Source: Pseudarthrobacter sp. NBSH8 (lineage in GTDB: Bacteria > Actinomycetota > Actinomycetes > Actinomycetales > Micrococcaceae). From it: a stretch of DNA of 64,000 bases. The stretch lies in NCBI RefSeq assembly GCF_014217545.1, contig NZ_CP043178.1, forward strand, positions 1,984,001 to 2,048,000, read 5' to 3'. The position numbers and the translations under genes were made by a program. The notes under the pieces were generated by a model. The model had not been told where the DNA came from, searched no databases, and worked only from the letters and a program-made list of their open reading frames with translations. Positions 1-64,000 of this stretch are shown here, piece by piece; position 1 is the stretch's first letter, and each line of letters starts with the position of its first letter.

Positions 1-218
1 ACTACGTTGAGTACACCATCAAGCAGACTGCCGGCATCCGCTCCGCGGTGGATGGAGCCTCACTGGGGGAAGCCTTGGTTAGTGCCGGCGCTGCGCTGGC
101 CGAGGCAGGGGCCAGATCGGCGGTGATCCGCTTCAGCGCAGTGGCCAGCTCTGAGTTCGGCAGCGGCAGCGTGCTCGCCCGGTATTCGCAAACCGCCGGC
201 TGGAGCGACGGAGGGTAA
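1..218 (+). CDS. C-terminal fragment of an unidentified protein
   Basis: An open frame enters from the left edge (first full codon at base 3) and runs 71 codons to a TAA at 216-218. Third codon positions are almost all G or C, as in the real genes here, which makes this frame more credible than the 89-codon frame on the opposite strand. The fragment is rich in Ala, Ser and Gly and ends in TAGWSDGG. I do not recognise the family and cannot infer a function from the tail alone. Confidence 0.55.
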   Translation, partial: YVEYTIKQTAGIRSAVDGASLGEALVSAGAALAEAGARSAVIRFSAVASSEFGSGSVLARYSQTAGWSDGG

Positions 219-533
219 AACTCCTGAGAGTCGATCCGGAGCGGATGAACGTTGGGAAGTGCGGTGGTCATCGTGTGAGCCGGTTGACGGCTCTCTGATC
301 ATTGGGTGTTGTTTCAGGTTTCCTGCCAGGGGTGCGGCAGTCGCGTATCTGTCGGTGGTCAAGTCCTTGGTACCGTAATCACATGCGACACCAAGGGACT
401 CGCATCGGCTGTTCAGGACTGTTCACCTGGGCCAACCCGGCCCCGGCCCCGCCCCCTGGCCACCATCGCGGTCCACCCGGGACGTTCCCAGGTAGAGCCG
501 GGCACCGAACAAATGCGAGGTGCAGCACATCGG
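219..533. other. Intergenic region with an imperfect inverted repeat
   Basis: No supported gene. Bases 362-371 (AGTCCTTGGT) and 390-400 (ACCAAGGGACT) form an inverted repeat with one bulged base around an 18-base spacer. It is not followed by a T-run, so I do not call it a terminator. It lies between two genes pointing toward each other. Confidence 0.4.
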
Positions 534-860
534 CTACTGAGTCGGCCAGCGCTTGTCATTCGGTGGTTTGCCCGGGCCTTGAGGATGGCCCCGGGGCCCC
601 GGATGGGTGGCGAAGTAACTTGTAGTGCCAGCAATCATCAGGAGAAAACCGATGATCCCAACGATTGCAAGCTGCGCGGCGATTCCAACGACTACCAGTG
701 CGAAGCCGCCGATCAGAGCTAGAACGCCCAAGACCCTGCGTGCTGAGCGCCGGTGGGATGACCACCTCGATTCCAGAACGTGGGCCAGATCCGGGGCGTC
801 GTGGAGCAGTCCTTGTTCGAGTTCCTCAAGGCGTCTGCGCTCAAAATCCGATAATGCCAT
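534..860 (-). CDS. DUF3040 family small membrane protein
   Basis: A 108-residue protein of the actinobacterial DUF3040 family, whose function is not established. The N-terminus begins MALSDFERRRLEELE, the family hallmark: a short charged amphipathic helix (about residues 3-32). A basic stretch (36-42) and two close hydrophobic segments (about 43-62 and 64-82) follow, then a hydrophilic Pro/Gly tail, so it should sit in the cytoplasmic membrane. The start at 860 is favoured because AGGAGG lies 7 bases upstream. Frames further upstream lack such a site. It stands alone beside mobile-element debris. Confidence 0.85.
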   Translation of the reverse strand: MALSDFERRRLEELEQGLLHDAPDLAHVLESRWSSHRRSARRVLGVLALIGGFALVVVGIAAQLAIVGIIGFLLMIAGTTSYFATHPGPRGHPQGPGKPPNDKRWPTQ

Positions 861-1115
861 TGCCGTTCCTCCTGCCCGCCGTGGTCGGCGCGTACAGCTG
901 GATAGCCTGGCGGCCGGCAGGCCCGTTCTTTTCATTATCGGCCCGTTCACCGACCCCAGCCATATGGTCAGGGTCCCGATGCCTGAGTTTCACGGCGCCT
1001 GGCCTGGATCCCCGCAGAGACCAACGCACCCGGCCAAGGCCTTGGGCGGGACCAGGCCATGGCGCCTTGACATGCCCACCGGAGGGACCCGGAACCTGCG
1101 GCCCAAGATGCCTAG

Positions 1116-1349
1116 TCCGGTTGGGGTGCGGCTCGACTGCCAGCAGGGGGTGAAGCTGCAGAAATCCAGGAATCTCACGATCACTTCAAAAAGCGAAAGG
1201 TCGAGCTCGGAACTTGCGGACGGGCCTACGGGAGACCGTGCATTCCCGAGCACGCCTGCATACGGTGCCCAATGCTCCGCCCCGGTCCTTTATAACGCCC
1301 CGTCTGGAGGAATTGATCGAGGCGCTCATGCCGTCACCAGCAGGGAAAC
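1116..1349 (+). pseudogene. Remnant of a site-specific integrase/recombinase, C-terminus
   Basis: The stretch encodes, without a start, a segment containing KRKVELGTCGRAYGRPC followed by EHACIRCPML. This Cys/His-rich block is typical of the C-terminal region of a family of actinobacterial tyrosine-type recombinases. The frame hits TAA near 1290. The expected continuation (RLEELIEALM, about 1302-1331) is in another frame, so at least one frameshift has occurred. The catalytic domain is absent upstream. It is a decayed mobile-element gene that runs directly into an IS4-type remnant. Family assignment rests on recalled motif similarity. Confidence 0.6.
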
Positions 1350-1355
1350 ACCAGT

Positions 1356-1800
1356 GATTTCCGCGTTATCACCACCCTCGTGGCCCCGGACGCAGCACCG
1401 GTACAGGACCCGGCAGGTCTCTACGGCGGCGCCGGGAAATCGAGTCCTGTTTCAACGAACTCAAAACCCATCCGCGCGGCCCCGGAAACGTTCTGCGCTC
1501 CAAAACGCCGACGGAGTCCTCCAGGAAATTTACGGCTACCTCGGCGTGCACAACGCCCTGCGGTCCCTCATCGGCGAAGTCGCACTGCTTTTCGAGGAAG
1601 ATCCCTAACGGTTTTCCTTCATTCGCATTTTCCGGGCCGCCCAGGGCGAACCCTCGCTGACCGCCCGGCTCCCCGGAACGCCTCAGCGCAGCCCTCGCCA
1701 ACTTCAGCGGCGAGATCCTCAATAACTTTCTGCCGCCGCGCTGACAACGCACCGAACCCCGTGTAGTCAAGCGCAAGATCTCTGGCCGGCCACTCGAGGC
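1356..1800 (+). pseudogene. IS4-type transposase remnant, multiply frameshifted
   Basis: Three reading frames together spell the C-terminal part of an IS4-family DDE transposase: FRVITTLVAPDAAPVQDPAG (from 1356), then REIESCFNELKTHPRG (about 1434-1480, the YREK signature region with the catalytic Glu), then DGVLQEIYGYLGVHNALRSL (about 1513-1570). An in-frame TAA follows at 1606-1608. The family's C-terminal block survives as RTEPRVVKRKIS near 1747-1782. At least two frameshifts and one nonsense codon are needed, and the N-terminal two thirds is missing, so it cannot be active. No terminal inverted repeats were found. Confidence 0.75.
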
Positions 1801-2118
1801 TGCACCGTCTTTGAGTTCGGCACACACGTCCCCCGGGGTCAGTTTCCCTGAAGTTCAGTCAGCAGGAGGGATTCCATCTCGCAGTTGTTGGCGTTGACCC
1901 GGGTCCTCGGAGGACGTGCCGCATGGAAGCGAGGGCCGAACCCTGCGTCGTCCACGACCATACGAGGGCCGCCCCGCCGCAGCGGTGCCAGCACCGAGAG
2001 GAGGGGGACCGTACTGGCGCGCTTTCAGCCGTTCCCTCAGCTCCGGGACGATCCGGTTAAGCGGCAGGCCGAAAGGTTGACGAGGCCCTGATTATGCCCC
2101 GCCCTTCGCGCGTTGTCC
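1801..2118. other. Intergenic, no gene recognised
   Basis: Short open frames exist but none has convincing codon use, a ribosome-binding site or a recognisable motif. It is probably further decayed accessory DNA next to the transposase remnant. Confidence 0.4.
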
Positions 2119-2949
2119 TCAGCGCGTGGCCGTGGGTGACGGCGAGGACGTCTCGTTGTTTTCCGACTCGGTGGCCGTGGGTGATGCTGAATCCTCCGGT
2201 GAGGCGCTGCTGGTTGACGTCGGCCTGGAGGTTCCGCTTCCAGTGTGGGCCTTTTGGAGCACCTTATTGATCAGGTCTTCGAGTTCCTTTTGGTCCTGGT
2301 CCCCCAGGTTGGTCCCACCCTTGGTGGCGACGACCAGCAACCTTCCCTGGGCAGCCGAGACCTGCATCAGCTTCCCCTGGTTTCCCCCGCTGCGGGTGCT
2401 GACCGTCGCGAAGGTCATCTGGGCATCCGTGTTGGCCTGCAGTTCCTTGGACGAGACCTGGTAGGACTGGCCGAGGGCCGCCACGGAGAACTGAGCGCAT
2501 TGGTCCATCTTGCCGCTGATCTGTTGCAGTACGTTCACGGCATCCGGGTCCTGGCTGCCTGACTGGGCGGACAGCGTACGCGGCTGGTCACCCCCGGAAA
2601 TTGCGACGGCCACCGTACCGTTCTCCACGGTGTCCAGCAGCCCCGCCGTGGCAATGTCCTTGCAGTCCTTGGGGTCCACAGTGGCGGTGCTCATGAGCAG
2701 GTTGGCGATGTTCCCGCCCTGGTTCACCTGTTCTTTGGAGTAAAGCTTCAGTTCGTTGCCGTCGGCATCGGTCATGCCGGAGATCAGGGTCCGGAGTTCA
2801 TCCTCGCTGTAGACCTTGGCTTGTGCCGATTGGGTGGCCGTAGCTGTTGCCGTCGTGGCGGATGGGTCGGAGGTCCCCCCGCCGCCGGTACATCCGGCCA
2901 AGGCAATCATCGCTGCCGTCACCAATCCAAGCGCAGGAACTTTTCTCAT
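2119..2949 (-). CDS. Secreted lipoprotein of unknown function
   Basis: A 276-residue predicted lipoprotein. The N-terminus MRKVPALGLVTAAMIALAGC is a type II signal peptide with lipobox LAGC, so Cys20 should be lipidated and anchor the protein outside the membrane. A Thr/Ala/Ser linker (about 21-45), a globular domain (about 46-230) and a low-complexity Ser/Thr/Pro tail (about 235-276) follow. The start at 2949 places the signal peptide correctly; an AAGGGG-like site lies 9-14 bases upstream. It stands alone between two gene-poor stretches. Localisation is well supported; function is unknown. Confidence 0.85.
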   Translation of the reverse strand: MRKVPALGLVTAAMIALAGCTGGGGTSDPSATTATATATQSAQAKVYSEDELRTLISGMTDADGNELKLYSKEQVNQGGNIANLLMSTATVDPKDCKDIATAGLLDTVENGTVAVAISGGDQPRTLSAQSGSQDPDAVNVLQQISGKMDQCAQFSVAALGQSYQVSSKELQANTDAQMTFATVSTRSGGNQGKLMQVSAAQGRLLVVATKGGTNLGDQDQKELEDLINKVLQKAHTGSGTSRPTSTSSASPEDSASPTATESENNETSSPSPTATR

Positions 2950-3658
2950 CACGTACAACCCCTTCGGAATAGGAACCATACCCAGTGTTCCTAGCGTAGA
3001 AGTTTTAATAGGGAGCGGGAATACCGTGCCCCGACCCATTTGGGCACGGCGGGGTCCCCTGCCGCGACATCTTCCTGCCGCCCGGTCGCTTTCGTTCCCG
3101 AAAACGAAGGATATCGAGAACGGCCTTACTTGAGAACTGCGGCCTCCGCAGCTCATAGACACCACGGCGGCCGTGGGGGTGAATGGTCGCGGCCCGGTGG
3201 CGAGGACTTCAACCGCCTGCCCCAAGAGCCCTCGCAAAACCCTTGCCACCTCGGCCTCCACGCCCGTGGGATCATGTTATGCCGGGGACGATCCCAACAC
3301 CTCGGGGGAGGGACCAGCCGGATGCCGTCCCTTTCCCGATGTTTCGTGAAGCACACCTCCGCGCAAGGCGTACCGCCCCGGACGGTGTGAACATGCACCC
3401 GGAGGTCTTCCCGGAGATCCATGCCTGTGGGAGGATCTTCGGTGCGCGATGACGACGATCCACGATTTGGGGCGTGGTTCGCCAGCAGCCCGTGCGGTGT
3501 TGCTCAGCGACGAGCAGTGCTGCGTATCTGCCCCGCCGGATTCTGGACGCGGCCCAGTCCCTGCGCGAAGCCGGCCAAAGCCGCCCCTGATCCCTGTTCC
3601 GTCCTCCAATGGCCAGGGAGTCCTGGCGGATGTGCCATCGGCTCAGGCCCGGGCTCAT
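2950..3658. other. Long intergenic region, no gene recognised
   Basis: About 700 bases with only short overlapping frames on both strands. None matches a family I know or shows a clear ribosome-binding site. It presumably includes the promoter of the divergent lipoprotein gene and decayed accessory sequence. Confidence 0.4.
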
Positions 3659-4033
3659 TCAGTCGGGAATCTGGTCCCCGGAGGTCTTGGCCAGGTCGGC
3701 GGAAGCGGCGGCGATGGTGCTGGTGATGAGGCCTATTTGGACGTTGATGGTGATGGGCCCAGGGGTACCGGAGGGGCCCGTGGTGAGATGGTGGCGGATG
3801 AATCCGGCGACGCTGCGGGCCAGCTCCGGTGCTGGGCGGGAATCGTCAACGCCGATGCGGACCTGCACTCTGGTGGCGCCGCTCCGGGTGCTGAGCGGAG
3901 TGGTTGGGTCCGGCAGGCCATCCGTGCCCGCCAGTATGCCGGGGTTGCGGGGCCATTGCGGGTCCGGTGTGAAGAGGGTAGTGACGCCGGGGATGTCCAG
4001 GATCAGGCGCTTCAGGTGTTCGGGGGTGTTCAT
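3659..4033 (-). CDS. Asp23-like hypothetical protein, last gene of the ECF sigma operon
   Basis: A 124-residue protein without signal peptide or membrane segment. I do not recognise a named family. Its middle (TRVQVRIGVD, then an amphipathic helix ELARSVAGFIRHHL, then PITINVQIGLI) follows the strand-helix-strand order of Asp23/Gls24 proteins such as the one at 10082-10594, so it is probably a diverged member. The start ATG overlaps the stop of the upstream anti-sigma gene (ATGA at 4030-4033), so translation is coupled and the product likely works with that protein. The Asp23 relationship is inferred. Confidence 0.7.
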   Translation of the reverse strand: MNTPEHLKRLILDIPGVTTLFTPDPQWPRNPGILAGTDGLPDPTTPLSTRSGATRVQVRIGVDDSRPAPELARSVAGFIRHHLTTGPSGTPGPITINVQIGLITSTIAAASADLAKTSGDQIPD

Positions 4034-4623
4034 GGGTTTGCTTCTTCCGGGTGGCCTGGAAGCGTGCGCAGGTCCGTGATGGTGATGTTGATGGTGTGCA
4101 GGTTCAGTTCGGTGTGGGTGGCAAGGGCGGTGCCGATTTCATTGCGGAGCCGCTCTGCCATGGCGGGTAGCCGGTAGCCGTAGAAGGCGGAGACCCGGAC
4201 GTCCAGGTCCACGGGCGCGCCGGCTACGGTGATGTCCCCGCGTAGGCGGCATCTACCGATGGTTGCCCCGCGGATGGTGTCTCCGACGTTGCGGATGAGG
4301 GCTATGACCGATCCTTCGGTCTGGGAGAGTTCGTCGCTGTGGTCTTCCGCCCTGATCGGTATGGCCCGCCCGGCCCGGGTCTCAAGGCCCAGGTTGGCCA
4401 GGATCTCCCGCAGCCAGGTCTGTTCCGGCGCCGCAGCCATGCTGAGGTCGTGGGCCAGGAGTTCGCCGGTGAGGCTGTTGAGCTGACGCAGGGCGGCCAG
4501 TCCGGCCTGGCATTGGGGGCAGGAGGAGATGTGCGCTGCGTCGGGGGAGGTACCGGTGTCGAGGTAGCTGGCGAGCGTTTCGATGCTGCGTCCGCAGCCG
4601 GTACCGCCGGTGGGGGCACTCAT
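4030..4623 (-). CDS. Zinc-finger (ZAS) anti-sigma-like protein with Asp23-like C-terminal domain
   Basis: A 197-residue cytoplasmic protein. The N-terminus carries a His-x3-Cys-x2-Cys motif (HISSCPQC, His31, Cys35, Cys38) plus Cys10, the hallmark of ZAS anti-sigma factors. The C-terminal half (about 105-195) has the Asp23/Gls24 pattern: SVIALIRNVGDTI, a strand pair with VDLDVRVSAFYG, an amphipathic helix and NLHTINITITDL. There is no transmembrane helix, unlike many ECF anti-sigmas. It overlaps the sigma gene by ATGA (4620-4623), which supports a sigma-binding role. It may link envelope-stress Asp23 biology to the sigma factor; this is inference from architecture and context. Confidence 0.75.
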   Translation of the reverse strand: MSAPTGGTGCGRSIETLASYLDTGTSPDAAHISSCPQCQAGLAALRQLNSLTGELLAHDLSMAAAPEQTWLREILANLGLETRAGRAIPIRAEDHSDELSQTEGSVIALIRNVGDTIRGATIGRCRLRGDITVAGAPVDLDVRVSAFYGYRLPAMAERLRNEIGTALATHTELNLHTINITITDLRTLPGHPEEANP

Positions 4624-5189
4624 TTCCAGTCCTCCATGGTCTTTAGCAACGCGGCTCTGGCCCGGGCAAGTCTGCCCCGGACGCTGGTGGGGGTGATGTT
4701 CAATGCGTGGGCTATCTCCTCATAGGACATTCCGCCGATCTCTTTCATGGCCCAGCACCGGCGCTGCTCTTCGGGCAAAACAGCCAGGGCCAGGGAGATC
4801 GCGGCGACTTCGGAGTTCAGCTCGGCTGCCCCTTCCGGACCGGGTGCCGGATCGGGGGTGTCGATCAGGGCCGTGCCGGGTGGGTGGTATTTGCGGCGCC
4901 GGAGAGTATCGATGCCGCGGGTTCCGGTGATGCGCAGGAGCCAGGCCCGCACGGCGGCTTTGTCGTGGAGGGTGTCGAGGTGTTTCCATGCCTGGAGTAA
5001 GGCTTCCTGGACGACGTCGTCGGCGTCGGCCAGGGAGCCGGTGAGCCTGCGGGCGTAGGCACGCATCGCCGGGGCATGCCGGGCTGCCAGCACTTCAAAG
5101 GCCACCACGTCCCCGTCGCCGGCACGTTCAGCCAGCAATTCATCCGGGACGTGGCACAGCCGGCTCTTTCCACCAACAGGATCACTCAT
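4620..5189 (-). CDS. ECF-type RNA polymerase sigma factor
   Basis: A 189-residue sigma-70 family factor of ECF size. Region 2 (about residues 30-90) includes ADDVVQEALLQAWKHLD. Region 4 (about 135-185) includes LPEEQRRCWAMKEIGGMSYEEIAHAL and the recognition helix TPTSVRGRLARARAAL. Regions 1.1 and 3 are absent. It should direct RNA polymerase to a small stress regulon. It heads a translationally coupled operon with the ZAS/Asp23 protein and a second Asp23-like protein. The start at 5189 is supported by a TAGCGT element six bases upstream and no ribosome-binding site, suggesting a leaderless transcript. Confidence 0.9.
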   Translation of the reverse strand: MSDPVGGKSRLCHVPDELLAERAGDGDVVAFEVLAARHAPAMRAYARRLTGSLADADDVVQEALLQAWKHLDTLHDKAAVRAWLLRITGTRGIDTLRRRKYHPPGTALIDTPDPAPGPEGAAELNSEVAAISLALAVLPEEQRRCWAMKEIGGMSYEEIAHALNITPTSVRGRLARARAALLKTMEDWK

Positions 5190-5195
5190 GGGAAC

Positions 5196-5201
5196 ACGCT
5201 A
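5196..5201 (-). promoter_or_regulatory. Candidate leaderless -10 (TAGCGT) of the ECF sigma gene
   Basis: On the minus strand TAGCGT occupies positions -12 to -7 from the ATG at 5189, the place expected if transcription starts at the start codon. No Shine-Dalgarno sequence is present. Confidence 0.5.
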
Positions 5202-5730
5202 CCGTCACCGAAACCGCGGGACCAGACATGCCAGGTCCTTTCGTGGGCCCTCCTGGTCTTGGCGGGACGGGTCCACAAGTGCTCACCGCATGTTCCGGTG
5301 CTCAGCGGCGTGGATTATGATCCTTCCTGGCTAAACCCGGGCCGCCTTCCGGGCTCACCTAGCCTTTACTGTCTCCGCTACCTCGCAGCCTTCACGGACC
5401 CACTGCCCCTATCGAACCAACCAAAACCCAACCATGCCTGAATGCGAACGGCCTCCCGATATGCCGCGCGGACTGACCTCCAGCGCCTTGCCAACCGGCA
5501 TCCCTGTCCGGATGCACGGGATGGATCGAGGGCGTGCTGCCAGGGGCGGCTTCATTGCTGTGCTCGTGAGGAAGGGTGCTCTACCGCTGGCCACCCCCCT
5601 CCCTCCGCCCTAGGATCGAATGATCACCAATCATCAGCGAGGGCCCGCAAACAGGTACCGGGCGGATCGCCTCACCCAGTATTCGCCACTGGTCCTTCCT
5701 GTTATCGAAAGCGAGAGAAGGTGAACGCCC
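5202..5730. other. Intergenic region between divergent sigma operon and HPF-like gene
   Basis: About 530 bases without a supported gene. It should contain the promoter of the HPF-like gene. A TAGGAT hexamer occurs near 5611, but I could not pair it with a -35. Confidence 0.4.
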
Positions 5731-6081
5731 GTGCAAATTCAGGTCAGCACAAACAGTAGCGTCGAGGGCAGCGAACAATTAACCAGCGAGATCGAATCCA
5801 CTGTCAGTAGCAGGCTGTCGCGATTCGCCGATCAGATCACCCGGGTTGAGGTACATCTGGTCGATGAAAACGCGGACAAATCCGGTGGTGGGGACAAACG
5901 CTGCACTATCGAGGCGCGGGTAGCCGGACAACAACCGGTGGCTGTCTCACACAACGCAGGCTCATTGGAGGAAGCCTTCGCGGGAGCAGCAAACAAACTC
6001 TCCAGCCTGCTCAACAGCAAGATGGGCAAACTCGATAGACGCAAAGGAAACCAGCCGATGGGAGGGCCTGGAGCCTCCTAA
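5731..6081 (+). CDS. HPF/RaiA-like (S30EA family) ribosome-associated protein
   Basis: A 116-residue protein matching the N-terminal domain of ribosome hibernation/sigma-54 modulation proteins. It begins MQIQVSTNSSVEGSEQL, then shows the ITRVEVHLVDEN strand with a Gly/Lys-rich loop (DKSGGGDKRCTIEARV) and the amphipathic helix EEAFAGAANKLSSLL. Short HPF-type proteins bind the 30S decoding channel in stress or stationary phase. The long-HPF C-terminal dimerisation domain is absent. The start is GTG at 5731, preceded by GAGAAGGTG. It lies 66 bases before the baeRF gene, probably in one transcript. Binding details are inferred from the family. Confidence 0.8.
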   Translation: MQIQVSTNSSVEGSEQLTSEIESTVSSRLSRFADQITRVEVHLVDENADKSGGGDKRCTIEARVAGQQPVAVSHNAGSLEEAFAGAANKLSSLLNSKMGKLDRRKGNQPMGGPGAS

Positions 6082-6147
6082 CACTCAAGTCCTCGAATCT
6101 GCTCACCAATGAAGTGGTACCAAGCACGCTCTGTGAAAGGACCTAAA

Positions 6148-7296
6148 TTGTTCGCCCAAACCGATCTGACTCGACTGATAGCAAGCAAATCATCTACTGC
6201 GGTCTCGATTTTCATGCCGACCCATCCCACCGGAAAAGAGGTCCGGCAGGACCCTATCCGCCTGAAGAACCTGCTCGCCGACGCCCAGTCAAGACTCACT
6301 ATGGCCGGCCTGTCCGAAGCAGACGCCGTTACCATCCTGGAGCCCGCCACAGCCCTCTCGGAAGACCGCGATTTTTGGCAGCACCAGAGCACTGGACTGG
6401 CTCTATTCATCGACGAAAATCAAACGCGTGAATACAGGGTTCCGCTTAATTTCGAAGAACTCGTAGTTGTAGGCAAAAAATTCCACATCAGGCCTCTGCT
6501 GCCCATACTGGCGGCAGACGGCCATTTCTCCGTCCTGACCGTGACGGGTGATAAAGCCACCCTCTTCAGCGCGTCCCGCTACCAACTCGTTGAGGACAGA
6601 ACCGTCGCCCTTCCGGAGAGAACGTCGGTGGAAAACGATTATGAAAACCCGGTGCAGGCCAGCCCTCCTGCGCGTCCCAATGTAGGGACAGCCAATATCC
6701 CGAACGCACAGGTATACGGGGACAGCCCACCTGATTTCAGGAAAACGCGCCTCCAGGAATTCGTAGCGGAGGTGGCCAAGGCTACTGAAAATATTCTTTC
6801 CGCGAGCCCCCAACCCCTGGTACTCGTCGCGGACGCTGAAATTGGTGGGCATTTCCAGCAATCGAGTGACCTTGGCCAGTTCCTGGCAGGAGTCGTGGAG
6901 GTCAACGCGAACGCCCTCGATACTTCAGGGCTTCACAGTCTCGCTTACGCAAAGGTGCAAGGGCGGTTGGATAGCGGGCGGGTGGAGGCTCTAAACAACG
7001 CAGCTGAACTTCTGGGCCGGGGCGAGCCCACAGCGACAAGCGACATCGCGGACATCGTGCGGGCGTCACACCAGGGACGGATCAGCACTTTACTCCTTCA
7101 CGACGGCGAGCCGATCTGGGGACATTACGACCGCGAGGCTGACAAACTTGAGGCAGGACCCGACTTCGAATCCTCGGGAGAAGATCTTTTAGGCGTCGCT
7201 GCAATCGAGACACTGCAACACGGAGGGGACGTCCACGTAGTGTCATCGGAGGAACTCCCCACCGAAACCGAGGCAGTAGCTCTCCTGCGTTACTGA
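6148..7296 (+). CDS. baeRF family protein (release-factor-fold, family 3-like)
   Basis: A 382-residue protein resembling bacterial archaeo-eukaryotic release factor (baeRF) proteins, which share the fold of eRF1 domains and are predicted to act on ribosomes. Family-typical segments are AVSIFMPTHPTGKEVRQDPI near the N-terminus, IRLKNLLADAQ, FHIRPLLPIL with HFSVLTVTGDKATLF in the central strand region, and LVLVADAEIGGHFQ in the C-terminal half. I choose the TTG at 6148 because GAAAGGA lies 8 bases upstream and homologues begin at about this point; an in-frame ATG at 6109 lacks a site. It follows an HPF-like gene, suggesting a joint role on stressed ribosomes. No biochemical role can be read from the sequence. 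Confidence 0.75.
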   Translation: MFAQTDLTRLIASKSSTAVSIFMPTHPTGKEVRQDPIRLKNLLADAQSRLTMAGLSEADAVTILEPATALSEDRDFWQHQSTGLALFIDENQTREYRVPLNFEELVVVGKKFHIRPLLPILAADGHFSVLTVTGDKATLFSASRYQLVEDRTVALPERTSVENDYENPVQASPPARPNVGTANIPNAQVYGDSPPDFRKTRLQEFVAEVAKATENILSASPQPLVLVADAEIGGHFQQSSDLGQFLAGVVEVNANALDTSGLHSLAYAKVQGRLDSGRVEALNNAAELLGRGEPTATSDIADIVRASHQGRISTLLLHDGEPIWGHYDREADKLEAGPDFESSGEDLLGVAAIETLQHGGDVHVVSSEELPTETEAVALLRY

Positions 7297-7343
7297 ACCA
7301 CAAAGCGCATCTCCACCATCCCGCGGAGCGGTTGTCAGGGAGG

Positions 7344-7379
7344 CCCCGCATCACTGACGCGCGTACTGCGGGGCTTTTC
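7344..7379 (+). terminator. Terminator-like hairpin after the baeRF gene
   Basis: CCCCGCA (7344-7350) pairs with TGCGGGG (7367-7373) across a 16-base loop and is followed by CTTTTC. The stem is short and the loop long, so it is a modest terminator. Confidence 0.5.
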
Positions 7380-7672
7380 GCCGTCTTCACTTGCGCTGAC
7401 AGCAGACAGCGGTCACGAAGATTAGTGGCTCTTCCCGTGCAGGGTCCATTGGGACGGAGCCGGGCGGTGCTCCTGGTTCAGGAACATCTCACCGGAACCG
7501 CCCCCAGATGCTTCTGTCTCTTAAACTTAGGATTGACTGGGTGCGGCATGTTGGTTTGACCGCTGGAATTCAAGGGTACGGTCAGTCGGCTTCTCCGTCT
7601 CCGGTCATTTTAAAGTTGGCGTTTACACACCAACCGCCACTGACACGGGGCTCTTGGGTGTTCTCCTTCAGC

Positions 7673-7946
7673 TCAGCGGCGTGTGGTGGGCCGGCGGCCC
7701 TTCACGGCACGGTAGACCAGGACCAGGACGCCTGCACCGATCACGGCCAGCAGCCAGGTCTGCGGTTCGAAGAATGTGCCCAGTCCGACTCCGAGCAAGG
7801 CCGGGTCCAGCCGGCCGCCCAGGAGCGCCCCGAGGACGCCCAGGGCGAGGCTGGTTGGCCAGCCTCCGCTGACCAGCCCGGGCATCAGGACCTTGATTAA
7901 GGGCTCCGCTGACCAGCCCGAGGATGATGAACGCGAGGATGCCCAT
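7673..7946 (-). pseudogene. GlsB/YeaQ/YmgE-type stress membrane protein, frameshifted
   Basis: Two overlapping minus-strand frames together spell one small membrane protein of the transglycosylase-associated (GlsB/YeaQ/YmgE) family. The N-terminus MGILAFIILGLVSGAL starts at 7946 behind AAGGAG. The rest, from MPGLVSGGWPTSLALGV at 7885 to the stop at 7673, carries two more hydrophobic segments. An extra A/T near 7895-7899 breaks the frame; removing one base restores a continuous protein of about 91 residues, the normal family length. It is the last gene of the Asp23/CsbD set. It could be a true pseudogene, a sequencing error, or re-initiated at 7885. Confidence 0.75.
7864..7920. repeat. 17-bp direct repeat flanking the glsB frameshift
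   Basis: CTCCGCTGACCAGCCCG occurs at 7864-7880 and again at 7904-7920, exactly 40 bases apart. The frameshift lies between the copies. Forty is not a multiple of three, so the copies encode the same LVSG string only because the frame changes between them. Confidence 0.8.
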
Positions 7947-7990
7947 GGCGCGTCTCCTTCCAGCGATACCGTGACCGGCGTGCGCGCCGG

Positions 7991-8221
7991 CTATTTCTTG
8001 CTGAAGCCTTCCTTGAGTTTCTGTGCGGCGTGCTTGATGTTCTCCCCGATGTCACCGGCCACGTCCTTGGCCTTCTCGGCGGCGTCTTTCAGGGATGTTT
8101 TCGCTTGGTCTTTCTGGCCCTCCTTCTCCAGGTCCTGGTCCCCAGTCAGTTTCCCTGCCGCGTCCCTGGCGGGCCCGTCCTTATCTTCGAATTCGTTCGG
8201 TGCCTTGTCGTTCATGCCCAT
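7991..8221 (-). CDS. CsbD family stress protein
   Basis: A 76-residue, very hydrophilic, Lys/Asp/Ala-rich protein with the CsbD pattern: AAGKLTGDQDLEKEGQKDQA followed by a helical Lys/Ala tail ending in KEGFSKK. CsbD proteins are abundant general-stress products of unclear mechanism, usually predicted to be largely helical or disordered. The start ATG at 8221 has AAAGGACA about 10 bases upstream; a second ATG two codons later is possible. It lies between the AmaP-like gene and the broken glsB, all on the minus strand, so it may share their stress regulation. Confidence 0.85.
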   Translation of the reverse strand: MGMNDKAPNEFEDKDGPARDAAGKLTGDQDLEKEGQKDQAKTSLKDAAEKAKDVAGDIGENIKHAAQKLKEGFSKK

Positions 8222-8272
8222 GGCCGTGTGTCCTTTTCCTATTTAGTGCCTTTTCTTGTGCTGTCCCGTGTC

Positions 8273-8304
8273 GGTGCGCGGGTGCGCGGGTGCGCGGGTG
8301 CGGG
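8273..8304. repeat. 8-bp tandem repeat (GGTGCGCG)
   Basis: Four consecutive 8-base units, three exact GGTGCGCG and one GGTGCGGG, lie between the stop of the AmaP-like gene (8319) and csbD. It is a simple G/C-rich tandem repeat with no evident function, possibly variable in copy number. Confidence 0.75.
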
Positions 8305-8318
8305 GGTCCTGCGGCCGG

Positions 8319-8924
8319 TCAGTGGACCAGTTCGGGGCCGGCGAAGCGGGACCGCGGGCCGGACCCGATGTGGACCAGGACCGGGACCTGCTCGCCCAGG
8401 ATGGTATCGAGTCCGGCGATGACCACCTCCATGGCGCTTTCGATGTCGGCGGGCGAGGCGCCGCGCCTGGCCTGCACGTTGATTTTCAGCGCATCGGCGC
8501 CTTTGAGTCTCCAGGCCGTGACTGTGGTGGAGAGAATCTGGTCGTTGCCTGCGGTGGCATCGGTGATGGCCTCGGCCGCGTAGGAGACGTCCACGGCCGT
8601 GGCGCCGCGGCCGGCGTCCTCGTGGTTTCCGATCCTGCGGATGTGCCCTCCGCCCTGGGAGCGGATCCAGAACACGAGCAGCACAAGGGCGAGCACCACG
8701 GCCAGCAGGGATGCCGCGGTCCACCAGCTGGTGTCCGTGCCGGGAATTGGTGCCGCGCGCAGCTGCTGCCGGGTCCAGGCCAAAGTGTGCTGCCCGATAC
8801 GGGTCCATTGCCGTGCCAGCTCCGGCGCGGCCCCGGCCCAGCCGGTGAGGACGCCAGCCGCGAGCACGACGATCCCGAGGATGGCGAGCAGGAACCGGTT
8901 CAGCCCGCGGTTGGTGCTGTTCAT
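8319..8924 (-). CDS. AmaP-like membrane anchor for Asp23 proteins
   Basis: A 201-residue protein with two transmembrane segments: about 11-31 (FLLAILGIVVLAAGVL) and about 66-86 (WWTAASLLAVVLALVLLVFW). A cytoplasmic C-terminal domain (about 95-200) has Asp23/AmaP-like alternation (ATAVDVSYAAEAI, ALKINVQARRGA, VPVLVHIGSG). In Gram-positives AmaP tethers Asp23 to the membrane. This gene overlaps the preceding DUF6286 gene by ATGA (8921-8924) and closes the coupled part of the Asp23 operon. Topology is clear; the anchor role is inferred from architecture and neighbours. Confidence 0.75.
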   Translation of the reverse strand: MNSTNRGLNRFLLAILGIVVLAAGVLTGWAGAAPELARQWTRIGQHTLAWTRQQLRAAPIPGTDTSWWTAASLLAVVLALVLLVFWIRSQGGGHIRRIGNHEDAGRGATAVDVSYAAEAITDATAGNDQILSTTVTAWRLKGADALKINVQARRGASPADIESAMEVVIAGLDTILGEQVPVLVHIGSGPRSRFAGPELVH

Positions 8925-9502
8925 ACTCCCACCGCTCCTTGTTCGCTGACCCGCACGGCGAGCCGGGGACCGGGGTGCAGGCCGTAGCGGGCTGCTTCGG
9001 CCTCCACGAATTTTTCGATACCATCCCTGTCCAGGGCTATCCCGGAGGTGGGGCGGATCAGGATGGTGATCGTTCGGGCACTGATCGTGGTGGTGACCTG
9101 TTCGGGAACGAGGCGTCCGCGCTGACGTGCGACCTTCGACAGTGCCGCGGCGATCACCGCGTCATCGACGATGACAGTGGCCCGGTCGCGGGCCAGCTGA
9201 TGGCGTGCCCTGCGCCCCGGAAGGACCCCTGCCAGGATCAACACCAGACCCGCCAGGGCCATCAGCAGGCCGGAAGTGACGAGTACCGCGGGCGCGGTGG
9301 TGGCGGCCAGTCCCGCGGCCCATTCGGCCATCTGCCACGGCGCGGCCAGCAGCGGGCGTTGCCCAAACGCGGACAGCACGGTCTCCGTGCCGACCCAGAC
9401 CAGCACGATGATCAGGGTGACGGCAACGATCACGGATGCCACGGCCCGGGCTGAATGCAGTTCCCGGCGCCCGATCCGCCGGGCTTGCCGCCCTGTACTC
9501 AC
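8921..9502 (-). CDS. DUF6286-type membrane protein
   Basis: A 193-residue protein with a basic N-terminus (MSTGRQARRIGRREL), two hydrophobic segments (about 22-43 and about 74-95, VLVTSGLLMALAGLVLILAG) and a soluble C-terminal domain of about 90 residues. That domain repeats the strand-helix-strand pattern of its neighbours (VTTTISARTITILIRP, GIEKFVEAEAARYGL, RLAVRVSEQ). It is commonly found beside Asp23/Gls24 genes in actinobacteria. It overlaps the genes on both sides by ATGA, so the products are made together. Function is unknown; a membrane partner for Asp23 proteins is likely. Confidence 0.75.
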   Translation of the reverse strand: MSTGRQARRIGRRELHSARAVASVIVAVTLIIVLVWVGTETVLSAFGQRPLLAAPWQMAEWAAGLAATTAPAVLVTSGLLMALAGLVLILAGVLPGRRARHQLARDRATVIVDDAVIAAALSKVARQRGRLVPEQVTTTISARTITILIRPTSGIALDRDGIEKFVEAEAARYGLHPGPRLAVRVSEQGAVGV

Positions 9503-9897
9503 TGGACCCTGGCCTTCGGTGGCCGGTGGATGCCATGGACGGTGATATCCACGCGGTCCACGTCAGCGCCGGCCACCTGGCCGATGCGGTCGATGATCAC
9601 CGACCGGGCCCGCGCGGCGCGCGCATAGACAGTCTCGTCTGTAGGGGACGGACCCCGGTGTGCTGCCTGCAACAGGGAGGGGACAACAACGGCTACTGCG
9701 GCGCTGATGCCCAGGCGGCCCTTCGCATCCTGGATGTCCACCGTGACCCTGTCCGGCGGGATGTCGAAGGCGTCGGCGGCGATCACCTCGATCACCTTTG
9801 TCAGGGCATGGGCAGTGACCTTGGTGTGCCCTGCCCGGGAACCCACAACATTAAAGACATGCCGCGGTGCCCGGGCCGATGCCGGGTCCGCGCTCAT
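9499..9897 (-). CDS. Asp23-like small protein of the envelope stress operon
   Basis: A 132-residue soluble protein without membrane segments. Its plan (HTKVTAHALTKVIEVIAADA, PPDRVTVDIQDAKGRLGISA, RARSVIIDRIGQVAG, VDRVDITVHGI) resembles a compact Asp23/Gls24 domain like that of the operon's first gene. ATGA overlaps on both sides (9894-9897 and 9499-9502) make it part of one coupled unit. The Asp23 assignment rests on pattern and context, not a strict motif; it may assemble with the canonical Asp23 protein. Confidence 0.65.
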   Translation of the reverse strand: MSADPASARAPRHVFNVVGSRAGHTKVTAHALTKVIEVIAADAFDIPPDRVTVDIQDAKGRLGISAAVAVVVPSLLQAAHRGPSPTDETVYARAARARSVIIDRIGQVAGADVDRVDITVHGIHRPPKARVQ

Positions 9898-10085
9898 GAG
9901 GAGGAACTCTTGCCAAGCAGGGCGTTCATCACGCCGCCCAGATCCAGCCGGCCCTCAGCAGCCCGGCCCAGCACGGCGCCAATGGCCATGAGGAGGGCAA
10001 CGAAGAGGAAACCCCAGAACCCGAAGGCCAGCCCGGAAATCGCCAACGTCGCTCCGAGGGCCATGCCGCTGACCGTTGCGGTCAT
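9894..10085 (-). CDS. DUF2273 small membrane protein
   Basis: A 63-residue protein, nearly all hydrophobic from residue 4 to about 45, forming two transmembrane helices (about 7-24 and 26-43) around a Gly/Phe-rich turn (LAFGFWGFLFVALLMAIGAV). The short polar tail is EGRLDLGGVMNALLGKSSSS. DUF2273 genes typically lie beside asp23 and amaP in Gram-positives, as here. It overlaps its neighbours by ATGA at 10082-10085 and 9894-9897. It probably helps hold the Asp23 assembly at the membrane; no direct function is known. Confidence 0.8.
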   Translation of the reverse strand: MTATVSGMALGATLAISGLAFGFWGFLFVALLMAIGAVLGRAAEGRLDLGGVMNALLGKSSSS

Positions 10086-10594
10086 GAGACCCGGACCTCC
10101 TTCGGCGTCTCTGTGGTGCTCTCATCACTGTCGTTCTGCTCACTGTGGATGTGGATGTCGGTGATGGTGACGTTGACTTCGGTGACTTCCATGCCCGCAA
10201 GATCCTCGACAGCCTGGTACACCGCATCACGGGCAGCCTCCGCGACGTCCTGGAGCGGATGCGGGTACTCCGCGACGAGGACCAGATCGACCGCCACCTG
10301 CGTCTGGCCCACCTCCACGGACACGCCCTGGGTCACGTCGGCCATGCCGACCGCTTCCCGGATGGACCCCAGCGCCCGGGCGGCGCCGCCGCCCAAGGCA
10401 TAGACGCCGGGGATATCGGCGATTGCGAGGCCCGCCAATTTGGCGATCACACTGTCAACAATGGTGGTGGTGCCACGCCCGCGGTCCGGCCCCGTCGGGG
10501 TCGCGCCCGCGTCGCCGCGCCGTGAGGCATCAGGGCCCAGTTCTGGCTCCGGAGAAGGGGTCGGGGACGAGGTTCCCTGCGGTTGAGTTGTCAC
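10082..10594 (-). CDS. Asp23/Gls24 family envelope stress protein
   Basis: A 170-residue protein with a disordered Pro/Ser/Gly-rich N-terminus (1-38) and an Asp23 domain (about 39-155): TTIVDSVIAKLAGLAIADIPG, GVSVEVGQTQVAVDLVLVAE, DVAEAARDAVYQAVEDL and EVTEVNVTITDIHI. Asp23 proteins form a membrane-associated layer that buffers cell-wall stress in Gram-positives. It is the first gene of a minus-strand operon with DUF2273, DUF6286 and AmaP-like genes. The start is GTG at 10594, with TAGGAGTGA ending 6 bases before it. A paralogous domain occurs in the sigma-factor operon at 3659-4623. Confidence 0.9.
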   Translation of the reverse strand: MTTQPQGTSSPTPSPEPELGPDASRRGDAGATPTGPDRGRGTTTIVDSVIAKLAGLAIADIPGVYALGGGAARALGSIREAVGMADVTQGVSVEVGQTQVAVDLVLVAEYPHPLQDVAEAARDAVYQAVEDLAGMEVTEVNVTITDIHIHSEQNDSDESTTETPKEVRVS

Positions 10595-11130
10595 AACAAA
10601 TCACTCCTAAGATCCGCCGGCCATCGGTAGTGATGCCCGTACCCTTAAGACGCTCCCGCCTCCGCAAACCTCACGGCACATTTGGCGTGATGTGGATCAC
10701 ACTGACGTCGCTGGGGATGATGCCGCGGACCGCCGTTGGCAGTGCGGTTCGCTGACTGACTGGAACCTTGGATATAAGGCCCCTGTTAGATCGTTCTATA
10801 CACCAGATGCAGCTCCGGTCGGTTCGGGAAAACGGTTTTAACTACGGCAGATCAGAACCCCACCGGTCCAGTGAGGTCTGAATGAATTCCATCTGCCCCA
10901 ATATCCGTGAAATCTTCCCGATCGCCGTGTCCCAGAAGTTCATACCCTCCCTCTTCGGTGGTGTGGGTGAGTGAGTCGCGCACTTCCCGGGACGGCCGTA
11001 GATGGCGCCGCCCATCATCCAGCGGCTGAACCAGCGGGCGGAGATCAAACCCGGCCAACACAGGCCACTACGCCGCCCGGCCAAACCTTAGCGTCGGATA
11101 TTTCACTTTTTCACAAGCCACCCCTACCTG
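10595..11130. other. Intergenic region upstream of the Asp23 operon
   Basis: No supported gene. It should contain the Asp23 operon promoter on the minus strand. A GGGTAC hexamer (minus strand, near 10635) resembles an alternative-sigma -10, but no properly spaced GTTT-type -35 was found. The right end holds the decayed 5' part of the GyrI-like pseudogene. Confidence 0.4.
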
Positions 11131-11522
11131 ATGCTGGACGGGCAGGGAAATTCGGGGACGGCTCCCGCCTACGCCGCCGCCCTGGAAGCGCTGTACTCGG
11201 TGTCCTACGCTGTGAAGTTTGCCAGCAAGCACTCAGGTCGGGACTACGCCGTCGGACCGTTGGAGGGTCTCTGGACTGCGGATGATCCTGACGCCTTCAC
11301 CCGTGGCGAAATGGAAGACTGGAAGTGGACCATGATGATTCCGCAGCCGGGCTGGATCCGCGCCGGCGAGGTGCAGGACGGTATCGCGAAGGCGGCGACG
11401 AGGCACGTTCCGGGGCTGGACCTGCTCCGCCTTGAGATCCTCGACGATGGCCTCTCGACGTCCGTAGGGTCGCACCGGAAAAGCTCAAAACCATCCTGCG
11501 CCAACCCGTGCGACGGCTCTGA
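11131..11522 (+). pseudogene. GyrI-like small-molecule-binding protein with internal deletion
   Basis: The 5' part encodes the N-terminal half of a GyrI-like domain protein: YAAALEALYSVSYAVKF, GRDYAVGPLEGLW, then EMEDWKWTMMIPQPGWI. After LLRLEILDDGLS (about 11454) the frame changes: 11457-11522 encodes in another frame DVRRVAPEKLKTILRQPVRR and a stop, the normal C-terminus of the family. A segment of roughly 70-90 residues that should lie between them is missing. The natural N-terminus also appears lost. An internal deletion plus frameshift is the simplest explanation, so the gene is inactive. Confidence 0.7.
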
Positions 11523-11591
11523 GCGATTTCGTGCCGGCACCCGCGAGTTGCTGCTGGCCAGGCGCGGGATTCATTGGCTAGGCTCGGCGGT

Positions 11592-12890
11592 GTGGCTGAA
11601 CTGAGTGATGACTATGAAATCCGGCGCTTCATGGCGGTAGCCAAGGGTGAGGCGGGGTATCCCGACGCCGAATCATGGGTGAAGGCGGTGGCCTTTGGCT
11701 TCCACGACCCCACACGGACGCCGGAACATGTTGCGAAGTCCTTGGAGACCTACACAGTTGACCAACGGATCTTCACTGGCGCCTACCAGACGAGGCAAGT
11801 CGCGCCGGGGTCGCTCCCCGCGGAGGTGCCGGTGGCAACCTTCGGCACCCTGCGCAAAACACTTAACATCGGCTTCGGCCGACTGCTGAAAACCCAGCTT
11901 GTCACCGCGGTGACGGTCCGGACCTCGCATCGGCGGCGCGGCCTGCTGCGCCGGATGATGTCCGAGGACCTGGCCATGGCCAAGGACGATGGCGTGGCGA
12001 TGGCAGCCCTGACTGCGTCAGAGGGATCCATCTACGGACGCTTCGGCTATGGGGTGGCCAGCTTCGAACGGACCGTCAAAGTGGATACCACTGCCCGGTT
12101 TCGCCTCAATCACCAGGCCGTCGGCGCCGTGGACATCGCGGACCCGCGTGTGCTGCTCGACCTGGCCCCGGAAGTGTTCGAGCGCGTGCACCGCCTGACT
12201 CCGGGATCGATCGGCCGCCAGGAGTGGTACCGCCAGCTCGCCTCGGGATCCCTGGGCCGGGACGGCAAGGAGGATCCCGCCGTCAAGGTGGCGCTGCACT
12301 ACGGACCCGGCAACACCGTGGACGGCTACGTCTCCTACAAATTCCTGGGCTGGGATACCGAGCCCTACACCGTCGAAGTGGTGGACCTCGTGGCCGCCAC
12401 CAACCACGCGTACCTGGAGCTCTGGCAGTTCCTGGCCGCCATCGACCTCGTGGAACGCGTGACGTGGGCCGAGGCGCCGGTCGACGATCCACTGGCCTGG
12501 GCGCTGGCCGATCCGCGGTGCATCGAATCCGCGGACGGCAGGGACATGCTCTGGCTCCGCATCCTGGACATCCAAAAGGCACTGGAAGCCCGGCGCTATC
12601 CGGTGGACGGGCGGCTGGTCCTGGCCGTGCATGATCCGCTTGGCCTGACGACTGGGACTTACGCCCTGGAGGTCAGAGCCGGCGAGGCCGCGGTCGTACG
12701 CCTCGACGCGGAGGAACCGGCTGACCTGACCCTGGACGTCTCAGCCCTGTCATCAATTTATCTCGGTGCGGTCTGCCCGGTTACGCTGGCGGCAGCTGGG
12801 CGGATCCGCGAACACAAGCAGGGCGCGGCGCTCCAGGTTCGTGGCATGTTTGCGGTTGAGCGTGCCACGCACTGCCTGACCCACTTCTAG
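11592..12890 (+). CDS. Eis-family GNAT N-acetyltransferase with SCP2-like C-terminus
   Basis: A protein of about 432 residues with the Eis architecture: an N-terminal GNAT domain with acetyl-CoA loop [15 protein letters not shown] (about 116-130), a second GNAT-like central domain, and a C-terminal sterol-carrier-like domain (about 325-432) ending in ERATHCLTHF. Eis proteins acetylate amines on substrates such as aminoglycosides or peptides; the substrate here cannot be told. I favour the GTG at 11592; an upstream in-frame TTG at 11574 has no better site. TAGGCT ends seven bases before this GTG, compatible with a leaderless transcript. It follows the GyrI-like pseudogene. Confidence 0.85.
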   Translation: MAELSDDYEIRRFMAVAKGEAGYPDAESWVKAVAFGFHDPTRTPEHVAKSLETYTVDQRIFTGAYQTRQVAPGSLPAEVPVATFGTLRKTLNIGFGRLLKTQLVTAVTVRTSHRRRGLLRRMMSEDLAMAKDDGVAMAALTASEGSIYGRFGYGVASFERTVKVDTTARFRLNHQAVGAVDIADPRVLLDLAPEVFERVHRLTPGSIGRQEWYRQLASGSLGRDGKEDPAVKVALHYGPGNTVDGYVSYKFLGWDTEPYTVEVVDLVAATNHAYLELWQFLAAIDLVERVTWAEAPVDDPLAWALADPRCIESADGRDMLWLRILDIQKALEARRYPVDGRLVLAVHDPLGLTTGTYALEVRAGEAAVVRLDAEEPADLTLDVSALSSIYLGAVCPVTLAAAGRIREHKQGAALQVRGMFAVERATHCLTHF

Positions 12891-12920
12891 GGGCTCCTGC
12901 CTCATCCGAAGGACACATCC

Positions 12921-13883
12921 ATGGGGGATACTGGCGTGCCGGGGCTGACCAGCCGCCGGGCAATGGTCTTTGGCCTGGCATCGGGCGTGCTCGCCGCGGT
13001 GTCGGCGTGTGCTGCACAGACCGCACCCGGGACCGGATGGCCGGCCGTACCGGTTGAACAACAGGACCTGGCCGGGGCAGTGTCCCCGGGGCAGGCTGCG
13101 CCGGCAGAGGATATGCCAGCAGGGGATGAGCCGGGCCCAGCCCAGCCCCTCCCGGCGACGCCGGCAGTAGTGCAGCCGCCGTCGAAAGCCCAGCTCGTGG
13201 CGGAATTTGCCGGCAGGCGGCCCACCGAGTGGGGCCTGGCGGTGACGGGAGTGGTCACCAGGTCGCCGGCCCGCCAGGCCGTCATCACCCTGGATGCCTG
13301 CGGCGGCCCCGGCGGATCCGGCGTTGACCAAGCTTTACTAGCCGTGTTGCGGCGGCTGGGTATTCCGGCCACCCTTTTTGTGAACGCGCGCTGGATCCAG
13401 GCGAACCGCACCCTCGCCGCCGAGCTGGGGCAAGATCCGCTCTTTGCACTGGCCAACCATGGCTGGCTTCACCGGCCGCTGTCGGTCTCCGGCAAATCCG
13501 CCTACGGCATCGCCGGCACCGCGGGCGTCGCCGACGCTTATGACGAGCTCACGAGGTGCCAGGATGTGCTCCTGGAAGCGGCAGGGCGGCCGTCACGCTT
13601 TTTCCGGGCAGGCACGGCCTACTACGACGACGTGGCGGCCGCGATGACCCGTCGCCTGGGCATGCTGCCAGTGAACTTCAGCATCAACGCCGACGCCGGT
13701 GCCACGCTCGCGCCGGAAGCGGTCGCGTCCGCGTTGTCTGCCGCAGGACCGGGAGACATTGTCATTGCGCACTTCAACAAGCCAGGCAGCGGCACAGCGA
13801 CCGGGTTCCGGCAGGCGCTGCCGCGGCTGCAGGGCGGCGGCACCACGTTTGCCCGGCTGGCAGATGTGCTGCCTGCGCTTTGA
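12921..13883 (+). CDS. Polysaccharide deacetylase (NodB-like) lipoprotein
   Basis: A 320-residue exported protein. The N-terminus has a twin-Arg stretch (TSRRAMVFGLA) and a lipobox VSAC with Cys30, suggesting export and lipid anchoring. A Pro/Ala linker (31-90) precedes a NodB-type domain (about 118-318). Motif 1 reads VITLDACGG (residues 121-129) instead of the usual TFDDG, and motif 2 is NHGWLH with His180 and His184. It probably removes acetyl groups from a cell-wall polymer, though the altered motif 1 makes substrate and metal chemistry uncertain. ATG at 12921 follows AAGGACA. Its stop overlaps the -35 of the rpsA promoter. Confidence 0.8.
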   Translation: MGDTGVPGLTSRRAMVFGLASGVLAAVSACAAQTAPGTGWPAVPVEQQDLAGAVSPGQAAPAEDMPAGDEPGPAQPLPATPAVVQPPSKAQLVAEFAGRRPTEWGLAVTGVVTRSPARQAVITLDACGGPGGSGVDQALLAVLRRLGIPATLFVNARWIQANRTLAAELGQDPLFALANHGWLHRPLSVSGKSAYGIAGTAGVADAYDELTRCQDVLLEAAGRPSRFFRAGTAYYDDVAAAMTRRLGMLPVNFSINADAGATLAPEAVASALSAAGPGDIVIAHFNKPGSGTATGFRQALPRLQGGGTTFARLADVLPAL

Positions 13884-13909
13884 CCCCTGTTGGCCGCAGC
13901 GACTAGAAT
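13880..13909 (+). promoter_or_regulatory. Candidate rpsA promoter
   Basis: TTGACC (13880-13885) and TAGAAT (13904-13909) are separated by 18 bases, a good housekeeping-sigma promoter. Transcription would start near 13916, giving a leader of about 150 bases before the rpsA ATG. Confidence 0.65.
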
Positions 13910-13989
13910 AAGTGGGCGCGTGCTACGTGCAAGTTTCTAAAATCCACAAACCAGGAAGACCCGGAAAATCCTTGTGATCGCCCGAAGAC

Positions 13990-14019
13990 CTGCGCCTGCG
14001 TTCCATAACGCGGGCGCGG
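13990..14019 (+). promoter_or_regulatory. Strong hairpin in the rpsA leader (possible attenuator)
   Basis: A 13-base-pair stem (13990-14002 with 14007-14019, with G-U wobbles) closes a four-base loop CCAT and is followed by CGGTTTTCC. It looks like an intrinsic terminator inside the leader, 45 bases before the start codon. Regulation of S1 synthesis by this element is inferred. Confidence 0.45.
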
Positions 14020-14064
14020 CGGTTTTCCTGACCGACTAACTATCCACAACGGAGCCCCTACTAC

Positions 14065-15543
14065 ATGACCATCACCTCCACCGAGAAGCCCGGTACCCCC
14101 GTAGTCGCCATTAACGACATCGGTACCGCTGAGGACTTCCTCGCAGCAGTCGACGCCACCATCAAGTACTTCAACGACGGAGACCTCGTCGAAGGTACCG
14201 TCGTAAAGGTCGACCGCGATGAAGTTCTGCTCGACATCGGTTACAAGACCGAAGGTGTCATCCCCTCCCGCGAGCTGTCCATCAAGCACGACGTTGATCC
14301 CGGAGACGTTGTCTCCGTTGGCGATCTCGTCGAAGCCCTGGTGCTCACCAAGGAAGACAAAGAAGGCCGCCTGATCCTCTCCAAGAAGCGTGCTCAGTAC
14401 GAGCGCGCCTGGGGCGACATCGAGAAGGTCAAGGAAGAAGACGGTGTCGTCACCGGTACCGTCATCGAGGTTGTCAAGGGTGGTCTTATCCTCGACATCG
14501 GTCTGCGCGGCTTCCTGCCCGCATCCCTCGTCGAGATGCGCCGTGTGCGCGACCTCGCTCCGTACATCGGTCAGAAGATCGAAGCCAAAATCATCGAGCT
14601 GGACAAGAACCGCAACAACGTTGTGCTGTCCCGCCGTGCATGGCTCGAGCAGACCCAGTCCGAGGTTCGCTCCACGTTCCTCAACAAGCTGGAAAAGGGC
14701 CAGGTCCGTCCCGGTGTTGTTTCCTCCATCGTCAACTTCGGTGCCTTCGTGGACCTGGGCGGCGTAGACGGCCTCGTTCACGTTTCCGAGCTGTCCTGGA
14801 AGCACATCGACCACCCGTCCGAGGTTGTCGAAGTTGGCCAGGAAGTCACCGTCGAGGTTCTCGAAGTCGACCTGGACCGTGAGCGCGTTTCACTGTCGCT
14901 CAAGGCTACGCAGGAAGATCCGTGGCAGACCTTCGCCCGCACCCACGCCCTCGGGCAGGTTGTACCGGGTAAGGTCACCAAACTCGTTCCGTTCGGTGCG
15001 TTCGTTCGCGTCGAAGACGGCATCGAAGGCCTCGTGCACATCTCCGAACTGGCAGTCCGCCACGTGGAGCTGGCTGAGCAGGTTGTCTCCGTTGGTGACG
15101 AGCTGTTCGTCAAGGTTATCGACATCGACCTCGAGCGCCGCCGTATCTCCCTCTCCCTCAAGCAGGCCAACGAGGGCGTTGACGCCGAGTCCACCGAATT
15201 CGATCCGGCTCTCTACGGCATGTCCGCTGAGTACGACGAAGAAGGCAACTACAAGTACCCGGAGGGCTTCGACCCGGAGTCCAACGAGTGGCTTGAAGGC
15301 TACGAGAACCAGCGCGCCGTCTGGGAGCAGCAGTACGCTGACGCCCAGACCCGCTGGGAAGCACACAAGAAGCAGGTCGCCCAGCACGCTGCCGACGACG
15401 CTGCAGCTGCAACGTCCGGTGACAGCGATTCAGGCACCACCAGCTACTCCTCCGAGCCTGCTGCAGAGTCCAACACCGGGGCCGGTACCCTGGCTTCGGA
15501 CGAGGCTCTTGCAGCTCTGCGCGAGAAGCTGACCGGCAACTAA
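14065..15543 (+). CDS. rpsA: 30S ribosomal protein S1
   Basis: A 492-residue protein with four S1 RNA-binding repeats: about residues 36-105 (GDLVEGTVVKVDRDEVLLDI), 120-190 (VVTGTVIEVVKGGLILDIGL), 208-278 (KGQVRPGVVSSIVNFGAFVD) and 293-363 (GQVVPGKVTKLVPFGAFVRV). A low-complexity acidic/Ala/Ser tail follows. The number of repeats fits actinobacterial S1, shorter than the six-repeat Gram-negative form. S1 binds mRNA on the 30S subunit and helps initiation. The ATG at 14065 follows an ACGGAGCCC sequence. The gene has its own promoter and ends in a double hairpin. Confidence 0.97.
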   Translation: MTITSTEKPGTPVVAINDIGTAEDFLAAVDATIKYFNDGDLVEGTVVKVDRDEVLLDIGYKTEGVIPSRELSIKHDVDPGDVVSVGDLVEALVLTKEDKEGRLILSKKRAQYERAWGDIEKVKEEDGVVTGTVIEVVKGGLILDIGLRGFLPASLVEMRRVRDLAPYIGQKIEAKIIELDKNRNNVVLSRRAWLEQTQSEVRSTFLNKLEKGQVRPGVVSSIVNFGAFVDLGGVDGLVHVSELSWKHIDHPSEVVEVGQEVTVEVLEVDLDRERVSLSLKATQEDPWQTFARTHALGQVVPGKVTKLVPFGAFVRVEDGIEGLVHISELAVRHVELAEQVVSVGDELFVKVIDIDLERRRISLSLKQANEGVDAESTEFDPALYGMSAEYDEEGNYKYPEGFDPESNEWLEGYENQRAVWEQQYADAQTRWEAHKKQVAQHAADDAAAATSGDSDSGTTSYSSEPAAESNTGAGTLASDEALAALREKLTGN

Positions 15544-15550
15544 TTGCCAC

Positions 15551-15607
15551 CTGCCCGGGCTTCCCGGGCAGGAACAACGGGCCCCTGCTTTCGCAGGGGC
15601 CCGTTGT
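15551..15607 (+). terminator. Double terminator hairpin after rpsA
   Basis: The first hairpin pairs CTGCCCGGG with CCCGGGCAG (15551-15571). The second is a perfect 15-base-pair stem (15574-15588 with 15593-15607) with loop TTTC. Being symmetrical, they may serve both rpsA and the convergent GNAT gene. Confidence 0.85.
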
Positions 15608-15662
15608 GCTTAACCGGCCAACGGCCGGCGCCTGATCTTCCCCTACGAGCCGTTCGGTGCGC

Positions 15663-16187
15663 CTACCGCCAGTTGGTAGAAAGTACGACGACGGCACTCA
15701 CCGTGCCATCGTCGTCGTGCGTCAGTGCCGCGCCGGCCGCGGTAAGGAGCCGCTGGGCGCCTATGTTGCCTGCCGTGGTGTGGGCCACCACCTGGTGCAG
15801 TCCGGTGCGTCGGGCTTCCGCCAATACCAGCCTCAGCGCGGCTCCACCAATACCGCGGCCACGGTAATTGCGGCCCAGCCAGATGCCTGTCTCAGCAGTT
15901 CCGGGTTGCGCCGTTCCGTCGTCAATCCCTTTGAGCCTGACCGAACCGGCCGGGCTGCCGTCGCAGAGCACCGCCCAGCTCTTTTCCGAGACCGGTCCGT
16001 CCAGGCCCGCGGCCGCAGACCGGTGGTAGGCGCCGAACCAGTCGATGCGTTCCGCGTTCCAGCCCGTCCCGTTGCCAAGTGGCGGCGTGACGTCATCCGC
16101 GGACGCGTCCCGCTGCGCCAGTTCCAGCAGCCGCTCCTGCATGGGTTCGTCGACGTCTGCCAGCCGGACCTCAGGGGAGCGGGACAT
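15663..16187 (-). CDS. GNAT family N-acetyltransferase
   Basis: A 174-residue single-domain GNAT. The acetyl-CoA-binding motif is GRNYRGRGIGGAALRLVL (about residues 106-123), followed by TTAGNIGAQRLLTAAGA, as in RimJ/RimL-like enzymes. Substrate unknown. The start ATG at 16187 lies inside the end of the upstream YigZ-like gene (17-base overlap), so the two are co-transcribed on the minus strand. Confidence 0.85.
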   Translation of the reverse strand: MSRSPEVRLADVDEPMQERLLELAQRDASADDVTPPLGNGTGWNAERIDWFGAYHRSAAAGLDGPVSEKSWAVLCDGSPAGSVRLKGIDDGTAQPGTAETGIWLGRNYRGRGIGGAALRLVLAEARRTGLHQVVAHTTAGNIGAQRLLTAAGAALTHDDDGTVSAVVVLSTNWR

Positions 16188-16860
16188 CGATCCACTCCGT
16201 TCCGGCCGGTGTGAGCCCGGTTCTCCCGGCGGTAAGCGACAGCACGCGTTCGGTGGCCGCAGTGATTTGGTCAGCTTCGTCGGGCACCGCCAGGCGCAGG
16301 ATCGTCTCCTGCGCTCCGTAGCTGGTTTCCGCCATCACAAACCCGGCCGCCCGAAGATCGTTCTCCAGCCGTCCAGCAGCGGCATGCGGCACCGCCGCCG
16401 AGCAGATCCTCAGCCGGCTCCGCCGGACCAGGGGTGCGCGTTCCAGGGCGGCGGACACCGATTCCGAATAGGCGCGGACCAGTCCGCCGGCGCCCAGCAG
16501 GATGCCGCCGAAATAGCGTACGACGACGGCACTCACGTCGCTGAGGTCCGTCACCCCCGGTGCTGTTTCTCTTTTGACGATGGCCTCCAGCATCGGGATG
16601 CCTGCGGTACCGGAGGGCTCGCCGTCGTCACTGGAACGCTGGATGTCCCGGTCCGGTCCCAGGACGAACGCGGAGCAGTGGTGGCGGGCGTCGTGGAACT
16701 CGCGGCGCAGGCCAGCCACCAGGTCCCGCGCAGTGTCCTCATTGTCGGCGCGGCCCAGCACGGTAATGAACCTGGAGCGCTTGATCTCGATCTCGTGCCG
16801 GAAGCCGCGACCCAAGGCGAGCGTGGTGTAGGCGGTGGTCCGGCTGTCTTGCTCTTGCAC
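16171..16860 (-). CDS. YigZ/IMPACT family protein
   Basis: A 229-residue protein of the YigZ/IMPACT family. The N-terminal UPF0029 domain (about 20-130) contains EIEIKRSRFI, HHCSAFVLG, SDDGEPSGTAGIPML and VVRYFGGILLGAGGLVRAYS, all strongly conserved. The C-terminal ferredoxin-like DUF1949 domain (about 145-215) follows. The human relative IMPACT modulates GCN2 signalling; the bacterial role is unclear, possibly nucleic-acid binding. The GTG at 16860 has no ribosome-binding site but a TAGACT six bases upstream, so it is probably leaderless. It is divergent from coaE. Confidence 0.92.
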   Translation of the reverse strand: MQEQDSRTTAYTTLALGRGFRHEIEIKRSRFITVLGRADNEDTARDLVAGLRREFHDARHHCSAFVLGPDRDIQRSSDDGEPSGTAGIPMLEAIVKRETAPGVTDLSDVSAVVVRYFGGILLGAGGLVRAYSESVSAALERAPLVRRSRLRICSAAVPHAAAGRLENDLRAAGFVMAETSYGAQETILRLAVPDEADQITAATERVLSLTAGRTGLTPAGTEWIDVPLP

Positions 16861-16866
16861 CGCCCA

Positions 16867-16872
16867 AGTCTA
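16867..16872 (-). promoter_or_regulatory. Candidate leaderless -10 (TAGACT) of the YigZ-family gene
   Basis: TAGACT on the minus strand spans -12 to -7 from the GTG at 16860. No Shine-Dalgarno sequence is present. Confidence 0.5.
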
Positions 16873-16906
16873 GTGCGGGCAGCGAATTCAGGGAGGCGGT
16901 GGGGAT

Positions 16907-16912
16907 TAGGGT
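16907..16912 (+). promoter_or_regulatory. Candidate leaderless -10 (TAGGGT) of coaE
   Basis: TAGGGT spans -12 to -7 from the ATG at 16919. Only 58 bases separate coaE from the divergent YigZ-family gene, which has the same arrangement. Confidence 0.45.
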
Positions 16913-16918
16913 GGTGGG

Positions 16919-18133
16919 ATGCTCAAGATTGGTTTGACGGGCGGCATCGCCTCAGGGAAGTCAGTGGTCGCCTCACGCCTCGCCGAGCTCGGTGCCGTGC
17001 TGGTGGACGCGGATGCGCTGGCCCGGAACGTGGTTGAGCCGGGAATGCCGGGGCTGGCCCGTGTGGTGGAAGCCTTTGGACCGGAAATGCTCGACGCCGG
17101 GGGCCGGCTGGATCGGGACAGGCTCGGTTCCGTGGTGTTCGGCAACCCCTCGCAGCTGGCCGTGCTGAACGCCATCGTCCACCCGCTGGTCCGGGCCGCG
17201 GCGGCGGGCATCACCGCCACAGCCCCGGCCGGCGCCATTGTGGTCCAGGACATTCCACTGCTGGTGGAGACGGGCCAGGGCAGCGGCTTCCATCTGGTCC
17301 TTGTGGTGGACGCACCCGATGATGTCAGGATCGGACGGATGATCGAACACCGAGGCATGACGGCCGAGGACGCACGGTCGCGGATGGCGGCCCAGGCCTC
17401 GCGTGAGGCACGGCTAGCTGTTGCTGACGTGGTCCTTGACAACTCCGGATCGCTGGCTGACGTGACCGCAGAGGTGGACCGGCTGTGGACAGAGCGGCTG
17501 GTCCCGTTTGCGGATAATATCCACCGCGGGGCCAGGGCGGCCAGGACCGGAACCGCAGTATTGTCTGCTCCGCAGGAGGATTGGCCGGCCCAAGCTGCAC
17601 GGCTGGGATCCCGGGTCACCTCCGCGGCACCGGATGACATTCTGGCGGTGGACCATATTGGCTCCACGGCCGTGCCGGGCCTGGCAGCCAAGGACGTGAT
17701 CGACCTCCAGGTCACGGTGCCGGATCTCAACGCCGCGGACCGGATCGCGCCGCTGCTGGCCGCCGCGGGGTTCCCAGCCGTGCCGGGGGCCGGATTCGAC
17801 ACACCAAAACCGGCCGATCCGGAGCCGGAGCGCTGGCAGAAACGTTTTCATGCGAGCGCGGACCCCGGCCGGGCCGTGAACCTGCACGTCCGGGCAGCCG
17901 GCTCGCCCGGGTGGCGGTACGCGCTGCTCTTCCGCGACTGGCTCAGGAGCGATCCGGAGGCCGTCAGCCTTTACGGGGACCACAAGCGCGCCTTGGCCGA
18001 ACTGTTTGCGGATACCAACGGGACGCGGGCTTACGCGGAGGCGAAGGAACCGTGGTTCACGGACGAAGCGTGGCCGCGCATGGCGGGCTGGGCTGCACGC
18101 ACAGGCTGGGCGCCGCCGTCGTACTTCCCCTGA
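16919..18133 (+). CDS. coaE: Dephospho-CoA kinase fused to a GrpB/UPF0157 domain
   Basis: A 404-residue two-domain protein. Residues 1-200 are dephospho-CoA kinase, the last step of coenzyme A synthesis, with P-loop GLTGGIASGKS (5-15), the dephospho-CoA region VDADALARNVVEPG, and QDIPLLVETG. Residues about 210-400 form a GrpB/UPF0157 nucleotidyltransferase-like domain with HIGSTAVPGLAAKDVIDLQV. Such fusions are common in actinobacterial CoaE; the role of the second domain is unknown. The gene is probably leaderless. UvrB follows 80 bases downstream from its own promoter. Confidence 0.95.
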   Translation: MLKIGLTGGIASGKSVVASRLAELGAVLVDADALARNVVEPGMPGLARVVEAFGPEMLDAGGRLDRDRLGSVVFGNPSQLAVLNAIVHPLVRAAAAGITATAPAGAIVVQDIPLLVETGQGSGFHLVLVVDAPDDVRIGRMIEHRGMTAEDARSRMAAQASREARLAVADVVLDNSGSLADVTAEVDRLWTERLVPFADNIHRGARAARTGTAVLSAPQEDWPAQAARLGSRVTSAAPDDILAVDHIGSTAVPGLAAKDVIDLQVTVPDLNAADRIAPLLAAAGFPAVPGAGFDTPKPADPEPERWQKRFHASADPGRAVNLHVRAAGSPGWRYALLFRDWLRSDPEAVSLYGDHKRALAELFADTNGTRAYAEAKEPWFTDEAWPRMAGWAARTGWAPPSYFP

Positions 18134-18201
18134 ACTCCTTGCCCCTGAGGCGGTTTGTTCGCCGGCAACTGATCCGGACTTTCGCTGTCGGTCCCCGGTT
18201 G

Positions 18202-18207
18202 TAGATT
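18202..18207 (+). promoter_or_regulatory. Candidate leaderless -10 (TAGATT) of uvrB
   Basis: TAGATT spans -12 to -7 from the uvrB ATG. No Shine-Dalgarno sequence precedes the start. I found no LexA palindrome in this interval. Confidence 0.55.
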
Positions 18208-18213
18208 AGATGC

Positions 18214-20313
18214 ATGAGCCTTGCCCAGGAGATCAACCGCGTTGTCGCGCCGTTTGAAGTCATCAGCGAGTTCCAGCCGGCAGGTGATCAGCCTGCTGCG
18301 ATCACCGAACTGACGGAGCGGATCAGGAACGGCGAAAAGGACGTAGTCCTGCTGGGAGCCACCGGTACCGGTAAGAGCGCCACCACGGCCTGGCTGATCG
18401 AACAGGTCCAGCGGCCCACCTTGGTCATGGTGCAGAACAAGACCCTGGCCGCCCAGCTCGCCAACGAATTCCGGGAACTGCTGCCCAACAACGCGGTGGA
18501 GTACTTTGTTTCCTACTACGACTACTACCAGCCCGAGGCGTACGTAGCGCAGACGGACACCTTTATTGAGAAGGACTCCTCGGTCAACGAAGAAGTGGAA
18601 CGGCTCCGCCACTCCGCGACCAACGCCCTGCTAACCCGCCGCGACGTCATTGTGGTCGCCACGGTGTCCTGCATCTACGGCCTGGGCACGCCGGAAGAGT
18701 ACATTGCCGGCATGGTCACGCTCCGCAAGGGGGCACAGATGAACCGCGACGACCTGCTCCGGAAATTCGTCTCCATGCAGTACGCGCGCAACGACATGGA
18801 CTTCCACCGCGGCACCTTCCGGGTCCGGGGCGACACCGTGGAAATCATCCCGATGTACGAGGAACTGGCCATCCGGATCGAATTCTTCGGGGACGAGATT
18901 GAGAACATCCACACCCTCCATCCGCTGACCGGCGAACTGATCCGGGACGAAGAGGAAATGTACGTCTTCCCGGCCTCGCACTACGTGGCCGGGCCCGAGC
19001 GGATGGGCCGGGCCATCAAGCGGATCGAGGACGAGCTCGCCGAACGCCTTGCCGTCCTGGAAGGCCAGAACAAGCTGGTGGAAGCCCAACGGCTCCGCAT
19101 GCGCACCACCTACGACCTCGAAATGATGCAGCAGATGGGCTTCTGCAACGGCATCGAAAACTACTCATCACACATTGACGGACGCGCCCGCGGGACTGCT
19201 CCGCACTGCCTCATCGACTACTTCCCGGACGACTTCCTGCTGGTGATCGACGAATCCCACGTCACCGTACCGCAGATCGGCGCCATGTACGAGGGCGATA
19301 TGTCCCGCAAACGGAACCTCGTGGACTTCGGTTTCCGCTTGCCGTCAGCCATGGACAACCGCCCGCTCAAGTGGGACGAATTCCTGCAGCGCGTGGGCCA
19401 GACCGTCTATCTGTCGGCCACCCCCGGCAAGTACGAACTGGGCAAGGCCGACGGCTTTGTGCAGCAGATCATCCGGCCCACCGGACTGATCGACCCCGAG
19501 GTGGTGGTCAAGCCCACCAAGGGCCAGATCGATGACCTCCTCGGCGAGATCAAGACCCGCACAGCAAAGAACGAACGCGTCCTGGTCACCACGCTCACCA
19601 AACGGATGGCGGAGGACCTCACCGACTACCTGCTGGGCCACGGCATCAAGGTCGAATACCTCCACTCGGACGTAGACACCTTGCGACGGGTTGAGCTGCT
19701 CCGGGAACTCCGGATGGGTGTCTTCGACGTCCTGGTGGGAATTAACCTGCTCCGCGAAGGCCTGGACCTGCCCGAGGTATCCCTCGTGAGCATCCTGGAC
19801 GCGGACAAGGAAGGCTTCCTGCGCTCGGCAACTTCGCTGATCCAGACCATCGGCCGCGCCGCCCGCAACGTCTCCGGCGAGGTCCACATGTACGCGGACC
19901 GCATCACCGACTCCATGGCCAAGGCTATCGATGAAACCAACCGGCGCCGCGCCATCCAGGTGGCCTACAACACCGAACGGGGCATCGATCCGCAGCCGCT
20001 GCGGAAGAAGATTGCCGACATCACCGACCAGCTGGCCAAGGAAGACGCCGACACCCAGGAACTGCTCAACAACAACCGGCTGGCTAAGGGCGCCAAACGT
20101 GGCAAGTCCGCAGCAAAGGGCGCGGCACAGGTCCGCAAAGACGGCCTCGCCGCGGCACCGGCCGAAGACCTTGTGGGCCTCATCGAACAGCTGACCGAAC
20201 AGATGCACGGCGCTGCCGCCGAGCTCCAGTTCGAGTTGGCCGCGCGGATCCGGGACGAGGTCAGTGACCTCAAGAAAGAGCTCCGCCAGATGCAGGCGGC
20301 CGGCCACGCCTAG
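18214..20313 (+). CDS. uvrB: Excinuclease ABC subunit B
   Basis: A 699-residue UvrB, the helicase-like damage-verification subunit of nucleotide excision repair. It has P-loop [11 protein letters not shown] (48-58), the beta-hairpin region [20 protein letters not shown] (about 94-113), the Walker B-type IDESHV motif, [20 protein letters not shown] and QTIGRAARN of the helicase domain, and a C-terminal UVR motif (about 660-692) that contacts UvrC. UvrA and UvrC are encoded at 33.9 and 38.3 kb. No ribosome-binding site is present; transcription probably starts at the ATG. Confidence 0.98.
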
Positions 20314-20393
20314 GACACACCCGGGCGACGGCGGCACACAGCGTTCGGGGCATGGTCCAGCAGGCGGGAACGCCTGCTGTAGAGTTAACGTCA

Positions 20394-20512
20394 CGTAGGG
20401 GAGTATCCCGAGCGCTACGATCGTCAACACGTTAGGCACAGTTGCCTGGCCGGGCGTAGCGGGCCGCCATTTCAGCACAAAGTGCACAAGCTGGCCGGAG
20501 AGACTTACTCCA
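20394..20512 (+). ncRNA. yybP-ykoY manganese riboswitch upstream of the TerC gene
   Basis: The leader carries conserved yybP-ykoY elements: GGGGAGTA (20398-20405) and CGATCGTCAACACGTT (20418-20433), followed by a long pairing region ending in GGCCGGAGAGACTTACTCC (about 20493-20511). This class senses Mn2+ and commonly controls TerC/Alx, MntP or P-type ATPase genes; here a TerC gene starts 29 bases downstream. Its AAAGG ribosome-binding site lies just after the element, which suggests control of translation. Boundaries are approximate, as I could not fold the RNA. Confidence 0.8.
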
Positions 20513-20540
20513 ATTCTCTGTACCCTGCGAAAGGCTACCC

Positions 20541-21569
20541 GTGCCCGAACTACCCTTATGGTTTGAGGTCGGCTCACTTGTCGTCCTCGGCCTGATCCTC
20601 CTCATTGACCTTCTGCTGGTCGTCCGGCGTCCCCATGAACCTTCCATGAAGGAAGCCGGCCTGTGGGTTGCGTTCTACGTCTCCCTTGCCCTACTGTTCG
20701 CCGGGGCCATGTTCTTCTTTACCGGTGCCGAATTCGGCGGCCAGTTCGTGGCCGGCTGGGTCACCGAATACAGCCTCAGCATCGACAACCTGTTTGTCTT
20801 CATCATCATCATGGCCCGCTTCTCCGTGCCTCGTAAGTACCAGCAGGAAGTCCTGATGGTGGGCATCATCATCGCCCTGATCCTGCGCGGTATCTTCATC
20901 CTCCTCGGCGCCATCGTGATTGAGCAGTTCAGCTGGGTCTTCTACATCTTCGGCGCGTTCCTGCTCTGGACCGCCTGGAAGCAGGCCCAGGATGAAGGCG
21001 AAGACGAAGAGGACAAAGAAAATCCGCTCATCGCCCGGATCCGCAAGGTCATCCCCATGTCGGAGAAGTTCGACGGCGGCAAGCTGCGCACCACGGTGGA
21101 CGGCAAGAAGGTCTTCACGCCCATGCTGGTGGTGTTCGTAACTATTGGCCTGACCGACCTCCTCTTCGCGGTGGACTCGATTCCCGCGATCTTCGGCCTG
21201 ACGCAGAGCCCGTTCATCGTCTTCACCGCCAACCTGTTCGCGCTGATGGGTTTGCGCCAGCTGTACTTCCTGCTGGGTGGGCTGATGAACCGTCTGATCT
21301 ACCTGAAGCACGCGCTGTCCTTCATCCTGGCGTTCATTGGCGTGAAGCTGGTGCTCCACGCCATGCACGTGAACGAACTGCCGTTCATCAACGGCGGGCA
21401 CCACATCGAATGGGCCCCGGAGATTCCGACCTTCGTTTCCCTGGCCGTCATTGTGGGCACCATCATCGTTGCCGTGATTGCCAGCCTTGCGAGCTCCAAG
21501 GCAAAGACCTCCCACTTGGACCCCCGCCTCGAGGAAGACGCCAAGAAGAGCCTCAGCGAAAAAGAGTAG
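20541..21569 (+). CDS. TerC family membrane protein (Alx-like, likely manganese exporter)
   Basis: A 342-residue integral membrane protein of the TerC family with about eight or nine transmembrane helices. The two metal-site repeats are visible: EYSLSIDNLFVFIIIMARF (about 76-94) and LTDLLFAVDSIPAIFGLT (about 206-223). A cytoplasmic charged loop (EGEDEEDKENP) lies between. Alx/TerC proteins move or buffer Mn2+, and the manganese riboswitch upstream supports that role; the older tellurium-resistance label is less likely. GTG start at 20541 behind AAAGG. A strong hairpin follows the gene. Confidence 0.9.
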   Translation: MPELPLWFEVGSLVVLGLILLIDLLLVVRRPHEPSMKEAGLWVAFYVSLALLFAGAMFFFTGAEFGGQFVAGWVTEYSLSIDNLFVFIIIMARFSVPRKYQQEVLMVGIIIALILRGIFILLGAIVIEQFSWVFYIFGAFLLWTAWKQAQDEGEDEEDKENPLIARIRKVIPMSEKFDGGKLRTTVDGKKVFTPMLVVFVTIGLTDLLFAVDSIPAIFGLTQSPFIVFTANLFALMGLRQLYFLLGGLMNRLIYLKHALSFILAFIGVKLVLHAMHVNELPFINGGHHIEWAPEIPTFVSLAVIVGTIIVAVIASLASSKAKTSHLDPRLEEDAKKSLSEKE

Positions 21570-21605
21570 GCTGTCCGCCCCTTTGGTCAACGCAATACCG
21601 CATTC

Positions 21606-21642
21606 CCACTGATCCCGGACGCACCGCGGCCGGGATCAGTGG
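21606..21642 (+). terminator. Terminator hairpin after the TerC gene
   Basis: A perfect 13-base-pair stem: CCACTGATCCCGG (21606-21618) with CCGGGATCAGTGG (21630-21642), 11-base loop, followed by CTTAACC with little T-run. Confidence 0.7.
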
Positions 21643-21680
21643 CTTAACCTGCCCCCCTGTAGGACCTGGCCGCCGAGGAC

Positions 21681-21686
21681 TATGCT
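21681..21686 (+). promoter_or_regulatory. Candidate leaderless -10 (TATGCT) of the MFS gene
   Basis: TATGCT spans -12 to -7 from the ATG at 21693. The only purine-rich stretch upstream (GGAG) is too close to the ATG to serve as a ribosome-binding site. Confidence 0.45.
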
Positions 21687-21692
21687 CGGAGC

Positions 21693-23108
21693 ATGGCCCG
21701 CATTCTGATGACGGAAAACGGAGTGCGCCAGGTGCAACGGCGCACCGTGGTGCTGCTGAGCGCGGCCCAGGTTTTCGGCGGCATCGGCACCGGAGCCACG
21801 GTTTCCATCGGTTCCATCCTGGCCGTGGAACTTTCAGGTTCCAGCGTGTGGGCAGGTGCCGTGGCAACGGTTATGACCTTGGGAGCCGCGCTGACTGCCC
21901 TGCCCCTGGCTTCGCTGGCGGACCGGCGGGGCCGCCGGGCCGGGCAGGTCACGGGGCTATCCGCTGCTCTGGCCGGCACTGTGCTGATAGTGCTCTCCAT
22001 CGTGTCCGGCTTGTTCGTCCTGCTGGTGCTGGGGGCCGTGGGCATCGGGGTGGGCACCGCGGCGAGCCTGCAGGCACGCTTCGCCGCCGTCGACCTTGCG
22101 GATGCTGAACACCGCGGCAGGGCGCTGTCAGCTGTTGTGTGGGCTGTGACGGTGGGCGCCGTTGCCGGCCCCAACCTCATCCAGCCCGGCACCGTTGTGG
22201 GTCTGGCCCTCGGACTGCCGCCCGTCGCCGGACCGTTCGTGATCTCCGCAGCCGGACTCCTGCTGGCGATCGTGCTGCTCTTCGCCGGACTCAGGCCCGA
22301 CCCGCTTCTGCTCGCCCGCGAAATCGCTGCCCAGGAGACAGCCGACCACACAGCTGGCGGGAAGACCCCGGGCAAGCCACCAACTCCGGCCAACCAGCGA
22401 GGCGCCACCGCGCGCACCGCAGGCGGGGGATCGCTCGTCCGCGGGCTACGTGCCATCCGGCAGTCCAGGGCTTCCTGGCTGGCGCTTGCCGCCGTCGTCG
22501 GAGCCCACGCCGTGATGGTGGGCGTAATGTCCATGACCCCGCTGCATTTGCAGGAACTTGTGGCCGGGCCGGGTTCCTCCCATGCCGGCCACGCTTCGTC
22601 CGGCGATGTCCTGGTAATCATCGGCTTCACCATCTCGCTGCATATCGCCGGCATGTTCGCGTTGTCGCCGGTCATGGGTTGGCTGACGGACAAGGCAGGC
22701 AGGACAGAGACCATCATAATCGGCTTCACCACGCTCATCGCGGCCGTCGCCGTCGCCGGATTCGGCCAGACATCAACCGTGGCGGTGGCCGTGGGACTTG
22801 TCCTGCTGGGCATGGGCTGGTCTGCAGCCACCATATCCGGCTCCACGCTGCTGGCCGAGAGCGTCCCCCAGGAGTCCCGTGTGGTGGTCCAAGGTGTATC
22901 GGACATGCTGATGGGCGCCGCCGGCGCCGTGGGCGGGGCTACCTCCGGCCTGATCCTTAGTTGGGCCGGCTACCTGGGACTGAACATGGCGGGCGGCCTG
23001 GTGGGGGCTGCAGTCCTGACCGCCGCCGTCGTTGTCCTTGTGGCGCGTCGCCGCAGCCCCACCGCCGGCACTACCACTGGTTCAGCGGCCGGCTCTGCTG
23101 CCCGCTGA
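21693..23108 (+). CDS. MFS transporter
   Basis: A 471-residue major facilitator protein with about 12 hydrophobic helices. The loop 2-3 signature is LASLADRRGRRAGQ (about 73-86), and the second half has the matching GWLTDKAGRTETIIIG. A long hydrophilic central loop (about 205-250) separates the halves. Substrate unknown; the layout fits a drug or small-metabolite efflux pump. It ends by overlapping the convergent hydrolase gene by 27 bases. Confidence 0.85.
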   Translation: MARILMTENGVRQVQRRTVVLLSAAQVFGGIGTGATVSIGSILAVELSGSSVWAGAVATVMTLGAALTALPLASLADRRGRRAGQVTGLSAALAGTVLIVLSIVSGLFVLLVLGAVGIGVGTAASLQARFAAVDLADAEHRGRALSAVVWAVTVGAVAGPNLIQPGTVVGLALGLPPVAGPFVISAAGLLLAIVLLFAGLRPDPLLLAREIAAQETADHTAGGKTPGKPPTPANQRGATARTAGGGSLVRGLRAIRQSRASWLALAAVVGAHAVMVGVMSMTPLHLQELVAGPGSSHAGHASSGDVLVIIGFTISLHIAGMFALSPVMGWLTDKAGRTETIIIGFTTLIAAVAVAGFGQTSTVAVAVGLVLLGMGWSAATISGSTLLAESVPQESRVVVQGVSDMLMGAAGAVGGATSGLILSWAGYLGLNMAGGLVGAAVLTAAVVVLVARRRSPTAGTTTGSAAGSAAR

Positions 23109-24473
23109 GCCGGCCGCAGAGCGCACCATACCCAGCAGGCGACCGAAAATGGCCTCGCCGTCGTCGGCTATGCCGTCATGGTGGAAGTCGGCTGTCTCCC
23201 ACACCTGGAGTCCGCGCACGGCAGCCGCCGTTTCCAGAGACAGATCGCGGTCCACGTAGATGTCGTCCCGGTAAACCGCGGCGGCTGCCGGCACGCCGTT
23301 CGCGGCCAGCTGTGTGTGGTCATACAACGGCTTCCAGTCCGTCTTGGCAGCCAGCAGCTGGGCCACCTGCCGCAGCGGCACCAAGGCGGCATCCTGTTCG
23401 AAATACCACGGGTACACCATTTCACCGGTCAGCAGCAACGGCTCCGCATCCGGGCGGAATGCAGGATTTTCCTGCAGCACCCGCCAGGCAGCCCAGTCGG
23501 TCGCCTGCCCCTGACCGTAGATGGACTCATGCAGCAGGGCATAGAGCGGGTTGGCCAGGCGGGACACGATGCCCTGGACCTGCTCGAGGAAGGCATCGGA
23601 GAGTCTGTTCCCGTGCGGCGTCCCGGTGAATGCGTCCTCCAGCAGGTAGTGCAGGCCGTCTACCCGCGTGTTTCCACCCAGGAAGGAGCCCACCATCTGG
23701 AACCGTTCCGGCGTGAGCCGGTGGCCGTCGGGAAGGAACTCCTCGGTCTGCGAAAGATGCGCTGCGATTGCATTCACAGTCCGGCGGTCCTCCGGATACC
23801 AGCTGAAGTATTCAGTGTTGCGTGCCGCAACCCGCGCGAACGTGGCGCGGTAGACGTTGTCGGCGTGCCCGGTGAGCGGCGCCAGCCCGCCAGTGATGAG
23901 GGCTTCCTTTAGCCCGTCCGGTGCAAAGGACAGGTACGTCAGCGCGCAGAATCCGCCGTAGCTTTGGCCGTAGATGCTCCAGGGGCCGGAGCCCAGCGCC
24001 GTCCGGATGAGCTCCGCGTCGGCCACGATGGAATCCGCGCGGAAATGCTCAAGGTACGCAGCCTGTGCCTCGGCCGCTCCACGCTCGGGCAGCGTGTTCC
24101 GGTCGAGGGGAGTCGAAAGCCCGGTGCCGCGCTGGTCCAGCATCAGGATTCGGAAGTCCCGGGCTGCCGCCTTGCTCCAGCCGCTCAGCGAAGCCAGCCG
24201 GTTGCCGCGGCCGCCCGGGCCGCCCTGGAGGAACAGCAGCCAGGGAAGCGCTTCGGCTTCAGCCTGGGTGTGGGCCGACGAGACGTACTCACGGGCGAAA
24301 ACGGTGATTGTCTCTCCGGCGCCGTCGCCGCTCTCCGGCGCGAAGTGGTCCAGGGGAACGGTGAAGTAGTGCTCGGCCGTGCGCATGCCCCGGAATTCGT
24401 GCCGGGCCTTCACAAAATGCGGGACGGGGGTCCGCGTCTGAGGGGTTCGGACGGAAGCGTCGCGCTCAGCCAC
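23082..24473 (-). CDS. Proline iminopeptidase-like alpha/beta hydrolase
   Basis: A 463-residue alpha/beta hydrolase of the prolyl aminopeptidase group (S33). The oxyanion segment FLQGGPGGRG (81-90), DQRGTGLSTPLD (113-124) and nucleophile elbow YGQSYGG (168-174, Ser171) are intact; the late HHDG segment carries the catalytic His. It probably releases N-terminal Pro or other residues from peptides. The start is uncertain: GTG at 24473 overlaps the end of the GNAT gene, while a frame ATG near residue 30 is also possible. Co-transcribed with the GNAT gene upstream. Confidence 0.85.
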   Translation of the reverse strand: MAERDASVRTPQTRTPVPHFVKARHEFRGMRTAEHYFTVPLDHFAPESGDGAGETITVFAREYVSSAHTQAEAEALPWLLFLQGGPGGRGNRLASLSGWSKAAARDFRILMLDQRGTGLSTPLDRNTLPERGAAEAQAAYLEHFRADSIVADAELIRTALGSGPWSIYGQSYGGFCALTYLSFAPDGLKEALITGGLAPLTGHADNVYRATFARVAARNTEYFSWYPEDRRTVNAIAAHLSQTEEFLPDGHRLTPERFQMVGSFLGGNTRVDGLHYLLEDAFTGTPHGNRLSDAFLEQVQGIVSRLANPLYALLHESIYGQGQATDWAAWRVLQENPAFRPDAEPLLLTGEMVYPWYFEQDAALVPLRQVAQLLAAKTDWKPLYDHTQLAANGVPAAAAVYRDDIYVDRDLSLETAAAVRGLQVWETADFHHDGIADDGEAIFGRLLGMVRSAAGSAGSRAGR

Positions 24474-24966
24474 GGACGGACGCTGCCGTCCTGGTGCCAA
24501 AGCTCTCCAGAGCGTCGCCCGTCAGCCGGAACGTGGACCAGCCATCCAGGGGACGGGCGCCGAGGCTGCGGTAAAAGTTGATGGACGGCTCGTTCCAGTC
24601 CAGGACGCTCCACTCCACCCGGGCGTAACCGTTCTCGACGGCGGTGGCAGCCAGATGCTTCAGCAGCGCCTTGCCGTGCCCCTCGCCGCGTGCGTCCGGG
24701 CTGACGTAGAGGTCTTCCAGGTAGATCCCATGGACGCCTTCCCACGTGGAGTAGTTCAGGAACCAGAGGGCGAACCCCTGGACCTCGCCCGCGCTGTTCT
24801 CGGCCATCGTGGCAAACACGCGCGGGTTCCCGCCGAACAGGACCTCGGCCAGCATTTCTGGGGTGTTGCGGACCGCGTCCGGTTCCTTCTCGTAGATGGC
24901 CAGTTCGTGGATCATCTGCAGGATGGCGGGGACGTCTTGCCGGGTGGCGGGGCGGATTACACTCAT
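24466..24966 (-). CDS. GNAT N-acetyltransferase, diamine/spermidine acetyltransferase-like
   Basis: A 166-residue GNAT resembling SSAT-type enzymes: MSVIRPATRQDVPAILQMI, LAIYEKEPDAV near residue 23, GIYLEDLYVSPDARGEGHGK (about 80-99, with the acetyl-CoA loop) and VLDWNEPSINFYRSLGA. Related enzymes acetylate polyamines or amino groups of thialysine. The ATG at 24966 has TAAACT six bases upstream and no ribosome-binding site, so the transcript is probably leaderless. It overlaps the next gene by eight bases. Confidence 0.88.
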   Translation of the reverse strand: MSVIRPATRQDVPAILQMIHELAIYEKEPDAVRNTPEMLAEVLFGGNPRVFATMAENSAGEVQGFALWFLNYSTWEGVHGIYLEDLYVSPDARGEGHGKALLKHLAATAVENGYARVEWSVLDWNEPSINFYRSLGARPLDGWSTFRLTGDALESFGTRTAASVRG

Positions 24967-24972
24967 GGCCCG

Positions 24973-24978
24973 AGTTTA
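24973..24978 (-). promoter_or_regulatory. Candidate leaderless -10 (TAAACT) of the GNAT gene
   Basis: TAAACT on the minus strand spans -12 to -7 from the ATG at 24966, with no Shine-Dalgarno sequence. Confidence 0.5.
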
Positions 24979-24995
24979 CTAGGGGGCCGTGATCC

Positions 24996-26366
24996 CTACT
25001 GCCAGCGAAGCTGGGATGTCCCGTAGCGGACTGGTCCCTTGCCGTATTCAAGAGGAGCACCGTCCGCCATGATGGGTGGTCCAACGTACCGGAGGCGGCC
25101 GTAGGGGCTCTCCATCACGCGGAAGTCCGGTTCCGGCAGGGAAGCACTGTGGCCGGCCAATGCGGGGAGCCGGAACAATTCTTCGGCACTGCCGGCCAGG
25201 GAAAGCCGGGCCGCGCCGCCACGTCCGCTTCGGAGCCGTTCGGCCAGCAAGGCAAGTGCTGCCGCCGCCAGGCCATATCCGGTGGCATGGTCCAGTGCCT
25301 GCACTGGCAGCGCCCCAGGCTTCCACCCGTCATCAGTCGTCCGGCCATACCGTTCGGCTATGCCGCACGCGGCCTGTACGAGGCTGTCGAAACCGCGCCG
25401 TCCCTTCCAGGGCCCGCCGCTTCCCCACGCACTGAGGGTGACTGTCACCAGGTCGGGCCGTGCCTGCAGCAGCGCTTCGGGCGCCAGCCCGAAGCGGTCC
25501 AGCCCGCCGTCGCGGTAACCCGTGACCACCACGTCGGCAGACTCAATGAGACCCCGGACTGCTTCCATCACCTCTGGCTCCCGGAAGTCCGCCTCCGCAC
25601 TGCGCTTGTCAAAGCCGGAGTCAACGAATACGTCGCTCAACTCCGGAAGCTGGGGCGGGTCGATGCGCAGTACTTCCGCACCAAGGGCGCCCAGGAGGCG
25701 CGTGGCCGTGGGACCGGCAATGACGCGCGTCAGGTCCAGCACCTTGAGCCCGGTCAGGGGGTGGCGCGGAACTGCTCCTGGAACCCACCGGGGGAGCTGC
25801 CGACTTTCATTGGCGTCCGTCGGTGGACGGGAGATGCGGATCCACGGCCCGGCGCCAGGCGTCTCATACATTGGGGTCGCGGCCCACTCGTCCCGCGTGC
25901 GCACGGCAGCAGCGACGCCCTTGTTGGCCGTGATGGCGTCCTCGGCTGCCAGGGACGTCATGCTTAGCAGGGCCTGTTCCACATCCTGTGCCGTGCTGAC
26001 GGAGAGTGCCGCCATCAGCCGGGCTGCGTGGTGGGGATAATTGGCGTGCAGACGGATCCAGCCGTCCGACGTGCGCCGGAAGCCGGACGTCGGAGCGAAT
26101 CCTTCGGGTTTCGCGCCTGCGATCCGCAGGTGTCCGAGCGAATCGAAGGACGCTGCCGTGGCTCCGGATGCCAGCGAGTACCTGTCCGGCACACCAACTA
26201 GTGCGTTCAGCGACGTCGCTGCTGCCTGGACCGCCCCCAAGGCCAGCCCCTCGACGTCCAGCGGGCCGTTCCACCACTGCCGTGGACCGTTGGCTGGCGC
26301 GACTGGCTGGGCCTCGAGGGCCAACAAAACCCGAAGGCTGCCCGTCAGGTCGGGGACCGAGTCCAC
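24996..26366 (-). CDS. Class III CoA-transferase (CaiB/BaiF family)
   Basis: A 456-residue CoA-transferase of family III. The core (about 205-400) has GLKVLDLTRVIAGPTATRLL, GALGAEVLRIDPP, SADVVVTGYRDGGLDRFGL and VTLSAWGSGGPWKGRRGFDS. The N-terminal 200 residues are a second, less conserved half. These enzymes move CoA between carboxylic acids; donor and acceptor cannot be told. The catalytic Asp usual near the middle of the family is not obvious in the string FVDSGFDKRSAEADF. Start GTG at 26366; it follows the helicase gene by 11 bases and may be co-transcribed with it. Confidence 0.8.
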   Translation of the reverse strand: MDSVPDLTGSLRVLLALEAQPVAPANGPRQWWNGPLDVEGLALGAVQAAATSLNALVGVPDRYSLASGATAASFDSLGHLRIAGAKPEGFAPTSGFRRTSDGWIRLHANYPHHAARLMAALSVSTAQDVEQALLSMTSLAAEDAITANKGVAAAVRTRDEWAATPMYETPGAGPWIRISRPPTDANESRQLPRWVPGAVPRHPLTGLKVLDLTRVIAGPTATRLLGALGAEVLRIDPPQLPELSDVFVDSGFDKRSAEADFREPEVMEAVRGLIESADVVVTGYRDGGLDRFGLAPEALLQARPDLVTVTLSAWGSGGPWKGRRGFDSLVQAACGIAERYGRTTDDGWKPGALPVQALDHATGYGLAAAALALLAERLRSGRGGAARLSLAGSAEELFRLPALAGHSASLPEPDFRVMESPYGRLRYVGPPIMADGAPLEYGKGPVRYGTSQLRWQ

Positions 26367-26377
26367 TGGGTCACAGC

Positions 26378-28924
26378 CTAGAGCCGGTTGACGTTGGTGA
26401 CCCGGACCACTGCCGTCCCGGATTCGTCGGAAGCTGCCAGGTCCACTTCTGCGGAGATGCCCCAGTCATGGTTGCGGGCCGGATCGTCGAAAATCTGCCG
26501 GACCTTCCACAGCCCGGGCTCTTCGGTGATCATGAGCAGCCCGGGGCCGCGGGCATCCGGGCCGGTGCCGATGTCGTTGTGTTCATCGAAGTAGTCGTCC
26601 AGGACGTCTTCCCAGCGGTCGGCACCCCAGCCTGCGCCGCCGTCGAGCTCGCCCAGGGCTGCTGCGTTCTCGTCCGCGAACAGTTCCACACGGCGGAACA
26701 TCTCGTTGCGGACCATCACACGGAAGGCGCGGACGTTGGACGTAAGCGACGGCGGTGGGGGAGGGGGAGCGTCGTGCGGGGTGGGCATCGCGCCGGACGC
26801 CAGCTCCTCCCATTCGTCCAGGAGGCTGGAGTCCACCTGCCGCACCAGTTCGCCAAGCCATGCGATGAGGTCCTCAAGGTCCTCCCGGAGCATGTCCTGC
26901 GGCACGGTCTGGCGCAGCGCCTTGAAGCAGTCGGCGAGGTAGCGCAGCACAATGCCCTCGGAGCGGGCCAGCCCGTAGAACTGGACGAACTCGCCGAAGT
27001 TCATGGCGCGCTCGTACATGTCGCGGACCACGGACTTGGGCGCCAGTTCAAAGTCGCCCACCCACGGCGCGGCCTTGCGGTAGACCTCGAAGGCTTCGCC
27101 CAGAAGTTCCGCGAGTGGCTGCGGATAGGTGACGTCCTCCAGCATGGCCATGCGCTGGTCATACTCGATACCATCAGCCTTCATCGAGGCAATCGCTTCC
27201 CCGCGGGCCTTTTTCTGCTGCGCGGAGAGGATCTGGCGGGGTTTTTCGAGGGTCGCCTCGATCACCGACACCACGTCCAGGGCGTACGACGGCGAATCCG
27301 GGTCAAGGAGCTCCAGCGCCGCCAGTGCAAACGGCGACAGCGGCTGGTTCAGGGCAAAATTGGCCTGCAGATGGACGGTGAGCCGGACGGTCCTGCCGTC
27401 GTGGCCCTGCTCTTCTGCCGGGATGCGCTCCACCACCTCGGCGGCAAGGAGCTCCCGGTAGATTCCCAAGGCTTTTTTCATCAGCCGCAGCTGCGAGGAC
27501 CGGGACTCGTGGTTTTCGGTCAGCAGCCTGCGAGCCGCCGTGAACGGATCGCCGGGCCGTTCCATCAGGTTCATCAACATCGAATGCGTCACACTGAAAC
27601 TTGAGGACAGAGGATCGGGCACGGATTCCACAAGGCGCTTGAAAGTGGGCTCGCCCCAGGAAACGAAGCCCTCCGGCGGCTTCTTCTTGACAACCTGGCG
27701 GAGCTTCTTTTGGTCATCACCAAATTTGGCGGTGGCCTTGGCCATGGCCTTCACGTTTTCGATCACGTGTTCCGGAGCCTGGACCACCACTGTCCCTGCG
27801 GTGTCATATCCCGCGCGGCCGGCCCGCCCGGCAATCTGGTGGAACTCCCGGGAGTTAAGCGGACGGGTGCGTACGCCGTCGTACTTGCTCAGTGCGGTGA
27901 GCAAAACGGTGCGGATGGGCACATTGATGCCCACGCCCAGCGTGTCCGTACCGCAGATCACCTTAAGCAGGCCCGCCTGGGCAAGCTGTTCCACGAGCCG
28001 CCTGTACTTCGGCAGCATGCCGGCGTGATGGACGCCGATACCGTGCCGGACCAGCCGGTTGAGCGTCTTACCGAAGCCTGCGGCGAAACGGAAATTCGCG
28101 ATCAGATCGGCGATCTTGTCCTTCTCTTCGCGGGTGCAGACGTTGATGCTCATCAGCGTCTGGGCTCGGTCAATGGCCTCGATCTGGCTGAAGTGCACCA
28201 CATAGACGGGGACCTGGCGCGTGGAGAGGAGTTCCTCGAGCGTTTCGTGGACCGGCGTCTGGTGATAGTAGTAGTGCAGCGGAATGGGACGCTCGGCTGA
28301 ACTCACGGTGGTGGTGGGCCGTCCCGTGAGCTCGGTGATGCCGGCCTCGAACCGGCTGACGTCACCCAGGGTGGCGGACATCAGGAGGAACTGGGCCTGG
28401 GGCAGCTCCATCAGCGGGACCTGCCAGGCCCAACCACGCTGGGGGTCGGAGTAGAAATGGAATTCGTCCATGATGACCGCGCCGAGTTCGGCGGCGGTTC
28501 CTTCGCGGAGGGCGATGTTCGCAAGGATTTCTGCCGTGCAGCAGATGATCGGCGCGTTTTGGTTCACGCCTGAGTCACCGGTGATCATGCCAACGTTTTC
28601 TGCGCCGAAGATGTCGCACAGGGCAAAGAACTTCTCGGAAACCAGCGCCTTGATGGGCGCGGTGTAGTAACTGCGCTGGCCTCTTGCCATGGCCTGGAAG
28701 TGCGCCGCGATGGCCACCAGCGACTTGCCGGAACCGGTGGGCGTGGCGAGGATGACGTTGGCACCGGTGGCCAGCTCCATGATGGCCTCGTCCTGGGCAG
28801 TGTACAGCTCCAGGCCCCGGCTTTCGGTCCACTCCAGGAATTGGGTGTACAGGGCGTCCGGGTCGATGCCTGCACCGGAGGGGTTTGGGGCGGGCAGGAC
28901 AGGCAGCTGGTCAACGAGTTTCAT
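26378..28924 (-). CDS. DEAD/DEAH-type helicase with DUF3516 domain
   Basis: An 848-residue superfamily 2 helicase of the Ski2-like group. Motif I ATPTGSGKS (60-68), TAPIKALVSEKF (motif Ia), motif II DEFH (153-156), SATLGDV (183-189), GVHHAGMLPKYRR, GTDTLGVGINVPIRTVL and QIAGRAGRAGYD are all present. The C-terminal half (about 490-848) is the actinobacterial DUF3516 domain. It probably unwinds RNA or structured nucleic acid; the exact role is unknown. Motif II reads DEFH rather than DEAH/DEVH. ATG at 28924 with GGAAA nearby. Confidence 0.92.
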   Translation of the reverse strand: MKLVDQLPVLPAPNPSGAGIDPDALYTQFLEWTESRGLELYTAQDEAIMELATGANVILATPTGSGKSLVAIAAHFQAMARGQRSYYTAPIKALVSEKFFALCDIFGAENVGMITGDSGVNQNAPIICCTAEILANIALREGTAAELGAVIMDEFHFYSDPQRGWAWQVPLMELPQAQFLLMSATLGDVSRFEAGITELTGRPTTTVSSAERPIPLHYYYHQTPVHETLEELLSTRQVPVYVVHFSQIEAIDRAQTLMSINVCTREEKDKIADLIANFRFAAGFGKTLNRLVRHGIGVHHAGMLPKYRRLVEQLAQAGLLKVICGTDTLGVGINVPIRTVLLTALSKYDGVRTRPLNSREFHQIAGRAGRAGYDTAGTVVVQAPEHVIENVKAMAKATAKFGDDQKKLRQVVKKKPPEGFVSWGEPTFKRLVESVPDPLSSSFSVTHSMLMNLMERPGDPFTAARRLLTENHESRSSQLRLMKKALGIYRELLAAEVVERIPAEEQGHDGRTVRLTVHLQANFALNQPLSPFALAALELLDPDSPSYALDVVSVIEATLEKPRQILSAQQKKARGEAIASMKADGIEYDQRMAMLEDVTYPQPLAELLGEAFEVYRKAAPWVGDFELAPKSVVRDMYERAMNFGEFVQFYGLARSEGIVLRYLADCFKALRQTVPQDMLREDLEDLIAWLGELVRQVDSSLLDEWEELASGAMPTPHDAPPPPPPSLTSNVRAFRVMVRNEMFRRVELFADENAAALGELDGGAGWGADRWEDVLDDYFDEHNDIGTGPDARGPGLLMITEEPGLWKVRQIFDDPARNHDWGISAEVDLAASDESGTAVVRVTNVNRL

Positions 28925-29021
28925 TGATTTCCAGCTTAGTGCCCAGCCGGTGCCTGATATCCGGGCGGGCCCGGGTTAGGCTCGCGGTACTGCCAGACAG
29001 CACTAGGCGATGGAGGTAACT

Positions 29022-29808
29022 GTGAAGTGGGACCCCGTAAAGTACGTCCAGTTCGGCGACTACCGCGACCGGCCCTTTTTCGACCTGACGGGGCGGATCC
29101 AGACGGACTGTCCACGGCACGTTGTGGATCTGGGCTGTGGTCCAGGGAACCTCACGGCCACCCTCGCCCGGAGATGGCCGGAAGCGAAAGTGGTGGGGCT
29201 CGATTCGTCCGGGGAGATGTTGGACAAGGCGGCCGCGCAGGCAGCCCGCCATGCGGGCCTCAGCTTCAGGCTGGCGGATATCGCGGCCTGGACGCCCCCG
29301 GCTGACACCGACGTGGTGGTCACCAACGCCGCCCTTCAGTGGGTGCCGGGCCATCAGGAAATGTTGGCGGGCTGGCTGGCGGCGCTCAAGCCCGGTGCCT
29401 GGTTCGCCATGCAGGTGCCGGGAAATTTTAACGCCCCGTCCCATGCCCTGATGCGGGACCTCGCGGGTTCCGCCCTCTGGTCTTCCCGGCTCGACGGGTT
29501 AATTCGCGGGGGGGGAATCCGTGGGGGAGCCCACAGACTACCTGCGCATCATGCTGGACGCGGGCTGCACGGCTGATGCCTGGGAAACCACGTACCAGCA
29601 GGTCCTAACGGGGACAGACCCGGTGCTGAACTGGGTACGAGGCACGGCGTTGCGCCCGGTCGTGGCGGTCCTTTCAGCCGAGGACGGCCTCGTCTTTGAA
29701 GCCGAGTATGCGGCAGCCCTGCGGGATGCGTACCCGGGAACGGTCCATGGCACGGTGTTTCCCTTCCGGAGGATCTTTGCCGTAGCGCAAAAGCAGCCCA
29801 GCACATAA
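29022..29808 (+). pseudogene. tam: Trans-aconitate 2-methyltransferase, frameshifted in a G8 tract
   Basis: Two frames together encode a Tam-type methyltransferase of normal length. The first part, from GTG 29022 (GGAGG 4-8 bases upstream), begins [20 protein letters not shown] and has SAM motif [12 protein letters not shown] (34-45). The second part (from about 29516) continues [20 protein letters not shown] and ends near FPFRRIFAVAQ. The break coincides with eight consecutive G residues (29508-29515); seven would restore one frame of about 261 residues. It could be a real mutation, a phase-variable tract or a sequencing error. The enzyme would methylate trans-aconitate, a by-product of the TCA cycle. 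Confidence 0.8.
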
Positions 29809-29958
29809 ACTCCATTCGTTTGATGTTCTCGACATGGTCGGTATTGCCCCATGACTAAGAAGAGAATGTGATGCTGGTTACAATGACGACAGCGGCTCCT
29901 GGGGATGGCAAAACGGCCGGACCCTCATCAGCCTCCCAAATCCCGTCCTGGAGGTGCG

Positions 29959-31704
29959 ATGCTTTTCGGCTTAATGGCCCGGCTTCTGGCTGGCCATAAG
30001 GGTGTCGTGGCCGCAATCGTTGCTCTCCAGCTCGTCCAGACCGCAGGCAACCTGCTCCTGCCCACCGTTAACGCTGCCATCATCGACGACGGCATCGTGG
30101 CCGGGAATACTCCGGAAATCTTCCGGCTGGGCACTGTTATGGCTCTGATCGCTGCGGTGCAGGCGGCGGCGGCCATCGCCGCTGGCTACTTCGGGGCAGT
30201 GGTGGCCATGAAGGTCGGGCACCAGTTGCGCAGCGAGGTCTTCACCAGGATCCAGTCGCTTTCTTCCCAGGAAGTTGCAGCCTTCGGCACACAAAGCCTC
30301 GTCACCAGGGCCACTAACGACACCCAGCAGATCCAGTCGTTCGCCGTCCTGGTTTTCACCATGCTGGTGGCGGCGCCGGTCATGGCGGCCGGGGGCGTCC
30401 TGCTGGCATGGCAGCAGGACATAGTTCTTTCAAGCGTCGTAATCGTCATCATGCCCATCCTGCTGCTGATCATGTATCTCATCGTCCGGCGCCTGGTGCC
30501 CCTTTACCGGCAGGGCCAGGAGCTCCTGGACCGGACGGGTGAACTCCTTCGTGAGCAGATCATCGGCGCAAATGTGATCCGTTCCTTCGTCCGGCAGGGA
30601 CACGAAACACGCCGGTTTGCGAAGACCAACACCAGCCTCACCGGCAATAACCTTCAGTCGTCGCTGCTCGTGGCCGGCATGCTGCCGCTGATCATGATTG
30701 TGGTCAACCTGTCATCGGTGGCCGTGGTGTGGTTCGGTGGCCATCGGGTTTATGACGGCGGGATGAACATCGGCGCCCTCACGGCTTTCATCGCCTACAT
30801 CCTGCAGATCCTGCTGGCGATCATGATGGCCATGTACGTGTTTATGACGGCTCCGCGGGCCGCCGCCTGCGCAGAACGGTTGGGTGCCGTGCTCAACACA
30901 AAACCGTCAGTCCAGGACCAGCAGACGTCCCGTGGTACCGGCCATGGGAGCCCCTTGGATGGCGGCAACGTCACCTTCAGGAACGTGAGTTTCTCCTACC
31001 CCGGCGCCGAAAATCCAGTACTTGAAGACATCAGCTTCACAGCCCGGCCAGGAACCACCGTTGCCATCGTCGGCTCCACGGGCAGCGGAAAATCGACACT
31101 CTTGAGCCTGGTGCCCCGCTTCCTGGACTCCACGGCCGGAACCATCAGCATCGGCGGCCGGAACATCTGTTCCATGCCCTTGGACGTCCTCCGCCGGACC
31201 ATGGCGGTTGTGCCGCAGAGGTCGCATCTTTTCTCCGGAACCATCGCCGACAACCTCCGCGTCGCAGCTCCGAAGGCATCCGACGGCCAGCTATGGGAAG
31301 CCTTGGAGACAGCCCAGGCGGCCGGCTTCGTCCGTGCGCTGCCGCGGGGTATGGACACAGAGGTCGGGCAGGGGGGAACTACCCTCTCCGGCGGCCAGCG
31401 GCAGCGCCTCTGCATTGCGCGTGCCCTCCTGCGGAGAGTTCCCGTCTATCTGTTTGACGACAGCTTTTCCGCGCTGGACTTTGCCACCGAGGCCCGGGTG
31501 CGGGATGCCCTGGAGTTGGCACTTGACGGCGCAGTGGTCATTGTCGTGGCGGAGCGGATCTCCACCGTTGCCGGCGCCGGCCAGATCCTGGTACTCGACG
31601 ACGGCCGGTTGGTCGCAGAGGGGACGCACCTGCAGTTGCTGGAGACATCTGCCACCTACAGGGAAATCGCCGAGTCTCAACTGGCACTGGATGACGCGCC
31701 ATGA
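29959..31704 (+). CDS. ABC exporter half-transporter, degenerate-site subunit
   Basis: A 581-residue ABC exporter subunit. A six-helix membrane domain (about 1-310) precedes an ATPase domain with Walker A GSTGSGKS (372-379), signature LSGGQ (476-480) and Walker B YLFDDS, in which the catalytic Glu is replaced by Asp501. That substitution marks the degenerate site of heterodimeric exporters. The start at 29959 is chosen because GGAGG lies 5 bases upstream; an ATG at 29905 is an alternative. It overlaps the next ABC gene by ATGA (31701-31704). Likely drug or lipid export; substrate unknown. Confidence 0.9.
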   Translation: MLFGLMARLLAGHKGVVAAIVALQLVQTAGNLLLPTVNAAIIDDGIVAGNTPEIFRLGTVMALIAAVQAAAAIAAGYFGAVVAMKVGHQLRSEVFTRIQSLSSQEVAAFGTQSLVTRATNDTQQIQSFAVLVFTMLVAAPVMAAGGVLLAWQQDIVLSSVVIVIMPILLLIMYLIVRRLVPLYRQGQELLDRTGELLREQIIGANVIRSFVRQGHETRRFAKTNTSLTGNNLQSSLLVAGMLPLIMIVVNLSSVAVVWFGGHRVYDGGMNIGALTAFIAYILQILLAIMMAMYVFMTAPRAAACAERLGAVLNTKPSVQDQQTSRGTGHGSPLDGGNVTFRNVSFSYPGAENPVLEDISFTARPGTTVAIVGSTGSGKSTLLSLVPRFLDSTAGTISIGGRNICSMPLDVLRRTMAVVPQRSHLFSGTIADNLRVAAPKASDGQLWEALETAQAAGFVRALPRGMDTEVGQGGTTLSGGQRQRLCIARALLRRVPVYLFDDSFSALDFATEARVRDALELALDGAVVIVVAERISTVAGAGQILVLDDGRLVAEGTHLQLLETSATYREIAESQLALDDAP

Positions 31705-33515
31705 CGGCTTTGCCCGGCTCCGGGGCGGCGCCCGACGGCTTCTGGCCCACAGCACGACGTGTCCTTGCCTTGCTGCGCCCGTCGCGGGGCCGGATGCTGG
31801 GCGCCGTTGCGGCCACCTGCGCTTTTGTTGTCCTCAACGTCGCGGCGCCAAACTACCTCGGTGATGCCACCGATGTGGTGGTGGATGGGGTCTACAGTGG
31901 AGTGCTCGACGGGCAGCGGCTGGGAATTCTGCTGGCCGCCGTTGCCGCGATGTACGTCGGCGCTTCCCTGTTCAACTGGATCCAGGGAGCGTTGACAGCC
32001 AGCGCGGTACACGGCCTGATGTATGGCCTCCGGGCATCCGTCCAGGCCAAGCTGCACCGGCTTCCTTCCACCTACTTTCAGACGCAGTCCAGGGGAGACG
32101 TCCTGAGCCGCGTCACCAACGACATCGACAATATTTCGCAAGCGCTCAGCCAGGTCCTCACGCAGCTGATTATGTCCTTCCTGATGCTGTGCGGTGCCCT
32201 GGCCATGATGCTGTGGATCTCTCCGCTCCTGGCACTGATCGCTCTTGTATCAGTGCCGCTGTCCACCCTTATCACCGTTATGGTGGCCCGGAAATCCCAA
32301 GCACATTTTGCCCGCCAGTGGACCGAAACGGGTGAATTGAACGCGCACGTGGAGGAGTTTGTCACCGGGCACGAGGTCATCAAGGCTTTCGGGTACCAGG
32401 ACCAGGCGGCTGCAGCCTTTAAGGCAAGCAACGACCGCCTTGCCCGGGTATCGGCACGTGCCCAATATTCATCGGGCATGGTACAGCCGTTGATGGTCCT
32501 TATTGCCAATGTGAATTACATCGCCGTGGCGGTGGTGGGGGCGCTCCAGGTCACCATGGGGGCCATGACCATCGGCGGGATCCAGGCGTTCATCCAGTTC
32601 AGTCGGCTTTTTACCCAACCTGTGGGCCAGATCGGCGGCATGCTCAACGTCATCCAGTCCTGTGTGGCATCGGCGCGCCGCGTGTTCGACCTGCTCGATG
32701 CTGAGGAGATACCTGCCGAGCGTGAAGGCGATGGCCGCAAAGCCGGTCCGGGCGGTCGGATTGTGTTCAGCGATGTCACCTTCGGCTATGTCCGGACTGA
32801 CCCGGTGGTCCGTGGACTCTCGTTCACGGTGGAACCGGGGCGGACTGTGGCAATTGTCGGCCATACGGGCGCCGGTAAGACCACCATTGTTAATCTCCTC
32901 ACGCGGTTCTATGAGGTCGACGCCGGCAGGATCACCATCGGCGGTACCAACATCGCTGATATCCAGAGGGACGTCCTGCGTGAAGGTTTTGGGGTGGTGC
33001 TCCAGGATGCGTGGCTGTTTTCCGGCACCATCAGGGAGAACATCGAATACGGCCGGCCTGGGGCCACAGATGCGGAGGTCACCGCGGCAGCAGAGGCGAG
33101 CCATGTGGACCACCTCATCAGGTCGCTGCCCGCCGGATACGACACGGTGCTGGGCAACGGCGGAGAGCCGCTCAGCCAGGGGCAGCGCCAGCTGATCTCC
33201 ATCGCCCGGGCGCAGTTGGCGGACCGCGCTGTCCTGGTCCTGGACGAGGCAACCAGTTCGGTGGATTCCCGGACGGAGGCCCTGATCCGCCAGGCAACTC
33301 AGAGGCTGCGCCGGGGAAGAACAAGCTTTGTCATTGCCCACCGTTTGTCCACTGTCCGGGACGCTGATCTAATTCTGGTCATGGAACACGGACGCATTGC
33401 AGAGCAGGGAACCCATCGAAGCCTCCTGGCAGCCAACGGCCGCTATGCGCGGCTCTACAACGCGCAGTTCGCCGGACGTGCGGGCCGCGCCGGCACGTTG
33501 GAGGCCGGACGATGA
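31701..33515 (+). CDS. ABC exporter half-transporter, consensus-site subunit
   Basis: A 604-residue partner of the previous gene. A six-helix membrane domain (about 20-325) is followed by an ATPase domain with Walker A GHTGAGKT (387-394), signature LSQGQ (491-495, a variant of LSGGQ) and intact Walker B VLVLDEATSS with catalytic Glu516, then the H-loop FVIAHRLST. The Asp/Glu asymmetry between the two subunits is that of heterodimers such as BmrCD or TmrAB. ATGA overlaps on both sides couple it to its partner and to the GntR regulator downstream. Confidence 0.92.
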   Translation: MTALPGSGAAPDGFWPTARRVLALLRPSRGRMLGAVAATCAFVVLNVAAPNYLGDATDVVVDGVYSGVLDGQRLGILLAAVAAMYVGASLFNWIQGALTASAVHGLMYGLRASVQAKLHRLPSTYFQTQSRGDVLSRVTNDIDNISQALSQVLTQLIMSFLMLCGALAMMLWISPLLALIALVSVPLSTLITVMVARKSQAHFARQWTETGELNAHVEEFVTGHEVIKAFGYQDQAAAAFKASNDRLARVSARAQYSSGMVQPLMVLIANVNYIAVAVVGALQVTMGAMTIGGIQAFIQFSRLFTQPVGQIGGMLNVIQSCVASARRVFDLLDAEEIPAEREGDGRKAGPGGRIVFSDVTFGYVRTDPVVRGLSFTVEPGRTVAIVGHTGAGKTTIVNLLTRFYEVDAGRITIGGTNIADIQRDVLREGFGVVLQDAWLFSGTIRENIEYGRPGATDAEVTAAAEASHVDHLIRSLPAGYDTVLGNGGEPLSQGQRQLISIARAQLADRAVLVLDEATSSVDSRTEALIRQATQRLRRGRTSFVIAHRLSTVRDADLILVMEHGRIAEQGTHRSLLAANGRYARLYNAQFAGRAGRAGTLEAGR

Positions 33516-33892
33516 CCTCAGGCGGTCCGTTCCCCGGCACCTGGACGCCCAATCAGTCGAGCACGGTGCCACTGTTTGAACAGCTGCGCCTGCATGTAAT
33601 CCGCCTGGCGGACAGTGGCGCCCTTCCGCCGGGAACCAAGCTGCCGGCAGTGCGTACGCTGGCGGGGCTGCTCGACGTCGCGCCCCACACCGTTGCACGG
33701 GCGTACAAGGAGCTGGAGGCAGCAGGTGTGGTGGCCACGAAGGGCAGGAACGGCACCCTGGTGTGCGCGCGTGATGAGCGGGAGGATGCGCTGTCCCTTG
33801 CCGCCAACTCCTATGCATCGGTGGCAAAGGCCCAAGGCGCCACCTTTGCCGAAGCAGTCAAGCTACTGGCAGCAGCCTACGACGCCGGCTAG
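33512..33892 (+). CDS. GntR family (YtrA-type) transcriptional regulator
   Basis: A 126-residue regulator with only the N-terminal winged helix of the GntR family (about 18-88): VPLFEQLRLHVIRL, GALPPGTKLPAVRTLAGLL, then the recognition helix APHTVARAYKELEAAG and wing VVATKGRNGTLV. A short helical tail replaces the effector domain, as in the YtrA subfamily, which typically represses adjacent ABC-transporter genes. The ATGA overlap with the second ABC gene (33512-33515) fits an autoregulated exporter operon. The ligand is unknown. Confidence 0.9.
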   Translation: MTSGGPFPGTWTPNQSSTVPLFEQLRLHVIRLADSGALPPGTKLPAVRTLAGLLDVAPHTVARAYKELEAAGVVATKGRNGTLVCARDEREDALSLAANSYASVAKAQGATFAEAVKLLAAAYDAG

Positions 33893-33910
33893 CCGGACCC
33901 GCATGGATAT

Positions 33911-33926
33911 TCGAAGAAGTTTTCGA
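33911..33926 (+). promoter_or_regulatory. LexA (SOS) box of uvrA
   Basis: TCGAAGAAGTTTTCGA is a 16-base near-palindrome matching the Gram-positive/actinobacterial SOS box TCGAAC-N4-GTTCGA at 10 of 12 positions. It ends one base before the uvrA -10 element, so LexA binding would block RNA polymerase. Confidence 0.75.
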
Positions 33927-33927
33927 T

Positions 33928-33933
33928 TAGCAT
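33928..33933 (+). promoter_or_regulatory. Candidate leaderless -10 (TAGCAT) of uvrA
   Basis: TAGCAT spans -12 to -7 from the uvrA GTG, directly after the LexA box. No Shine-Dalgarno sequence is present. Confidence 0.55.
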
Positions 33934-33939
33934 TAGTGG

Positions 33940-36867
33940 GTGCCTAAAGCCGTAGCTGAAGAAACAGCAGTCGAATCCGTCCCCGTCGCCGTTACCCAGG
34001 CCCCAGCCACGCCTGCCCGGCCAGACCTCTCCCGCCTTGTGGTCAAGGGCGCGCGGGAGCATAACCTGCGCAATGTGGACCTGGATCTGCCCCGTGATGC
34101 GATGATCGTTTTCACCGGGCTATCCGGCTCTGGGAAGTCATCGCTGGCATTCGACACCATCTTCGCCGAGGGCCAGCGGCGCTACGTTGAATCACTGTCG
34201 GCCTATGCCCGTCAGTTCCTCGGCCAGGTGGACAAGCCGGACGTCGATTTCATCGAAGGCCTCTCGCCTGCGGTATCGATTGACCAGAAGTCCACCAGTA
34301 AGAACCCCCGCTCCACGGTTGGCACCATAACCGAAATTTATGACTACATGCGTTTGCTGTGGGCACGCGTGGGTCGGCCGCATTGCCCCGTATGTGGCGA
34401 GGTTGTGGCCCGGCAGACGCCGCAGCAGATCGTGGACCAGCTGCTTGAGCTTGAGGAAGGCACACGCTTCCAGGTCCTGGCGCCGGTGGTACGTGGGCGC
34501 AAGGGCGAGTTCGTGGACCTCTTCAAGGAGCTGACAGCCAAGGGCTATTCGCGTGCCCGGGTGGACGGCGAGCTGATCCAGCTGAGCGAGCCCCCCAAAC
34601 TCGGCAAGCAGTTCAAGCACACCATTGAAGTGGTGGTGGACCGCCTGGTGGTCAAGGAAGGCATCAGCCAGCGCCTTACGGATTCCGTTGAAACGGCGCT
34701 TGGCCTGGCCGAAGGCCGGGTACTGGCCGAGTTCGTCGATCTGGACGCAGACGCGCCGGGACGGCTGCGGGCATTTTCCGAGAACCTCGCCTGCCCCAAC
34801 GAACACCCCCTGGCCATCGATGAAATCGAGCCGCGCTCCTTCTCGTTCAACAATCCCTTCGGCGCCTGTTCCGCGTGCAGCGGCATCGGTACACGGCTCG
34901 AGGTTGACGAAGAACTGATTATTCCGAACCCGGAGCTGTCGTTGTCCGAGGGCGCCATCGCGCCGTGGTCACTGGGCACCGCAACCACTGAGTATTGGAA
35001 CCGCCTGCTCGAAGGGCTGGCCAATGAGCTCGGATTCTCCATGGACACACCCTGGGAGAAGCTGGGCAACGACGTCCGCCAGACTGTCCTGCATGGCAAG
35101 GACCACAAGGTGGTTGTCCAATACAAGAACCGCTTCGGACGGGAACGTAAATACAGCACCGGCTTCGAGGGTGCCATCCAGTACGTCCACCGCAAGCACG
35201 GCGAGACGGACTCCGAGTGGGCCCGCGACCGCTATGAAGAATACATGCGGCAGATCGCGTGCCCTGCGTGCAATGGCGCCCGGCTCAACCCCGCCTCGTT
35301 GTCCGTCCTGATCAACGGCAAGTCCATCGCAGAAGTAGCGGCCATGCCCATGCGGGTGTGCGCGGACTTCCTGAACAACCTGGTCCTGACCGGCCGCGAG
35401 GCCCAGATCGCCCACCAGGTGCTCAAGGAAATCCAGGCCCGGCTGACCTTCCTGCTCGACGTCGGGCTGGAATACCTGAACCTTGAGCGCCCCTCCGCCA
35501 CCTTGTCCGGCGGCGAAGCGCAGCGGATCCGCCTCGCCACCCAGATCGGTTCCGGCCTGGTGGGCGTCCTTTACGTCCTGGACGAGCCCTCCATCGGCCT
35601 CCACCAGCGCGACAACCGCCGGCTCATCGACACCCTGACACGGCTCCGGGACATGGGAAACACCCTCATCGTTGTGGAACACGACGAGGACACCATCCAG
35701 GTGGCGGACTGGATCGTTGACATTGGCCCGGGCGCAGGCGAGCACGGCGGTCAGGTCGTCCACTCCGGTTCGTACCAGGACCTCCTGGCCAACACCAACT
35801 CACTGACCGGCGACTACTTGTCCGGCCGCAAGCAGATCGACATCCCCAAGAAGCGGCGCAAATATGACAAGAAGCGTGAGCTGAAGGTCGTCGGGGCCCG
35901 TGAAAACAACCTGATCAACGTTGATGCGGCCTTCCCCCTGGGACTGTTCACCGCCGTGACCGGCGTCAGCGGCTCCGGCAAGTCAACGCTGGTCAACGAG
36001 ATCCTCTACAAAGTGCTGGCCAACAAGCTCAACGGCGCCAAGCAGGTAGCCGGACGCCACAAGAGCATCATGGGCCTGGAGCACCTGGACAAGGTGGTGC
36101 ACGTGGACCAGAGCCCCATCGGGCGAACCCCCCGGTCCAACCCCGCCACGTACACCGGCGTCTTTGACAACATCCGAAAGCTCTTCGCCGAAACCACCGA
36201 GGCCAAAGTCCGCGGCTACCTGCCAGGCCGGTTCTCCTTCAACGTCAAAGGCGGGCGCTGCGAAGCTTGCGCCGGTGACGGCACACTGAAGATCGAAATG
36301 AACTTCCTGCCGGACGTCTACGTTCCCTGCGAGGTATGCCACGGCGCACGGTACAACCGCGAGACCCTTGAAGTGCACTACAAGGGCAAAACCATCGCGG
36401 ATGTGCTCAACATGCCCATCGAAGAAGGTGCGGAGTTCTTCGCAGCCTTCTCGCCAATCGCCCGGCACCTGAACACGCTCGTGGACGTGGGCCTCGGCTA
36501 CGTCCGGCTGGGACAGCCGGCAACCACCCTCTCCGGCGGCGAAGCCCAGCGCGTCAAGCTTGCCGCGGAACTGCAGAAGCGCTCCAACGGACGCAGCGTT
36601 TATGTCCTCGACGAGCCCACCACGGGCCTGCACTTCGAGGACATCCGCAAGCTCCTGATGGTCCTTCAGGGACTGGTGGACAAGGGCAACACCGTGATCA
36701 CCATCGAACACAACCTGGATGTCATCAAGAGCGCCGACTGGATCGTGGATCTTGGACCGGACGGCGGTTCGGGCGGCGGGCAGATCGTGGCCACCGGCAC
36801 TCCCGAGCAGGTGGCGAAATCCACCAAGAGCCACACGGCATCCTTCCTCGCGGAAATACTGAGCTAG
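33940..36867 (+). CDS. uvrA: Excinuclease ABC subunit A
   Basis: A 975-residue UvrA, the damage-sensing ATPase of nucleotide excision repair. The first ATPase has Walker A GLSGSGKS (60-67) and the ABC signature [19 protein letters not shown]. The second has [15 protein letters not shown] and [15 protein letters not shown]. Zinc modules appear as CPVCGE early and [16 protein letters not shown] with [10 protein letters not shown] late. The N-terminal extension of about 30 residues is acidic and Ala/Val-rich. GTG at 33940 without a ribosome-binding site is consistent with a leaderless message. LexA control is likely. It lies downstream of, but separate from, the ABC/GntR operon. Confidence 0.98.
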
Positions 36868-36880
36868 GCAGTTGGCTTCC

Positions 36881-36912
36881 AAACTCGTATGCCGTGTCGG
36901 GCATGCGAGTTT
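36881..36912 (+). terminator. Terminator-like hairpin after uvrA
   Basis: AAACTCGTATGCC (36881-36893) pairs with GGCATGCGAGTTT (36900-36912), 13 base pairs with one T-G wobble and a six-base loop. There is no separate T-run beyond the stem. Confidence 0.6.
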
Positions 36913-36945
36913 CGGGCATGCTCGGTGTCGTGAGAAACTAAGCCG

Positions 36946-37659
36946 GTGACTCAAACAACAGTGCCCGTGATCTTTGACCTGGACGGCACTCTTGTCGATC
37001 CGGCCGGCGGTATATCCGACGGAATTGCAGCCGCCCTGGCCGCCGCAGGTCTGCCGGTTCCCGGCCAGGACGTCCTGCACTCGATGATCGGCCCGAAACT
37101 AAGCGACGCACTCCAGAGTGTCTGCAAGGTTCCGGCCGAGATGCTGGACGAGGTCATCCGGACGTACCGGCAGTACTACCTGGCCACGGGGATAGCCCAG
37201 AGCCGGCTGTACCCCGGGATCAAGGAAGTGCTGGAGACTTTTGCTGCGGAAGGCAGGCCGGTGGCCGTCGCCACGCAGAAGCCCGAAGGGCTGGCGCAGA
37301 TCGTGCTGGGCCACCACGGTATCGCCGGGATGTTCCAGTCCATCAGGGGTTCGGCAGACAACGAATTGTCAACGGACGGCCCGGTGGGCAAGGCAGAGAT
37401 CATCGCCGCGGCACTGACCGACCTGTCCACCCAGCATGCCGTTATGGTGGGTGACCGCGCCCAGGATGTGGCGGGAGCCATCGCCAACGGGCTTGACTGC
37501 ATCGGCGTGGGCTGGGGATTCGCCCCCGACGGCGAACTCGAGGAAGCCGGGGCCGTCACCGTGGTGGACACCGCCGCGGGCATGGTCGCCGCCATCGCGC
37601 GCCTCGAAGCCATCCACACCGCCGCGATGAGTGAGGTGCGCAACGATGGCGCTGTTTGA
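36946..37659 (+). CDS. HAD hydrolase, phosphoglycolate phosphatase-like
   Basis: A 237-residue HAD-superfamily phosphatase. Motif I is FDLDGTLVD (10-18, nucleophile Asp11), motif II lies near VAVATQKPEG, the Lys of motif III is in VGKAEII and motif IV is MVGDRAQDVAGA. The helical cap after motif I matches the Gph/PGMB group, which hydrolyses small phosphorylated metabolites. GTG start at 36946. The 3' end overlaps the PlsC-type gene by 14 bases. Substrate not determined. Confidence 0.88.
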   Translation: MTQTTVPVIFDLDGTLVDPAGGISDGIAAALAAAGLPVPGQDVLHSMIGPKLSDALQSVCKVPAEMLDEVIRTYRQYYLATGIAQSRLYPGIKEVLETFAAEGRPVAVATQKPEGLAQIVLGHHGIAGMFQSIRGSADNELSTDGPVGKAEIIAAALTDLSTQHAVMVGDRAQDVAGAIANGLDCIGVGWGFAPDGELEEAGAVTVVDTAAGMVAAIARLEAIHTAAMSEVRNDGAV

Positions 37660-38314
37660 GGCGGTCCGCTGGACATTTCGCGGGCTCGTAGCGGGCACCT
37701 GCCGGCCCACCGTCCTCGGCCTTGAAAATGTCCCAAAAGAGGGGCCCTTCATTGTGGCGCCGAACCATCTCTCCTTCTTTGACAGCGTCATTGTCCAGGC
37801 GCTGATGCCGCGGCCGGTGGCCTTCTTCGCCAAAGCCGAGTACTTCACCACGGGTGGCGTGAAGGGAAAGGTCATGAAATCCTTCTTCGAGTCCGTGGGC
37901 TCCATCCCCGTGGAGCGCGGCGAGCAGGCAGCAAGCGTCCAGGCGCTCAAAACCCTCTTGGACATCCTGGAGTCCGGCAAGGGCATCGGCATTTACCCTG
38001 AAGGCACACGGTCGCGGGACGGTATTCTCTACCGCGGCCGCACCGGTGTGGGTTGGCTTGCACTGGCAACCGGAGTTCCTGTGATCCCGGTCGGCCTGAT
38101 CGGGACGGAAAACCTGCAGCCGGCCGGTGAGAAGGGCTTCAGGCCGCATCACTTCACCATGAAGGTGGGGGAGCCTCTGTATTTCGACAAGACCGGCCCG
38201 GATCATTCGCTGCCGGCGCGCCGCCAGGTGACGGACCGCATCATGGATGCAATCGCCGAACTCAGTGGCCAGGAACGCTCCACCAGCTACAACCAAAGTA
38301 AGAGCACGGATTAG
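37646..38314 (+). CDS. PlsC-type 1-acylglycerol-3-phosphate acyltransferase
   Basis: A 222-residue acyltransferase with the HX4D catalytic motif NHLSFFD (His41, Asp46), motif II near GSIPVERG, motif III YPEGTRSRDG and motif IV VIPVGLIG. It should acylate lysophosphatidic acid or a related acceptor in phospholipid synthesis at the inner face of the membrane. The ATG at 37646 is preferred to a GTG at 37631 because homologues begin at about MALFE and GAGG lies upstream. It overlaps the HAD gene; its stop codon abuts the uvrC -10. Confidence 0.9.
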   Translation: MALFEAVRWTFRGLVAGTCRPTVLGLENVPKEGPFIVAPNHLSFFDSVIVQALMPRPVAFFAKAEYFTTGGVKGKVMKSFFESVGSIPVERGEQAASVQALKTLLDILESGKGIGIYPEGTRSRDGILYRGRTGVGWLALATGVPVIPVGLIGTENLQPAGEKGFRPHHFTMKVGEPLYFDKTGPDHSLPARRQVTDRIMDAIAELSGQERSTSYNQSKSTD

Positions 38315-38320
38315 TAGAAT
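38315..38320 (+). promoter_or_regulatory. Candidate leaderless -10 (TAGAAT) of uvrC
   Basis: TAGAAT starts immediately after the upstream stop codon (38312-38314) and spans -12 to -7 from the uvrC GTG. No Shine-Dalgarno sequence is present. Confidence 0.6.
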
Positions 38321-38326
38321 GAAGTA

Positions 38327-40333
38327 GTGGCAGATCCAGCAACGTACCGGCCCCAGACGGGTGAAATTCCCACGAACCCCGGGGTGTACCGGTTCCGCGA
38401 TCCACACGGCCGGGTCATCTACGTCGGCAAGGCTAAAAGCCTTCGCTCGCGCCTGAACTCCTACTTCGCGAACCCGGCGGGCCTGCTGCCCAAAACCCAC
38501 GCAATGGTCCACACGGCCAGCAGCGTCGAGTGGACGGTGGTGGGCAGCGAACTGGAGTCGTTGCAGCTCGAATACACCTGGATCAAGGAATTCAAGCCCC
38601 GGTTCAACGTGGTCTTCCGCGACGACAAAACCTATCCGTACCTGGCCCTTACCATGAGCGAGAAGCTCCCCAGGGTCCAGGTCATGCGGGGGGACCGCCG
38701 CAAAGGCACCCGGTACTTCGGTCCCTACACGGCCGGCGCCATCAGGGAAACCATGGACACCTTGCTGCGGGTCTTTCCCGTCCGCAGCTGCAGCGCCGGC
38801 GTTCTCAAACGGGCCCAGGCGAGCGGCCGGCCCTGCCTGCTGGGCTATATCGATAAATGCTCCGCCCCCTGTGTTGGCCGGGTCACCCCGGAAGAACACC
38901 GGGTCCTGGCGGAGGACTTCTGCGCGTTTATGGGCGGTGAGGCCAAACGCTTCATCACCAAGCTCGAAAAGCAGATGTCCGAGGCTGTCAGCACTCTCGA
39001 CTACGAGCGTGCCGCGAGGCTCCGTGACGACATCACCGCGTTGCGGAAGGTCTTTGAGCGTAATGCGGTAGTGCTCGCCGACGATACCGACGCCGATGTC
39101 TTCGCGCTGCACGAGGACGAACTGGAAGCCGCCGTCCAGGTGTTCCACGTCCGGGGCGGCCGGATCCGTGGCCAGCGCGGCTGGGTGGTGGAAAAAGTGG
39201 AGGATGCCACCACCCCGGATCTGGTGGAACACCTGTTGCAGCAGGTTTACGGCGACGACGGCGACAGCCATGGGCGGCTGCCCCGCGAAGTCCTGGTGCC
39301 CGTAGAGCCCAGCAACGCGGCGGAACTGACGGAATGGCTCGGCGGCCTGCGGGGAGCCAAGGTGGATATCAGGGTGCCGCAGCGCGGCGACAAGGCTGCG
39401 CTGATGTCCACCGTCCGTGAAAACGCCGAACACGCGCTCAAAGTGCATAAGACCCGCCGCGCCGGGGACCTCACCGTGCGCTCCCAGGCACTCCAGGAGC
39501 TGCAGGAAGCCCTGGACCTGCCCGTGGCGCTCCTGCGGATCGAATGCTACGACGTCTCCCACGTCCAGGGCACCAACGTCGTGGCCTCCATGGTGGTGGT
39601 CGAGGACGGGCTGCCCAAGAAGTCCGATTACCGGAAATTCTCCGTCACCGGGGCCGCCGCTGCGGACGACACCGCCGCCATGCATGATGTCCTGACGCGG
39701 CGCTTCCGGTATTACCTGCAGGATAGGTCGGCGCAGGTCGAGGCGTCCGCCCTGCCGGGGCATCAAGCCGCCGTGGAAGCGGCTGCCGATGCCGCCATCC
39801 TGGACACCACTACTGCAGCGCCGCGGGCGAAGTTTGCCTACCCGCCCAACCTGGTGGTGGTCGATGGCGGCCAGCCCCAGGTCAACGCAGCCGCCCGGGC
39901 GCTGGCGGACCTTGGCATCGAGGATGTGTACGTGGTGGGCCTGGCCAAACGGCTTGAGGAAGTCTGGCTGCCGGACAGCGACTTCCCTGTGATCCTGCCC
40001 AGGACATCGCAGGGACTTTATCTGCTGCAGCGGATCCGTGACGAAGCCCACCGCTTCGCCATCACCTTCCACCGGCAGAAGCGCGGTAAGGCCATGACTG
40101 TCTCGGCGCTGGACGGCGTGCCAGGCCTGGGTGAGTCCAAACGCAAGGCGCTGCTCACCCACTTCGGGTCCGTCAAGGGTGTCAGAGCCGCCACCGCAGC
40201 CGAGCTCACGTCGGCGAAGGGCATTGGGCCGGCCCTTGCCAACGCCATCGTGGCCCACTTCAGCGGCGAAGATGCGGCCGGCGATGCAGTTCCGGCCGTG
40301 AATATGGCCACCGGCGAAATCATTGAAACCTAG
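38327..40333 (+). CDS. uvrC: Excinuclease ABC subunit C
   Basis: A 668-residue UvrC, the dual-incision nuclease of nucleotide excision repair. It has an N-terminal GIY-YIG nuclease domain (GVYRFRD at 19-25, [12 protein letters not shown] at 31-42), a UVR motif (about 208-243) that binds UvrB, the RNase H-like second nuclease (around [20 protein letters not shown] and [11 protein letters not shown]), and a C-terminal helix-hairpin-helix pair ([16 protein letters not shown]). GTG start with no ribosome-binding site. It is followed at 72 bases by rapZ-yvcK-whiA, the standard actinobacterial order. Confidence 0.98.
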
Positions 40334-40405
40334 GTAGGGTAAGGAACGCAGGTTTCCGCCATTGCGGTTGCCTGCCTTCATCTGGACAGAAACGGGGCGG
40401 AACGA

Positions 40406-41329
40406 ATGGCAGACTCTACAGCGGAATCCGGGACAGGGCAGGACGGCATGACGCCGGTCAAGCCCGTCGAAGCGGAACTGCTGGTGGTCACCGGTATGTC
40501 AGGGGCGGGACGCAGCACCGCCGCGGACGCACTTGAGGACCATGGCTGGTATGTCGTGGAAAACCTGCCGCCGCAGATGCTCGGCACCCTGGCCGAGATT
40601 GTGTCCCACGCGCCGCAGTCCATTCCGCGGCTGGCCGTGGTGATGGATGTCCGCAGCAAAGGCCTCTTTGTCGACGTCCGTGCGGCCCTGGGGGCCCTCG
40701 CCGCCAGTGGTGTCAAGTTCCGGGTCCTTTTCCTCGACGCCAAGGACGACGTCCTGGTCCGCCGGTTCGAGCAGGGCCGCAGGCCCCATCCGCTCCAGGA
40801 AGGCGGCCGCATCCTCGACGGCATTGCCGCCGAACGGGAGGTGCTCAAGGAACTGCGCGACAGCTCCGACGTCGTACTGGATACCTCCACCTACAACGTC
40901 CACGCCCTGGCTACCGCCATCACGGAACTCTTCAGCGATTCCGGCCCGGTGGCACTGCGGCTCAACGTCATGAGCTTTGGCTTCAAGTACGGCCTGCCGG
41001 TGGATTCCAACTACGTTGCGGACGTCCGGTTCATCCCGAATCCGCACTGGGTTCCGCAGCTTCGCCCGCATACGGGCCTGGACAAGGACGTCAGTGATTA
41101 TGTCCTCGAGGCGGAAGGCGTGAAAAACTTCGTAGACCGCTATGTCCTGGCCCTCGAGCCTGTCCTGGACGGCTACCGGCGCGAAAACAAGCACTACGCC
41201 ACCATTGCCGTCGGCTGTACCGGCGGCAAGCACCGGTCGGTGGCGGTCGCCGTCGAACTTTCCAAGAAACTGGCACAGTATCCCCGCGTGACCGTGACCA
41301 CCACTCATCGGGATCTGGGCCGCGAATAA
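40406..41329 (+). CDS. rapZ: RapZ family nucleotide-binding protein
   Basis: A 307-residue P-loop protein of the RapZ/YvcJ family. Walker A is GMSGAGRS (30-37), Walker B-like [14 protein letters not shown], then [10 protein letters not shown]; the C-terminal domain carries [16 protein letters not shown]. In Gram-negatives RapZ controls amino-sugar synthesis through small RNAs; in Gram-positives the role is less clear, with nucleotide binding and envelope links. It is fixed next to yvcK and whiA in actinobacteria. The stop shares an A with the following ATG (TAATG at 41327-41331), so translation is coupled. Confidence 0.95.
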
Positions 41330-42348
41330 TGGGGATGTTCACCGGGCCCCTCCCGTTGGTACCGATTTCCAGCGGAACGGCAGCCGGCCAGCAGGACAAG
41401 GGCCCCAATGTTGTCGCGCTCGGCGGCGGGCATGGCCTGTCCGCTTCGCTCTCGGCGCTGCGGCTGCTCACCTCCGAGCTGACCGCCATTGTCACTGTGG
41501 CGGACGACGGCGGGTCTTCCGGGCGTCTGCGCGACGAGTACGGCGTCCTCCCGCCCGGAGACCTGCGGATGGCACTCTCCGCCTTGTGCGATGACACGGA
41601 CTGGGGCCGCACGTGGCGTGACGTGATGCAGCACCGTTTCCGGCCCGGCCAAGGCCGCGGCGGATCGCTGGACGAGCACGCAATGGGCAACCTGCTCATC
41701 GTCACCCTCTGGGAGCTTCTGGGCGACACCGTGGCCGGACTGAAGTGGGCCGGCGCCTTGCTCGGCGCCCGGGGGCAGGTGCTTCCGATGTCCACCGTGC
41801 CGCTGACCATCGAAGGCGACATCCGCGTCACCGCACCTGACGGCACGTCAGCGCTCCAGACGATCCGCGGGCAGGCGCGCTGCGCCGTTGCCGGTTCGCT
41901 GGAACAGGTCCGGCTCCTGCCCGAACAGGCGCAGGCCTGCGTTGAAGCCCTGACAGCCATCGAGCTCGCCGATTGGGTCATCCTCGGGCCGGGGTCCTGG
42001 TATACGTCCGTGCTGCCGCACCTGTTGCTCCCCGAAATGCGGGCGGCACTGAGTGCCACGGCGGCAAAACGCTGCCTCACCATGAACCTGGCAACGGACA
42101 CCAAAGAGACCACGGGCATGTCTGCGGCGGACCACCTGTACGCCCTCCACCGGTATGCGCCGGACTTCAGCGTCGACGTCGTCCTGGCGGATCCCGCGTC
42201 GGTGCAGGACCGGCAGGAGTTCGAGAAAGCCGCCGGGATGATCGGCGCCGAGGTTGTCTTGGGTAAAGTGGGGGCGTCGGGCCGCCGACCCGTCCATGAC
42301 CCCCTGCGTCTGGCAGCGGCGTACCACGACATTTTTGGGAACAGTTAG
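41329..42348 (+). CDS. yvcK: YvcK/CuvA family UDP-sugar-binding protein
   Basis: A 339-residue protein of the CofD-like YvcK family, with VVALGGGHGLSASLSAL (about 28-44), VTVADDGGSSGRLR (about 56-69), PGDLRMALSAL and WVILGPGSWYTSVLPHLL. YvcK proteins bind UDP-sugars and are needed for cell-wall integrity and growth on gluconeogenic carbon. It is not the F420 enzyme CofD itself, which has a different C-terminal part. It is coupled to rapZ and followed 10 bases later by whiA. Confidence 0.95.
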   Translation: MGMFTGPLPLVPISSGTAAGQQDKGPNVVALGGGHGLSASLSALRLLTSELTAIVTVADDGGSSGRLRDEYGVLPPGDLRMALSALCDDTDWGRTWRDVMQHRFRPGQGRGGSLDEHAMGNLLIVTLWELLGDTVAGLKWAGALLGARGQVLPMSTVPLTIEGDIRVTAPDGTSALQTIRGQARCAVAGSLEQVRLLPEQAQACVEALTAIELADWVILGPGSWYTSVLPHLLLPEMRAALSATAAKRCLTMNLATDTKETTGMSAADHLYALHRYAPDFSVDVVLADPASVQDRQEFEKAAGMIGAEVVLGKVGASGRRPVHDPLRLAAAYHDIFGNS

Positions 42349-42357
42349 GAAGGTGCC

Positions 42358-43338
42358 ATGGCACTGACATCATCGGTCAAAGAAGAACTGTCCCGCCTGG
42401 ACATCAAGAAATCTTCAGTCCGCAAGGCGGAGGTTTCGGCCATGCTGCGCTTTGCCGGCGGCCTGCACATCATCTCGGGCCGGATCGTGATCGAGGCCGA
42501 GGTTGACCTCGCGTCAACGGCGCGCAGGCTCCGGGCAGCCATCGCGGAGGTTTACGGGCACCAGAGCGAGATCATTGTTGTTTCCGGCGGGGGACTGCGC
42601 CGCGGCAGCCGGTACGTGGTGCGGGTAGTCCGCGACGGCGAGTCCCTGGCCCGCCAGACAGGTCTCCTGGACGGCCGTGGCCGGCCGGTGCGGGGGCTTC
42701 CCTCGGCTGTGGTCAACGGCTCGGCCGCTGACGCAGAGGCCGTCTGGCGTGGTGCTTTCCTGGCCCATGGTTCGCTCACCGAACCGGGCCGTTCGTCATC
42801 GTTGGAAGTCACGTGCCCGGGGCCCGAGTCCGCGCTTGCCCTCGTTGGCGCAGCCCGCCGTCTCGGCATCCAGGCGAAAGCCCGCGAGGTCAGGGGAGTG
42901 GACCGGGTAGTGATCCGCGACGGCGACACCATCGCCGCCCTGCTCATCCGGATGGGCGCCCACGACGCCCTGATGGTCTGGGAAGAACGCCGGATGCGCA
43001 AGGAAGTCAGGGCTACGGCCAACCGGCTCGCCAACTTCGACGACGCCAACCTTCGGCGCTCCGCGCAAGCGGCCGTGGCCGCCGGCGCCCGGGTTGACCG
43101 GGCACTTGAAATCCTGGGCGACGACGTACCGGACCACCTCAAATACGCCGGCGAACTCCGCGTGGCCCATAAACAGGCAAGCCTGGACGAGCTCGGGCGC
43201 CTGGCCGATCCGGTGATGACCAAGGACGCCATCGCCGGCCGCATCCGCCGGCTTCTGGCCATGGCGGACAAGCGGGCCATCGATCTGGGGATCCCCGGCA
43301 CTGATGCCAATGTGACGCCTGAGATGCTGGATGAGTAG
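42358..43338 (+). CDS. whiA: WhiA, sporulation/cell-division regulator
   Basis: A 326-residue WhiA with two degenerate LAGLIDADG-like N-terminal repeats ([20 protein letters not shown]; then [20 protein letters not shown]) and a C-terminal helix-turn-helix (about 230-320, with [20 protein letters not shown]). The homing-endonuclease fold has lost catalysis. WhiA is a DNA-binding regulator of septation in Streptomyces and of division/growth in non-sporulating relatives. AGGAAGG precedes the ATG at 42358. It ends the rapZ-yvcK-whiA unit. Confidence 0.96.
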
Positions 43339-43374
43339 CGGCGCCCCTAGAATCAGAGCGTTCACCCTGATCTT

Positions 43375-43393
43375 CCGGATGCCAGTCATCCGG
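43375..43393 (+). other. Small hairpin between whiA and sodA
   Basis: CCGGATG (43375-43381) pairs with CATCCGG (43387-43393) over a five-base loop. There is no T-run; it could be a weak terminator or mRNA-stability element. Confidence 0.35.
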
Positions 43394-43449
43394 ATGCACA
43401 ATCCGAGAGTTACAACCCGGACAGACCGTCCACGACATTGGAGGATTTT

Positions 43450-44076
43450 GTGACCGAGTACGTACTGCCAGAACTCAGCTACGACTACGCAGCGCTTGAG
43501 CCGCACATTTCGGCGCGCATCATGGAGCTGCACCACAGCAAGCACCACGCCGCGTACGTTGCGGGTGCCAACAATGCCCTTGCCCAGCTGGCAGAGGCAC
43601 GCGCCAAGGGCGACTTCGCCAACATCAACCGCCTGTCCAAGGACCTCGCGTTCCACACCGGCGGCCACATCAACCACTCGGTGTTCTGGAACAACCTGTC
43701 CCCGGACGGTGGCGACAAGCCCGAGGGCGAACTGGCAGCTGCCATCGATGACGCCTTCGGTTCCTTTGACGCCTTCCGTGCCCAGTTCTCCGCCGCGGCC
43801 CTAGGCCTGCAGGGATCGGGCTGGGGCTTCCTGGCCTACGAGCCGATCGGTGGCAACCTGGTCATCGAGCAGCTCTACGACCAGCAGGGCAACGTAGCAC
43901 TCGGCACCACGCCGCTGCTGATGCTGGACATGTGGGAGCACGCCTTCTACCTGGACTACGTAAACGTCAAGGCTGACTACGTCAAGGCATTCTGGAACAT
44001 CGTCAACTGGGCAGATGTCGCCAAGCGCTTCGATGCTGCACGCACCAACGCTACGGGCCTCATTACCCTGCCGTAG
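43450..44076 (+). CDS. sodA: Superoxide dismutase, Mn/Fe type
   Basis: A 208-residue Mn/Fe superoxide dismutase, which converts superoxide to oxygen and hydrogen peroxide. Metal ligands are His28 (MELHHSKHH), His76 ([12 protein letters not shown]), Asp160 and His164 ([12 protein letters not shown]). GGAGG lies 7 bases before the GTG at 43450, and the mature N-terminus [12 protein letters not shown] fits the family. Gly71-Gly72 before His73 is the usual pattern for Mn-using enzymes, but metal choice cannot be proved. It has its own strong terminator and sits between whiA and gap. Confidence 0.97.
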
Positions 44077-44139
44077 TGACCTGCAGTACATGTACGTGTA
44101 ACAAACTTCACATTTCGGCGTGATTTCGGCCGGAATGCG

Positions 44140-44175
44140 GTTGGTCCGCCCCCGCACTTGCGGGGGCGGACCAAC
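44140..44175 (+). terminator. Strong terminator after sodA
   Basis: A perfect 16-base-pair stem (44140-44155 with 44160-44175), loop ACTT, followed by TTAAA. It cleanly separates sodA from the glycolytic genes. Confidence 0.85.
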
Positions 44176-44280
44176 TTAAACGTAAGATGGATCACGGAAG
44201 GCGGTCTGCCTTCAGCAACGTGGCTGGTCGCCCTCCGATCTGTTAATCATCTCTGCCCAATGGCGTGCGGGATCTGTTAG

Positions 44281-45351
<1,071 letters not shown>

Positions 45352-45361
45352 GGTTAGACAC

Positions 45362-46588
45362 ATGACATTCCACACCCTCAACGAACTGATCGCTGAAGGT
45401 GTCCGCGGGCGGTACATTCTTGTCAGAAGTGACCTGAATGTGCCGCTCGACGGCTCTACAGTGACTGACGACGGCCGCATTAAGGCCTCTCTGCCAGTAC
45501 TGGGAAAGCTCACGGACGCCGGTGCCCGCGTGCTGGTAACAGCCCACCTCGGACGCCCCAAGGGCGCTCCGGAGGAAAAGTACTCCCTCCAGCCTGCCGT
45601 AGCGCGGCTCGCCGAACTCGCCGCCTTCAAGGTCTCGCTCGCGCAGGACACGGTGGGCAGCTCAGCGAAGGAACTCGCTGCCTCGCTTCAGGACGGCGAA
45701 GTCCTCGTCCTGGAGAACGTGCGTTTCGACGCCCGGGAGACCAGCAAGGACGACGCCGAACGCGGCGCCTTCGCGGACGAACTGGTAGCCCTGACAGGGC
45801 CCAACGGTGCATACGTTGACGACGCCTTTGGTGCCGTACACCGTAAGCACGCCAGTGTGTTCGACGTCGCCACCCGGCTCCCGTCCTACCAGGGCGATCT
45901 CGTACACACCGAGGTGGAGGTTCTGCGGAAGCTGACGGCTGACACGCAGCGGCCCTACGTGGTGGTACTCGGCGGCTCCAAGGTCTCCGATAAGCTGGCG
46001 GTCATCGACAACCTCATCGGCAAAGCCGACACCATCCTGGTGGGCGGCGGCATGCTCTTCACGTTCCTGGCGGCAGAAGGCCACAGCGTGGCCGGCAGCC
46101 TCCTGGAAGAAGACCAGATCCCGGTTGTCCAGGACTACCTGAAACGGGCAGCCGGAGCCGGCACTGAATTCATCGTGCCCACCGACGTCATCGTGGCCAG
46201 TAAGTTCGCGGCCGACGCAGACTACGAGACCGTCCCCGCGGACGGCATCGAAGGCAGCAGCTTCGGCTCACAGGGCATCGGCCTTGACATCGGTCCGGAC
46301 TCTGCCGCCGCCTTTGCGGACCGGATCAAGGACGCCAAAACGGTGTTCTGGAACGGGCCCATGGGCGTTTTCGAGTTCGAAGCATTCTCCGGCGGAACCC
46401 GCGCCGTAGCCAAGGCCCTCACTGAGGCCGACGCGTTCACCGTGGTGGGCGGCGGGGACTCCGCTGCCGCCGTGCGGACGCTCGGCTTCGCTGACGACCA
46501 GTTCGGCCACATTTCCACCGGCGGCGGCGCCAGCCTGGAATATCTCGAAGGCAAGGAACTCCCGGGACTCAGCGTCCTGGACCGTTAG
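45362..46588 (+). CDS. pgk: Phosphoglycerate kinase
   Basis: A 408-residue phosphoglycerate kinase, the ATP-forming step after GAPDH. The substrate Arg/Asp segment [11 protein letters not shown] is at 21-31, followed by [34 protein letters not shown] and the C-terminal nucleotide region [15 protein letters not shown] with [15 protein letters not shown]. The ATG at 45362 starts the canonical N-terminus [13 protein letters not shown], although the ribosome-binding site is weak; a longer upstream frame overlaps gap and is rejected. Confidence 0.98.
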
Positions 46589-46611
46589 GAACCTGGACTG
46601 CCAAGTCCTCC

Positions 46612-46645
46612 GGCCGGCAGGATGCCCGCGGGCACCCTGCCGGCC
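46612..46645 (+). other. Large GC-rich hairpin between pgk and tpiA
   Basis: A 34-base near-palindrome: 46612-46621 pairs with 46636-46645 over 10 bases, continued by TGCCC with GGGCA after one mismatch. It lies 31 bases before the tpiA GTG and has no T-run. It may set the relative levels of pgk and tpiA by attenuation or mRNA processing; this is inference. Confidence 0.6.
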
Positions 46646-46675
46646 GCACATATATCAAGAACTTTTGGAGAACAC

Positions 46676-47491
46676 GTGACTACGTCAACGAACGGCGCTT
46701 TTGACCGCACGCCTATCATTGCGGGCAACTGGAAGATGAACATGGACCATGTCCAGGGCATCACCCTCCTGCAGAAGCTGGCCTGGACCCTGTCTGACGC
46801 CAAGCACGACTACAGCCGGGTTGAGGTGGCTGTCTTCCCGCCATTCACCGACCTCCGCGGTGTGCAGACACTCGTCCAGGGTGATGAACTGGACATTTCT
46901 TACGGCGGCCAGGACCTCTCCCAGTTCGATTCGGGCGCTTACACCGGCGACACCTCCGGCCAGTTCCTGAACAAGCTGGGCTGCCGCTACGTCCTGGTGG
47001 GGCACAGCGAACGCCGCACCATCCACCAGGAATCAGACGACGTCCTCAACGCCAAGGTCAAGGCAGCGTTCAAGCACAGTGTCACCCCGGTCCTTTGCGT
47101 TGGCGAAGGTCTGGAAATCCGCCAGGCCGGCACCCATGTCGAGCACACCCTGACACAGCTCCGGGCGAACGTCGCCGGTCTGGCCGCCGAGCAGGCGGCA
47201 GAGCTTGTGGTGGCCTACGAGCCCGTCTGGGCCATCGGCACCGGTGAAGTGGCCGGGCCGGAGGACGCTCAGGAGATGTGCGCTGCCATCCGCGCGGAAC
47301 TGGCCAACCTCTTCGGTGACGATGTTGCAGCAAAGATCCGGCTGCTCTACGGCGGCTCGGTCAAGGCAAACAATGTCGCCGCGATCCTGAAGGAGCGCGA
47401 CGTCGACGGTGTCTTGGTCGGCGGGGCCAGCCTCGATCCCGCGGAGTTTGCTAATATTGTTAGGTTCGAGAGTCACCTGGTGACGGACTAG
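46676..47491 (+). CDS. tpiA: Triosephosphate isomerase
   Basis: A 271-residue TIM, which interconverts dihydroxyacetone phosphate and glyceraldehyde-3-phosphate. The active-site Lys20 (GNWKMN), His110 (VGHSERR) and Glu182 ([11 protein letters not shown]) are all present, as is the phosphate loop [10 protein letters not shown] and GVLVGGASL. The GTG at 46676 is preceded by TTGGAG. A longer upstream frame runs through the intergenic hairpin and is rejected. Confidence 0.98.
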
Positions 47492-47542
47492 TCCGTCACG
47501 CAGTTCCAGGCTCCCGCAATTCCAATCTTCTGAAAGGCCGTC

Positions 47543-47800
47543 GTGGACGTTCTTCATGTCATTCTGCAGATTCTCCTGGGCATCACCAGCCTTCTGCTGA
47601 CCCTGCTAATCCTCCTTCACAAGGGACGGGGCGGCGGGCTGTCGGACATGTTCGGCGGTGGTATGAGTTCCGGCCTCAGCTCCTCCGGCGTTGCCGAACG
47701 GAACCTGAACAGGTTCACCGTGATCCTGGGCGTCACCTGGGGCGTCGTGATCATTGCCCTCGGCCTGATTATGCGCTTCAGCGGCGCAGGAGACTCATAG
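47543..47800 (+). CDS. secG: Preprotein translocase subunit SecG
   Basis: An 85-residue SecG with two transmembrane helices (about 3-23 and 53-74) joined by a Gly/Ser-rich cytoplasmic loop (GRGGGLSDMFGGGMSSGLSS). It is the small accessory subunit of the SecYEG export channel. GTG start at 47543 behind GAAAGG. Its place after tpiA is standard in actinobacteria. A perfect terminator hairpin follows. Confidence 0.95.
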   Translation: MDVLHVILQILLGITSLLLTLLILLHKGRGGGLSDMFGGGMSSGLSSSGVAERNLNRFTVILGVTWGVVIIALGLIMRFSGAGDS

Positions 47801-47851
47801 ACTCTGCAACTGATTGTCGCCCGGCACTGCCGCGATGAGGATCTCCGAACT

Positions 47852-47886
47852 AAACTGTGGCTGTTGGCTCCCAACAGCCACAGTTT
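47852..47886 (+). terminator. Terminator after secG
   Basis: A perfect 16-base-pair stem (47852-47867 with 47871-47886) with a three-base loop, followed by CGTTTAATTTCGTTT. It ends the gap-pgk-tpiA-secG unit. Confidence 0.85.
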
Positions 47887-47933
47887 CGTTTAATTTCGTT
47901 TAAACAGCGTCGTTTAAGCAGCCAGGAGTCCAG

Positions 47934-48329
47934 ATGGTACATAGTGCGTCAGCGTTCCGTGGCACCCGGGTGGGTGTGACAGAAGGAGCCGGTCCCAAGA
48001 ACCAGTCAGAAGCTGCCTCAGGCGAAAGAGTGCCCCGTATCCGGGTTTCTTTTTGGTGCGCCAAGGGGCATGAGACCCAGCTTGTCTTCCTGCGGCTGCC
48101 GGACGAGCAAATTCCCTCCGTCTGGGACTGCCGGCGCTGCGGGGCTCAGGCATCACGGGACGGCAAGGACGCCGACCTGCCCGACCCGCTGGACGAAGGC
48201 TTCAAGACCCATCTTGAATACGTTAAAGAACGGCGCTCCGACCAGGACGCCGAAGCAGTCCTGGCCGGAGCCCTGGAAAAACTACGCGCCGGTGGCGTCC
48301 TTGCGGACGAGTTGCTGCGGGACACGTGA
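47934..48329 (+). CDS. rbpA: RNA polymerase-binding protein RbpA (zinc type)
   Basis: A 131-residue RbpA, the actinobacterial factor that binds the beta subunit and principal sigma to stabilise the holoenzyme. The core (about 37-75) has a zinc-type ligand set: Cys42, His46 (WCAKGHET), Cys66 and Cys69 (WDCRRCG), as in Streptomyces RbpA; mycobacterial RbpA has lost it. The C-terminal sigma-interaction helix includes DEGFKTHLEYVKERRSDQDA. ATG at 47934 behind AGGAG. The last 48 bases overlap the convergent pgl gene. Confidence 0.92.
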   Translation: MVHSASAFRGTRVGVTEGAGPKNQSEAASGERVPRIRVSFWCAKGHETQLVFLRLPDEQIPSVWDCRRCGAQASRDGKDADLPDPLDEGFKTHLEYVKERRSDQDAEAVLAGALEKLRAGGVLADELLRDT

Positions 48330-49100
48330 CGCCGCGTTTTCATCGATAAGCCACAGGGTCCGGGAGGTTCCCCGCGGGCCTGCCGCCGGAACCTGCACCG
48401 GGTTGGCGCCGGCCAGGGCCAGGCCCACCGCACCGGCCTTGTCCTCACCGGCCACCACCATCCAGACCTCGGCCGCAGTGTTGATGGCCGGAAGCGTAAG
48501 TGAGATGCGCTGCAGTGGCGGCTTCGGCGAATTCCGGACGCCAACGACTGTCAGCTCCTTCTCCCGGATTCCGCCCTGCTCGGGGAAGAGAGAGGCCACG
48601 TGGGCGTCGGGACCAACGCCCAGCAGCACCACATCCAGCCGCGGCAGTACTCCCGGCTGGTCCGGACGGTCGTCGGACATGTCCGCCGCGTGTTCGGCCT
48701 GGGCTGCTTCCCGGAGCCTGCGAGCATAGCCTTCGGCGGCTTCCTCGGGCGTGTCGAAGTCATCCGAGGAGCCCGGCTGGTGGATCCTTGCCGGATCAAC
48801 CGGAATGCTCGACAGGAGTGCATCAAACGCCTGACTGGTGTTCCGGTCGGGATCGTCGGTACCGACAAACCGCTCGTCACCCCACCAAAAATTCACCCTG
48901 GACCAGTCGACGGCGGGCGCCGCCGGAGAATCCGCAACCGCCTTCAGCGTTCCGATGCCTACTGTGCCACCGGTCAGCACCACCGTGGCCTCACCGTGCT
49001 TGTCCTGCACATCCACTAGCTTGGTGATCAGGCGGGCCGCGATGGCGGCCATCAGGACGGACGAATCGGGATGGATGCTAACTCTTGGCTCAACGCTCAC
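48282..49100 (-). CDS. pgl: 6-phosphogluconolactonase
   Basis: A 272-residue lactonase of the DevB/Pgl type, hydrolysing 6-phosphogluconolactone in the oxidative pentose-phosphate branch. NagB-like motifs are visible: VVLTGGTVGIGTLKAV, VNFWWGDERFVGTDDPDRN, LLGVGPDAHVASLFPEQ and VVAGEDKAGAVGLAL. GTG start at 49100, inside the end of opcA (11-base overlap), so it ends the minus-strand tkt-tal-pgi-zwf-opcA-pgl operon. Its 3' end overlaps rbpA. Confidence 0.95.
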   Translation of the reverse strand: MSVEPRVSIHPDSSVLMAAIAARLITKLVDVQDKHGEATVVLTGGTVGIGTLKAVADSPAAPAVDWSRVNFWWGDERFVGTDDPDRNTSQAFDALLSSIPVDPARIHQPGSSDDFDTPEEAAEGYARRLREAAQAEHAADMSDDRPDQPGVLPRLDVVLLGVGPDAHVASLFPEQGGIREKELTVVGVRNSPKPPLQRISLTLPAINTAAEVWMVVAGEDKAGAVGLALAGANPVQVPAAGPRGTSRTLWLIDENAASRVPQQLVRKDATGA

Positions 49101-50031
49101 TGGGTCGGACGCTCCTTAGATTGGTACGTGGCAGTCCAATAGTAATCACTTCGCCGAATACTTCGTCGGGGTCGAGGCGGCGGAGTTCTTCGGCGAGGCA
49201 GTCTTTGAGGCTGCGGCGTGGCAGGGAGATGCGTTGCGCGGGCTGGCCGGGCTGGGTGAGTTCCGCGACGGAGAGTCCGGGGCGGAAGAGCTGCACGTCG
49301 CCGGTGGGGCGGGTGAGGCGGACGCGGCGGATGCCGGTCCCGGCGGGGTCCGCCACGATCGTCACGGGCGCGTCCAGGGCCAGGGTGAGCCAGGCCGCGA
49401 GCAGGATCGTGGACGGGGAGTCGGAAGCGCCTTCGACGGCGACGGCGGTGACGGGTGAGGAGTCCACCTGGTCCAGGACCGCCGCGAGCTGGATCCGCCA
49501 GTTCGTCAGCCGGGTCCAGGCGAGATCGGTGTCCCCGGCCTTATAGGTGGCCCGGATGTTTTCCAGCGCCAGTTGAGGGTCTGTTTCGTTCGCGGAGTCC
49601 GTGATCCGGCGGTGCGCGATCCGGCCCACGGAGGTTTCGCAGGCGTTCGCCGGTGCCCCGTGCGGCCACCAGGCCACGATCGGGGCGTCCGGCAGCAGCA
49701 GGGCCGCGACGAGGGATTCACTTTCATGCGCGAGTTCGCCGTAGCCGCGGAGCACGATAACCTCCGAGGCGCCGGCGTCACCACCGACCCGGATCTGCGC
49801 GTCGAGCCGGTTGGGAGCCTCAGAGCCGGCGTCAGCGAGGACGATGATCCGGCAGGGGTGTTCACGGCTGGCCTCGTTCGCGGCCTCGATCGCTTCTTCC
49901 TCGAGCCCGGACCGGGTCACGACCACCAGGGTCAGGACCCGGCCCAGGGCGATCACACCGCCCTGCTCGCGCAGGGAGGTGATCTTCTTGGAAATCTTCG
50001 AGGTGGTGGTGTCCGGCAAATCTACAATCAT
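49090..50031 (-). CDS. opcA: OpcA, glucose-6-phosphate dehydrogenase assembly protein
   Basis: A 313-residue OpcA. Cyanobacterial and actinobacterial OpcA proteins are needed for full activity of the adjacent glucose-6-phosphate dehydrogenase. Conserved segments include MIVDLPDTTTSKISKKI, HPCRIIVLAD, LLLPDAPIVAWWPHGAP and WTRLTNWRIQLAAVLD. It overlaps zwf by ATGA (50028-50031) and pgl by 11 bases. No membrane segment or signal peptide is present. Confidence 0.93.
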   Translation of the reverse strand: MIVDLPDTTTSKISKKITSLREQGGVIALGRVLTLVVVTRSGLEEEAIEAANEASREHPCRIIVLADAGSEAPNRLDAQIRVGGDAGASEVIVLRGYGELAHESESLVAALLLPDAPIVAWWPHGAPANACETSVGRIAHRRITDSANETDPQLALENIRATYKAGDTDLAWTRLTNWRIQLAAVLDQVDSSPVTAVAVEGASDSPSTILLAAWLTLALDAPVTIVADPAGTGIRRVRLTRPTGDVQLFRPGLSVAELTQPGQPAQRISLPRRSLKDCLAEELRRLDPDEVFGEVITIGLPRTNLRSVRPSER

Positions 50032-51599
50032 GGCCTTCTCCAGGTTCGTCCGTCGCGGGCAAGGAGCTCGTCCGCCGAGGCAGGGCCCCAGGACCCCGGG
50101 GCGTAGGGTTCGGGCTGTTCAGTGAGCCCGGCCCAGTAATCTTCAAAAGGATCCAGGATCTTCCAGGACAGCTCCACCTCCGCGTGCCGCGGGAACAACG
50201 GCGGCTCGCCCAGGAGCACATCGAGGATCAGCCGTTCGTAGGCTTCGGGGCTGGACTCGGTAAAGGAATGCCCGTAGCCGAAGTCCATGGTCACGTCCCG
50301 GACTTCCATCTGCGTGCCCGGGACCTTGGACCCGAACCGGATCGTCGCACCCTCATCGGGCTGGACCCGGATCACCACGGCGTTCTGGCCGAAGTCATCC
50401 TCACCATGGTCACGGAAGAGCAGGTTCGGGGCGCGTTTGAACACCACCGCGATCTCGGTCACCCGCCTCCCCAAACGCTTACCAGCACGCAAATAGAACG
50501 GCACACCGGCCCAGCGGCGGGTATGGATATCCACCCGGATCGCCGCGAACGTCTCCGTCTTCGAATCCGCCGGGATACCCTCCTCCTCCAGATAACCCTG
50601 GACCTGTTCCCCGCCCTGCCAGCCGCCGGCGAACTGCCCGCGCGCCGAATGCGTCGACAAATCCTCCGGGAGTTTCACCGCGGCAAGGACCTTTTCCTTC
50701 TCCGCCCGCAAATCATCGGCGTTAAAGGAAATCGGCTCCTCCATCGCCGTCAACGCCAACAACTGCAGCAGATGGTTCTGAATCACGTCCCGGGCCGCAC
50801 CCACACCGTCGTAATACCCGGCCCGGCCGCCCGTGCCGATATCCTCAGCCATCGTGATCTGGACATGGTCCACATAATTCGCGTTCCACAACGGCTCAAA
50901 CAACTGGTTCGCGAACCGCAACGCCAGAATATTCTGAACCGTTTCCTTACCCAGGTAATGATCGATCCGGAACACCGCATCCGGCGGGAACACCGACTCC
51001 ACAATCTCATTGAGCGCCCGGGCCGAGTCCAGATCATGCCCGAACGGCTTCTCGATCACCACCCGCCGCCACTTATCCCCCTCAGCCTGCGCGAGCCCAT
51101 GCTTGGAAAGCTGCCGGCAGACCTGCTCAAACGCCTTCGGCGGAATCGAAAGGTAAAACGCGTGATTACCCCGCGTCCCGCGGACCTCATCAAGGGCCGC
51201 GACAGTCTCCCCCAACCGCTCAAACGAATCATCGTCGTCGAACTCACCCCGGACAAAACGGATACCCTCAGCAAGCTGGTTCCACACCGCCTCATCAAAA
51301 GGCGTCCGCGAATACGCCTGCACCGACGCCTTCACCTCCGCAGCGAACTCCGCATCCGACCACGGACGCCGGCCGAACCCCACCAACGCGAAACTCGGCG
51401 GCAACAACCCCCGGTTCGCCAGGTCATACACAGCCGGCATGAGCTTCTTACGCGCAAGATCACCCGTCACCCCGAAGAGCACCAACGAGGACGGACCGGC
51501 AATCCGATTCAGGCGACGATCACGCGGATCCCGCAACGGGTTACGGCCAGTTCGTCCGGAACGCGTCGCGGAATTCCTGCCGTTTTCAGTTTCTGGCAT
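50028..51599 (-). CDS. zwf: Glucose-6-phosphate 1-dehydrogenase
   Basis: A 523-residue G6PD, the NADPH-forming entry step of the pentose-phosphate pathway. The NADP-binding loop GVTGDLARKKLMPA is at 43-56, EKPFGHD at 183-189, and the catalytic signature RIDHYLGKE at 211-219. It overlaps opcA by ATGA and follows pgi by 15 bases on the minus strand. The N-terminal 30 residues are a basic, low-conservation extension. A long open frame antisense to this gene is a composition artefact. Confidence 0.98.
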   Translation of the reverse strand: MPETENGRNSATRSGRTGRNPLRDPRDRRLNRIAGPSSLVLFGVTGDLARKKLMPAVYDLANRGLLPPSFALVGFGRRPWSDAEFAAEVKASVQAYSRTPFDEAVWNQLAEGIRFVRGEFDDDDSFERLGETVAALDEVRGTRGNHAFYLSIPPKAFEQVCRQLSKHGLAQAEGDKWRRVVIEKPFGHDLDSARALNEIVESVFPPDAVFRIDHYLGKETVQNILALRFANQLFEPLWNANYVDHVQITMAEDIGTGGRAGYYDGVGAARDVIQNHLLQLLALTAMEEPISFNADDLRAEKEKVLAAVKLPEDLSTHSARGQFAGGWQGGEQVQGYLEEEGIPADSKTETFAAIRVDIHTRRWAGVPFYLRAGKRLGRRVTEIAVVFKRAPNLLFRDHGEDDFGQNAVVIRVQPDEGATIRFGSKVPGTQMEVRDVTMDFGYGHSFTESSPEAYERLILDVLLGEPPLFPRHAEVELSWKILDPFEDYWAGLTEQPEPYAPGSWGPASADELLARDGRTWRRP

Positions 51600-51614
51600 G
51601 TTTGCTGTTGAGCC

Positions 51615-53249
51615 TTAGTTTTCGGTGACGGAAGCTGATCGGGTGGCAACTGCTGCGATGATCTCCTGCAGCTGTGCAACTCCGGCGGCGCGGTCGGTCA
51701 GGTGCAGTCGCAGGACGGGGCGGCCATGGCCGGCCAGGACCTGGGCATCGCCCGCGGCCTGGGCGGAAATCAGTTCTCCGAACGTGAACGGACGGTCCGG
51801 GATGGCCAGGTCCTCGGTGGGAGCGGCCGTGACCTGGAGAAAGACTCCGATGGCGGGTCCGCCCTTGTGGAACTGCCCGGTGGAGTGCAGGAACCGTGGG
51901 CCCCAGCCGAATGTGACGGGACGTCCGCTGACGCCGGCAAGCGGGTCGCGGATGTCTTCCAGCTCCGCGAAAGCCAGCCGGTTAAAGTAGGCCTGGACGC
52001 TGAGGTAGCTGTCCTCGTCGAGGGTTCCCAGCAGGGCGTTGACGGCGTCCTGGGCAGTCGCTGCGTCGCCCAGCCAGTCTCCGCCGCGGACTTCAATGAC
52101 GCCGTCCACGAAGGTGGCAGGAGTCGGTTCGGGCTGGGCGTCCAGCAGGCCGCGGGCGGCAACCTTGGCCGCCTCCACGTCCGGCTGGTCATACGGGTTA
52201 ATGCCGAGCAGGCGTCCGGCCACCGCAGTGGCGAACTCCCACACCATCATCTGGGTGGCCAGGCCGCCCGCGATGGCTACTTCGTTGTTACCGAGTTCGA
52301 CGTCGGCATCCGCGGCTACCAGCCGCACCACCAGCACGTCCGCGGCACCGGAGGTGACCTCCGGCGACGTGGGTCCGGCCACCACCGGCAGGACGCCGGT
52401 GCCGAGCTTGCCGGTGGATTCGGCGATGAGCTGTTCGGCCCAGTCAGCGAAGCCCACAATGCCGGAGCCGTCCTCGGCGATGACAATCTTGTTGCGCAGC
52501 GGATTGGTTCCGCCCAGGGCCGCTCCGAGGGCCAGCCCGATGTTCTCGGCGGCGTCCTCGTTCAGGATCTCAGCGGCTTCCTCAGCCTCATCCAGGAAAG
52601 CCTGGATATCCACACCGGCCAGGCCCGAGGGGACCAGCCCGAATGCGGTGAGGGCGGAGTAGCGGCCCCCCACGTTCGGATCGGCGTTGAAGACGGCACG
52701 GTAGCCAGCCTCACGCGAGGCCTTATCCAGGGGGGAACCGGGATCGGTGACGATGATGATCCGGCTCTTCGCATCGATGCCGGCTTCGGTGAAGGCGTGC
52801 TCGAAGATCCGGCGCTGGGAATCGGTCTCCAGGGTTGAACCGGACTTAGACGAAACCACAATCGCGGTTTCGGCCAGCCGGTCCGCGAGGGCAGCCCGGA
52901 CCTGGTCGGGGTCGGTGCTGTCCAGCACTGTCAGCTCGACGCCAGCGGTGCCGGCGATGACCTCGGGAGCCAGCGAAGATCCGCCCATGCCGCAAAGCAC
53001 GATGCGGGTCACACCGTCAGCCTTGAGGGCACCACGGAGTTCGAGGATGCTGGGCACGAGGGCCTGTGAGACGGTGGCCGCCTCAACCCAACCAAGGCGG
53101 ACAGCGGACTCGGCTTCGGCGTCGGGACCCCACAGGGTATGGTCCTTGGCGAAGATCCGGGTGGCAATGCGGTCCGCGACGAGGGCGGGCAGGTGCTGCT
53201 CGAGTGCCTGCTGCGCGGCACCAGTGGCGTCGTAGCTGAGAGTGCTCAT
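51615..53249 (-). CDS. pgi: Glucose-6-phosphate isomerase
   Basis: A 544-residue phosphoglucose isomerase linking glycolysis to the pentose-phosphate genes on either side. SIS-type sugar-binding segments are visible: RIVLCGMGGSSLAPEVIAGT (about 81-100) and IVVSSKSGSTLETDSQR (about 129-145), plus FLHSTGQFHKGGP near the C-terminus with the active-site His/Lys. The layout is that of the actinobacterial/cyanobacterial form. ATG at 53249 starts six bases after the tal stop. Confidence 0.95.
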   Translation of the reverse strand: MSTLSYDATGAAQQALEQHLPALVADRIATRIFAKDHTLWGPDAEAESAVRLGWVEAATVSQALVPSILELRGALKADGVTRIVLCGMGGSSLAPEVIAGTAGVELTVLDSTDPDQVRAALADRLAETAIVVSSKSGSTLETDSQRRIFEHAFTEAGIDAKSRIIIVTDPGSPLDKASREAGYRAVFNADPNVGGRYSALTAFGLVPSGLAGVDIQAFLDEAEEAAEILNEDAAENIGLALGAALGGTNPLRNKIVIAEDGSGIVGFADWAEQLIAESTGKLGTGVLPVVAGPTSPEVTSGAADVLVVRLVAADADVELGNNEVAIAGGLATQMMVWEFATAVAGRLLGINPYDQPDVEAAKVAARGLLDAQPEPTPATFVDGVIEVRGGDWLGDAATAQDAVNALLGTLDEDSYLSVQAYFNRLAFAELEDIRDPLAGVSGRPVTFGWGPRFLHSTGQFHKGGPAIGVFLQVTAAPTEDLAIPDRPFTFGELISAQAAGDAQVLAGHGRPVLRLHLTDRAAGVAQLQEIIAAVATRSASVTEN

Positions 53250-53255
53250 AGTGGG

Positions 53256-54371
53256 TTAGGATGCCTTCCGTGCAGCGGCAAGGGCACCTTCGACGTCGCC
53301 CAGGAGTTCCTTCCAACTGGCCACGAACTTGTCGAGGCCTTCGGATTCGAGAAGCGCAACGACCTCGTTGTAGGAGATGCCCAGTGCGTCCAGTGCGTCC
53401 AGTGTGGCATTGGCCTCGGTGTACGTGCCGGAGACTGTGTCCCCGGTGACCACGCCGTGGTCGAACGTGGCGTCCAGGGTCTTCTCCGGCATCGTGTTCA
53501 CAACGCCGGGGGCAGCCAGCTCGGTGACGTACAGGGTGTCGGGGTAGGCCGGGTCCTTGACGCCGGTGGAGGCCCACAGCGGACGCTGGGGGAGCGCGCC
53601 GGCTTCGGCCAGCAGTGCCCAGCGCTCGGTGGCGAAGAGCTGCTCGTAGACCTGGTAGGCCAGGCGGGCGTTGGCTACGCCGGCCTTGCCCTTGAGGGCC
53701 TTGGCTTCGTCGGTGCCGATGGCGTCAAGGCGCTTGTCGATTTCGGAGTCAACGCGGGAGACGAAGAACGAGGCCACGGAGTGGATCGTGGACAGGTCGT
53801 GGCCGTTGTCCTTGGCCTGCTCCAGGCCGGACTGAAAAGCATTGATGACGGCCCGGTAGCGCTCCAGGGAGAAGATCAGGGTCACGTTGACGCTGATGCC
53901 CTCGCCCAGCGTCGCAGTGATCGCTTCGAGGCCTTCAAGGGTTGCCGGGATCTTGATGTGGACGTTGTTCTTGTTGACCTTCTTGTAAAGGTGCTTTGCT
54001 TCGGCAATGGTGCCGGCCGTGTCCCAGGCCAGGCGCGGGTCAACTTCGATGGAAACGCGGCCGTCAACACCCTTGGTAGCTGCTGCCACCGGTGCGAAGA
54101 GGTCGCAGGCGTCAGCGACGTCGGTGGTGGTGATTTCGAAGATGGTCTCTTCGACGCTGGCGCCGGCTGCTGCCTGGGCCGCGATGGTGGCGTCGTAGTC
54201 GTGGCCGGCGGTGATGGCGGCGTGGAAGATGGACGGGTTGGTGGTCACACCAACGACGTTCTTCTCTTCAATCAGCTTCTGCAGCGTGCCTGTTTCAAGG
54301 CGGCTGCGGGAAAGGTCGTCGAGCCAGATGGATACTCCGGCGTCGGAGAGCTGCTGTGTAGGGGTAGTCAT
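53256..54371 (-). CDS. tal: Transaldolase
   Basis: A 371-residue transaldolase of the longer class found in actinobacteria. The Schiff-base Lys140 lies in [12 protein letters not shown], with [10 protein letters not shown] (41-50) near the N-terminus and [15 protein letters not shown] after the catalytic strand. It moves a dihydroxyacetone unit between sugar phosphates in the non-oxidative pentose-phosphate branch. AGGAG lies 8 bases before the ATG at 54371. It is between tkt and pgi in a tight operon. Confidence 0.97.
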
Positions 54372-54395
54372 TTTTTGTATCTCCTGGAATCGGGT

Positions 54396-56522
54396 TCAGG
54401 CCTGCAGGCCAGCGAGGGAGTCCTTGGCGGCGGCGGCGACAGCCTCCGCGGTGATGCCGAACTCCTGGAAAAGGCGTTTGTAGTCAGCTGAAGCGCCGTA
54501 GTGCTCGAGCGAGATGGAACGGCCGGCATCGCCAACGAATTCCCTCCAGCCCAGGGCCAGGCCGGCCTCGACGGAAACGCGGGCCTTGACGGCAGCGGGG
54601 AGCACGGACTCGCGGTAGGCCGCATCCTGCTTGTTGAACCACTCAACACAGGGCATGGAGATGACGCGGGCAGCGATCCCTTCGGCCTGGAGGGCCTCGC
54701 GGGCCTGGACGGCCAGCTGGACCTCGGAGCCGGTGCCGATCAGCAGCACGTCAGCGGGCACGGTGGCGCCGTCCTTGGAAGCTTCTGCCAGGACGTAGCC
54801 GCCCTTGGCGACGCCGTCAACGGAACCGAACGTGTCGCCGTCGGCCACGCCTTCACCACGGGCGTAGGTGGGGATGTTCTGGCGGGTCAGGACAATGCCG
54901 GCCGGGTTCTCGTGGTTCTCCAGCATGGTCCTCCACGCCATGCCCACCTCGTTTGCGTCGCCGGGGCGGACTACGTCCAGGCCCACAATGGCGCGCAGTG
55001 TGGCGAGCTGCTCCACCGGCTGGTGGGTGGGGCCGTCTTCGCCCAGGCCGATGGAGTCGTGCGTCCAGACATACAGTGACGGAACGCCCATCAGGGCGCC
55101 GAGCCGGATGGCCGGGCGCTGGTAGTCACTGAAGATCAGGAAGGTGCCGGAAAACGCGCGGGTCCGGCCGTGCAGCGAGATACCGTTCACGATCGACGCC
55201 GCGGCGTGCTCGCGGATACCGAAGTGCAGGACCCGGCCGTAGGGGTTGCCGGACCAGGTATCGGTCTGCTTGGAAGCGGGCACAAACGAGGGCGAGCCTT
55301 CGATGGTGGTGTTGTTGGACTCGGCGAGGTCAGCCGAACCGCCCCAGAGTTCCGGCATGACCGGTCCGAGTGCGTTCAGCACCTTGCCGGAAGCCGCGCG
55401 GGTGGAGACGTCCTTGCCGGCCGGGAAGACCGGAAGAGCGGCGTCCAGGCCGTCGGGCAGCTCGCGGGCCTCGATGCGCTGCAGGAGTGCTGCGCCTTCG
55501 GGGTTGGCGGCCTGCCAGGCGTTGAAGGACTCTTCCCATTCCTTCTTGGCGGCGGCACCGCGGTCCACTACCGAGCGGGCATGCGCCAGGACTTCCTGGT
55601 CAACGTCGAAGGACTTGGCGGGATCGAAGCCCAGCACCTCCTTGAGGCCTGCGACTTCCTCGGCGCCCAGGGCTGAACCGTGGATCTTGCCGGTGTTCTG
55701 CTTCTTGGGTGCCGGGTAGCCGATGATGGTGCGCAGCGAAATAATGGACGGCTTGGACGTCTCGGCCTTCGCAGCCAGCAGTGCAGAGTACAGCTCCTGC
55801 ACGTCCTCCTTGTATTCGCCGGTCTTGGTCCAGTCGACGCGCTGGGTGTGCCAGCCGTAGGCTTCGTAGCGCTTAAGGACATCCTCGGTAAAGGAGATGT
55901 CAGTGTCGTCCTCGATGGAGATGTGGTTCTCGTCGTAGACAACTACAAGGTTGCCCAGTTCCTGATGCCCGGCCAGCGAGGAAGCCTCGGAGGTCACGCC
56001 TTCCTGCAGGTCGCCGTCGGAGGCGATGACCCAGATGGTGTGGTCGAACGGGGACGTGCCCTCGGCGGCGTCAGCGTCGAACAGGCCGCGCATCCGGCGC
56101 TGTGAGTAGGCGAAGCCCACCGAGGACGCAAGGCCCTGGCCCAGCGGGCCGGTGGTGATTTCGACACCGGCAGTGTGCTTGTACTCCGGGTGGCCCGGAG
56201 TCAGGGAATCCCAGGTGCGCAGCGCCTCAAGGTCCTTCAGTTCCAGGCCGTAGCCGGACAGGAACAGCTGGATGTAAAGGGTGAGCGACGTGTGGCCGGG
56301 TGAGAGGATGAAACGGTCGCGTCCCAGCCAGTCCGGGTTGCGGGGGTCGTGGCGCATGAGCTTCTGGAAGAGAAGGTATGCGGCGGGCGCCAGGCTCATG
56401 GCCGTGCCCGGGTGGCCGTTGCCGACCTTCTCCACGGCATCCGCAGCCAGAACGCGGATGGTGTCCACCGCGCGCTGGTCCAAGCTGGTCCATGACAGTT
56501 CTTGCTCTTCCAAATGTGGCAC
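54396..56522 (-). CDS. tkt: Transketolase
   Basis: A 708-residue transketolase, the thiamine diphosphate enzyme transferring two-carbon units in the pentose-phosphate pathway. NGHPGTAMS (35-43), the cofactor motif SDGDLQEGVTSEASSLAGHQ (168-187), the pyrimidine-domain FGIREHAAASIVNGIS and DSIGLGEDGPTHQPVEQLA are intact. The start at GTG 56522 is chosen because AGAGGGG lies upstream and homologues begin here; a longer frame to 56582 adds an unconserved leader. First gene of the minus-strand pentose-phosphate operon. Confidence 0.97.
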   Translation of the reverse strand: MPHLEEQELSWTSLDQRAVDTIRVLAADAVEKVGNGHPGTAMSLAPAAYLLFQKLMRHDPRNPDWLGRDRFILSPGHTSLTLYIQLFLSGYGLELKDLEALRTWDSLTPGHPEYKHTAGVEITTGPLGQGLASSVGFAYSQRRMRGLFDADAAEGTSPFDHTIWVIASDGDLQEGVTSEASSLAGHQELGNLVVVYDENHISIEDDTDISFTEDVLKRYEAYGWHTQRVDWTKTGEYKEDVQELYSALLAAKAETSKPSIISLRTIIGYPAPKKQNTGKIHGSALGAEEVAGLKEVLGFDPAKSFDVDQEVLAHARSVVDRGAAAKKEWEESFNAWQAANPEGAALLQRIEARELPDGLDAALPVFPAGKDVSTRAASGKVLNALGPVMPELWGGSADLAESNNTTIEGSPSFVPASKQTDTWSGNPYGRVLHFGIREHAAASIVNGISLHGRTRAFSGTFLIFSDYQRPAIRLGALMGVPSLYVWTHDSIGLGEDGPTHQPVEQLATLRAIVGLDVVRPGDANEVGMAWRTMLENHENPAGIVLTRQNIPTYARGEGVADGDTFGSVDGVAKGGYVLAEASKDGATVPADVLLIGTGSEVQLAVQAREALQAEGIAARVISMPCVEWFNKQDAAYRESVLPAAVKARVSVEAGLALGWREFVGDAGRSISLEHYGASADYKRLFQEFGITAEAVAAAAKDSLAGLQA

Positions 56523-57024
56523 GAAAACCGGGCCCCTCTCTGTGCTGATGGTGGGCGGTACACGGGATCCGTTCCGGGGCACGCTACGGTGCCCGCTGCG
56601 GTGTGTACCAGCCGTTCACCATCGAAACGTTGATCTATCATTCAGCAGGGCTATGGGAACGCGTTTTCCAACGCTTTTCTGCCGCGTGCTGATCTGGTGA
56701 CAGCTTAGCTCCATTCCACTCTCCGGTCAGCGCAAATCTCACCTTTTGGACGCAATTTCCCCTTATGTGAATCGTCATTTCGTGAGGTTGAGTTAATCTG
56801 CTCGAATCACCCTGCGCGCAATCATCAGGGCCTAATCACGGGGCATCTGTTGCAAATACGCGCGGTATGATATTTGGAGGCCGACGCCGGTAGCCGAGCC
56901 GTTCGAAGGGCGGCGGCAGACTCCGAGCGTTGCCGGGCCCTTCTTCTGATGACCATTGGCGGGCTGCCGGCGAACGGCCTTAAGACACAGCTGCACCGAC
57001 AGACAGAACTGCCAACCAGAACGG
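56523..57024. other. Divergent promoter region between tkt and ctaB
   Basis: About 500 bases without a supported gene. It must hold the promoters of tkt and ctaB. A TATGAT at 56866-56871 points toward ctaB but has no good -35; the leader would be about 150 bases long. Confidence 0.4.
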
Positions 57025-57984
57025 GTGACTGCCACCGTGAGCACAACTGATACGCCGCTTAATGCTTCCCGCACCAGAGGGGGAGCCGGGTTCGCCCGTA
57101 AGGCCAAGGCGTATTTCGCCCTCACCAAGCCGCGTGTCATTGAGTTGCTGCTGGTCAGCACCCTGCCCACCATGATCTACGCCGAGCGCGGCTTCCCGCC
57201 GATCGGGCTGATCCTGGCCACCCTGGTAGGCGGCGCCTTTGCTGCCGGCAGCGCCGGTGCCTTCAACTGCTACCTGGACCGCGACATCGACAAGCTGATG
57301 CACCGGACCGAGAACCGTCCCCTCGTCACCGGCGAGGTGACGCCCCGCGAGGCGCTGGTGTTCTCCTGGCTGCTCGGCGCGGCCGCCATTGTTATTCTCT
57401 GGTTCGGGGCCAACCCGCTGGCGGCGTGGCTCGGGCTGGGCGCGATCTTCTTCTACGTGGTCATCTACACCATCATCCTCAAGCGCCGCACGGCACAGAA
57501 CATTGTGTGGGGTGGCGCCGCGGGCTGCTTCCCGGTGCTGATTGCCTGGGCCGCCGTGACCAACACCGTCGAGTGGCCGGCCGTCATCCTGTTTATGGTC
57601 ATCTTCCTCTGGACGCCGCCGCACTACTGGCCGCTTTCCATGCGTTACGGCGAGGACTACCGCAACGCCAACGTGCCTATGCTTGGGGCCATCGCCGGCG
57701 CCAAGGTGGTTTCCGTCCAGGTAGTCCTCTATGCCTGGGCCATGGTGGCCTGCTCGCTGCTGTTGGTCCCCGCCGGTGGCGCGGGCTGGGTCTATACGGC
57801 CACCGCAGTCCTGGCAGGTGCCTGGTTCCTGAACGAGTCGCACTCCCTGTACAACCGGGCGCAGCGCGAGGACATCTCGGACAAGCGGGCCATGAAGGTC
57901 TTCCACGGCTCCATCAGCTACCTGACACTGCTGTTCATCGCCCTGGCCGTGGATCCGTTCGTCGGATCAGCGATTATCGGCTAA
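57025..57984 (+). CDS. ctaB: Protoheme IX farnesyltransferase (heme O synthase)
   Basis: A protein of about 319 residues, a UbiA-type prenyltransferase with nine or so membrane helices. The first Asp-rich motif is [20 protein letters not shown] and the second [10 protein letters not shown], both needed to bind farnesyl diphosphate with magnesium. It attaches a farnesyl group to heme B, giving heme O for cytochrome oxidase. Two GTG starts (57025, 57037) are possible, neither with a clear ribosome-binding site. CtaA, the next step, is encoded convergently 263 bases on. Confidence 0.95.
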
Positions 57985-57998
57985 CAGCCCCACCGGAC

Positions 57999-58182
57999 GC
58001 TCTCTCACCTAATGTGGATTTTTTACCGACCCTCTATCAGGTAATGCCGCTTTCTAAGCGACCCTCTCTCACCACCGTGAAGGAGGGTCGCTTCTTTGTC
58101 TCCAGTTGGTCCGGGAAGATACGAAATGCCGCAAGCAGTGAGAGAGGGCCTGCCCACTCCGCGCATTAAGTGAGAGAGGGTC
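57999..58182. repeat. Cluster of short inverted repeats related to GTGAGAGAGGGTC
   Basis: Five related units occur in the ctaB-ctaA gap: GCTCTCTCACC (57999-58009), GACCCTCTATCAGG (58028-58041), GACCCTCTCTCACC (58060-58073), then in the opposite orientation GTGAGAGAGGGCC (58138-58150) and GTGAGAGAGGGTC (58170-58182). The mixed orientation lets them fold against each other. They resemble short interspersed palindromic elements of intergenic DNA. Confidence 0.7.
58056..58093 (+). terminator. Terminator hairpin after ctaB, built on the repeat
   Basis: AAGCGACCCTC (58056-58066) pairs with GAGGGTCGCTT (58083-58093), an 11-base-pair stem with a 16-base loop, followed by CTTTGT. Confidence 0.65.
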
Positions 58183-58190
58183 CTTGAACG

Positions 58191-58228
58191 CGGAATGCCA
58201 CGGTTCCGTCGGTCACCGTGGCATTCCG
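58191..58228. terminator. Hairpin before the ctaA stop, probably bidirectional terminator
   Basis: A 13-base-pair stem (58191-58203 with 58216-58228) and 12-base loop, 20 bases beyond the end of the minus-strand ctaA gene. It could serve ctaA and back up ctaB. Confidence 0.65.
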
Positions 58229-58247
58229 TTGGGGTAAATAGTGGCGG

Positions 58248-59192
58248 CTACGAGAGCGGGCTTGAGCGGGCGAGGTCGGCGGTGTTTGTTGCCGCGCTCA
58301 TCAGCAGTGCCGCGCCAAGCATGTGGGCGCCCACCAGCAACGCGGGGATGCCGTTGTAGTACTGGGTGAAACCGATGACTGCCTGCAGCATGGTTACAGC
58401 CAGGAGCAGCAGGACGGACGTGCGGAACGGTCCTTGGATCCGGCGGACGATCACCAGCACCACTGCGAACAGTGTTCCGGCCGTGATCACGTACGCCGGA
58501 ACGGCATGGATGTGGGAGAACAGGTCCCAGTCAAGGCCGTTGCGGGGCGCGTCGGCGTCACCGGCGTGGGGGCCGGAGCCGGTCACCACAACGCCGAGCA
58601 TTACGGCAAGAGCGGAGAAAAGCGCGACGGCGGCCGCCACCGGACGCAGGACGCCCGGCAATGTTGGGAGCTGGATGGCCGCGTGGCGGCCCGTCCTTCC
58701 GAACGCCCGGTTGACGAGCAGTGTGGCGATCACCACGAGGGCCATGGACACAAGGAAGTGCAGGCCCACCACCCACGGATTGAGGTTGGTCAGCACGGTG
58801 ATGCCCCCGATCACCGCCTGTGCCGGAATGCTGGCCAGCAGGCCAAGCGCCAGCAGGAAGAGGTCCCGGCGCTCCTTGCGAAGGTTCCACAAGTACACAA
58901 GCATGGCCACCGCAACCGCTGCCAGCGCAAACGTCAGGAGCCGGTTGCCGAACTCAATGAAGCCGTGAATCCCCATTTCGGCAGTGTTCACCAAAGAGGT
59001 GTCCGTGCAGCGTGGCCACGTGGGGCAGCCGAGGCCGGACGCGGTCAGCCGCACCGCGCCGCCGGTCACCACCAGCAGCGTCTGGCCAACCAGGGACGCC
59101 ACCGCGAGGCGGCGGACGCTGGCGTCCACGGTACGGGGAAGTCTCGCGATGAGGCGGCCGGCAATCGGGGGGAGGCGTGAAGCCGTGCTCAC
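58248..59192 (-). CDS. ctaA: Heme A synthase
   Basis: A 314-residue, eight-helix membrane protein of the CtaA/COX15 family, which oxidises heme O to heme A. Conserved pieces are TGGAVRLTASGLGCPTWPRC with its Cys pair, the heme-ligand His in IHGFIEFGNRLL and LHFLVSMALV, and FSHIHAVPAYVITAG in the second half. The GTG at 59192 (MSTASRLPPIAGRL) is preferred to a longer frame from 59240. It lies 7 bases after the ABC permease stop, so the three minus-strand genes form one operon. Confidence 0.95.
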   Translation of the reverse strand: MSTASRLPPIAGRLIARLPRTVDASVRRLAVASLVGQTLLVVTGGAVRLTASGLGCPTWPRCTDTSLVNTAEMGIHGFIEFGNRLLTFALAAVAVAMLVYLWNLRKERRDLFLLALGLLASIPAQAVIGGITVLTNLNPWVVGLHFLVSMALVVIATLLVNRAFGRTGRHAAIQLPTLPGVLRPVAAAVALFSALAVMLGVVVTGSGPHAGDADAPRNGLDWDLFSHIHAVPAYVITAGTLFAVVLVIVRRIQGPFRTSVLLLLAVTMLQAVIGFTQYYNGIPALLVGAHMLGAALLMSAATNTADLARSSPLS

Positions 59193-59199
59193 GGATATC

Positions 59200-59970
59200 T
59201 CAATTCCACTTGAACCAACGGATGGCTGCTGCCCCGGCAAGAACTGTCCAGAGCAGCAGGATAAGCGCGGCGCCGCTGTTCAGCGAGCCGTGCAGGAAAG
59301 CTTCGCGCATGGCCTCGCCGAGTGCGCCGGAGGGCAGATAGTGGACCACTTGCTGCGCCAGCGCGGGCAGCCGTTCCGCGGGAATAACGATCCCGCCGAG
59401 GGCGCCCAGCAGGATCCACAGCAGGTTGGTGATGGCAAGGGTGGCCTCGGGCCGCACGGTGCCGGCCACCAGGAGTCCCAACGCGGTGAACGCCACGGCG
59501 CCCAGGACCAGCATCGACAGGCCAGGGAGCCAGCCGGAGGCGGGCGGCTGCCAGCCCAGAGGGAGCGCCACCAGCGTCACAACTGCAACTTGGAGGCAGA
59601 GAACCGCCAGGACCGCCAGCACCTTACCCGCGATGAGGCCTTCGCGGCCCAGGGGTGTGGTGGACAGGAACCGGAGAACTCCGTACCGCCGATCGAAGCC
59701 GGTGGCGATGCCCTGCCCGGTAAATGCCGTGGACATCGCGCACAAAGCCAGGATGCCGGGGACCGCCACATTGATGCGGCTGGCTCCGAAGCCGTCAAGG
59801 AATGGGGTGACAGTGAGCCCCACCAGCACAAGCAGCGGCAGGACCACGGCGAGGATCAGCTGCTCGCCGTTCCTGAGCATGGTCAGGGATTCATACCTGC
59901 CCTGCAGCAGGACGCGGCGCAGCAGCGTGGCCGGCGCTCCCTGGGCGGCGGTGGCTGCGGGAGCCGTCAT
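59200..59970 (-). CDS. ABC-2 type transporter permease
   Basis: A 256-residue membrane protein with about six hydrophobic helices (for example LAVVLPLLVLVGLTV, GILALCAMSTAFTGQGIA, WLPGLSMLVLGAVAFTALGL), the form of ABC-2 permeases. Its start at 59970 overlaps the ATPase stop by ATGA (59967-59970). An ATPase, this permease and ctaA in one unit is a common actinobacterial arrangement next to suf genes. The substrate is unknown; a role linked to heme or cytochrome assembly is only suggested by position. Confidence 0.88.
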   Translation of the reverse strand: MTAPAATAAQGAPATLLRRVLLQGRYESLTMLRNGEQLILAVVLPLLVLVGLTVTPFLDGFGASRINVAVPGILALCAMSTAFTGQGIATGFDRRYGVLRFLSTTPLGREGLIAGKVLAVLAVLCLQVAVVTLVALPLGWQPPASGWLPGLSMLVLGAVAFTALGLLVAGTVRPEATLAITNLLWILLGALGGIVIPAERLPALAQQVVHYLPSGALGEAMREAFLHGSLNSGAALILLLWTVLAGAAAIRWFKWN

Positions 59971-60935
59971 CGGAGGTCCTTTCCCGAGATGTCGAGGAAG
60001 ACATCTTCCAGGCTTCGAGCCGCCAGGCTCATTGAACCGGGCATAACATTGTGGGCAGCCCACCAGGCGGTCAGCGACGCGAGATCGTGGGGTGTCAGTG
60101 CACCCATGGCAACGTAGCTTCCGGCCCGCGTTTCAGAGACGGCGATGGCTTCGGGCAGCACGCCGGTGAAATCCAGCCCGGGGCGGGCCTCGAACACCAG
60201 GGTGCGGACATGGTCCGTGCCGGCCTCCACAGCCGGATCCCGCTGCAGCAGCTGGGGAACTGTTCCTTCGGCGACGTTCCTGCCGGCGTCAATGATGTAC
60301 ACGTAGTCGGCCAACCGTTGGGCGTCGTCCATCAGGTGCGTTGTGAGGATGATGCCCATCCCGGTTGCCCGCAGTTCCGAGATCAGCTCGAACACCAGCT
60401 GCCGGGACTGGGGATCCAGGCCGGCGCTGGGCTCGTCCAGGAATAGGACTTCCGGATTTCCGATCAGGGCTGCGGCGAGTGCCAGCCGTTGTTTCTGCCC
60501 ACCGGAGAGCCGGCGGACGGTGGTCCTGGCGAAGGAGTCAATACCAAGCCGTTCCACCAGTTCGTCAACGGAGCGGGGCCTCGCGTACATTCCGGCGATG
60601 TGCCGCAGGAGCGGGATGGGACGGGCCGACGGCGGGAGGCCGCCGTCCTGAAGCATCACGCCTACGCGGGACCGCAGGTCAGCGCCCGCTCGGCCCGGAT
60701 CCTGGCCGAGCAGCGAGATGCTGCCGCCGCTGCGCTTCTGCAGGCCTTGGGCGCATTCGATGGTGGTGGTTTTTCCAGCTCCATTGGCGCCCAGGAGGGC
60801 CGTGACCTGGCCGCGTTCGGCCATAAAAGATACGCCGTTGACTACGCGGAGCATTTTTCCGTCCAGACTGGCCAGCGGACCAACATCCTTAATTAACCCG
60901 CTGATGGACAGAACCGGGGATTCGGGGGATCGCAC
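59967..60935 (-). CDS. ABC transporter ATP-binding protein
   Basis: A 322-residue ATPase partner of the permease. Walker A GANGAGKT (about 49-56), signature LSGGQKQRLALAAAL, Walker B VLFLDEPSAGLD and the H-loop LTTHLMDDA are intact. A C-terminal extension (about 235-322) is typical of ABC-2 drug or polymer exporters. GTG start at 60935 without a ribosome-binding site; TAGAAT lies six bases upstream, so the transcript is probably leaderless. It is divergent from sufR. Confidence 0.92.
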   Translation of the reverse strand: MRSPESPVLSISGLIKDVGPLASLDGKMLRVVNGVSFMAERGQVTALLGANGAGKTTTIECAQGLQKRSGGSISLLGQDPGRAGADLRSRVGVMLQDGGLPPSARPIPLLRHIAGMYARPRSVDELVERLGIDSFARTTVRRLSGGQKQRLALAAALIGNPEVLFLDEPSAGLDPQSRQLVFELISELRATGMGIILTTHLMDDAQRLADYVYIIDAGRNVAEGTVPQLLQRDPAVEAGTDHVRTLVFEARPGLDFTGVLPEAIAVSETRAGSYVAMGALTPHDLASLTAWWAAHNVMPGSMSLAARSLEDVFLDISGKDLR

Positions 60936-60941
60936 CCCAGC

Positions 60942-60947
60942 ATTCTA
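60942..60947 (-). promoter_or_regulatory. Candidate leaderless -10 (TAGAAT) of the ABC/ctaA operon
   Basis: TAGAAT on the minus strand spans -12 to -7 from the GTG at 60935, with no Shine-Dalgarno sequence. Confidence 0.6.
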
Positions 60948-60994
60948 CGCGATGTAGTACTGGCGGGGCCGCATGGCCCCAGCCGCAGGTCAGC

Positions 60995-61023
60995 CTGACC
61001 TTACTAGTACGGGGGAGTAAATT
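60995..61023 (+). promoter_or_regulatory. Candidate suf promoter with embedded inverted repeat (SufR operator)
   Basis: CTGACC (60995-61000) and TAAATT (61018-61023) are 17 bases apart. The inverted repeat TTACT-N10-AGTAA (61001-61020) starts just after the -35 and runs into the -10. It is placed ideally for repression by SufR, whose gene starts at 61040; binding is inferred. Confidence 0.5.
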
Positions 61024-61039
61024 ACGACATGATTGTGTT

Positions 61040-61881
61040 GTGTATTCCATGACCAATGCTGCTGCTGTGCCGTTTGCCGGGCACAGAGCGCCGCGTACCG
61101 CCGCTGATCGCGGCCACGTGGCCGCTGTGCCGGTAGCTGACTCCGACGAGCGTACCCGGGACCGGGTTCTTGGTGCCGTGCTTGAGCATGGCCCCATCAG
61201 CGCGGCGGAACTTGGTGACATGCTCGGTTTCACGCCAGCCGCGGTCCGGAGGCATCTTGATCATCTGGCCCGCAGCGGGGTTATTGAGGTCAAGCGTGCA
61301 GCCAAGGCCGGTGCAGGCGCGGGGCGACCCGCCCGCCGCTATGTCCTGAGCTCGCAGGGGCAGTCCACGCTTGGCAACGATTACCTCGACATCGCCGCCC
61401 TCGCGCTCAAGCAGCTCCAAGCAGTGGCGGGCGAACAGGCAGTCCGCGCGTTCGCCGTCGAACGTTTTGCCGACATGGAACGCCGTTACGCACCCGAGAT
61501 CGAACTGGCCGGACCGGACATTACCGCCAGGGCACAAGCATTGTCCACGGCGCTGAGCCGGGATGGTTTCGTGGCGTCGGCCGCCTCGATCGAAGCCAGG
61601 GCCCCGCTGCCGGCAGCACTGTCCAGCGTCCAGCTGTGCCAGGGGCATTGCCCCATCCAGCAGCTCGCCGCCCAGTTCCCCGTCTTCTGCGATGTGGAGA
61701 CCGAAGTGTTCTCCCGTCTCGTCGGCGTTGACGTGCGCCGCCTGTCCACGCTGGCGCGCGGCGGACACGTCTGCACTACCCACATACCCACAGGCCGGCT
61801 GGCTTCCGGGGGACCACACGTCCCGCAGGCAGCCCCCGCCAGCCTGGATGAAGTAACCAACCATCAGCAAGAAAGGCCGTG

Positions 61882-61882
<1 letters not shown>
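61040..61882 (+). CDS. sufR: SufR-type Fe-S-dependent transcriptional repressor
   Basis: A 280-residue ArsR/DeoR-like winged-helix regulator. The DNA-binding domain (about 38-100) has [20 protein letters not shown] and a wing [13 protein letters not shown]. The C-terminal Cys cluster CQGHCPIQQ followed by FPVFCDVE is the Fe-S ligand site typical of SufR. It senses Fe-S status and represses the suf operon. GTG 61040 or ATG 61049 could be the start. The stop overlaps the sufB start (TGATG), so regulator and target are coupled. Confidence 0.92.
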
Positions 61883-63345
<1,463 letters not shown>

Positions 63346-63347
63346 CG

Positions 63348-64000
63348 ATGACTGAAATCACTACTGAAAAGGCGCGCATCGGCGCGCCCTCGGCCCAGCC
63401 GTTTATTAACGGTTTCACGGAAGAAGGCGAAAGCCTGTCTCCGATCAACTCGAACGCCTCCAAGGCCCCGCTGGCCGGGGAAGCCGTCAAGCGCCACTCG
63501 CACGGCGGCGGCGTCGGCATTCCGGACAGCTCACGCGCTGGCCGGCTGACCTCGTACAACCTGGCGGACTTCAAGCCGCTCACCGGGCTTGAGGAAGACT
63601 GGCGCTTCACCCCGCTCAAGCGCCTGCGCGGCCTGCACAGTGAGGTCCTGGCGGGAGCGGCCCCGACCGTAACGGTCAGCGGCCCGGAGCAGATCACGGT
63701 TGAGACCGTGGCACGTGGCGACAAGCGCATCGGTTCCGCCGGCATCCCGGAGGACCGCGTGTCCGCGAACGCCTGGGAAAACTTCAGCGAAGCCACCGTC
63801 CTGACCATCCCGGCCGAGTTTGAAGCCGACACCGAGGTCACTGTCGCGATCGAGGGTACGTCGACGGCGGCAGCCGCCCAGCACCTGGTGATAGTAGCGG
63901 GGAAGTTCTCCAAGGCCATTGTGGTCCTGAACCACCAGGGTTCGGCCGTTGTGTCCGAAAACATCGAAATCGTTGTTGAAGACGGCGCCAACCTCACTGT
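63348..64000 (+). CDS. sufD: Fe-S cluster assembly protein SufD, truncated by window end
   Basis: The first 217 residues of SufD, partner of SufB. The N-terminus MTEITTEKARIGAPSAQPF leads into EDWRFTPLKRLRGLHSEVL, a family-typical entry segment, and then the start of the beta-helix (VVLNHQGSAVVSENIEIVVE). The gene runs off the right edge. It starts two bases after the sufB stop, and sufC and the remaining suf genes are expected beyond. Confidence 0.95.
   Translation, partial: MTEITTEKARIGAPSAQPFINGFTEEGESLSPINSNASKAPLAGEAVKRHSHGGGVGIPDSSRAGRLTSYNLADFKPLTGLEEDWRFTPLKRLRGLHSEVLAGAAPTVTVSGPEQITVETVARGDKRIGSAGIPEDRVSANAWENFSEATVLTIPAEFEADTEVTVAIEGTSTAAAAQHLVIVAGKFSKAIVVLNHQGSAVVSENIEIVVEDGANLT

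Follow-up and report, generated by a model that had tools for sequence, protein, structure and literature searches.

Probable leaderless promoters with a TANNNT box 6 or 7 bases before the start codon in Pseudarthrobacter sp. NBSH8 and its relatives

Results

Nine TANNNT sites in the window

The window, that is, the whole stretch of 64,000 nucleotides of the soil bacterium Pseudarthrobacter sp. NBSH8 analysed here, carries nine genes (Table 1) that the original prediction had singled out for a TANNNT hexamer at -12 to -7 from the start codon, and in all nine the placement is exact. The YigZ and coaE-GrpB genes are divergent, with their start codons 58 bp apart, and the TAGAAT site of uvrC follows immediately on the TAG stop codon that ends the preceding gene. 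All nine had also been said to lack a Shine-Dalgarno sequence: eight do lack even a 4-base match, but the MFS gene has one. Of the 54 genes called in the window, nine offer a candidate start preceded by TANNNT at -12, while the other offsets average 0.81 (Poisson P ~2e-7), so that about one of the nine sites is expected by chance. Two further genes, at 11592+ and 45362+, have TANNNT at -13 of an ATG or GTG; both are doubtful, the former because it lies inside a weak overlapping ORF and the latter because its TAG is the stop codon of the preceding GAPDH gene. Neither a structured RNA above the Rfam gathering scores nor a tRNA was found in the window.

Table 1. Genes of the window with TANNNT at -12, and the number of orthologous loci that keep the register (-12 or -13)
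Gene	Gene coordinates	Strand	Start codon	Unit	Span of unit	Register kept	Domains or basis
ECF sigma factor	4620-5189	-	5189	TAGCGT-N6-ATG	5187..5201	1/4 (the window's own)	sequence; Sigma70_r2 and r4
YigZ/UPF0029	16171-16860	-	16860	TAGACT-N6-GTG	16858..16872	30/30 same-genus loci	UPF0029 domain
coaE-GrpB	16919-18133	+	16919	TAGGGT-N6-ATG	16907..16921	30/30 family loci	CoaE plus GrpB domains
uvrB	18214-20313	+	18214	PafBC-like box TGTCGGTC (18186-18193), N8, TAGATT, N6, ATG	18186..18216	30/30 family loci	
MFS transporter	21693-23108	+	21693	TATGCT-N6-ATG	21681..21695	21/21 same-genus loci scanned	
GNAT acetyltransferase	24466-24966	-	24966	TAAACT-N6-ATG	24964..24978	29/30 same-genus loci	
uvrA	33940-36867	+	33940	LexA-like box TCGAAGAAGTTTTCGA (33911-33926), then TAGCAT-N6-GTG	33911..33942	64/80 loci	
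uvrC	38327-40333	+	38327	TAGAAT-N6-GTG	38315..38329	20/30 family loci	
ABC transporter ATPase	59967-60935	-	60935	TACTAC-N5-GTAGAAT + TAGAAT-N6-GTG	60933..60959	29/30 same-genus loci	

Genome-wide excess of TANNNT at -12 and -13

The sharp peak at -12 that a genome count had been predicted to show was found in a sample of 21% of the genome (709 genes called with a simple purpose-made caller, window included), together with a second peak at -13. TANNNT stands at -12 in 78 of these genes and at -13 in 48; each of the other offsets between -40 and -6 has 5 to 18 genes (mean 10; Poisson P against this mean ~7e-42 and ~6e-18, respectively); when the window is left out, 69 and 45 of 655 genes remain. 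The claim of an exact shared spacing, unlikely by chance, is borne out by the excess at -12. The second peak means that a spacing of 7 is also in use, and the one spacing has to be widened to two registers, N6 and N7. An artefact of codon structure is ruled out, since 10048 in-frame starts deep in genes give no peak. CTG, ATT and ATC, taken as starts, give none either, and TTG starts have TANNNT in 0/530 cases at -12 and in 7/530 at -13, the latter being unexpected under a strict AUG/GUG rule.

Further marks expected of leaderless genes are as follows: (i) The base before the start codon is a pyrimidine in ~71% of the -12 class and ~87% of the -13 class, which fits initiation on the start codon. 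(ii) A Shine-Dalgarno match of at least 5 bases occurs in 1/118 motif genes and in 145/590 others, which leaves an explanation through Shine-Dalgarno sequences unsupported. The missing match is nevertheless an unspecific mark, because 340/590 of the non-motif genes also lack a 4-base match and 5-base matches are scarce in three control genes (1/19, 4/29 and 3/38 loci). (iii) Motif genes tend to lie less often within 20 nt behind a gene on the same strand (14/113 versus 153/558 others, 37 genes at stretch ends being dropped), a tendency only towards the first place in a transcription unit. In those 14 genes a TAG stop codon can mimic TANNNT.

Conservation of the register in orthologues

The register was scanned in orthologues of each gene, with several candidate starts allowed per locus, so that chance matches become more frequent at all offsets equally. 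For uvrB, uvrC and coaE the loci were the 30 best of 61 genomes of the family, and for the YigZ, GNAT and ABC genes the 30 best of 31 genomes of the same genus, the window's genome being included in both sets; uvrA was scanned in 80 loci of named genomes from another collection. Of the 30 same-genus MFS loci 21 were scanned; the rest were weaker matches, fragments, or a second hit from a genome that was already in the set. In the ECF family 5 of 30 loci were scanned, the others being ECF matches of at most 34% identity, and in one of the five a contig end was too close; the three relatives that could be scanned all lack the register, and the ECF site of the window may be a chance match. The orthologues that fall outside the register are 10/30 for uvrC and 16/80 for uvrA, four of the latter standing at -14.

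Three neighbouring genes served as controls, a score filter leaving 19 of 30, 29 of 30 and 38 of 80 loci. Two of them show 0/19 and 0/38 matches at -12/-13. The third, which follows uvrC, has 6 at -12 and 4 at -13 among 29 loci and does not serve as a clean negative; in some genera this gene may have a leaderless promoter of its own.

The register had been expected to fix the start codons as well. In eight genes, which look like real leaderless members, this expectation holds well; in the ninth, the ECF sigma gene, it holds weakly.

Boxes attached to the promoter-start units of uvrB, uvrA and the ABC gene

In front of uvrB stands a PafBC-like box, at about -26 and with a fixed spacing to the -10 box. 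It has one mismatch to TGTCRGTG, which we take to be the letters of the PafBC box. With at most 2 mismatches this box is found at its fixed place in 18/30 uvrB loci, the other 12/30 having more mismatches, and in 0/140 loci of six other families. Throughout the 61 Micrococcaceae genomes, 174/384 PafBC-like sites stand in the leaderless register, against 6/73 for the pattern written backwards. Judged from these patterns, the register looks common at DNA-damage promoters of the relatives.

In uvrA, a putative LexA box of SOS type precedes the TAGCAT-N6-GTG unit. Scored against letters that we presume to be the LexA consensus, a box with at most 2 mismatches is present in 55/64 register-keeping loci and in 9/4000 random windows; 29 of these 55 boxes adjoin the -10 box and 26 lie further upstream, and in the closest relatives the box has 2 mismatches and letters identical to those of the window. 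The register-keeping uvrA loci always start with GTG. Among the 80 loci, 39 have the hexamer at -12, 25 at -13, 4 at -14 and 0 to 3 at any other offset from -30 to -6. Promoter and GTG start shift together along the gene, the N-terminal extension varying from 4 to 50 codons. We infer that the uvrB box would be a working PafBC-type activator box, and the uvrA box a working LexA-type repressor box, each attached to its promoter-start unit.

The TACTAC-N5-GTAGAAT of the ABC ATPase gene is an imperfect inverted repeat that overlaps the TAGAAT unit and is present in 29/30 loci; TACTAC-N5-GTAG was not found in 40 sampled genome stretches.

Discussion

The TANNNT boxes of the window are very probably the -10 elements of leaderless promoters that start on the start codon, with a spacing of 6 or 7. 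Such promoters would be of the ordinary housekeeping type, presumably recognised by the main sigma factor, with the -10 box placed 6 or 7 bases from the start codon so that RNA polymerase would begin at its first base; the resulting mRNA would have no 5' leader, and ribosomes would begin translation at its 5' end with no Shine-Dalgarno sequence involved. This central claim of the original prediction is supported by the peaks at -12 and -13, the few Shine-Dalgarno matches, the absence of TTG at -12, the pyrimidine at -1, the tendency to fewer close genes on the same strand and the conservation in orthologues, from which the position of the 5' ends is deduced.

The boxes could also be real -10 elements with the first transcribed base a few bases ahead of the start codon or inside the gene, giving very short leaders or the use of a downstream codon. 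The two values of the register and the 7/530 TTG starts at -13 would suit this, as would the four uvrA orthologues at -14, which suggest that the polymerase or the ribosome allows a leeway of about one or two bases. We nevertheless regard this as improbable: in both classes a pyrimidine precedes a purine at the start codon, TTG is absent at -12, and in several relatives (L050, L054 and L057) the uvrA GTG has an in-frame stop no more than one codon ahead of it, with no other start before the conserved core. That the boxes are chance matches chosen from a window rich in candidate starts is scarcely credible as a general explanation, and holds at most for single sites, since the window should hold about 0.8 matches per offset, which would fit the ECF site and the two genes at -13, but not nine against 0.81, the 78 and 48 genes of the sample where other offsets average 10, or eight genes whose register is kept by 20 to 30 loci out of 30 (MFS 21/21, uvrA 64/80).

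Leaderless transcription is a known habit of the phylum and is not new. Zheng et al. 2011 described TANNNT ~12 bp upstream of the start as the -10 box of leaderless genes, and such TA-led genes make up ~20% of genes and were detected in 86/89 actinobacterial genomes (PMC3160421); Arthrobacter has 0 occurrences in the main text available for that paper. Like the TA-led genes, those described here have TANNNT 12-13 bases before the start in genome-wide excess; unlike the account in the available parts of that paper, ours combines gene-by-gene conservation with regulatory boxes. According to PMC3890552, 33% of the mapped mRNAs of C. glutamicum (707/2147) are leaderless, all with AUG or GUG starts, which the TTG count at -12 resembles, and according to PMC3898074 the leaderless mRNAs of Mycobacterium tuberculosis have a TANNNT -10 and no conserved -35. 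Both of these rest on mapped 5' ends, whereas our evidence comes from sequence and comparison only. For S. coelicolor a leaderless share of ~28% has been reported; about half of the PafBC-like sites counted here are in the leaderless register, as compared with that share and with the 33% of C. glutamicum.

The uvrB unit is like the PafBC (RecA-NDp) promoters, in which a box around -26 is joined to a housekeeping -10; in a pafBC mutant of M. smegmatis the expression of recA and uvrB falls, and the structure of PafBC from Arthrobacter aurescens has been solved (PMC11804915, PMC5656591, PMC6789036). In contrast to the account in PMC11804915, whose accessible text does not contain the word leaderless, about half of the PafBC-like sites in this family are in the leaderless register, which is possibly new. 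From searches of one open-access library we know of no paper on a link between PafBC and leaderless transcription; they gave none on PafBC (RecA-NDp) together with uvrB, and none on leaderless DNA repair genes with LexA in actinobacteria; those on leaderless and Micrococcaceae were unrelated by title, and leaderless, uvrA and LexA in Actinobacteria together returned only a Kocuria genome paper, in whose available text leaderless occurs once, in a reference title.

We put forward, as a tentative proposal that may well not hold, that the DNA-damage response of Micrococcaceae is preferentially leaderless. Its basis would be a rigid unit of PafBC box, N8, TANNNT, N6-7 and ATG/GTG, and, in uvrA, a unit with a LexA box that has shifted along the gene in the course of evolution, the length of the N-terminal extension being set by where the promoter lies.

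For eight genes these findings support the assigned start codons; uvrA, uvrB and uvrC of nucleotide-excision repair are among them. They also show that a comparison of relatives can test for a leaderless register with no need of RNA data. Should leaderless mRNAs indeed be over-represented among DNA-damage genes, the cell might go on making repair proteins under conditions that impair ordinary initiation.

A start-codon register in the genome

We counted TANNNT at each offset from start codons in the window (1984001-2048000) plus 40 further 20-kb stretches of the genome, a single contig of 4.06 Mb; together these span 864 kb and 709 genes, 54 of them in the window. Genes were called by coding score only, ignoring upstream signal, and a gene was scored at an offset when a candidate ATG, GTG or TTG start, at most 50 codons inside the called start, followed the hexamer. 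The sharp peak that the original prediction expected at -12 was seen (78/709 genes), together with a second one at -13 (48/709); elsewhere between -40 and -6 each offset held 5–18 genes, 31 of these offsets averaging 10.06. Called starts alone gave 56 and 29 of 708 (elsewhere 0–6), and the sample minus the window gave 69 and 45 of 655 genes. The peak was absent from in-frame starts more than 100 codons deep inside genes (10 and 12 of 10048 at -12 and -13; range 2–27), as it was in the sample when CTG, ATT or ATC were taken as starts; TTG starts gave 0/530 at -12 and 7/530 at -13.

Restricted to ATG and GTG starts, the two classes comprise 78 genes at -12 and 40 at -13, and ATG accounts for 83 of these 118 starts. 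Subtracting about eight chance matches per offset, an estimate from the ATG and GTG per-offset counts, leaves the strict signal in ~14% of genes of the 709-gene sample, somewhat lower than the ~20% that a passage of Zheng et al. gives for Actinobacteria (PMC3160421). Shine-Dalgarno matches of at least five bases occur in 1/118 motif genes versus 145/590 others (Fisher P ~5e-12); their absence is an unspecific mark, because even a 4-base match is missing in 340 of the 590. C or T stands directly 5' of the start codon in ~71% of the -12 class and ~87% of the -13 class, no clear -35 consensus was found upstream of the 118 genes, and motif genes lie at most 20 nt behind a same-strand gene in 14/113 cases versus 153/558 for others (Fisher P ~5e-4). 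Given their Shine-Dalgarno, pyrimidine and -35 features, both classes look as if transcription began at the start codon itself, with a spacing of 6 or 7.

Judged by sequence, it is very probable that the TANNNT-N6/7-start sites are leaderless promoters with initiation on the start codon. The alternative, in which the hexamers are real -10 boxes but the mRNAs carry very short leaders, appears quite improbable; it gains slightly, and the leaderless reading loses as little, from TTG being matched at -13 and from the Shine-Dalgarno mark being unspecific.

The nine window sites and their orthologues

All nine hexamers predicted at -12 to -7 are present in the window, and Pfam domains agree with the gene names (YigZ being what we take the UPF0029 gene to be called). 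On sequence grounds the reading as leaderless promoters with TANNNT before the start is right, with one gene of nine (ECF sigma) doubtful and two registers in place of a single fixed spacing. The orthologue scan proceeded gene by gene and considered every candidate start near the aligned N-terminus.

Window features and register in orthologues (uvrB, coaE, uvrC: best 30 loci from 61 genomes of the family; uvrA: named loci; others: same-genus loci)
Feature	Position	Strand	Pfam	At -12	At -13	Loci
ECF sigma	5189	-	sigma-70 regions 2 and 4	1	0	4
YigZ	16860	-	UPF0029	23	7	30
YigZ–coaE spacer	16861-16918
coaE	16919-18133	+	CoaE with GrpB	23	7	30
uvrB	18214	+	UvrB	21	9	30
MFS	21693	+	MFS	21	0	21
GNAT	24966	-	GNAT	22	7	30
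uvrA (start codon)	33940-33942	+	UvrA	39	25	80
uvrC	38327	+	UvrC	19	1	30
Phosphoglycerate kinase site	45349-45362
ABC ATPase	60935	-	ABC ATPase	29	0	30
Inverted repeat	60942-60959	-
MarR/HTH-type regulator	61118

The lone ABC ATPase exception, locus L376, aligns from residue 4 only and has the motif just upstream in a different frame. Counts at other offsets were zero or nearly so for uvrB, uvrC, GNAT and ECF; off-register matches occurred in YigZ (4/30 at -15), MFS (10/21 at -27), coaE (5/30 at -27) and ABC (14/30 at -9 and at -7). Two neighbouring control genes gave 0/19 and 0/38 at -12/-13; the third control, which lies downstream of uvrC, had 6 loci at -12 and 4 at -13 (n=29) and cannot count as a clean negative.

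Several sites have features of their own. The divergent YigZ and coaE start codons are 58 bp apart, so that one short stretch would hold two leaderless promoters. CoaE carries a fused GrpB domain, an arrangement that is not universal, since many relatives match over roughly the 200 N-terminal residues only. At -13, the phosphoglycerate kinase gene shows a TANNNT whose TAG terminates the preceding GAPDH gene, and stop codons can therefore mimic the signal. The ABC ATPase -10 is overlapped by the imperfect inverted repeat TACTAC-N5-GTAGAAT, which was found in 29/30 same-genus loci; the MarR/HTH-type regulator gene lies divergently at 61118, and its product is a possible repressor of the ABC ATPase gene.

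A uvrA promoter that seems to slide

Pseudarthrobacter sp. AL07 has a UvrA with 99% identity to that of the window. The start codon is GTG in all 64 uvrA loci with the register, though ATG prevails among motif starts of the sample. Four further loci have the motif at -14, and other offsets from -30 to -6 hold 0–3 of the 80; the 16 loci lacking -12/-13 comprise these four, one Arthrobacter and one Rhodococcus with a Shine-Dalgarno match, three Rothia, Streptomyces, Actinoplanes, three Blastococcus and two Geodermatophilus. The uvrA start lies 4–50 codons before the conserved core, and in several close relatives (L050, L054, L057) a stop at most one codon upstream leaves GTG as the sole candidate start before the core; promoter and start codon thus seem to shift together as a unit. 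A LexA-like box, matched to what we take to be the consensus of this SOS repressor, adjoins the -10 of window uvrA. With at most two mismatches it recurs in 55 of the 64 register loci versus 9/4000 equally long random windows; 29 of the 55 boxes adjoin the -10 and 26 lie further upstream.

PafBC-like boxes in the leaderless register

The sequence upstream of uvrB, TGTCGGTC-N8-TAGATT, fits a promoter of the DNA-damage activator PafBC (RecA-NDp), judged by box letters that we presume to be correct. At this fixed position, with at most two mismatches, the box is found in 18/30 uvrB loci (12/30 are without) and in 3/20 uvrC loci (e.g. L171, L173), and in 0/140 loci across six other families; before the leaderless uvrC start only some relatives have it, so the regulatory box varies while the register is constant. 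The promoter name and the -26 box position are those given in passages of PMC11804915 and PMC6789036.

TGTCNGTN9TANNNT has 15 sites in the NBSH8 genome (backward control, 4), eight of them followed by ATG/GTG at N6 or N7 and an open frame of at least 60 codons. These presumably include radA, uvrB, thiL, sbcD and an exonuclease, from translations read by eye; one, L233, looks spurious. What we take, likewise by eye, to be recA has the box with its start 65 nt downstream. The stricter TGTCNGTGN8TANNNT has 384 sites in the 61 family genomes (reversed pattern, 73), and ATG/GTG follows at N6-7 after 174 (reversed, 6). Frames were examined for 30 of the 174 loci, and 29 opened at least 60 codons, versus 1128/2330 random ATG/GTG in the sampled stretches. 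Repeated genes raise the site count in some genomes (e.g. G008); in some relatives several near-identical PafBC-like sites in leaderless register per genome precede open frames (L239, L257). After control subtraction ~54% of PafBC-like sites in the 61 genomes are in the leaderless register, as against leaderless shares of 33% in C. glutamicum and ~28% in S. coelicolor (53/192, with <11 nt) in a passage of PMC3890552, organisms and methods being different.

Leaderless TANNNT genes as a kind are already described in a passage from 2011 (PMC3160421); what might be new is their connection with DNA-damage promoters, along with the apparent sliding of the uvrA promoter.
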